A stretch of DNA of 64,000 nt from Glandiceps talaboti. Taxonomy: Eukaryota > Hemichordata > Enteropneusta > Spengelidae. A program made the translations under genes and the position numbers. Positions 1 through 64,000 of this stretch are shown in pieces; position 1 is the first letter of the stretch; each line of letters begins with the position of its first letter. Location: the NCBI RefSeq assembly GCF_964340395.1, contig NC_135551.1, positions 26,764,380 through 26,828,379 on the forward strand. Direction: 5' to 3'. The notes under the pieces are model-generated. The model was not told where the DNA came from. It made no database searches and saw only the letters and a program-made list of their open reading frames with translations.

Positions 1-197
1 CTTGATAACTCAATTGACTTCTAAATATAATTGAAACAAAAAGGCGTTCAGTAAATAATCAAGCTAAGTATTTGTTCACAAATATAAAAAAATAAGGTTA
101 CTTTAAGTTTGATTTTACTGTGACTCCTTTAATTGTCAAACTTCATGTAGGACCATGATTGTTTCAATGAAAGTAACAAACTTAAGATTCTACTGAC

Positions 198-2990
198 CTC
201 TTGTTACTGGAGACATACTGTCCTCAGTATGGTGATTTCGATCGGTTTTCTATGAAAGAGAAAGACACATGATTAGAAGTAAATTTTATCAACACAGTTT
301 TGTAATATATATTTATGTAAAGCCATAACAGTTGCCCGGGTCACAAAATGGCCGACTTTAGGTTTAGGTTTTGCTTCCATAGTTTTTATGCTCTATAACA
401 CCAACAACATGAATAATGTCTTTCCCAGGGATGAGTTGCGGTGCAGTGATTATGCATGCGCATTCTGTATGTTATGCACATTCTCCATGCGGAGGGTGCT
501 ATCTACAATATCATCGTGAGGCAGCCCAGGCACCCGGTCACAAATGAATCTACCCTGTGCGAGCTTATGGGCTTTGCCTAGCTATGATATTATTTATTCC
601 ATGAAGTGCACTGTTTGACCCAAGACTGAACTATGGACTGTATTATGTATGAACTGGAATATCTGTACTCTGCATATATATTGAAAAAAAACACCTGTTA
701 CATGTATACATGTTCAGTCTATTGAACATTTGACTGTTTACATTTTTGGTATTTGACTCACAATCAGCTCATAGGCTCTTAGCCTTCTTAGCTGTAATTG
801 ATATGACAAGGCTCCAAAGTTGAATAAGTTATACAAGAATGCTATTTTATCACAAAACTAGATGTAAACTGAATCCTTCCATAAGGTCAAAAGCCTAGAT
901 TTTTTATCCTAACAGTACACTTCTCAGCTATATAGCTCTCATACATGAGGTATCCCTTGATTGGCAAATTAATTATACAAACTATATGAAATTTCAAGCT
1001 TGCATACTTAAGATATTGCCAGAAACTTTTCTTGTCAGGGATGGATCTAGCTTTCTTGATGGATTCACACGTAGTAGCAATTCTTTGTAGCCCCTTTGTT
1101 TGAGTGCAAGTTTCTGTGATACTTGACAAAAATCTTCTCGTCAGAACAAATTCTGCGATATCGTAGGGCCTGTCCCCATAGACTACCAGGGAATCGATTT
1201 AAACATGTGTCTAGGGTGGCAGGATTGTGTCCATGCAGCGGTAGGTGTGTCTGTCCATAGGTTTGTGGAACACTGGTTTTAATGGTGTTGTCCTCAAGTA
1301 CCAGTTTGGTGTCAATTAAGAAATAAGAGAGTTCCATTTTATTGAATACCTAAAGCATGTGAATTGTTAGTCTAGAGTCCTGACAGGGACCGTATTACGT
1401 GTGTACTTCATTACTATCCCAGTCTAGTCAATCCCCTTGCTCAAGGCGTTAAATGTTATTCAATCCCATGGTGAGTGAAGCATAAAACGGCGCATGTCAG
1501 TAGTACATACTAGTATCCATCACAAATTGACAGGCTGTCATAATCGTTCTCATGTTTCAAGAATCTAGGACTGATATGATATGTAAATGTCCAACCAGGA
1601 CTCCACCTCCAGTCTGTTTAAACTATAATCACTGGGGACATGACAATGTCATCATGTTCATATGAACGCCATAGGGGAGCACAGATATCTGTGCTCTAGC
1701 AATGGGATTGACTAGACTGGGATAGTGATGAAGTACACACGTAATATGGTCCCTGTCAGGACTCTAGACTAGTGAATTATAGGCTGGGGTGGATGGAGTT
1801 GCATATTTGGTGAAAGTGTTGGGAGGTGAGCGATGCTATGGTCCCAAAGAAATCTTATGTCGTCAATGAATCTCTTCCATTGTTCCGGAGTATATGGTGC
1901 TTTGTCAAGGATGATATTCTCTATTTTGCCCATGGCTATAATGTTGGTGTATGTAGGTGCAAATTTACTTCCCATAGCAGTGCTGTCAGTTTTGAGGAAA
2001 AATTTGCCAGTGAAGATAAAGAAGTTCTTAGTAAGAATGAATTCCAGCATCTCTGCGACAAGTTTTGGTCGTGGATTATTAACCCATCTCATTGTTCACC
2101 ATCATTTCTGTGACAACAGGAATTCCAAGGTCATGGGGTATATTGGTGTAGAGGGACACTACATCCAACGTTACCATGGTATTTGCAGTTATCTGGGCAT
2201 CCAGTAGACTGTTAAGGTGGTGTGTGGTATGATGGTAACATAGCAACTAGAGGTTTAATATGGTACTCCAAGTATTGAAATAGTGGTGTCGTGTGGTTAA
2301 TGACTGGCATTGCGGTATAAATGTTCTTTATAAGGAATAATGTCTTTATGGATTTTTGGGAGGCTGTAGAAATGTCCAATGTTATCCAACCATTTCTTTT
2401 CCATTTGTTGACATTGTGTTCGAGTTCTTGGAGGTATTCTTCTGTAGGGTCACAGTCAAGTTCCTTGTAGTAATGTTCATCATTCAACTGTTTTTCGCAT
2501 TGTTCTACATACCAGTCTTTGTCCATAACAACAACTAATTTACTGCAAATCATTATTTATGTAAATACCTCATGAATGAAAATGCTGTTGTACATGTATA
2601 AGAGACACATATATTGTGTCAATTTGAAATGAATTTGAACTTGTCCTTAGGAAACACACTAAATCCAAGCTGAGTTTTGCTTTGATTCCGTACCCAAAGC
2701 ATTGTTTTTGATAAATTTAAAAGTATGCTGTACAAATGGTTTATCAATTGAAAACTAATTTCATATCAAGTTGATACATGTTCAAGTGGCTGAAAGTCCA
2801 CATTTTTGTATCTAGTGTATAACAAACAAGCAGCCACAGGTGATTGTTTTGAGTATACAAAGCTTTTTGAGTTCTCAATAAAATATGGATCACAATTCAA
2901 AAGTGACCAATGACTTACTGTTTTATGCTGTTGGCATAGTCCTGATTCATCAGCATGATTAGAACATTCAGGAATCTTACATTTCGCCAT
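198..2990 (-). CDS. Gene C: candidate 5' part of an unrecognised gene, possible third paralogue of genes A and B (partial)
   Basis: Two candidate exons are visible on the minus strand. Exon 1 (2990-2919, 72 nt) starts with an ATG in good context (ACCATGG). It encodes 24 residues with a compact Cys/His pattern (CKIPEC then CQQH) and ends at a strong GTAAGT donor in phase 0. Exon 2 (249-198, 52 nt) follows a TTTCATAG acceptor, stays open in phase and ends at a GTCAGT donor in phase 1. The 0-then-1 phase order equals that of genes A and B, which lie on the same strand. The 2.7 kb intron holds a Penelope-like relic and a MITE-like element. Any cysteine-rich C-terminal exon would lie left of the window. 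The link to A and B rests on phases, strand and a shared promoter 13-mer, not on protein similarity. Exon 2 is the weaker call. It could also be a dead duplicate. Confidence 0.32.
250..1029. other. Gene-free stretch
   Basis: I see no coding signal, RNA gene or clear repeat here. If the gene C model is right, this is intronic DNA. Confidence 0.5.
1030..2560 (-). mobile_element. Decayed Penelope-like retroelement (reverse transcriptase)
   Basis: Minus-strand translation gives Penelope-like reverse transcriptase blocks in the correct order. They are a VVVMDKDWY block near 2535, TLDVVSLYTNIP near 2180-2145, a TAMGSKFAPTYTN block near 1980-1940, the catalytic FIDDI near 1865-1850, and a RFPGSLWGQALRYRRIC block near 1190-1140. 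The order and the FIDDI/AMGSKFAP motifs match Penelope-like elements rather than LINEs. The ORF is broken by stops and by a MITE-like insertion at 1369-1773. No GIY-YIG endonuclease is recognisable downstream. It is a dead, truncated copy. Confidence 0.75.
1369..1773. mobile_element. MITE-like element with ~65 bp terminal inverted repeats (copy 1)
   Basis: The left end begins GTCTAGAGTCCTGACAGGG and the right end is its inverted match (CCCTGTCAGGACTCTAGAC). Similarity extends about 65 bp inward. Both ends are flanked by TA, consistent with a TA target-site duplication. It is inserted inside the Penelope-like reverse transcriptase. A second, more diverged copy is at 22346-22719. Confidence 0.7.
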
Positions 2991-3071
2991 GGTTTGACAC
3001 AACGAATATCAGGATGAGCCAAACACTGAATCAGATATGTTCTTTGCTTCTGTGTTTGAGGTACATATACA

Positions 3072-3101
3072 TCATGTGATTATATTCAATGCTCCTATTG
3101 G
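3072..3101 (-). promoter_or_regulatory. Candidate core promoter of gene C
   Basis: On the minus strand a CCAAT box (3101-3097) is followed by TATAATCACATGA (3084-3072), about 80 nt upstream of the gene C ATG. The same 13-mer occurs upstream of gene A at 9453-9441. Promoter function is inferred. Confidence 0.3.
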
Positions 3102-3223
3102 TCAGTACAATTGCTCTACTTCCTTAATTGCGCAGTATTCTCAGAATTATCTTGACATCTAGATATAAACACATTCATCTTGACAGCTTAATATATGCGG
3201 CCCATGGTGGGCTGAGATAATCA

Positions 3224-4860
3224 GTGCCCCCACCAAACCATCCAAAAAATGACATCATCTTGAAACCTTGCCAAAATTGTTACAATACCACTGGTGCTAT
3301 GTTTTACAATGCCGTCAAGAGTTTGTATGAAAGTCCAATCTCATGTGTAAATATCAATGGTTCATTCTCACCATGGTTTTCTACTAATTCTGGTGTTAGA
3401 CAAGGAGATCCTCTGTCTCCTACCCTATTTGCTGTGTATTTGAATGATCTTGCCAAGAAATTCATTCATTCATTTTTCATTCAGTTTTTTTATTGCCAAT
3501 TTGAAAGTCAATATATACATGTCAATGATGACCACATATGACAAAAAAAGGAGAAACAAAATGGCAATTTAGAGTCTAAAAACTAGCTTTCTGCTAATCA
3601 AGTTTGACTCCACCGCTAATGGAAATATCAAATAAGTTATCCTTATGGGCTTAATTAAATGAACGTTTAGATTATAAACATAACACAGACACAAAACTAA
3701 TTATGAAAAGATAAAGAACCGTAATGGAAAATTTACACATCACAAATGATATGTTCTTTAATTAAGCGCTTTCCTAAATTCATATTTTGACATCAGATTT
3801 TTCATATGTATTGGAAGACTATTCCAAGAATCTTCATCTGGGTATCCCAGCAGTGACTAAGAAGTTAGTATTCTGTTATATGTTGATGATATCGCCATTT
3901 TAGCTGAAAGCAAGGAAAACCTCCAAAAAAGTGTTGACTGTCTAGAAAATTTGTGCAAAAGATGGTGTATGGTTATCAATCAAAACAAAACACAAATTGT
4001 TCATTTCAGAAATCAAAATACAGATAGATCTAATTATAAGTTCAGGTATGCAAGTCAAAACCTAAATACAGTTTCAAAGTACAAATACCTTGGGGTTATT
4101 CTGGATGAATTTCTAAAATTTGAGATGACCTCTGACCTCTTATGAAATGCTGCAGGCCTTAGGGTGATTTCAGAAATACATACTAGATTTAGGGACTTTT
4201 GTGATAACACTTACACCACACTTTTTAATTCATGTGTTGTACCAATTCTGGACTACTGTGCTGGTATATGGGGTTTGAGTAATTTCAAAAACTGCGATTC
4301 TATTCAAAATAGGACCATTAGTTATTTTATGGGCCGGGGTAAATGAATTTGCACCTAAGTTGTCTTTGAATGGAGATATGGGATGGGACAGGTTAGACCA
4401 GAAAAGGTTAGATTTTGGAATAGGTTGCTGAAGATGCCAGATAATAGGATCACAAAATCTGTTTTGGTGGGACTTCACCTTATTTAGTTAATAAAAAAAC
4501 TGGTGTCATGATGTATTTAAGATTTTCTCTGAATTAGGGTAACAACATAAATTCGCCAACTTGGAACCAATAACTACTGATGAAGCAAAATTATTTTTAA
4601 AAAATGTTCATGCCAACCAATGGGAATCAGAAATAATTCAAAACCCAGGTTGAGTACATATATACTTTCAAAAAAAACTTGCAGAAAAGAAAATTATCTA
4701 TTAGGGGGAAATGTCCATGCAAAACGCTCCATAATGGCTCAATTTACACTGGGCATACTCCCACTTGAAATAGAAACAGGCAGATTTTGTGGTCTTGAAG
4801 TCGAAAACAGAAAATGTGACTTCTGTCAAAACTCACCAGAGGATGAAGTACACTTTATGT
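3224..4860 (+). mobile_element. Non-LTR retrotransposon (LINE) fragment, interrupted
   Basis: Plus-strand frames give LINE reverse transcriptase motifs. GVRQGDPLSPTLFAVYLNDL lies at ~3391-3450, the YVDDIAIL catalytic box at ~3880-3905, and SKYKYLGVILDEFLKF at ~4075-4120. After these come the post-RT blocks SCVVPILDYCAGIWG (~4230) and a C-terminal CDFCQ...H zinc-knuckle-like end (~4818-4855). About 400 bp of unrelated A/T-rich DNA (~3460-3865) separates the palm motifs, and stops and frameshifts are present. The copy is 5'-truncated and inactive. I do not assign a clade. Confidence 0.75.
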
Positions 4861-5373
4861 TTTATTTGTTTTTATTTCTTTTACTTTAATCAACTGAACA
4901 TATACAATAAACTACAACATTTAATGATAAAATTTCCCTGATACCGCAAACTGTTTACATGAGGCTGTAGGAAAATCTTTATTTACAATTAAAACATATG
5001 TGATATTTATTTATTTACTTATTTAATTTGATATTCTTTGTGTCCTATAAGCCAGAGGGCTGGATATGGCTCTTTTTTTGTGTGTAAATTTTTATTTAAA
5101 TATTGCATAATTTAGAAAGTCCACACAGGACACCTTAATAAATAATAAACACAGAACATAACATAACATAACATGTACAGAACTCCATGCTGTGCCAGTG
5201 TGATTGCTCAAGGCTATTTGTACTCATACATGCAATGTTTTCTGCTGTATTTTCTGTTATACTTTCATTCACATGGCTGCAGAGAACACTGTAAGCACTT
5301 GTGCAGATACTCCGAGTACGCCACACTTATACTCATGCGTCATGGGGTTCTGTCATAATATTTACTGCCATGC
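4861..5373. other. Intergenic / 3' flank of gene A
   Basis: A T-rich stretch follows the LINE end. A minus-strand AATAAA (5095-5090), about 280 nt beyond the gene A stop, is a plausible polyadenylation signal. Nothing else is recognisable. Confidence 0.35.
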
Positions 5374-7673
5374 TTAATCATAGAGCTTTGCTAATGTATG
5401 TCGGACACAAGTTTCAAAGCTGTCAGACAGAGGAGTTTCTTTTCTTATTTGATTTTCAATTGCCCCAACAAATGTGCAATCAAAACATTGACAGGGGCCT
5501 GCAAGGGTACTGGGATGTTCACAATATTTCTTTATTGACTTTGGAAGAGACAAAAGGTTGTCTGGTAGATTCTCAATCACCTTTCGGTAATGTGGGATAT
5601 TGGCTACTTGTGTACTGTATCTAAGGACCAATTTACAATCCTGACATGTACAATTGGATTGTCGTGTGCTTGCATGTGGCATAGATAAACTCTGACTACT
5701 TTGCAACCCTCCCCCTCTAACACCACTAGCATAATATTGGGGTACATAGTTAGGAGGACTGCCAGCTGGACTCCCTCTTAGATCTAGATTCTGTGGTGTA
5801 GCCATCATAGGTATACCAGAACCCTTTTCGCAGGTACACAACGATTGAAGACTACATTGAGATGTGAATGCTGGCTGGGTAGTATGTACTGCACAATTTC
5901 TTGTTGTCTCTTTGTTAACTGGTGATGTTACATCTGACATAAAGCCATAACCTGAAGGAATCAGTGTATCTGAAATATAATAATGATGATGATGATAACT
6001 TTTTATTAGCACAGTATACAGCAGTTAGTTAACAATTAGTTAATTTTCAATCCCAGGTCAGTGTCCTGGCATTTCCAATGTGTATGAAACCAACATTTTC
6101 ATAAATACAGTCCCCAAAGCAGATCTAATTTAAAACATACGATGATAATTTTCAAAACAGTTTGACAAAATTGGCCCTAGCAACCATGACTACACTCTTA
6201 GCAACAACCAAATGCCAGTATATTTTGCTAAAGTAACAACATCTGGTAGGCAAGTGAGTAGACATTCAGAAAATATATGCAAATATCCCTAGCAACAAGA
6301 CCATGCCCATAGCAACAGCTAAATGATTAATTATATGATAAAGATAACAGGGCTGGATAGGCAACTGGATAAACATTTGGCAAATTAACACCTATACCTA
6401 GCATTGATCAGCATGTGGATAAACATTTAAAAATAAAACTGTACAGTTGTGCTACAATTTCATTGGCGCTATCTTTTCACTTCTGTCATCAGGGTCCTGT
6501 TCTCACTATCCATTGTAACATCATTGTCCTTCATCTATGAAGGGTAATGTTATAGAGAAAATTGGATTAACCAAGTATCATCAAAATCTGGGGTTTTTTG
6601 TCACTTACCATCATGATGTTGCCATGGTTTTTGTTGCATAGATACTTGTTGTGGAATGACCTGGGCAGAGTCTTTATCTTGAGGTTTGTCACTACATGCT
6701 ACAGGTAGTGCCATGTGGTCATCATCTTTAGTCTTTGTACGTTTAGAATGATCCAGTGAGTAGCATTTACCTGCTATATATAATATAAGAACAAAAAAAT
6801 ATTTTAAAAACCACATGACTATTTAACATTTCAGATGTCAACATCACCGTTGCAGTTAGCCAATATATGCTTTTTTGCCCAACATTTTTTCGCTGTTCAC
6901 AATGTTTCACCTTTACAATGAATCAACTGACCACTGTGGCTCGATAGAGCTGGTACAGCTATTTGAAATGTGGTTGTTAATGTTATAGAGCCATGGGAGT
7001 TCCCCTGTGATAAATTAGAAATATATTTTTAAAAATCACATTGATTTGATATTACTGACAGTTATATATATTTTTGTATAATTTTTGGGACATATTTTTT
7101 AATGGCTACAAACCTTTTTCATGGCTATAGTAATTCTCCTCAAATTTAAATAGTTCTCCAGTCGTACTGTCTGGTCCAGGAAGTTGCTGGCATTCTGCTG
7201 TTGCCTAAACAAAAAAAGAATGTTCACTTAATGGGATATTATGTGTAATGTTCAGTGATCTGTTTGAGGTGTTAGTTATTATTTGCTATTACACAATAGT
7301 TAATTATATCTGTAGATAACAAGGTTAACAGATAAAGATGAAGAGCTCAGATCATGTTTGTCTCAAGGATGTTGTCTCAGCATTATTCACAAGCACTCCC
7401 ATTAGCAAGGCTTCAGTGTTGTTCCAAAAGAAACCAGTCTAAGAGATGATACCAGGCTGAACACCATTAGAACCCATTTGATATAGTGAACCTTCTTGGT
7501 TTATATGTCTGAAGTGCACATATTTCCTATAACAGGGAAAATTCATATATGAAGCAAATACATGGAGCCACTATGGATTAACCAGTGGCCAATATTGTCT
7601 GCAATCTTTACATGGAGGACTTTGAACAGAAAAGATTTGAGGACAGCCAAACAACCCCCCCCCCCCCCTCACA

Positions 7674-7755
<82 letters not shown>

Positions 7756-9295
7756 GTGGCAATGTATATGTTGACTGTACTCATGATCAAAATGCTTATA
7801 AGGCCTATTCACAGAAAGTCACAGACCATCTGAAGTCATTTCATTGGCAGTGACATGAAATGGTCCACTGTGTCTAAGGTTGAGATTTTCATCCCTGACA
7901 TTAACAAGATCTCCACTGAGATTAAAACAGCAAGGATGACTGACCAAGTGTCCCAGAACATTTGTTCAGTCATGCGGGACAACCACAGACAATTGTATAT
8001 AATCTGTAGTCATTGAATTGAGTGTAAATATCAGTAGGTATATAATATGTGTTTCAAAGTGGTGATTAAGTTAAGTATTAACCCCAGTATGTGTCATAGC
8101 TCTGACTTTGTGTGCAGAATGTGTATAGACCTATTAGTGGAAATTAGACATGAAGTTTTTGTCTGTTTCTCAGTGCTTACCCCAGAGACTTATTGTCGGC
8201 TTTCAAATCTAGAGACCTTCCATGAATAAATGATGACTAGATTTGAAAACCATTGACAAGTTTCTAGGTTAGTTGGTGCTAGACTGTGAAACCATAAATC
8301 CAGACTGCATAGTTATCTGTTTAGTTTACTAATAAAGGTACTTGACCATTAACCCTATAAATCAATACATCACATACTAAAAGAACCATGCCAACATACA
8401 ATGACAGGCAATCAAAGTTGTGACATGTTGATGTAAGCTGTTGAATGGCCATTGATTAATTATACTATCAGTAGGGTGGTATATCTGATAGTTAGTTTTT
8501 CTCAAGTGGCCACACACTATTTTGATAACAGAGTGATTATATTCACACAACAGAAGCACTGTTTTCACCCACTTGTGTAAACTACTGCATGTACATCAAA
8601 CAATATTAGTTTTAGCTTATGTCGGTCCTAGTAAGTTGAAACCTCACTTGCCACTGTAGTATTAGCCAATTTAGATACTTCACATCCATTCAAATACATA
8701 AAGGGGACCTAGATGCATGTATTATGTGATATAAAAGGTAACCTATTAACCTTTAGTCATGCCTAGGTTCTAGCATTGAAAGCCCTTCCTTGAATATGCT
8801 TCAAACCCTGACATAAATTCAACAAAATGAATCGTATGTACCTTTGTGGACATACTTTTGTTAATATTTGTGAAGTTTAGAACATGTGGCAACTGAGATA
8901 TTTGATGGAATAAGCAACATTTATCATTCCTTGAAATGAGAGTTAAGTTTCTGAACTTCTAAAAATAGATATGACGGAGAATTGTGAACATCAAAATGGC
9001 AGTTACAGCCAAAAGAAGTGAAGAGCAGTTGACCACCACAGGTTTGATTTCATTACCAGTGAAATATGTGATGTACTATAGTTAGCTTCAAAAGTTTCCA
9101 AAAGGTAGTAAAACTAACTGAGATTTTGTTGGTATTTCACACAAAAAAAACTTGGTGACTGAACACTGAGATACCTAGACAGGTTAAAGTGTGGAAGCAA
9201 AAACTATGAAATACCTTGTTGTCAACACTTGTTACAGTCTGAGTATTCCCAGTATCATCTTGATTTCCTGAAGCAGGTCGTGCTCTTTTTGACAT
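5374..9295 (-). CDS. Gene A: unrecognised four-exon gene, 309-residue protein with a cysteine-rich C-terminal domain
   Basis: Exons are 9295-9215 (81 nt, phase 0), 7204-7114 (91 nt, phase 1), 6770-6609 (162 nt, phase 1) and 5969-5374 (596 nt, TAA stop). They join in one frame to give 309 codons plus stop. Three junctions have good consensus, but the exon 2 donor (GTTTGT) is weak. The first three exons encode a low-complexity, basic/acidic region (SKRAR at the N-terminus, SKRTKTKDDD around residue 70). The last ~93 residues form a domain with CTCQDC, a LLSLPKSIKKY helix-like block, PCQCFDCTFV and a final TCVRHT. The cysteine and histidine spacing suggests metal binding, which is inference. I recognise no known family. 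Gene B is a paralogue with the same intron phases. No signal peptide or membrane segment is seen, so a nuclear or cytosolic protein is likely. Intron 3 carries a dispersed CCTAGCAAC-type repeat. Confidence 0.62.
6130..6540. repeat. Dispersed repeat with CCTAGCAAC / CCATAGCAACAG blocks (copy in gene A intron 3)
   Basis: Repeated CTAGCAAC..ATGAC and AGCAACAGC..AAATGAT blocks end in TTCATTGGCGCTATCTTTTC. Related blocks in the same order are found at 25500-25710 (intron 1 of gene B) and 40880-40960. This is probably an old mobile element. Confidence 0.45.
7655..7752. repeat. Poly-C tract and (CA)n microsatellite
   Basis: A run of 14 C (7655-7668) is followed by about 40 CA units. It lies in intron 1 of gene A. 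All reading frames through it are artefacts. Confidence 0.95.
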
Positions 9296-9402
9296 CTTTG
9301 ATAACTTTTGAAGTATTGTACGTTGTCACTCTGTCACCTTCGAGATTTACTCTGCTTTGTGATCAATTTTGTAGTTAACCATACCCATCATGCATCAAGC
9401 TG

Positions 9403-9460
9403 TCACATGATGTGTCATGTGATGTGTCTTGTGATTTCAGTCATGTGATTATAAATACCA
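9403..9460 (-). promoter_or_regulatory. Candidate promoter of gene A: TATA-like box with repeated TCATGTGA/TCACATGA motifs
   Basis: Read on the minus strand, TATTTATAA (9457-9449) runs directly into TCACATGA (9448-9441). Two further TCATGTGA/TCACATGA octamers sit at 9422-9415 and 9410-9403. This octamer is the E-box variant known as the M-box, bound by bHLH-zip factors in other animals. The 13-mer TATAATCACATGA is identical to one upstream of gene C. The distance to the gene A ATG is about 150 nt. Factor binding is not shown by sequence alone. Confidence 0.4.
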
Positions 9461-11490
9461 TACGGAACTGAATTCTTGGAAGGTTTGACTCAAAGAAATT
9501 CTGAGAAAGCCAGTCTACGTATGACTTGAAACTTTGTGTAAATTTACTGTAACAGATAAACGTTATTAATGTCAGGCATACATAGCCATGAATCTATGAT
9601 TACACAAAGTACTTGATATGACACAGTACTATACTGCACCAGGAACAAGACAGTATGGATTCTGGGTCACAAGTTGTAAACATGTCATAACTTACACAGG
9701 ATCAAATGTTAAACTGAGGTTCATCAATCCTGCATCTCAAGACCTGAATTTCTATTGCAATATTATTGGAAGTAAATCAATCAATCAATCAATCAATCAG
9801 AAAATTTATAGAGCACCTGTATATCCAATATGAAGTAAAGATCTGAGGCACTGTACAGATAAATAGTGAAAACTTCTCTGCTTTGTAATCAACTGTTCTA
9901 ACAATGCCAGAAGACAGGAATGTCATAGAAGACATACATCCATATTAACATTGTAAAGGAGTGAGGTTTAATGTATGCATTTTCACTTGAGTAAAAAGCT
10001 TATAAAGTCAGCTTGAGGAATTCTTGTCAGCTCCTGATGAACCTTTATTTTCACAAGGAAAGCAATAAAATATGTAGCCCTTGAAGCAATTTTAAAGACA
10101 AGTTATAGGATAGCCAAAGGAAAAAAAAGAACTGTTCCTGGTAGGACAGTTTGTCTAAAATGGTGCAACGACGCAATTTTTTTTTTTTTATTCACAAGAA
10201 ACCTATCACTCAGTCTACTATTCATGGCAGTTACTGGTCTTTTTATTTAGTTCTTTAGAGCAAGTGTGTATGTTGGGCAGATGTCATTTGCTTGTTTATG
10301 ATTGGCTGTGCAGTTGTATTCACTGATTCAGAAGTAGGGGGGGGGGGGATTTTTGTGTTTCCCCGGATCTGCAGACTGCGTGGGCTGGACAAATACCAAA
10401 AAAAAGACTAATGCAAGGGTATTAAAGTGATGCGCACACTGACCAGAAAGAATTCTCTTCATTTTTTTGGCCTAATGAGATATAAATTTGTAGTAACTGT
10501 AAGGTCTTCCTGTCATAAAATTCTTACAACTTAAACTGTGTGGCCATCCGTATCAAGACATGATGATCACCAATAATACCATTGGCCTTTCTATGTGAGT
10601 TTATTTAGAAAATTTATTATATATTAGACATGAAACTGATCAAAATTGTTTACAAAACTAAGGCCAAATGAAAAAAATTGCATTTTGTTCTGATAACACC
10701 CAATTTCAAAATAGGCTGGGTAGGTAGGATTTTTTTTTTTTTTTTTTTGGTCTGGTTCAGGTTATGTTTTCCATTTTTTATCCAGAGCCCTTCCATGTGG
10801 TCTTTGTGTTATGGGTCGTTTCTGTCAGATGTACGGCTAGGGCATATTGGCAATACAGTTTTATAATGTTTCTCACTATTTCTTATGCGACTTTAATTTT
10901 TTTAATTTTTTGATCATTTTTTTGAACTACCTAAAATTAGGGAGACTGGAGGTCACTAAAACAAGACTCTTAGAGAATAGACATCCAAACTCCAGTATAT
11001 CAGAAGTGTTCCAGCATATCCAATCACTAGGACATTCAGAATCTTCAAAACTATGCACACATACTTTTATTGTAATGACACAAGATACATTTTAAAACTG
11101 CAGAAAATATTCTTTTTATTTCAAAGATATGGCATACCATATGTTATTGCTTTTAATTATTTTTATCACAAAACTTAAAAGAGAAAATCGATTCTGGTAG
11201 CAATATAAAAAAAAATTGCAGCAAAACGTTTTGTGGCTAATAAAGCCCTCGCGACACTTTTATACAGTCATGTAATATAGTTGAAAAAAAGATGAATATT
11301 CAGAAATGAAATAGTATTTACCTTGACTGAAAGCACATGATAAAAGCAGTGCTTCTTTCTTTACAGTGTCATTGCATACCGAATTTGAGAATGAGCTAAA
11401 CTCGATTAGCAAAAAGCTAAAAAAAAATTTGCCTCCAAAATTGCCAATGTCTTTAAATATTTAGTTGACATATTTGATATATTTTTTTTC
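9461..11490. other. Intergenic stretch without a gene
   Basis: It contains a short (AATC)n tract at 9777-9800 next to TTTATAGAGCACCTG, the usual look of a LINE or SINE tail. There are also a poly-G run near 10337-10346 and poly-T runs near 10179 and 10731. I see no coding or RNA gene. Confidence 0.45.
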
Positions 11491-11495
11491 TTTGG

Positions 11496-11876
11496 CAATA
11501 AAGGGAATATAACAATAAAGTGAATATAACAATAAAGAGAATATAACAATAAAGGGAATATAACAATAAAGGGAATATAACAATAAAGTGAATATAACAA
11601 AGGGAATATAACAATAAAGGGAATATAACAATAAAGTGAATATAACAAAGGGAATATAACAATAAAGGGAATATAACAATAAAGAGAATATAACAATAAA
11701 GAGAATATAACAATAAAGGGAATATAACAAAGGGAATATAACAATAAAGGGAATATAACAAAGGGAATATAACAATAAAGGGAATATAACAATAAAGGGA
11801 ATATAACAATAAAGGGAATATAACAATAAAGGGAATATAACAATAAAGGGAATATAACAATAAAGGGAATATAATA
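11496..11876. repeat. 17-bp minisatellite
   Basis: There are about 22 tandem units of AACAATAAAGGGAATAT. Some are 14-bp variants lacking three bases and some carry single substitutions (GTGAAT, GAGAAT). Long reading frames on the minus strand here (LYSLYCYIPFIV repeats) are repeat artefacts. Confidence 0.95.
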
Positions 11877-12864
11877 AAACAGCTACTACTTGTGACATGT
11901 GACCATCTTTAATAACAAGGCAACAGTAGTCTGGATGTCAACATGGTATAAAATCATCGTACATGTAAGATTCAATGAAGTTTAGCACTAGACTAAGACA
12001 ACAGTGACTGGGGATTTAAGTAAGTCATATTTTCCCAAAAAATTTTACTCCCTTTCTTTTGATAAATTATGTTCTGTATAAAATCTACACAATTTTTACA
12101 TTATTTTCAAGTTATACCACATAAGCATGATAACTCTAAAGAAGTCTAAGAATAAATTCTGTCCCTGATGTCCATGAAAAGAAAAAGAAATTATTTTAGT
12201 AGGCTATCATAGGAATGAATGAAGTGATTTATTTTGGACCCGGAGTTATAAAGTCTATAAATTGGTGAGACTGGTACACTCTAGATTAATGCTCTGGAAG
12301 TCTTATTACTCAGTTTTCAACTAAAAAATTATTTGCTATTCAGCCGTCAGTCATACTGAAATTATGTACATAGCCTGGGTAAGTTGTCCATTGTTGGTCA
12401 ACTTTAAGTTTTTATTTTCCACACATTTGTATTAGATTTGTGAGGTTGGTACATAGAATGTGTAAGTTTATAAGAAAGAGTTGTGAACATATTACATAAT
12501 ATACATTTGTATAGATTACAGTTTTGTGAAAATAGGAGTTGAAATTTTTTTTATTTCAAAGATATACTATGAACATAATGTATTTTGGCTCTAAACTTAT
12601 GTCAGCTTCCTGAAACAATGTAAATATGATAAATCTTTGTACAAAGGGGATGATACCATGCACAAGCCAAGTTGACTTAAAATATGGAATACTATATACT
12701 TTGGTCATTCTACGTCACGACAACCACATTTATGTTACAACAGCGCATGTCTACATCACTGGTTCTGCTGTGTTTGAAATATGAGTCAAAACATTCAGAA
12801 TTGACATTTCTTTCCCCTATTTTTCTTTTGATATTACTGACGCTGGTATAATTATGTTATTCTC
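11877..12864. other. Intergenic stretch without a gene
   Basis: This is AT-rich DNA with no recognisable coding region, repeat or RNA gene. Confidence 0.4.
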
Positions 12865-13000
12865 CAATATATTTTCCTTCATTCAGCCAGAAAATACTAG
12901 TGACCAAAGGGTTATCAGTACTCATCTAACAACTCATAGTGACAATAAGACCCTTAATAGGTCACTCTTATTTTCCTTGGCTGAACAAAGAAAAATATTG
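12865..13000. mobile_element. Small MITE-like element, TTCATTCAGCC family (copy 1)
   Basis: The ends are inverted matches of about 24 bp (left CAATATATTTTCCTTCATTC, right the complement with TTTGTTCAGCC). A second element with nearly the same ends and similar length is at 30552-30675 inside ATM, so this is a family and not a chance palindrome. Confidence 0.5.
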
Positions 13001-15149
13001 AGGAACAACATCTTATTTTCACTGGTAACTGCTGATAACAAAGGCAGATTTATTTATAAATACATTTATAAGTGTATTTTTTGATGCTGTAACACTAACT
13101 TGTAAAACTAATATGGCTGCACAAATGCTATTAACGTGAACTTTCTTATTCACCAAAATATTAAAATTAAACTAATTTTGTAAAAAGTTCTGTGCCAAAA
13201 TAAAGGCATCACAGTATACATTTACACTAATCACTCAACACTTGAAACAACTGAAATTTTGTTTTGAAAAGACAAAAACATAATGTGAGCCTGGGTATTA
13301 ATCTTATAAAGAACCTTTGTACACACAGGGGTCGAAATAATGAAAAAATTTCGCTTGTCCACTGGGCAAGTAGAAAACAAAAAGTGCTTGCCCAAATCAA
13401 AAAGTGCTTGCCCATTCCAAATAGTGGGGTATTTTTTTGTGGCTTACAAATGCACTGTTGTGATTGATTGGTCTTTCTTTTGTTTATTATAAAAAAATGT
13501 CTCTTTGAAAGTTTCTGTGGGTACTGAAAAGTTCTCTCCACAATAAAGTGGGTTTTTTTAACAGGAGTCCTAGATAATATGGCCTAATTAATATTCATAC
13601 TATGTAGCATAACATACAATTTTTCGTTCACCTGTAAAAAGTAGTTGTTAAAATAATCACAAGTTTTTCAGCACTTTCATAAGCTATCAATATAAAAAAA
13701 TGAACATTTACTTCAACACATATAAAACCTTTCTAAGTATTTCCTTTTGCATCATGTCAATATATTTTCTTTCCTTCCTCATCCACACCAACTATTTTTC
13801 TCTCACAAACTTTGCAGTTGATTCAAACACCCAAAACCTGAAAAATCACGTTGTAATTTACTATTGTTGAACAATATTCAATGAGTCACTGGTCATTCCA
13901 GGTATGTTTTCGTGATAGAGTAAACAAAGTATGTCAAGGACAGCTGGTCCAGATTGTTTTGAAAAGTGGTCAGTCAAGAAAGACGGCTTTATCAATATTG
14001 CTACAATGTTATAATTTTCCAGACTTATTGGCACTTTGGTTATACAATGTATCCAAAGTCCTATCAGACATGTTTATGAGGATTACATTTGAATTCAGAC
14101 AGCGCCCTCTAGTTGGACAGTGACCGTTAGTAGGTTTTCACGGAAATTTTCGTCGCTTCATATTATCGTCGTCATTAACCAACCATACCTAATTTATGGT
14201 GATATTGAATAGCCTTGTTGGTAAGTATTCGCATGTAATTTTTCAAGAATTTCTATGCAGTGAAACTGTCATTTTGACGATGATATGGGTTTTTCGAATA
14301 TTGTTACAAGTTTAGCGATGCCGCAAATACATGCAATGATATTTACATCCAAAATAAGTCCTGCTATCGATTTATCATGATATGAGAAACGTTGAGATGT
14401 AATTTCTGTTTGGCTCAAGGTCTTGATACAAACTTACAGACATTTAAAGTTGGCCGTGAATCGATGTTTCCATCATGGCATGGCGACCTTCCTATTGAAT
14501 CACTGACTACGCGTGTTGCCAAGCCAAGAGCACACGCTGAGCTATACGCGTACGTATACCGTTTCGGCCTTTGAAACTAGATTGACTCAGCTCAAATAGT
14601 AATATTGGATATAAGCATTTCGTAATTAATTTCAGACCAACTTCACACACAAAATTGTTTCGTCTTGCAGGTATATAGTAGCTGATGGTTGGTTGGTTGA
14701 AGGAGGGATTTGTGACAAGACATTCAGCTTTCCGAGTCATTCGCCATATTAGTGTGGATGTGGAGAACTTTGCTTTCTGTCTGAGGTGTTAATTTGTGTT
14801 GAACTGTTTGTCTAGAGTGTCACCTTGGGTCATTTATTTCATTTGTCCATATATTGTACATTGCTCCTTTTTCATTTACTTTATTGCTATTGTAATTTTT
14901 GACTTGTACTCTTTAAATATGATCCTATTTAAACACTCAACTGTTCTATCACCCAAAAGCAAGGTTGTCCTAAATAAAATACGTGTCATTTATAAACAAT
15001 GCACAGCTTGCACATCTAGTGACATACCAAGGAAATTGAGTATCATATCTAATCAGTAAAAAATTAGACTATTTGAACTGTCTAAACGTAAAGTTATGAA
15101 AGTTAATTTGAAGCTTGAAAAAAGGCGTTTATTCAGTCTGTGAAAACAT

Positions 15150-15272
15150 CGCCTCCGATCAGGCTAAAAAATATAAACATGTACCAAGAAGGTCAATTCA
15201 GGCAAAATAATAATGAAGGTAAAATAGCAGTGAACGATTAGCCAACATCTACATCGGATTTTAATCAGATTG
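15150..15272 (+). repeat. R1 repeat, single half (copy 1)
   Basis: This is one arm of the palindrome at 49426-49667. It runs from GATCAGGCTAAAAAATATAA to GGATTTTAATCAGATTG. It lies just upstream of an ORF beginning at 15279. Another single arm is at 20466-20571. Confidence 0.75.
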
Positions 15273-15536
15273 ATAGATAACATGACAGTTATGCAAAAAC
15301 AATACATGAACAATTGTTGTGAAATTCATGATGTGATAAAATTAGATCGAGAGGTGGAAAATGGGTCAACACAAAAAGCTATCGTTCAACATAAGCTGCA
15401 ACAGTTGATTCGTTTTATGAGCAATAATAAAACGTACAGAAGTGTTTCAAAAAAAGATGTATGCGTATATGAGGTATGGTTGAAAAAGATAATGAAGCGT
15501 GAAAAATACAAAAAAATAAGTTGTGACTTGAAATAA
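15270..15536 (+). CDS. Short unrecognised ORF inside the transposon-like element
   Basis: An 88-codon ORF rich in Lys and Gln lies between the R1 half-repeat and the CXC-domain remnant on the same strand. It may be an upstream piece of the same element-encoded protein, separated by frameshifts. I see no motif that identifies it. Confidence 0.25.
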   Translation: MIDNMTVMQKQYMNNCCEIHDVIKLDREVENGSTQKAIVQHKLQQLIRFMSNNKTYRSVSKKDVCVYEVWLKKIMKREKYKKISCDLK

Positions 15537-15612
15537 TAAGGTATCGGATACAAGTAAGAACACGGTTTGAGGAGGAAAATATGCCAAACCCTACCGCATT
15601 AAGTATCATTGG

Positions 15613-16161
15613 TTGAGGTCTTGCTTTGTATCTAAAATATGGAATCAGTCGCATCAAAGTACGATAGTATTACCAGATTATAATAGTCACGGTTTTATTG
15701 CTAATGGTAATCATTTAAGTATCTTGTGGGATTCAGAAGAAAATATAGCAATTGTTAAAGATACTGTTGACAAATACACAAAGGGTTGTAAATGTAAAGG
15801 GGTGCAAAATCAAACAATGTGATTGTGTTAAAAAGGTCTTAAATGTGGGCCAGGATGTTATTGTGAAAACTGCGAAAATTGTGAAAGCAACGAATATACA
15901 CCTAGGGGAGAGAATGATATGGAAGTGGATGACATCGTGTTAACAGAGGGTGAAAAAATACTTGACATTATTGATGAGCTAGAAACTCTTGTACAGTTTG
16001 AAGAAGACTATAATTTACCAGAAGAATGTGTCTTTGAGAGGGAATATGATGGGGATGAGGGCGAGGACGGAGATTGGGATGATAATGATTTTCAGTTTCA
16101 AGAAAAATCAAACATAACACCTAATAAAAAAAGATGTGTGGTTCCGATTATTAAAATTTAG
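15613..16161 (+). pseudogene. Frameshifted C-terminal part of an element-encoded protein with a CXC-type cysteine-rich domain
   Basis: Three overlapping frames read as one protein. They give a WDSEENIAIVKDTVDKYTKG stretch, then KGCKCKG in one frame and CKIKQCDCVKK and CGPGCYCENCENC after shifts. An acidic tail follows (GDEGEDGDWDDND) and a stop at 16159. The spacing C-x-C-x(n)-C-x3-C-x-C ... CGPGCxCxxC is that of tesmin/TSO1-like CXC domains, which bind zinc and DNA. At least two frameshifts (near 15800 and 15837) inactivate it. The position inside inverted termini suggests transposon origin. Confidence 0.5.
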
Positions 16162-16839
16162 CAAAGGTGGGGTACATGTGTAGGTAGAATTTTTAGTCTA
16201 TTTTATTATATATATTTTTTTTCATGTGTGAGTGTCTAGTTTAGGGTTTCCATTGTTTTCCAAATGGTCTGTGTGTTGTTTATTTCTTCCCATCAGATAT
16301 ACAGCCGTTTCAAATTGGAAGAACAGTTCTATGTATTGTCTTCCTAGGTTGGTGTCAGTGTCCACATCCATTATTTCTCGTGAGAATTCACATCTTATTT
16401 TTTCTCGAATACGTAAAAAAAGTTTAGGGTTGACTAAGCAGTGAAAAAACTAGGTGGGGTTGGATAATCGGAACCAAACATTATTTCTTAGGCCTGAGTA
16501 AAGAGTTATCAACTTAATAGCTTCTGTTTTGAAAATGGTGTTTGTATTGTTACTTTCTGATGTTTTCAAGTTTTCTAGCTTGGTCTTGCTGTTCACTTTT
16601 GGTATTTAAGTTACGTGTTACCTGTACATGAAAGTACACATCAATATAATAGTAATAATAATGATACTTCAAAAACACCAAACATAATAGTAAAAGAAAT
16701 ATAAATGTAAAAAACCTAAAAAATTAACCTGAAAGACTTTGAATTGGATTTACAAAAACTAAGAAATGATGTAAGCTTATAACGCAATGTTCTCGCTATG
16801 TATGAAAGCGAGACAGTCTGGTACAACAGCCCTGGATTT

Positions 16840-16925
16840 AGCTCTGGATGTATGCGCTACGATGTTCGACACGTCTTTCCAGATGGAAAGACGTGTCGAA
16901 CATCGTAGCGCATACATCCAGAGCT
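16840..16925. repeat. Perfect hairpin with 41-bp arms and a 4-nt loop
   Basis: 16840-16880 is the exact reverse complement of 16885-16925, with AGAT as the loop. I found no mismatch in either arm. Confidence 0.95.
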
Positions 16926-17896
16926 ACCCTGGATTATGATGGCAGTATCGTATATTTAGGGAAAAAACAAACTCTTAGGGTGTCTTTATTTCTGTGGTCA
17001 TGGAAAAACTCGTAAGTAACCAGCGTAAAAACAGTCATTTGTTCCATATACACTTGCGTTATCCATTCCCTGCATAGCGCAGAATTCAATAGACGTATTG
17101 GTCTCTGCACGGCGTCACTTAATCATGCCGCAAATACATGCAATGTACCGTACGGCCTTGAAATTTGGACCAGCTACTATCGATGGTATAGACAACAGTT
17201 TGTGAAAGTTTCCCCTTGGCTCAAGCCCTATAAGGCCCTTTAAGTAAGTGTTTTCGGCTAGAGCTAGGTTTGCATGCGTGGTTCGTTGCATGCGCTTCGG
17301 CACGGAAATTCTGCCATCGTAAATGAATTGCTTGCTCTCTAGTCAAATACTTTAAAGAATCTTAGTAAATGTTTTATTGTCAATCGAAATGGCTATATTT
17401 CAAAGAAAATTTTCATTCTGTTTGAATAAACGGCGTAGTTTCTGAGACCGTACGCCGGTTCCCGTAACTGACACACTTCCGCATTCAGCGAGGTAGCGAA
17501 AACGAGGCGCTTAGACAATATAAAATATGCTAATTAGGTACCCTCCGTTCAAGCTGAGTACAGCATGAACACAGGCAAAAAAACATCCCTGATCAATAAT
17601 CATACAAAATTCTCCTTGCCCCTTGCCCAAGCCTTCAAATCACTTGCCCGGGGCAAGTAAAAGGCCATTATTTCGAGCCCTGACACATATTTGATGTATA
17701 AGACACTTTGTACCATATTCCAGTTATTAAAATGTAAATGATAATTATTTATAGAGTTGGCCACTGTAGGAGGAGTGCCATGCACATGGAAGCAGCAGCT
17801 CCTTGAATGAAAGTTAGTAAATGACATACTTGGCCAGTTATTGATGATCTTTGTTGGATCTTTTATGGATGTAAAGTATATAACAGGAATATGGTA

Positions 17897-19130
17897 TATT
17901 TATTATTATTATTATAGACTTTAATTCGGACAACGACGTCCATATAAATATATGTTACAGAAAAGCTACATGACTGATGTTCTTAAATATAAGAATCTTA
18001 ACATATAAATTAAACAAAAAGTAACTTGTCCCATAATTCCACCATATGGGATCTGAAATACAGTAAATCACATGTACATCTAATTATGCTGTTACAACTT
18101 ACTGAAAGTCGTCTTCTCAAACTAAACACTTGCTTTCTCATCAGGGCATCAAACGTATACATCCTATTCGATACGAACATAGAGCTTGCACTACTTCGTT
18201 TATCATAACCTAACAATAGGCGTGCAGCATTGTTATATGCAACTTTCAATTTTCTCATTATCCTTTCCGTATGATTGAGCCATAGTGGCCCTCCATACAA
18301 CTGGTAGCAGCATGCTTTAAACAAAATACACTTCACATTAAAGGTACATTTTGAGAATTTTCTCATAAGCATATTAGCAGATATATAAACAGATCTGATC
18401 TGCCGTTCAATGTCATCATTGTCTCGAAAGTTAACTCCATTCAAGTATATGGAAGGAATACGGCGAATCTTAGTTTGAGCTAGAGTAACACACATACAAT
18501 TGGTCTTCTTGCTGTTAAATAAAATGTCATGGGTCTCACCATAGGTACTGCATATATTAATCAGTTTCTGTGTTCCCTAGGCAGAAGGACTTATAAGACA
18601 AATATCATCTGCGTACATTAAATGATTTATGAAAATACCTCCAATTAATATTACAACCTGTTTTTGAGTTTCACAACAGAACACTTAAATAATCAACGTA
18701 AACATTAAAAAGCTTTGGGGATAAAATCCCACCCTGTTTTACACCATTAGTGACTGTAAAGCCACCAGAAGTATGTGCACCCCATCGAATAACGATGTGT
18801 TGTGTCCTATACCAAGTAACAAGAAATCTAACAAAAAACACAGGGACAGTACTTTGAATCAGCTTTTTAAAGAGGGTCCAATGGTTGACTCTGCCAAATG
18901 CTTTAGATGCATCCATAAAAGTAACGAATACATTACTTCCGTGATTTCTGTAATAATTGACAGTTTCCTTTAGCACAAAAACACACATATCAGTCGAGTG
19001 ACCTGATTTGAATCCAAACTGACGGTGAGTTGTCCCGAGATAAGATTCAATATGTTTCAGCAAGACTAATTCAAGGAGCTTTGAAGTTACAGTAGAAAGA
19101 GCAATCGGACGATAATTGAATTGAATTGAA
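17897..19130 (-). mobile_element. LINE fragment (CR1/L2-like reverse transcriptase), minus strand
   Basis: Minus-strand frames give YRPIALSTVTSKLLE at ~19110, a HRQFGFKSGHSTD block at ~19030, FVTFMDASKAFGRVNH at ~18910, NGVKQGGILSPKLFNVYVDY at ~18740, and the MYADDICLIS catalytic box at ~18615. They continue through the thumb to the ELWDKLLFV end at 18010. The 3' end reaches an (ATA)n tail at ~17890-17915. The 5' end is truncated at an (ATTGA)n tract near 19115. Frameshifts and stops separate the two ORF pieces (19140-18671 and 18495-18010). In the A block an Asp is replaced by Gly (AFGRVNH). Confidence 0.8.
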
Positions 19131-19610
19131 TTGAAATTTATTCCACCAGAAGAGAAAAATATATACACAAACTCTGAAAATATGGTACAATTATGTGATG
19201 TTGTAAATAAGAGTTCAAAGGTCAACTCTTCTAGGCCTTGTACATCTCAAACTACAACTAATGATGGTCAGAATGAATCAAATTATCAGTGGAGAGAATG
19301 GGATGAGTTCTTTAAAAAGTATATGAAGCGTCTCAGAGGTATCAGTGCATATCATCACTTTAGATTTACTAAAGATGACCCTGGTGCTGTGTATGTAAAG
19401 AAATCAATCTCTGATCCTGAGGAGCGTGTGTATTTAGTAAAAAGGGGGGTCACTTGGCCACCAACTGATGAGAGTTTACCACCAGTGTTGCCAGCTGGTG
19501 GACTCTCCAGACAGCGATACCATGATCTGCAGACCAAAGTATTGCGGTATGTAAGGGAACCATACAGGGGTAGTTTCTTCCCCATTACAGCTACACAGCT
19601 GGAGAAATAA
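19131..19610 (+). CDS. Unrecognised ORF, C-terminal fragment, probably mobile-element derived
   Basis: This is an open frame of 159 codons. Its second half is well composed: YHHFRFTKDDPGAVYVKK, then SDPEERVYLVKRG, LPPVLPAGGLSRQRYHDLQ and a short tail to a TAA stop. The first ~10 residues come from the flanking (ATTGA)n tract, so the annotated start is unlikely to be genuine. The YHHFRF...PGxVxV pattern and the LPPVL.AGLS block remind me of the tails of transposon-encoded proteins in marine invertebrates. I cannot name the family. It sits between a LINE and a minisatellite, with no promoter or splice signal that I can see. Confidence 0.35.
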   Translation: MKFIPPEEKNIYTNSENMVQLCDVVNKSSKVNSSRPCTSQTTTNDGQNESNYQWREWDEFFKKYMKRLRGISAYHHFRFTKDDPGAVYVKKSISDPEERVYLVKRGVTWPPTDESLPPVLPAGGLSRQRYHDLQTKVLRYVREPYRGSFFPITATQLEK

Positions 19611-19849
19611 AATAGAAATAATACACACTGAACAAGTCTGTATCTAAATTATTGTATCCATATTATGTCTTAATCTTTGTTGCAGCTCATAATAGCAAAC
19701 TAGGCATGTTTTACACTGAATGAAAATTTGAAGTCTTCAAGCTCTGAGTATTTTCAATACACAAATAGATTTGAAACCTAAAAAAAATCAATAATTTAGA
19801 AAAGTGTATATTTCTATTTGTAGCACAAACATAGATGGAAGTCTACAAT

Positions 19850-20420
19850 ATGTAAATACAATCTGGTCAGTATTTCTATGTGTACAAGTGTAGACTGAAA
19901 TGCAGAGTAATAGTCTGGCCAGTGAGTATTTCTATTGTGTACAAATGTAGACTTATGTCTACAATATCTATAATGAATAGATTCATGTCAGTGAGTATTT
20001 CTATTGTGTACAAATGTAGACTTATGTCTACAATATCTATAATGAATAGATTCATGTCAGTGAGTATTTCTATTGTGTACAAATGTAGACTTATGTCTAC
20101 AATATCTATATCAATAGATTCATGTCAGTGAGTATTTCTATTGTGTACAAATGTAGACTTATGTCTACAATATCTATAATGAATAGATTCATGTCAGTGA
20201 GTATTTCTATTGTGTACAAATGTAGACTTATGTCTACAATATCTATAATGAATAGATTCATGTCAGTGAGTATTTCTATTGTGTACAAATGTAGACTTAT
20301 GTCTACAGTATCTAGTATATATAGATTGTGGTTAATGAGTATTTCTTTTGTGTATAAATATACGCTTGAAGTCTACAATATCTATAGTGAATAGAATCTG
20401 CACTGGCCAGTGTGTATTAC
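19850..20420. repeat. 69-bp minisatellite with an internal palindrome
   Basis: Starts of GTGAGTATTT fall at 19922, 19991, 20060, 20128, 20197 and 20266, giving a 69-bp period (one 68-bp unit), with diverged units on both sides. Each unit contains TGTAGACTTATGTCTACA, a 7-bp-arm inverted repeat. A period divisible by 3 explains the repeated open frames on both strands. Confidence 0.95.
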
Positions 20421-20465
20421 TATATATACAAAGGTAGACTGGTGTCTACATTATCCTAGAGGAGG

Positions 20466-20571
20466 AGGCGATCAGGCTAAAAAATGTAAACATGTACTAC
20501 GAAGGTCAATTCAAGCTAAATAACGATGGTAAGATAGCGATGCACGATTAGCCGACATCTACATCAGATTG
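20466..20571 (+). repeat. R1 repeat, single half (copy 2)
   Basis: It starts GAGGCGATCAGGCTAAAAAA and ends near ACATCAGATTG. It is more diverged than the copies at 15150 and 49426. Confidence 0.7.
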
Positions 20572-20689
20572 ACTGGATAGGACACATACTAAAGTATACA
20601 GGTTAACCATTGTACTGTTATTAGGTATCGCTTCAAAGTAAAGTTTTTAATAATACGTGTTTTATATTTTTTATATTTGTTTTCATTTG

Positions 20690-20800
20690 AAATTTGAGGT
20701 TTTTGGGGGTTTTTTTGTTAATTTTAGTGTTGGTTTTTTTTGGGTTTTTTTTTTGTTTGTTTGTTTTTTTGTGTGTGTTTTTTTTTTTTACTTTGTCAAA
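20690..20800. repeat. Low-complexity T/G-rich tract 3' of gene B
   Basis: Runs of T are interrupted by G (GGTTTTTGGGGG, TTTGTTTGTTTG). Nothing else is visible. Confidence 0.85.
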
Positions 20801-20867
20801 TAATGTCCCTGAAGTTGTGTTGTTATTAGATCATTGACATATGGAAGTCAAGTATGGATCTATGGAT

Positions 20868-23800
20868 TTATTCATAGAAACTTGCTACTGTGTGTCTCAA
20901 GCAAGTATCAAAGCTGTCAGAATTTGGATACTTTGCTTTCATGTGATTTCCAACTGAATCAACAAATGTACAATCAAAGCAATTCCATTGACATGGTTTA
21001 CCCGTATTTTTAGTATGGTCAAAATACTTCTTTACTGACTTTTGAAAAGACAAAAGCCCAGCTGGATACTTTTTGGTACCCAACATAACACTTTCCCCTA
21101 CTACAAAGGCACAATCTGGACATTTGCATTTCATTGGACCAATTCCATTAAGCGATTGAAAAAACCCTCCTCCTCCTGCTGCTCCTGCTGCTGGAACTTC
21201 TCCAATCTCATTGAGCATGCTGGTTTGAGGGATATTACCAACACGAATGTGTTGACTGAGACCATTAACTGCTGTCATTACTACAGGTAGACCATTTTGA
21301 TTGTACGGAGAAGGAACTGCATTTGGTTGTTGTGTGGTATTGCCTTGTGTTGCATCGATGTCCATTCCATCATTTTGATTGGGCAGTACATTCACTTCAT
21401 ACCAACTATTACCATCTGGTTTGTAGTTTTGATAACTAGAGCAAGCAGCCATTTCTCCTATTTGTGTCTGCCGTAAAAAGGAGTTAATCCCACTTGCGCT
21501 ATCTTGGCCAGGTAAAACATTCGGGTGTCTGAGATTTTCCACATAATCAGGACCACTTGCACCTGCAAATGTATATCTTGATTTATTAACATATATGTAT
21601 ATGATAGATTTGTGATACATGATATATTTATTAGTATATTATAGCATTACCAATTCCAGTGAATTTTGTGACGTCATCGCTATACATTATTACTGATAAT
21701 GTACTCCGTTATTGGGCATCGCGGCCCCGGAACGAGCATAACAATGCAAGCTTATGTACGTATGTGTGTCGCTATGATTAGTATTCAGCTTCCGGGCCGA
21801 ACATGGCAGACGATGTTCAGCGCTGTGTATATTATACGTTGTTTTGCGTTTCTCGGTCTACAAATTCACTGGAATTGGCAAAACTATAAAATAATAACAA
21901 TGTACGCCCTCCCAGTCCATAATGGACTCAAGCAAACTTTGCGCTCCATAATGGGCTCGGCTGTCGCCTCGCCCATTATGTCGTTCAAAGTTTGCTTTCG
22001 TCCATTATGGGCTGGGAGGGCGTACATTATTGTTTAAGTATATATTTTGTTATGATTTCATCCCCAAACTTAATTCACTCCTAATTTAGATAGTTTTCAT
22101 GTATATACCACAGAGGTGCCACTGGGCTGTCTGCCCATGCAGCAACAACTCAACTGGTGACAAATATATAATAATAATAATAATCTTTATTTATACTGGA
22201 TAGTTCTTTAAGTGTATAAACACTTGTCTCATAAGAAGTCCAGTGAGGGCCATCCCTCATGGGTTCAGTGTTAATGCAGGAGGAAACCGGAGTACCCGGG
22301 GAAAACCTGCGTTGTTCAGTAGAGTGTACGGTAAAGTCAAACTTAGTCTAGTTCCCGACGGACTGTATTCCGAACTAATTTATCGTCATACTATACCGTC
22401 TGGTCAATCACATTACTCTCGCATAGAATTCTGTACTCCCCTCACCGACAGCAAACAGCGTTCATATAAACATGATGATGTCGTCGTGTCCCCACATGAT
22501 TTTAGGACATTTGCATATCATAGTCCTAGATCCTAGACACATAAGAACGATGATGAAAGCCTGTCAATTTGTGATGGATTACTACTGACATGCGTTGTTT
22601 GTGCTTTGACCACCATGGGGTTGAACAACAATTAATGCCTTGAATAACGGGATTAACTAGACGGAATACTATGAAGATAACGTAGTATGGAATACAGTCT
22701 GTCAGGAACTAGACTAAATTTAGTCACACCATGAATGGGTTTGAACCCCAACCATAGTGGTAAGAGCCAAGTGTAGGTGTAGGAATAATAGTGTAGTAGT
22801 TTGAGTGTAGCATAGGAATCGTATACTTACTGTCAGGTTGGGCTAGTACTGGACTCACAACAGCAATACTTCTGGGTGGATTCTCATCACCTTTTGGTGG
22901 TTCATTACACATGAGGGGTCTTGCAACACTCTTTTGGGTGGTTTGATCTAAAAGAAAGAACATTGACAGTGAGTGATTTATAAAGATTTAATTGTTTTAC
23001 ACAGTTTTGAATAAATTAATTTTTGTTTAAAAATGAACTTTCAAAGTTGGCCGCTACATATATATATAACAGCTCTCCTCCCAAAATTTGTGATAGTGTA
23101 GAACATAAATTTAAATATAGATATACAAACAAGATGTTTACATAATAACCATACAGTTGGAAAGTTATATTATCCATTAGTAACATTCTGAAAAACATGT
23201 GGACTAGTTGATAAAACCAGCGACAGACAAACATTTACAAGCAGAACTTGTTACAAACAGGGAAAGTGAATTGGATTAATAACACTTAGCACAGCATGTT
23301 GGAACTACAGAGATGTGTATTGCATTTTTTGGTTTGACATGAACAATTTATGGCCTCTCTACAGGAAAATACCAGGTAAACTTTAAATTTGGCTTGGACT
23401 CCATCACCCCAGAGGCCACTCAATTGTTAAACCAACAATAAGATTCACCAAAATTGGTAAAAAACTTGTAAAGCTTCTAGGGGAGACCCCCTAGGACCCC
23501 CCATAAGTGGTAGACATGTCCAAGCCTCAAATCAAAGTTCTTCCTTCCACCTGTTACTGTCAAGATGCTATGAAATTTTATTTCAAAAATGTTTCAACCA
23601 TATGTAGTTGCTTTTTACAATTGTTAGAACAACCCCCCCCCCCCCCTTCACACACACTCACACAAGAGGTGGACATATTCCAATCTCAAAGCTCTTTCCT
23701 CTACAGCTTACTGTCAGATGCTATAAAACTTTATTCACGGGGGTCAGTGACTTTTTGTCGGCCCAATGGGAAAAAAAAACACTGACATCCCCCCAAGCTG

Positions 23801-26123
23801 GAGAAACTGACTGGTCTATCTGAATGTTTGAGCTCACCAATCAAGTCCGATTTGTATTTTCAGTGTGTCATCATACCATGGCATAAAAACTGTCAACAAT
23901 GTTTATTTAATTGAAAATCAAACATGTATGAAATATGTAGTTTTCTAAATATAATCTGTGTGTGATAGAACAGCATCTTTTTACTCTCTGTATTTCCATG
24001 TGCAAAAACCAAACAGAAAATTGTGGCAACAAATGTAGGTGTTCAACATTAGCGTAAAAAAAAAATTCTGATTATCTCAAAGAAGCAAAGAAAAAAAAAG
24101 TTGTCAACATAGACGAAGGAGAAAAAAATAATTCTCAGGCAAGCATGTGGGTAAAAAAATAATGACTCTCCACCAATCTTCCAAGCCCCCCAGGATATCA
24201 AATGGTCTACCCCTAAGTGGAATTAATCCAATTCATAGGTTTACTTTAGGTTTGTAACGAGTCCCACTTGTAAATGCTTGCCTGTCACTGGCTGCAATTA
24301 ACATGTGATAAAGTACAAAAAATCAATAAATTAAAATGCTATAGCATGACTTTATAGGTGCATTATACAAAGTTGTAACATCCAACCTTTGACTTTTAGA
24401 TACTTACTAATGTCATCTTCACAAAGATATATCCCACCATTTATAGCACCATTTTCAGCAGCATTATTAACAATGCCTTGTTGATATGAAGGATTTCTTC
24501 CATTCAGTTCCTGCAACTACAAAAAAAATCATTTTAAACAAATAAAGAGGGCACGGTTTAATATAAGTTTTACTCCTCTCTGACTCATACCCATTGTTTC
24601 AACTGTGCTCTGAGTTTCATTTAGCGGACACTTTTCCATTTAATGGGACACTTTTTTTCCCAAAGAAAGTGTGTGTTTAATCCATGAAATCAATGAAACT
24701 CCACATTTCTTGTTAACCATTTCTATGGCATGTGCTACTGTGCCTTATTCTGCACCTGTCATTCTGTAAAGACGTGAAAAAACACTGCTACCTTGACAGG
24801 TCTCAAACACAGTACCTCTACTTCTGTACCTATCTATCCAAAGACATGCTTGCTCTATAGCCACTTCACTACAAAGTGACTTGTGCAGTAAGTGGGTTTT
24901 CATAAAGAATTTGTTAATTAACAGGACAATGTATACATGTATGTGCACCAGCGTTTGTAACAGAGCTACAGGAGAAAATGCTGAGATGTTCGTATTGGGT
25001 AAAAAATGGAAAAACTTTGAATTTGGACTCTAACTTTTTTGCAGTACGAGTTATGACCAGATTAATGGATTTCAAAGTGAACTGAAGTAAACATCAAATA
25101 TTTGGTTGAGATATGTGTGATGGGATTTCTACATGATGTATAATAGTGAATGTTGTTATTAACATGATAATACTAATAGGTAAGAGTACTCGGTTATGTA
25201 ACAGGGCTGTAGATAACAAGATTAACTTTCTGGTAAAAAACCTAAAAACTCATCGAATTTGAAGTGTAACTTTGTTAAAGTACTGAGCGTGTACTGCTAT
25301 GTGTCGTCACTCAGTGGGATGAGTGGTCAGCTTTGACAATAATCTCATATCAATTACTTCTAATGTTGCCTGGCTCATAAAAGGATGTGTTCCAAGCAAA
25401 GTGTTCATCTTATTTGGTACTCTAGTATATATTGCAAACTACACAGGGAATGGGGCTGAAACTTGTTGGGCATGTTTCTTGAAGTGTTGTTCTGGAGTTA
25501 TTCAGAACATATTGACGAAACTGGTCCTAGCAACCATGACAATAACAACAGCTAAATGATGGTTTATATTTCAAAGATGGAAACTGGAAAGGGTAGGCAA
25601 GTAAATAAAAATTCCAAAAATGTATGCCTAGCAATAAGACCACGACAATAGCAACAGCCAAATACATTTGTGCTGCAACTCCATTGGCACTATTTTCATC
25701 CTCAAAATGGATAGTTAAGAGTTAGAGGGTTTGGAAATGCCAAACATTAGTCTGCAGTTAATATGTAGTTTAATTTAGTACAAATAACCAAGATTTGTAA
25801 AAATTCCAACTTTAATGTTTAAAAGTAATGTAAAATACATTTCAGGACATTAAAGGTTTAATTAATGACAGTACACATGAACATTTGCAATGTTTTAGAT
25901 GGTGTTTATTTGATCTGACAGGTACCTATTTTTATCTAGTCGTTCATTGTGACGTCCAAACACAATGTACAAATATCACCGAATAGATACTGTAGAACAA
26001 AGCCATGCACCATACTTCCTCATTTGTAGACATGCAGTATAGAATTAGTACATTCAATATTTGATTTACCTGTAATGAACTCTCTCCACATAGGACATTT
26101 CCAATGCCTCTTTCAGTCGCCAT
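20868..26123 (-). CDS. Gene B: unrecognised four-exon gene, 322-residue protein with a cysteine-rich C-terminal domain; paralogue of gene A
   Basis: Exons are 26123-26070 (54 nt, phase 0), 24510-24408 (103 nt, phase 1), 22947-22831 (117 nt, phase 1) and 21562-20868 (695 nt, TAA stop). All junctions have good consensus (donors GTAAAT, GTAAGT, GTAAGT). They join in one frame to give 322 residues. An acceptor at 26134-26133 just before the ATG implies a 5' UTR intron. Residues ~18-235 are low-complexity (Gln/Asn/Pro-rich, with an AAGAAGGGG run). The last ~87 residues carry KCKCPDC, LLSFQKSVKKYFDH, PCQWNCFDCTFV and SDSFDTCLRHT. These are the same landmarks as gene A, with two extra residues between PCQ and CFDC. 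No membrane segment is seen. Function is unknown. The conserved Cys/His set suggests zinc binding. AATAAA overlaps the stop codon. It lies head-to-head with the ATM exons. Confidence 0.68.
21894..22035. mobile_element. MITE-like palindrome, ~68 bp arms
   Basis: The left arm (AATAACAATGTACGCCCTCC...) and the right arm (...GGAGGGCGTACATTATTG) are inverted matches with a handful of differences and almost no loop. It lies in intron 3 of gene B. Confidence 0.75.
22165..22320. repeat. Retroelement tail-like repeat with GGAGGAAACCGGAGTACCC
   Basis: An (ATA)n tract followed by CTTTATTTATACTGG leads into AGGAGGAAACCGGAGTACCC and GGGGAAAACCTGCG. I know this motif from LINE/SINE 3' ends in many invertebrate genomes. 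It is in intron 3 of gene B. Confidence 0.5.
22346..22719. mobile_element. MITE-like element with ~65 bp terminal inverted repeats (copy 2)
   Basis: The termini are GTCTAGTTCCCGACGGACTG and its inverted counterpart ending CAGGAACTAGAC, flanked by TA on both sides. Its minus strand aligns with 1369-1600 over CATGTCAGTAGTA, ATCCATCACAAATTGACAGG and TCTAGGACT blocks. It is therefore the same family as copy 1. It lies in intron 3 of gene B. Confidence 0.7.
23388..24232. repeat. Dispersed repeat D2 (copy 1)
   Basis: The sequence from GGCTTGGACTCCATCACCCC to CCAAGCCCCCCAGGATATCA is repeated, with small changes, at 43140-44576. It includes a CTTCTAGGGGAGACCCCCTA block, a poly-C/(CA) patch and a tail ending near CAAATGGTCTACCCCT. 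It is in intron 2 of gene B. Confidence 0.85.
25500..25710. repeat. Dispersed CCTAGCAAC-type repeat (copy in gene B intron 1)
   Basis: It shares the blocks GGTCCTAGCAACCATGAC, CCTAGCAATAAGACC, AGCAACAGC and CTCCATTGGCACTATTTTC with the repeat in gene A intron 3. Confidence 0.45.
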
Positions 26124-26134
26124 TTTGTTCACCT

Positions 26135-27831
26135 GTAAGGAAGTTACGTCAGGGGTCAAGATTTGCATTACCCATAATACTTTTACGATGCTGAAACAAA
26201 ACACAATAAAATATTTCAGAGCATGTGGGATGGGAATCAACACAAGTGTGACAGCAACAACAAAAAGTATGACCCGAGGACATACAGATTCCTGAAAAAT
26301 GTTAATTAGTTCTTGGAAAATGTCAGCGAGAACAAAGGGGTAATATATATTTACCCAGGCTGAGAAGTTTCTTGTTGACCTACTTGCACTTATCATTATA
26401 TCAAAGAGATGAAATACATTGATTAGCTGGCTCTAAATTCATAGTGAGTATTATGGACAGTTAGATGGACGTAAAACATATACAATAAGCAAGCCTCGTG
26501 TACTGGATTAGAAAGTAACATATTAACCTCAAATTCAGTAAATAGCAGCATAACTGCAATGGGAAAACATTTCATTACCCCCATAAATCATCTGACATTG
26601 AAAACTGAGTGGTTTTAACATATCTCATGTAACTTCAAATGGAAATTCATCTGTGTTGGTAAACCATAGTATTCAATTCAAACACAACTTAAAAATTTTC
26701 CCTGAAATTTTCAACTGCACACTGCAGTTTTTGTCAACAGATTCAGTACACATGACCTTATGACCTAAAAACAATGTAAATATTCTTGACACTGATACTA
26801 GATATTTGAATGGGAGTGAAAGAAGACATCTACATCCAGGCACTTAAAACCATCATTGAACAGAAACGGAAGGCGATATAAACTACCAGGCACATATGAA
26901 CCCTTATTAGGCTCACATGTCCATAAGGTCACATGTACTGAATAGTGGGTCAATCTGTTGACAAAGACTGAAGTGTGTATTCATTTTCAAGTTGTTTTTG
27001 GAACAAAAGTTATATTGAATACTATATCTCATGTAAATGTTTTTAAACACATTAACTTCACAAACCATGCATCATCAAGTTAACAAGGATTTAAAATAAA
27101 TACCATCATGTTCACTAGATAAAACTGACCTCTAGGTGGCGCTCTGGTCAGCTGACTCGATTTTTGAGTTCTTATTTGGGAAATCTTTTGGCTTCACTAG
27201 TGTTGGGAATAAAATCCACATAGTTATAAATATTGGAAATGTTGGAAGTGTGCTCGATAATCTGATTGTATTTTAATAACTTTTAATAAAGATAGCTGCA
27301 ATGTATGAAATAATTTGTGAAATACCAGGTAAAATGAAATATTTTGGTATGTTTCACCTTTGACTTTCTACTCACAGTGTACATAGACAGTATTTGAGAT
27401 GTAAATTCAAATCACACTACTATGGAAATCATAAAACCTGAAAAAAAATGTTGCATGGCTGGACAAAAATCTTACTAACATTGCTATATATCATCATCTA
27501 GCAAAACAGAAATCTTGCCAACATTGTAATTGTCACCGACAGTAAACCTAACATTGGCGTGTTCATTCTGATATTTTTCAAGACATTTCAATTGACTAAA
27601 ATGTAACAATGTATTTCAATTCTTGTCATGCCAGATGATAAGATAGCAACGTCTCTGAGATATTTGTCTTGGCAGACAATAAAATGTAGCAATGTTGGTA
27701 AGAATTAAATCTAGCCAGATGATAAAATGTAGCAATATTGATCTGATTTTTTTTGAGCCAGACAATGATTTGTTTCAGGTTTCATGATATTTGTTGTAAA
27801 TTTTACTAATACGTCAAACTTTTTTCTACAG
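26135..27831. other. Gap between the divergent gene B start and the first ATM exon seen
   Basis: No ATM-like coding is visible here. A short ATG-containing stretch with a GTAAAA donor at ~27307-27336 does not join in phase to the exon at 27832. Imperfect inverted blocks (27470-27545 against 27630-27770, with ...CTAGCAAAACAGAAATCTTG and CCAGATGATAA...GTAGCAAT) suggest an old mobile element. Confidence 0.45.
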
Positions 27832-39306
<11,475 letters not shown>

Positions 39307-39669
39307 ACAGACAGGAAATAAAATTATGGATTTAGGGAATCAGCTAGTAAAACTGACATCATTGTTAACTCTCTGCACCATGTATATAAAATTAGTATAA
39401 AGATCAGAATGGAAATTTTCTGAATAACATAAGACGCATGGTATATAACATTAAACTTGAAATGTGGTAATTTTATGGTAGTTTTATTCTCACAATCAAA
39501 TGTACAGATGTGCTTACAAATCAGTGGTCACTTGAACCGAGCACAAGATGTAACCAGGGTGATTTACACCCTCAGTCTCTTGCAGTTGGATCCAATGGTG
39601 CTTGTTCTTTCTGTGAACACAACTAGATAGCAGTCATATTAAATGTATCTACCATAGTTCAGTAGAAAA

Positions 39670-41620
39670 TAAAATTACATAGCAAACCAAATATATCCAG
39701 TAAACTATCCCATCTTTACTGCCAGGTTATTGTGTATATGAAAGTTGTACTACCATCGTTGTTGTCGTTTATTTTGTATAGTTTTGGTAAATAAACAATA
39801 GATACCTTAGTTGTTGCCAATATTTGCTGTTGCCAATCTACACACAACAGTATTATTCTTTTTGAGGATGGATGCAATGTTTTAATATGTCTACTGTGGA
39901 ATAAAGAAGTTCCTTTCAGTGGAAATTTTAAAACAATTTTACACCAGTAATAATTACGTAGTCTTCCATGTGACTTTAAATTAGTTCTTATTTTAGTTAT
40001 ACATGGCATACGTGATACACAAATGTGTATGCATTGAGAGCAGCGAGCATGTTATCTAGAATTTGATGATTATTTTGGTTAATAAAACAAGAAGTTTAGC
40101 ACAACTGATGTCGAACTGTAAGGTTCAGTATAGTGCTATAGGTGTTGTAAATTGTGTATGTATGTATGTGTGTATGTATGTATGTATGTATGTATGTATG
40201 TATGTATGTATGTATGTGTGTGTATGTATGTATGTATGTATGTATGTACGTATGTATGTATTTATGTATGTGTGTGTGTGTATGTATGTATTTATGTATG
40301 TATGTATGTGTGTATGTATGTATGTATGTGTGTATGTATGTATGTATTTATGTATGTATCTATGTGTATGTAGGAGTGCAAAAGTAACAAGTAATGCAGT
40401 CCTTATTATCAATCAGTATAATCCTTGATATTTTGAATAACAATTCTTTGACAAACCAGTTAAATGTGGGTTAACTACCTAATGTATAGATGTGTCCTGA
40501 AAAAACAGAACTATATACCATATGAAGTTCAAATAGACAGTAAAGTATGCATAGAAAGATCAAAGAATCACACACACCAAAAAGAACACAAACATGCTCT
40601 GAAATAATATATATTATATGTATGTATATGTGTATATGTAAATTAGTTCTAGGAATAGAACGTTTGGTCAAACATGTTACCTAAAAATTGCTCAGCAGTT
40701 CAATCTGAAATGTGATTGAGGCATTTATAGGAGTGTATATTGAGACTTGTTCCACACAAGATGGCCTAGTCTCATTGATATGCAAATTAGGACTAAACTT
40801 GCAATTTTAAAAACTTGAAAACTATCCGGCAGATGACTGAAATTTGGTAGGGATGTTTCTCAAGGTTTCCACCTGCAGATGTACTTCATGACGTATTGAC
40901 ATAAATATACCTAGCAATCGTGATTAACCATGCCCTTAGCAACTGGAAAATGATGGGCCCTATTACAAAGATAACAACAGTGATGGGTTTTATTTATTCT
41001 CAACAAAAATCTTCAAATTCTAGATCTCTTGTTTCGTGCTCCCTGCCTGGTGTAATCCTATCTGTGAATACTCACTTATTTGTGACGTCACATGTCAAAC
41101 TAATTGTGTATGTATCTACAATGCAATATGTAAGACTTAAAATAGCAAAAGATGAACCGGTAATCATGGATTTAGTTGAGGTACATGTTATCACCCAGCA
41201 CATGCAGTACGGGCAAGATAATAAAGAACAGCCCAAGATACAATTTACAGAAGAATTGATGTTACCTTGGTGTTTGACTCATGGGACATGTGCATGGTGT
41301 TGTTTCCACACACACACACACACGGACGACTTCAAAAATGTAAAAGAAGCAATTGTATAGGTGCCGTGCACAGTGGGAATTATTGCGTTGAAGTAGACAA
41401 GTTACCATAGTAATCGTTTTGAAAGTAAACCATTAAAATTATCAAGTCCATGTGCAATTTTTTTTTCAGCACAAGCCTGTTTTGATAAAGAAACAATGCT
41501 TTTATCACTTGTCAGTGTGATTGGGTAAAAGATACTGTGTGTGTTATGTCTCTGTTATTGTTAGTCTAGAATTGAATTGTGTCCATCTTTGTGCAAAAGC
41601 ATCATGCCCCATATCAGCAT
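39670..41620. other. Intergenic stretch between ATM and the transporter genes
   Basis: It holds a (TATG)n microsatellite at 40152-40372, a CCTAGCAA-type repeat trace at ~40880-40960 and a short (CA)n at ~41310. I see no gene. Confidence 0.45.
40152..40372. repeat. (TATG)n microsatellite
   Basis: About 220 bp of TATG with TGTG and TTATG variants. Open frames through it are artefacts. Confidence 0.97.
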
Positions 41621-42235
41621 AGATTCTACACGAGGAGGTCGTTGGTGGCGCGCTGATAGGTCGGTGACACACGTACTGTACTAGTACTGTGTATTACTGT
41701 ATACTATACTTGCAATGCACTTCGGCCTCATTGTGACTTAAAATTGGTCGTCATATATGTACTTGATACTACCACAGTCTGTGATACTACAGAGTTATTA
41801 ATATTCGAGCACTGTGAAGGATTAACAAGTATGTGACAGTCGCTGGGCACACAGGTCAACCACTGAACACAGACCAAGCCGCCGGGTAACGTTAGCACAT
41901 ACATAATCGGGTGTATACTTTGCCAGATATATGCTTATCGTGAGTGCATTGTTCTTTCTTTACGCCAGTCATAGACTCGTACACAGCAAACATTTGATAC
42001 GGTAGGTATCTGCCCAGTAGGGAAGAGAAAATGAGTAGGTTTTAGAAGCTTTTATAAGGATCTAGAATGTTTAAAATTATTCACTTGGGCTGGCATTTAT
42101 AATCATAGACCCCACACGTTTCGTACATGTAGGCCCTAGGGTCTAGGGTAAGCTAGACCCGTGCACCGTCTGCGAGCAGGACTAGTTCCTCCAAGATGTA
42201 ATACACCCATGATGCCAGCTGGGTACGTAGTTAGG
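41621..42235. other. CpG-richer intergenic stretch, possible promoter region
   Basis: CpG and GC increase around 41636-41990 (for example GTTGGTGGCGCGCTGATAGG). An upstream exon and promoter for the SLC16 gene could lie here or near 44600-44900, because that gene appears to have a 5' UTR intron. I cannot identify a specific start site. Confidence 0.2.
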
Positions 42236-42370
42236 GGTGGACCATTTGATATCCTGGGGGGGGGGCTTGGAAGATTTCGGGGGAAAAAAAGATGCCAAGT
42301 GGATTTGCTTGAAAAAAAAAATCCGGATATGAGTGGGTGATGGAAAAAAAAAGATGGACCACTGCTGCTG
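42236..42370. repeat. Inverted fragment of dispersed repeat D2
   Basis: The stretch ACCATTTGATATCCTGGGGG...AAAAATCCGGATAT is the reverse complement of the terminal part of D2 (24120-24215 and 44420-44570). Confidence 0.55.
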
Positions 42371-43139
42371 CTAGAAAAAAATATCTTGACAGGGAAATGA
42401 TGCACAGGTTCGAGTATACTGTTCAACCTGCTCGTACCTCTCCAACCAGGACACTTGTCAAATCATGACAAACAGTTTCAAACACATGTCAGGGACCAGT
42501 CAGTTTCGTTAGCCTGTGGTACATATATATATTTGTTCTTGTCTCCGTTTCTTTCATAAATGGTTTAAATATTACTTCATGTAAGGGTTCAAACATAACT
42601 ATACATAAAATTATACATATAATACATGTATTACCTAGCTACCACACTAGTTACAGAACATGCCATGTAATTTTTTGGCTGTTTCACAATCAGTGCTTCA
42701 CTTATCTTGCACTTTGGGGCAAAAGTGAACTTGACTGTTTTGTAATGGTAATCTTCATACTATTACTATTACTATTGGATAGTTTATAAAAGAACTTAAT
42801 CTAAATTGTTCTAGTCTCTTCAGTATGAATTTGTCAGAAGGGATGATATACTTCTTATTTCAGACACTACATGTATCAACACCACAACTCAAATTCAAGT
42901 TTCTATTGTACACTAGGTATGACCTCCTAAAGTGCTCTAACACATCAGTAACTTTACTATACATGCAATATCAATGCCCCTATACCAATGTTACAGGCCC
43001 ACTTTTATAACATGGAAAACCTATTTAAAAAGGTTATATTTACTTTAGCTTTTTGATGCTTGGCAATATATATCTCAGAGGCTATGAATAACCTAAAAAT
43101 TGCCTAAATAGAAACAAAAAACTACAGATCTGGCAGGGG

Positions 43140-44576
43140 GAGACCCCTTGGACTCCATCACCCCAGAGGCCACTCATTCGTTAAACCAACAATAAGATTC
43201 ACCAAAATTGGCAAAAAAAACTTGAAAAGCTTCTAGGGGAGACCCCCTAGGACCCCCCCCCCCCCATAAGAGGTAGACATGTCCAAGCCTCAAATCAAAG
43301 TTCTTCCCTCCACCTCTTACTGCCAAGATGCTATGAAACTTTATTTCAAAAATGTTTCAACCATGTGTAGTTGCTTTTTACAATTGTTAGAGCTGTCTTG
43401 TAAAGCTTGCAAATTATTGTCTGAAAGTGTCTGTTAATAGCCTGAAAATTGGCTTTAAGAGTAAAAATCATCCAGAGCTTCTAGGGGGGCACCCCCTAGA
43501 ACCCCCCTCCCCCATAAGAGGTAGACATGTTCCAGTTTTAAATCAAAGTTCTTTCCTCCACCTCTTACTGTCAAGATGCTATGAAACTTTATTTCAAAAA
43601 TGTTTCAACCTTATGTAGTTGCTTTTTACATGTTAGAGCTGTCTTGTGAAGCTTGCAAATTATTGTCTGAAAGTGTCTGTGAATAGCCTAAACATTGCCT
43701 TTAGAAGTAAAAACCTCCAGGGCTTCTAGGGGGACACCCCCTAGACCCCCCCCCCCCCTGTAAGAGGTAGACATGTTCCAGTCTCAAATCAAAGTTCTTC
43801 CCTCCACCTCTTACTGTCAAGATGCTATGAAACTTTATTTAAAAAATGTTTCAACCTCACGTAGTTGCTTTTTACATGTTAGAGCTGTCTTGTAAAGTTT
43901 GTAAATTATTGTCTGAAAGTGTCTGTGAATGGCCTAAACATTGCCTTTAGAAGTAAAAATCCTCCAGGGCTTCTAGGGGGAGACCCCCTAGAATCCCCCC
44001 CCCCTCCTATTCACACACACTTACACAAGAGGTAGACATATCCCAGTCTCAAAGCTCTTCCCTCTACAGCTTACTGTCAGATGCTATGAAACTTTATTCA
44101 CGGGGTCAGTGACTTTTTGTTGGCCCAATGGAAAATAACACTGACACCCCCATCCCCCCAAGCTAGAGAAACTGACCGGTCTATCTAAATATCTGAGCTC
44201 ACCAATCAAGTTTCCGATTTGTATTTTCATCATACCATGGCATAAAAACTGTCAATGATGTTTATTTAATTGAAAATCAAACATGTATGAAATATGTAGT
44301 TTTCTAAATAAAATCTGTGTGTGATAGAACAGCATCTTTTTACTCTCTGTATTACCCTGTGTGAAAACCAAACAGAAAATTGTGGCAACAAATGTAGGTG
44401 TTCAAAGTTGACGTAAAAAAAAAATCCGGATATCTCAAAGAAGCAAAGAAAAAAAAAAGTTGCCAGCATAGTTGAAGGAGAAAAAAAATAATTCTCAGGC
44501 AAGCAGGTGGGGAAAAAAATAATGACTCTCCACCAATCTTCCAAGCCCCCCCCCCAGGATATCGAATGGTCTACCC
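43140..44576. repeat. Dispersed repeat D2 (copy 2) with a four-unit internal expansion
   Basis: It matches 23388-24232 at both ends. The middle is expanded to four ~250-bp units, each starting CTTCTAGGGGGA(C/G)ACCCC near 43220, 43474, 43722 and 43970. Units continue with GTAGACATGT, CTCTTACTGTCAAGATGCTA and GTAGTTGCTTTTTAC. Confidence 0.88.
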
Positions 44577-45275
44577 CTTAGGAAACTAGTAGTCATATGC
44601 GACCCAGCTTGTCAACCGTAAGTGCAGACTGTGATTATAACGTATTGCTCAGACAACCAAAATGTGTCTCCGAGCGTCTGGTGACCGTCGGAAAGACGCA
44701 TTGCAATAATTCAGGCACAGTCTCTTGTACACCAGTCGAGAATCCATGCTGACTGTGCTGTGTGAGGACCAGACCTGGATTAGAGGTAAAGTGCCTAACT
44801 CTCACGGCTTCGCCGTTCAGGGCGCACTCTGTGCGCCTTACAAATCACCAGAGGGGACTAATGTCACGAGGTCTGGCAGCGGCTCGGAGACTATCATATC
44901 CCATCGACGCTGCTTGCATATAACAGTACCAATTTACATACTTAATTATTTTTACTGATTGGGTGACTTACTACCAATTGTTGTTCAACGTACTACATCT
45001 AAATAAAGGCATTCAAATATGCTCCTATCATATAGACTATGAAGATAATTTGTTGTTCTGTCAAGAGATGGAAGGCACTACATACATGTACCTTCTTCGA
45101 CAATCCAATGACCTTGTAACGTCCTGCATAGACAAGGTGTAAAAGTCACAAGAAAGAGAAAACTTTTTTCCATGCCCTTATTCTGTTTACATTTGGCTAA
45201 ATCGTGAAATATTGTATTTCAGATTTTGCAGGGTTCTATGCAAGACTGTCATTAGTGTGAAGAAACGTAATCAAG
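44577..45275. other. 5' flank of the SLC16 gene
   Basis: A TTTCAG acceptor at 45217-45222 lies 53 nt before the ATG, implying a non-coding first exon upstream. A donor-like CAACC|GTAAGT at ~44619 is one candidate. Nothing is confirmed. Confidence 0.25.
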
Positions 45276-48200
45276 ATGGCAAAAGAGGACTGTGCTTCAG
45301 AAGTCAGACCTGTTCCGGATGGTGGTTGGGGCTGGGTTATTCTGGCTAGTTGTCACGTAATCTTATTCCTAAATGGCGGGTTTTTCTTATCCACGAGTGT
45401 TATTTTTTCCGAATTTATGAACTACTTCGATAACAGCACTGCCGAGATAGCAGTTATTTTGTCCATCTCAAGCGGTAGTATTGGTTTTGTAGGTGAGTTA
45501 TTTCTTTTGACACAACATGTACATATTATATTATAAGGATGAAGTATACCACATTGTGATATCACCGAAATACAATGTAAGTCAAAGATTGTGTTTCTGA
45601 AAATATAACAAAAGGAGAGCCTTTAGATGAGTACCAGATTGAGACTAGAGATTCTTCCAGAAAGTGTTCATTGAGGAAAAAGTTCCGGGGGAGTGGTCTT
45701 CATCCAGTGGAAGCAAACCATATACATTGCATTCAGTAAAATGCTGATCTGTTTACCTCACTGTTTAGAGATGATTAATTGCATTGAAACACTAGAAGTT
45801 TTATCCGAAATATATAATTCTTTTCCTTGTTTCACTTCTTAACATACTTTGTTTTCTTTAATTATTACCAAGCCCCCTTGGCAGGGTATTTCATTAATAG
45901 GTTTGGTGAAAGGGTGACTGTTTTTATTGGCTGTTCCGTTACTCTGGTAGGCTTGATTGTGAATACCTTTGCACCGAATATAAAGCTCTTATATTTTACC
46001 CATGGCATTTTAGTAGGTAAGTATACATTTGTTCTTGTAAGATAAATTGTTTATGCCACTTGTCATAAAATTCTGGCCAAAGACTGCAGCTGATAGACTC
46101 AAAAATGAACCACCAGACATTTAATAAAATGGACTGTAGCATAAACCTAGTAGCAAAGGATGTGGTGATTGTCATAGACAAAACAACAAGTTGGTCAGTA
46201 CAACTATGCAACTATTTATGTTGCCAAGACAGTGGAGTTAATGTTAACGTTCGTTGTCAATGCAGAATGACTTGTCCTATGAAAGAGTCTGTGCTGCACA
46301 AGTATCTTGTGTGGATCAGTCAACAAATCTGTATTTAAAAAAAACCTGAATGCCACGATGACTGGAAGGGAAAATGTTAGCGTCTATCTGTGATTAGGAT
46401 GATCTAAGGGGTGATCGCACAATGTCACACAAACTCAATAAGTTCGTGGGGTGGGGGGGTCTGGCGTCAATGCGATTGCTGAACTTCATTTTTGCACTGC
46501 TAACAAAATTTCGAAAACTTTCACGCCTTTAATGATAACAGTTACTGTATTTACTACTGCGAGGTTGATTAGTTGTTTTTTACTTCAAAATGTGAGATAC
46601 AGTGCTGGCTTTCCGACAGTATTTTGATTTGTTTACCATCATCTCCCGACAGTAAACAGGTTCATAAGGTTAGAACTTACATCGCATCGATTGTAGTTGT
46701 GTGACCACTGCATTTTCATCATGGTTTACATCATATGTAAAGGGGTGATATCGCACTTGTAATCGTTCGTTTAGGGGGAGGGGGTGTCCTAAACGAATGA
46801 TGCTTGTTTATTGAGTTTGTGCGACTTGTGCTCTCGGCCCCAAGTACAATTATTAAAAGACACTTGATTGACAGTTGCCAGTAGTTACAAATTTAAATTT
46901 AGACTGACGTGTGTTATTTGATTCATATGCTACAAATTGAATACTCTTTATCATTATGTGTGGCTGTGTTTTCTTTGTAGGTGGAGGACTAGGATTCTGT
47001 TGGACAGGAAGTATTACAATACTTGGTTCGTACTTCCGTAAAAGGCATGCATTAGCTACTGGTATAGCATATGCTGGTATTGGTGTTGGTGTCATGGTAT
47101 TTTCACCACTATGCCAATATCTCATCGATGTCTACGGTTGGCGTGGTGCGTTGCTCATAATCGCCGGTATTTATGCCAACACGTTTGTTGCGGCTTCTCT
47201 TCTGAGACCAGTATCAACCATTAATCCCAAATATCGTGTAAAATACTGCAATGAAAAGGAAGACATTCTTACACCAAGCAACGATGAGCGACGAATAAAC
47301 AGCTGTTGCAACTGTGTGTATAATGTATTTGTCAAAGCTTTAGGGTTTCATCTCTTCACGAAATACAGAGTTTTGGTTGTATTCTGTATATGCCAGACAT
47401 TATTAGGGGGAGGTAATTTTGCGAGCCACTCCTTTATGATGGCATGTGCAATTCGCCGAGGAGTGGAGCCTCTGGAGGCAACAACTATGATGACTTTCCT
47501 TGGAGTCAGTCTTATCATTTCACGTCTTATTCACGGTTGGTTTGTAGACAAACGATTCATTGCCCCAATATATGTCTATGCTATGAGTGTATTATGTTAT
47601 GGCATATTTTCATTCCTGTTTGGTCGAAGTAAAACGTACGTCCTAATGGTCATAAGCAGTGTTGGTTTTGGATTGTGCCAGGGTATATTCATGCCGCTTA
47701 TTGTTGTCACTACCAAGGATCTTGTTCGAAGTGAAGACTTCGCAAGCGGCTTTGGTTTAACTGCTTTGTTTTTCAGTATTGGCGAAGCGGTTGGATTACC
47801 CCTGTTCGGTAAGTACTTCAAAATATACGACATGTGGTCAAAACTAACACCTGATCTATTTGGAGTTTTTATTTCCTTACAATTGCTTTGATATTTTACA
47901 GATAAAAATACAACATTTCAAAAACCTTCGATAACATTTATTGTTTTGCAGTATTCTCATTTGTAAAGTGTAAGTTTTGAAAGCGGTAACCAAAACTGAT
48001 GTAAAATTTATCACATTTGCTAAGAAAATAGAAACCTAAAATAGATCAAAAGATGTTGACTGTATTATTTTATTTAGTTGTGAGTTTTCAACTAAATAGA
48101 TTATTATATCCAAAGATTTCATTCAATTGTCATAAGAAATTAAGTTTATAATTGAGAGACGCAGATTTACAGTAAGTGAAACACACATTTGCATCGTCCA

Positions 48201-48621
48201 AGTATGAATTTCGAAATGCCATTTGTAACCATGGTAACTATATATAAGAACTTTCTAGAAAGTAGAGTAGTTTTACTGACTTTCCATTTAACCTTAGTAA
48301 ACCCTTCAAATTCTTGACGCTTAGATAATAGATCATATTCAACTTTATCGTTTGTCTTGATTGATACTGTAACAGCAAAAAAGGTTCAATTTGATAAAAC
48401 TTCTTTTTTTCTCATATTTTTTAGGTATCGTGTATGACGTGGCTGATACATGTGACACCGTATATTATATCTCTGGTTGCACTATGGTGATTAGCTTCAT
48501 GATACTAGTACTTGTTTCACTCTTTATCAAGTTCTGCCACCAGTCCATTGACAACAGTACAGAAAGCAATAGTAGTGGTCCTCATCCAACATTGGACGAT
48601 GAATCAGTCACACGTACATAA
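45276..48621 (+). CDS. SLC16 (monocarboxylate transporter) family protein, complete, 461 residues
   Basis: Exons are 45276-45492, 45873-46016, 46981-47808 and 48425-48621 (TAA). All introns are phase 1 with good splice sites, and the four exons join to 461 residues, a normal family length. Both family signatures are present: PDGGWGWVI in membrane segment 1 (residues ~14-22) and YFRKRHALATGIAYAGIGVG in segment 5 (~140). About twelve hydrophobic segments are readable, with a polar cytoplasmic loop after segment 6 (~190-225, containing a CCNC cysteine cluster) and a polar C-terminal tail. SLC16 proteins are plasma-membrane carriers for monocarboxylates, aromatic amino acids or related compounds. 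In segment 8 the Arg is kept (IISRLIHGW), but the Asp four residues before it in proton-coupled lactate carriers is Leu. Lactate/H+ symport is therefore doubtful and I do not assign a subtype. Confidence 0.92.
46408..46841. mobile_element. MITE-like element in SLC16 intron 2
   Basis: The outer ends are inverted: GCACAATGTCACACAAACTC near 46417 against TTATTGAGTTTGTGCGAC near 46808. G-rich blocks lie just inside (GGGGTGGGGGGG and GGGGGAGGGGG). The termini are diverged and the boundaries approximate. Confidence 0.4.
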
Positions 48622-48922
48622 CTGTTATTGCTCTGGTTTTCTGTCGGATTTAACAGTGTGAGAACCGCGGTATACTTTTCGGAAACCAGGATATTGAAAT
48701 TGGTGAACAGGCGTGCATCTCTTAATTGAATAATGTTGAGTTACTACGTCCACAACCAAGTTACGTTTTTATGGTCTATGTTTCGGCAATGTGATTGTTA
48801 CCTTCCACAGGACAAATTGACGAAGATTACTGTTCACATTGGAGTAATTATTTGAAGTTCCAGCTTTTGGATATTTGTTTACTGAGATGTAAATCACATA
48901 ATTTTTTAATACAAGGTGCATA

Positions 48923-48928
<6 letters not shown>

Positions 48929-48958
<30 letters not shown>
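48929..48958. repeat. Poly-A tract 3' of the SLC16 gene
   Basis: About 30 A residues lie ~310 bp beyond the stop. AATAAA follows at 48975. Confidence 0.9.
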
Positions 48959-48960
<2 letters not shown>

Positions 48961-49296
48961 GATAAAAAATTGAAAATAAACCAAGTATAAAGCAATACTA
49001 TTCATAAACAGGGAGCCCAGGAACCATGTTACAAAATAAATAAATAAAAACATGCACAAACAAACTAAATATGTACGAATAAATTAATACTATTTTAAGC
49101 ACATTAATAACTAATCTATACATGTTCTGCAGGTCTGTATACTGTTGAAATAATGTATTATGTGGTTTTTGTATGGATGGGTCTATATACCAACACACTA
49201 CTTATTTTGATTACGTAGTTGCCCGTATATACATTGTATAGATAAATTATCATGTGATTAAAGTGGTATTTTCGTATATTTTGTTTTGTATTTGTA

Positions 49297-49327
49297 TTAT
49301 TTGTTTGTTTGTTTGTTTGTTTGTTTG
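49297..49327. repeat. (TTTG)n microsatellite
   Basis: About seven units of TTTG. Confidence 0.95.
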
Positions 49328-49425
49328 TGACAGGGGTCCTGGGCTTCTTGTTTCTGTCATTGATGGCATGTAGTCTTTTGTTCATAATTAAAGAGGTTAT
49401 GACTTTAATACTTCACTATGAAAAT

Positions 49426-49667
49426 CAATCTGATTAAAATCCGATGTAGATGTCGGCTAATCGTTCATTGCTAATTTACCTTCGTTATTTTGCCTGAATT
49501 GACCTTCTTGGTACATGTTTATATTTTTTAGCCTGATGGCCTCGAGGAGGCGATCAGGCTAAAAAATGTAAACATGTACCAAGGTCAATTCAGGCAAAAT
49601 AACGAAGGTAAAATAGCAATGAACGATTACGATTAGCCGACATCTACATCGGATTTTAATCAGATTG
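49426..49667. mobile_element. Long palindrome (R1 inverted pair), ~120 bp arms
   Basis: CAATCTGATTAAAATCCGAT at the left is mirrored by the right end ATCGGATTTTAATCAGATTG. The arms meet at a CTCGAGGAGGCGATC centre with almost no loop. Single arms occur at 15150-15272 and 20466-20571, so this is a mobile, foldback-type repeat family. Confidence 0.88.
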
Positions 49668-50564
49668 TATGAAAATGTAAATATTTCAAATGTAATAAAG
49701 ACAACCAATGTAAACATAACAGCATAAGTGACGTCACCCTATGCCATGCATCTTGGAACCAGAAACTTGACCGCCGATGAATTCAGTAAATCTCCTGTGG
49801 TCGTCCTTGACCTTTAGCATACATTGTGCTATCATGTCATGTCTGAACAATTGATCGGGTCACAGTGCTGTACTGATGATATCAATACTCTACAGAATAT
49901 ATGGTTTTGCGGACCAAAGATCTAGTGCCAAATGTCATGAATTTTAAAGCGAAATGCCGAATTACAGTGTAAGATATTAGACTCTCACCATTCCTCGGGA
50001 GAATCGCTATTAGCTGATTTGTATGTACCGATGTCTACCGCATAATTGTACTAGAATATTATAGCAGTCTTTGGTAAGATTACATTTCGGAACTTTTCCA
50101 TTTCTTTTATTTCAAACTCCCACCTTACAAACGCCGCCATATTTGATCGCGACAGCCAATACAAGGCATCGTACGTAAGGAGCAAGCTCTGAAATTACGG
50201 TTGAAATTTGGTCCATCTGAATTGACTGGGACTTTTGTAGCTACGGCAAAGTAAAGTTACTAAATAGTCGATTTATGTGTTAATATTTGGCCACGGGGTG
50301 GGTTAATTCTTTAGTGCTGGTAAGCCCAGGTTTGACGGTTGTTACTTACTCCGTATGCAAGCAGGACTACACTTCTGGATGTTTGTAACAACTAGAAATA
50401 CTTCGTAGGCTGCATTTGGTGGGTCATTCTGATTGTCCTATCTGAACCAATGGAGAATCCCGTATGTGTATCGAGGCATGCAACAATGACCCTCTAAACC
50501 CCTTTAATATGCCAATGATATTTAATTTACTACACATTTTTGTTATAGAACTTAAAATTCAAAT
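49668..50564. other. 5' flank of the first SLC22 gene
   Basis: A TGTTATAG acceptor ends at 50548, 16 nt before the ATG, so a non-coding first exon lies upstream. CpG-bearing DNA around 50130-50190 (ACGCCGCCATATTTGATCGC) could be near its promoter. This is uncertain. Confidence 0.25.
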
Positions 50565-57116
<6,552 letters not shown>

Positions 57117-57812
57117 AATGACATACAAGCGGACATGTGTATCAATCCTTGCAAGAATTTGTAATAGGAATATTTAGAAAAAAAAGTATAACAATCATTC
57201 CTACGTTCGTATTTTGTAGCTGCCAAAACTGTTCATTACCGATTTTACATGATTTCCTATTGTACCGTCACCTATGCAAGCCTTTTGAAGTTATATACGT
57301 AAATCATATATCAGGCTGAGGTCGCCGTCATTTTGACTTCCTGAGACACGTACTCACTGCTCGGGCAAAAACTGGCGATTTAGGTCACTTTTAAAAATTC
57401 ATATCCATGCACACTGAACACTTGAACATATGTTACTTTCGATCTTCGCACACAGCTGACAGACCAAGTAACAACACTCGAATCACTCTCATATCTCATA
57501 TCCGACTCAACTTATTACAGTCTTCAGGGGTGCTATCATGCCCTAAAGGTATTTTCAAAACATTGATGAATCATGATCACTATGAATCCTATATATTTAT
57601 GAAATGCAGACTGTCGTTTCATGTACTCGAGTATGCTTGGAATCTTGTGGTCTGAATCCGATATCCTTGAGACAGACTTTTGACCTTTCAGTCAAACTAG
57701 GACATGCGATGTTGTTAAAATATTGAGTTTACTGAAAATATGAATATGTCATCTGTGACACATATATGTCTAACGAAGTACTGACTTTCATAGCGAATAA
57801 TTTTTTATTTCT
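57117..57812. other. 3' flank of the first SLC22 gene
   Basis: I see no coding region or repeat here. I found no clear polyadenylation signal close to the stop. Confidence 0.35.
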
Positions 57813-57944
57813 CAGAAATGTTTATGCAATCATGGTTGAAATGTGAATATTCATGACCTCTAAGAAGCTATTATTTGACATGTACCCTTAGTGAGAATTA
57901 AGGTCATGAATATTCATTGTTCAACCATTGCATAAACATTTCTG
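57813..57944. mobile_element. MITE-like palindrome, ~45 bp arms
   Basis: CAGAAATGTTTATGCAATCA...ATTCATGACCT is mirrored by AGGTCATGAATATTCATTGT...AACATTTCTG, with a 41-bp spacer and few mismatches. Confidence 0.75.
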
Positions 57945-58369
57945 CTGACTCCCATAAGGCAGTGGCCTACAGCAAAGGTGCCCAAATGAGGTGTTTCTCT
58001 GAAATCTGAAATGTATGTAATGTAGAACCATGAAATTACTCTCCAGAACCCAAAGTTCATGACAATGCCTTTATTTACTGGAGTGGCGTGCCCAATAATA
58101 CCTTTTTTATTATTTTGCCTGTTTTGCTGCCCCACCCCAACCACATTATCTGATAACTCTCATATGTCATGTTTTGGGCTAACTAGTATGTAAAGTCTAT
58201 TTTTGTGGTCCAGCCAGAAGTTACAAATTTGTAATAATTATTTCATTCAATTCATATATGTTGTTACCTTTTTTCTAATTTGATATGTAAGCTTTGTTTT
58301 TCGACTTCCGGTGAATAAATATCTTTCTTATCACTTATCAAATCCTCAAAGAAGACAGCAAGGAATGTA

Positions 58370-60302
<1,933 letters not shown>

Positions 60303-60311
60303 ACATGACAT

Positions 60312-60557
60312 GACAAAGACTGTCGACAGTCGCTCGCGCCTTTTTTTCCGACGTTTTATCTAAACTCCGATCCGGCGCAACACAAGTATAATCGGAAACT
60401 GATATTGAGGGCCGAAGGCCCGAATGGTCGAGGGCCGAAGGCCCGAGCTCGGGCCTTCTGCCCTCGATATCAGTTTCCGATTAGACTAGTGTTGCGCCGG
60501 ATCGGAGTTTAGATAAAACGGAGGAAAAAAAGGTGCGAGCGACTGTCGACAGTCTAG
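60312..60557. mobile_element. MITE-like palindrome with 9-bp flanking direct repeats
   Basis: The arms start AGACTGTCGACAGTCGCTCG and mirror each other over about 90 bp (CTCCGATCCGGCGCAACAC, AATCGGAAACTGATAT). The centre is a GGGCCGAAGGCCCGA-type nested palindrome. ACATGACAT occurs at 60303-60311 and again at 60558-60566, consistent with a 9-bp target-site duplication as made by Mutator-like elements. Confidence 0.75.
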
Positions 60558-62303
60558 ACATGACATAGTAAAACTACTGAACTACAAAGCTATTTCAATG
60601 AAAAGAAAGAGAAAAATATTATTACATAATACCATGTTTACCCATTTTGATATCTAACGGACGGATTGAGGTTTCTGGGTCATTGAAGCGTATGACGACA
60701 CACGTACTTTAGTCGGCTCTGCCAGTTGTAGGTGCATTTGGCGTGCATCAGACGTTTGGTGACATTGGCAGGTAGGAAACTTGAGTGATTATAGATATCT
60801 TGTTTCTTTTACGCTGTAAAAATACTAAGTTGCCGTCGGGGGAATAGAAGCTCTCTGGGTATAGCTCGTGATAGGGGGAAGCACTCAACTTAGAAGCTCG
60901 AGGTACACAGAATCGTAAGTTGTCACACACTGGATAAAATCACACTTGGTCAGGGTTTGAGGTTCCGTTGATCATGAATTTAATGCCTGAGGAGAAAGCA
61001 CCTTGATATATCGATCTATATATATTAAAGTTACTAGAAACCTAATTCATGCCTAAGTTACAGTATCGGGTCGAAGAGTTCTGCAGCACGCCAGCATTGT
61101 CATCTGATGTTCTCTTAAAATTAACAACCGCTTCTGAATCTATTATATTGTGGGTCATGCGAGCAGGGATAGATCAGATGTCATGAATTAATACTTAGAA
61201 CAAGTGTTTGCATATCGCGAATAGTATACTTCTAAGGTTACAACATTAAGTTACAGTGTCAAATAACATGTAATGACTGATTACAGACAGTTGGAAGAAC
61301 AATGACGTGATCGCATTGTTTAGCTAGTTTTCATATTTGTCAATACCATTTGTATTGAAGTAAGGCGACGGCAACTCTTCCCGCTTATTCATTTATGGTG
61401 CTGATTATTCTATCACCCAACCATTTGAGTATTGTATATTTTGTGTTTATAAGAATTTAATGTTGAAATAAATTATGCCGGGATTCATTCTTTGGAAGTG
61501 AGAGAGCTGAAGGCAACAGCTAGGCCTAGATATTGAGCTTCCATCTGCTCCGTGGCTACTTCTAAATGATCCAGGTTAACCATGAACACTGTGTGTAGTC
61601 TGAGCTAATTCCCTTTCCGAGTCCAAGTCGATCCCGTGTACGGAGTGGAGAGAGAGTAACATTGGAGGAGGACTACGTTAACATTAGAGGTCCCCCCTTC
61701 TATTTGTCACACTAGCAGTAGCACAAAATCAATAAATTGACTCAGAAATCAATGATAAGCTCATACGTCTATTAACGATAGCCATAAAGTCCTAGCCAAC
61801 TATTCATATGATCGCAATAGGGCAAGACTGAATAAGTCAAAGGCCATCACTGATAAGATAGTAGTAACCTACACACCAAACTTGAATTCTGGGTGGACTT
61901 GTTGAGTACTGTCCTCTACTGGACATACATTCTACATGGGTTTACTAAGTTATCTTTGAAATTGAATGTCAGTTACTTTTAACAAAGTGAAGGTACATAT
62001 GGTCACATTAATATTTAATAACAAGCGAGATTCTCTCCGCTTGAAAAAAAAACACCTTTCGTCTCATATATTTGTATCAAATGACAACCTTCACATGCCG
62101 ATTTAATTACAAAGTTGCTGACCTTGGATAAATGACAATTGACATTGCTTTGTATTACCTGTCAGTATGTTTATATAAACTATCACACGACTTAGTGTGA
62201 GGGAAAAAGACATACCATGGCCAGCTGATTAAAGGGTCACAATCTGAGGTAAAACTAGAGACAATAGTTAAATGTAACCACGTGGTGCATGTCTTATATA
62301 ACA
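60558..62303. other. Intergenic stretch without a gene
   Basis: No coding region is recognised. 61583-61617 is the exact reverse complement of 62921-62955. Otherwise nothing is seen. Confidence 0.4.
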
Positions 62304-62720
62304 TTACAATTGTCTTCTGGCATTGCTAGAGTTGATTGCACAGTAGGGATTTCCTAAATATGGTTTAGTCATATCATAGACTCTCTCTTGGCAGAAAACT
62401 ATCAAAGCACGACTTTTTTCCGCCATCTTATTATAATAAATGTGTCTTCTAACAATAAGACACATAAAATTCATTATAACAGATTCTTCTGGATCTGATA
62501 AAATTTTACACAATTTACTTGGATAGTGCTGTACATTGAGAGGCTCCTTCACAAAGATTAAGATGTCATTCCAGAGGGCTTCTGAGTAACTACATTGATA
62601 GAATAGATGCTCTATGAGTTTCTATGGCAGTTTTACAAAACGTACACATAGGAGAAGGAAACTTTTGTGGATTAAACTTATGAAATTGTTCACTGTTCAA
62701 TCCAGCATACTTACTAGACA
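62304..62720 (-). mobile_element. LINE 3' fragment (C-terminal zinc-knuckle region)
   Basis: Minus-strand frames read KFNPQKFPSPMCTFCKTAIE (~62690-62635), then a region matching H...C spacing, and EPLNVQHYPSKLCKIL...FMCLIVRRHIYYNKMAEKS to ~62400. The CxxC...H...C end and the following LIxRRxIY block are typical of the tails of several LINE clades. Stops interrupt it. Confidence 0.55.
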
Positions 62721-62737
62721 TTTTTGCATATACTGAG

Positions 62738-62741
<4 letters not shown>

Positions 62742-62818
<77 letters not shown>

Positions 62819-62841
62819 TTAGCAGATTGATACTCACCTAG

Positions 62842-62921
<80 letters not shown>

Positions 62922-63084
62922 AAAGGGAATTAGCTCAGACTACACACAGTGTTCACTGCGGTATAGAGCACTGTCTCAGCAGATTGATACTCACCGAGTT
63001 ATATATATATATATATATATCACCATATTACGCTCTGCCACTGCGGTATAGAGCACTGTCTTAGCAGATTGATACTCACCGAGT

Positions 63085-63116
<32 letters not shown>

Positions 63117-63437
63117 CATATTACGCTCTGCCACTGCGGTATAGAGCACTGTCTTAGCAGATTGATACTCACCGAGTTATATATATATATATATATATAT
63201 CACCATATTACGCTCTGCCACTGCGGTATAGAGCACTGTCTCAGCAGATTGATACTCACCGAGTTATATATATATATATATATATATATCACCATATTAC
63301 GCTCTGCCACTGCGGTATAGAGCACTGTCTTAGCAGATTGATACTCACCGAGTTATATATATATATATATATATCACCATATTACGCTCTGCCACTGCGG
63401 TATAGAGCACTGTCTTAGCAGATTGATACTCACCGAG

Positions 63438-63490
<53 letters not shown>
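62742..63490. repeat. Composite (TA)n satellite upstream of the second SLC22 gene
   Basis: (TA)n tracts of 20-70 bp alternate with a conserved ~64-bp segment (CACCATATTACGCTCTGCCA to ATACTCACCGAGT). It is repeated about five times in full between 63020 and 63437, plus two partial or variant units at 62815-62842 and 62921-63000. Confidence 0.93.
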
Positions 63491-63497
<7 letters not shown>

Positions 63498-63583
63498 ACA
63501 CAGGTGGTGCATTCAGATAATGTACTTCTAATCCATTGATTTTTCTTTATCTAGAACATTAACCAGGAAGAACATCGTGCAAT

Positions 63584-64000
63584 ATGTTACCGTATGATGA
63601 TATACTGAAAGGAGTGATTGGAGAATTCGGCACCTATCAAAAACGTTGTTTCTTTTTGTTATGTCTATCGGCAATTCCTATTGGTATGTGGACAGTCTCA
63701 CCGGTATTTCTGCATGCAGACACTGATCATTGGTGTAAAGTACCCGAGTCGAATGTCATCACCAGTACATGCATCGCTTATAATGTTAGTGATGACTGTC
63801 CAAGATTTACAAAGGATTTAACCATACCAAAGGAAAAATACCAAAACGGTTGTACATCGGAATGGAAGTATAGTAATTGTTATGGATACGACAGGAACAT
63901 TGCCATGGAGAATCTGTTGCTAGGAGACTTTGGCTTCTTGAATACATCAGATGTTGTAGAATGTCAACATGGTTGGGAGTATGATGCAACTCGGACTACA
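63584..64000 (+). CDS. Second SLC22 family transporter, first coding exon (partial, runs off the window)
   Basis: The frame is open from the ATG at 63584 to the last base (139 codons). A TTATCTAG acceptor ends at 63554, so this exon begins in the 5' UTR after a non-coding exon. The protein starts LPYDDILKGVIGEFGTYQKR, closely parallel to the first SLC22 gene. It continues through segment 1 and the extracellular loop with the same cysteine landmarks (DTDHWC, CPRFTKDL, GCTSEWKYSNC, VVECQHGWEYD). An NVS sequon is present in the loop. Both genes are on the same strand, 6.5 kb apart, so this is a tandem duplication with clear later divergence. Transmembrane segments 2-12 lie beyond the window. Substrate is unknown. 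Confidence 0.88.
   Translation, partial: MLPYDDILKGVIGEFGTYQKRCFFLLCLSAIPIGMWTVSPVFLHADTDHWCKVPESNVITSTCIAYNVSDDCPRFTKDLTIPKEKYQNGCTSEWKYSNCYGYDRNIAMENLLLGDFGFLNTSDVVECQHGWEYDATRTT

Follow-up and report, generated by a model that had tools for sequence, protein, structure and literature searches.

A single intron of the ATM gene of the hemichordate Glandiceps talaboti contains three paralogous genes (referred to here as A, B and C), all lying antisense to ATM and all ending in a domain of about 90 residues built on a scaffold of cysteines and histidines. As far as could be searched, this domain is uncatalogued and the family undescribed. The DNA analysed (the window) is a stretch of 64,000 nucleotides of this acorn worm, from contig NC_135551.1 (positions 26764380-26828379), which is designated C4 in the genomic coordinates given below. 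The original prediction, made from the letters of the window, was of a paralogous cluster with a common, uncatalogued C-terminal domain; it has been borne out by the gene structures, the paralogy and the profile and sequence searches, and it made no mention of the position inside ATM. A, B and C are almost certainly real paralogues with a common domain.

Gene structures

Models of genes A and B were built from the sequence before any database comparison, with exon 1 of A picked among several candidates. Each has four exons with identical intron phases (0, 1 and 1), as had been proposed, and all six introns proved to have GT..AG borders on rebuilding. Gene C, of which only two exons lie in the window, had been put forward as a possible member. 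It has two further exons to the left of the window, whose phases match and which encode a diverged version of the domain, making a gene of four exons (284 aa) with GT..AG borders and phases 0, 1 and 1. Four exons and these phases are, thus, found in 3/3 genes; the other two proteins have lengths of 310 aa (A) and 322–324 aa (B). The features are as follows.

Gene C exon 1: 2919..2990, minus strand; ATG at 2990, GTAAGT donor, phase 0
Gene C exon 2: 198..249, minus strand; splice borders and phase; the span of the original prediction begins here
Gene C exon 3: C4:26762612-26762466 (window -1767..-1913), minus strand; left of the window
Gene C exon 4, with the domain: C4:26762136-26761553 (window -2243..-2826), minus strand; left of the window
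Gene A exon 1: 9215..9295, minus strand; ATG at 9295; the candidate later found to be identical in the NCBI protein
Gene A exon 2: 7114..7204, minus strand; GT/AG borders and phases
Gene A exon 3: 6609..6773, minus strand; acceptor as used by NCBI; the neighbouring one would give 6770
Gene A exon 4, stop included: 5374..5969, minus strand; agrees residue for residue with the last part of NCBI LOC144432590
Gene A C-terminal two-unit Cys/His domain: 5377..5655, minus strand; alignment, and genome-wide match to B and C
Gene B exon 1: 26070..26123, minus strand; ATG at 26123, GT donor, phase 0
Gene B exon 2: 24408..24510, minus strand; GT/AG borders, phases 0 and 1; an alternative acceptor would give 24516
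Gene B exon 3: 22831..22947, minus strand; GT/AG borders, phase 1 on either side
Gene B exon 4, stop included: 20868..21562, minus strand; a low-complexity stretch followed by the domain; open frame, AG acceptor, paralogy to A and C
Gene B C-terminal two-unit Cys/His domain: 20871..21131, minus strand; identity to A and C; four helices in the AlphaFold2 (AF2) model
ATM intron holding A, B and C: window 1..27831, in full C4:26760975-26792210, plus strand; 31,236 bp
ATM exon bordering this intron on the right: 27832..28062, plus strand; match to human ATM in the PDB (E 1.3e-6), and joined match

The model of gene A is identical in 310/310 residues to the NCBI protein LOC144432590 of Glandiceps talaboti, which is, therefore, gene A itself. 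Exon 3 has two adjacent AG acceptors, and the upstream one is used in the NCBI protein. LOC144432590 is annotated as "uncharacterized", with neither a name nor a precomputed Pfam domain nor a function, and it was not accompanied by B or C. The description of the genes as unrecognised was only partly right, since gene A was already an annotated, albeit uncharacterised, protein; no annotated counterpart of B or C was found. Exon 1 of gene C (2919-2990) encodes a small C-x4-C-x9-C-x2-H motif that is absent from A and B and possibly constitutes a second metal site. An AATAAA lies about 240 bases past the stop of gene C.

Position within the ATM gene

The intron starts 3404 bases to the left of the window. 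When the exon ending at C4:26760974 is joined to the exon starting at 26792211, the product matches human ATM in one continuous stretch (residues 2068-2188, E 3.1e-21), and a single intron of 31,236 bp therefore holds C, A and B in their entirety, in antisense orientation. The stop of gene C is 578 bp from the donor of this intron and the ATG of gene B is 1709 bp from its acceptor. Other parts of ATM were located as well: just to the left of gene C there are exons corresponding to human ATM 2031-2066 and 2064-2110, plus-strand exons of the FAT region in the window match human ATM 2123-2188 and 2269-2320, and the FATC end is located at about 39.3 kb of the window (Pfam FATC, 54.3 bits). The only match to the N-terminal TAN domain in the genome at E <=0.001 is at C4:26682172 (28.3 bits, above the cut-off), 82 kb to the left of the window and on the same strand as the ATM exons of the window.

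Genes nested in the introns of larger genes are a general phenomenon, and the arrangement described here, small multi-exon genes lying antisense in an intron of a large gene, conforms to it. It differs in that all three of the family members found occupy one and the same ATM intron.

A 104-bp unit containing the start of an ATM kinase-region exon and its acceptor is repeated twice at 34728-34935, with 97% matches. As 104 is not divisible by three, translation across the two copies would change frame; the repeat represents either alternative exons or an assembly slip.

Copies, paralogy and age of the family

A tblastn search of the window with A retrieved B at E 1.6e-19. The domain of A, used as a query against the whole genome (590 Mb, 47 contigs), found A, B (E 9.9e-16) and a third place (E 6.7e-4) 2.5 kb to the left of the window, which is gene C; the values for B rule out chance similarity of the C-terminal ends of A and B. 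The domain of gene C gave E 0.0025 and 0.046 in the same type of search. Whichever of the three domains was used as the genome query, the same three places were retrieved, all within the cluster (7, 3 and 4 candidates were scored for the A, C and B queries, respectively). The fourth hit obtained with B, on C15, was rejected as an extra copy (E 0.055, with a stop) and appears to be due to chance. No further convincing copies were found in the Glandiceps talaboti genome with these three queries, and the three members detected form one 29-kb tandem array on a single strand.

Over the domain, A and B are identical at 39/88 positions, A and C at 31/81, and B and C at 31/83; in the alignment of all three, the B domain has 43% identity to A and 35% to C. 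Judged from sequence alone, the link of C to A and B is weak. The NG86 dN/dS pairs are 0.42/0.95 for A-B, and 0.65/2.60 and 0.70/2.20 for the two pairs with C, for which a dS above 2 is near saturation and the rates come from NG86 alone. From these identities and rates, the duplications look old and the domain seems to have been kept. For A-B, dS is about 1 or more and the dN/dS ratio is 0.28-0.45 across three methods (NG86, LWL85 and YN00), indicating constraint that is only moderate. The N-terminal two thirds of A and B had been described as hardly alike, and exon-by-exon shuffle comparisons agree: among 12 such comparisons (exon 4 taken without the domain), only exon 1 of A and C (28/1000 shuffles) and exon 4 of A and B (20/1000) fell below 50/1000.

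Only A may be a working gene, with B and C as decaying or unexpressed copies, given that A is the only one of the three found in the protein collection and that parts of the motif have been lost in C. This is unlikely, because in B and C alike the frames are intact, the splice sites are GT-AG and the phases are those of A, and dN is below dS at an NG86 dS of 0.95 (A-B) or 2.2-2.6 (pairs with C); in a neutral copy of such an age, the frame would not be expected to have stayed open.

The C-terminal domain

The alignment of the domains of A, B and C has 26 invariant columns, consisting chiefly of the cysteine/histidine scaffold, together with some Asp, Phe-Val, Ser-Asp and Arg-His-Thr positions. 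The longer motif first proposed (CxCxxC through to SDSFxTCxRHT) fits A and B, and shrinks to these 26 columns when C is included; gene C lacks parts of the motif seen in A and B, and the extra cysteine at the RHT motif is a tyrosine in C. In 3/3 proteins, the domain consists of two cysteine-rich units, each with a conserved terminal histidine. Unit 1 has C-x-C-x2-C and one histidine 29-40 residues after the last cysteine, whereas unit 2 has a cysteine, then C-x2-C, then a histidine exactly 26 residues after the last cysteine, again in 3/3 proteins. C-x-C-x2-C is present in 5/6 units, the exception being the second unit of B (C-x3-C-x2-C), and a C-x-D-C-x-x-V form is common to both units.

The domain looks like an internal duplication of one unit. 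When unit 1 was compared with unit 2, the scores of 7/9 comparisons (the nine are not independent) were reached by <=22/1000 shuffles; A1-B2 (189/1000) and C1-B2 (240/1000) were not significant.

The structure prediction proposed for the last 95 or so residues gave a moderate result for B and a poor one for A. AF2, run on B together with A, yielded a best model with a pLDDT of 77.9 and a pTM of 0.68, with helices at 13-29, 37-51, 60-75 and 81-93 (the five models of B had pLDDT values of 77.9, 72.8, 54.9, 43.7 and 43.0). In B, the cysteine motifs open helices 1 and 3, whereas helices 2 and 4 each carry a histidine close to their end. With A placed first in the pair, the best pLDDT reached only 46.5, and the helical fold of the domain is, for this reason, an uncertain proposal. 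An antiparallel hairpin would bring three cysteines and one histidine together, as deduced from the order of the helices rather than from coordinates.

Searches for known relatives

A clear match to a Pfam or transposon domain was looked for and none was found: in Pfam, no family reached its cut-off for the domains of A, B and C, in NCBIfam (searched with exon 4 of A and B) no model came near its own cut-off, and the PDB sequence search returned no match to the domain. A search of 5.8 billion proteins found only gene A itself. A profile of all three domains, for which 55 candidates in the protein collection were considered, likewise found only A, and not B or C; the B domain as a query (3 candidates) found neither B nor A. 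This type of search requires several shared 5-residue words and compares proteins of limited length, and the core segments of A and B have only three 5-residue words in common. Its misses are, therefore, weak evidence, as is clear from the failure of B to retrieve A. Within the searches run, with no Pfam or PDB match and no protein other than gene A, the family does appear to be undescribed. Among animals, orphan families confined to one lineage are a common feature of genomes.

Several low-scoring candidates were rejected: IL17 for the C domain (13.4 bits) and Zn_ribbon_ZPR1 (12.5 bits) and NPC1_N (10.2 bits) for the A domain, all far below their Pfam cut-offs; zf-C2H2_7 (PF15269) for B, at 15.1 bits against a gathering score of 27, with A and C not listed; and NCBIfam hdrC_Methbact for B, at 11.4 bits against a cut-off of 270. 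Pattern searches for relatives in viral and prokaryote contigs gave 120 and 59 matches, respectively, none of which was confirmed, and the known-fold search returned nothing convincing, an absence that proves nothing. Literature searches on LOC144432590, on CxCxxC, zinc and hemichordates, on hemichordate nested genes and on ATM nesting retrieved nothing, among the papers listed by other searches no title concerned this locus, and the paper retrieved for the Glandiceps talaboti genome was on amylases.

An origin of the domain from a mobile element, for example as the helical core-binding domain of a tyrosine recombinase, with the genes subsequently domesticated, is very unlikely. A slightly weaker case can be made for a strongly diverged DM (Doublesex/Mab-3) domain, or one sharing its Cys-x-Cys-x2-Cys-helix half, in which case the proteins would be sequence-specific transcription factors. 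The zinc module of DM has a first half of C-x2-C-x2-H and ends in C-x4-C-x-C-x2-C followed by a helix. Pfam DM (PF00751) does appear on the CxCxDC segment of A and C, a helix is predicted after the Cys-x-Cys-x2-Cys of the A/B/C family, and the second unit of C has C-x4-C-x-C-x2-C, resembling the end of the module. However, the matches score 7.0 bits (C) and 6.8 bits (A) against a gathering score of 27, with E values of 7.6 and 8.2 over only 12-14 residues, and B is unlisted. The domain also differs from DM in having two repeated units, and the C-x2-C-x2-H ligand set of the first half is absent before unit 1 in A, B and C. The likeness to the TAZ zinc fingers of CBP/p300 is only conceptual. These are helical bundles held by sites of three cysteines and one histidine, but they have three such sites, with the histidine preceding the cysteines, unlike the domain described here, and TAZ was not among the Pfam matches for the domains of A, B and C.

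Proposed structure and role

The account favoured here, to which we give slightly less than an even chance as a whole, is that A, B and C, in the ATM intron, go back to old tandem duplications of a single intracellular gene and encode interaction or DNA-binding proteins that are stabilised by zinc, probably nuclear and disordered at the N-terminus. The N-terminus of each protein is poorly conserved and probably disordered, and the domain of about 90 residues is C-terminal. Each unit would begin with a three-cysteine motif that opens a helix and continue into an antiparallel helical hairpin, whose second helix has the histidine close to its end. As this hairpin would place three cysteines and one histidine together, the most likely stoichiometry is one zinc ion per unit, resulting in a compact two-zinc helical bundle; zinc binding is probable from the ligand pattern, an invariant scaffold of 2 x (3 Cys + 1 His). 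The bundle would most likely serve as a nuclear protein-interaction or DNA-binding module, and the variable N-terminus may give each paralogue its own partners.

The highest 11-residue mean hydropathy in the first 40 residues is -0.16 for A, 0.85 for B and -0.36 for C; by hydropathy, a strongly hydrophobic N-terminus seems to be absent, with no evident signal peptide. Short basic stretches are present in A (KRAR in exon 1 and KRTK in exon 3) and C (KRAR in exon 3), and B has no evident one. Together with the unalike N-termini, these features suggest that the proteins are intracellular and probably nuclear.

Even less probable than the DM relationship is a new two-zinc helical fold binding DNA or chromatin, in a family kept in the ATM intron through co-regulation with, or regulation of, ATM; if true, an orphan gene set would be wired into the DNA-damage response from within the gene for its master kinase. 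Least probable of all is the use of the cysteines for disulphides in a secreted protein rather than for zinc, because, for all the many cysteines in a small domain, the N-termini of A, B and C all lack a strongly hydrophobic stretch, the conserved set is three cysteines and one histidine twice rather than paired cysteines, and the extra cysteine of the RHT motif is a tyrosine in C.

The domain is a compact, uncatalogued cysteine/histidine domain that shows signs of having been duplicated internally, and its size makes expression and structure determination feasible. If restricted to hemichordates, it would be a new protein domain that arose and was duplicated inside an intron of a gene that is itself conserved. 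With the ATM intron as a fixed address, the family can be looked for, dated and compared in other acorn worms, echinoderms and chordates.

Other features of the window

No RNA feature of the window reached its gathering score. A piece at 900-2560, in intron 1 of gene C, resembles a Penelope-type retroelement; Pfam gave no match for 1772-2095 within it. Reverse-transcriptase fragments lie between the genes at 3221-4145 and 18013-19246, with RVT_1 scoring 70.2 bits at 18674-19246 and 26.1 bits, below the cut-off, at 3221-3538. Two plus-strand frames between A and B (15571-16161 and 19125-19607) have a cysteine-rich segment and are perhaps parts of a mobile element; the second matches DUF7869 weakly (17.1 bits, below the cut-off). 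Two solute-transporter-like genes are located downstream of ATM on the plus strand. The one at 50556-56103 resembles organic-cation transporters by eye only, Pfam giving nothing for 50556-51038 at E <=0.01, and the one at 45261-48621 has an exon matching MFS_1 at 97.3 bits.
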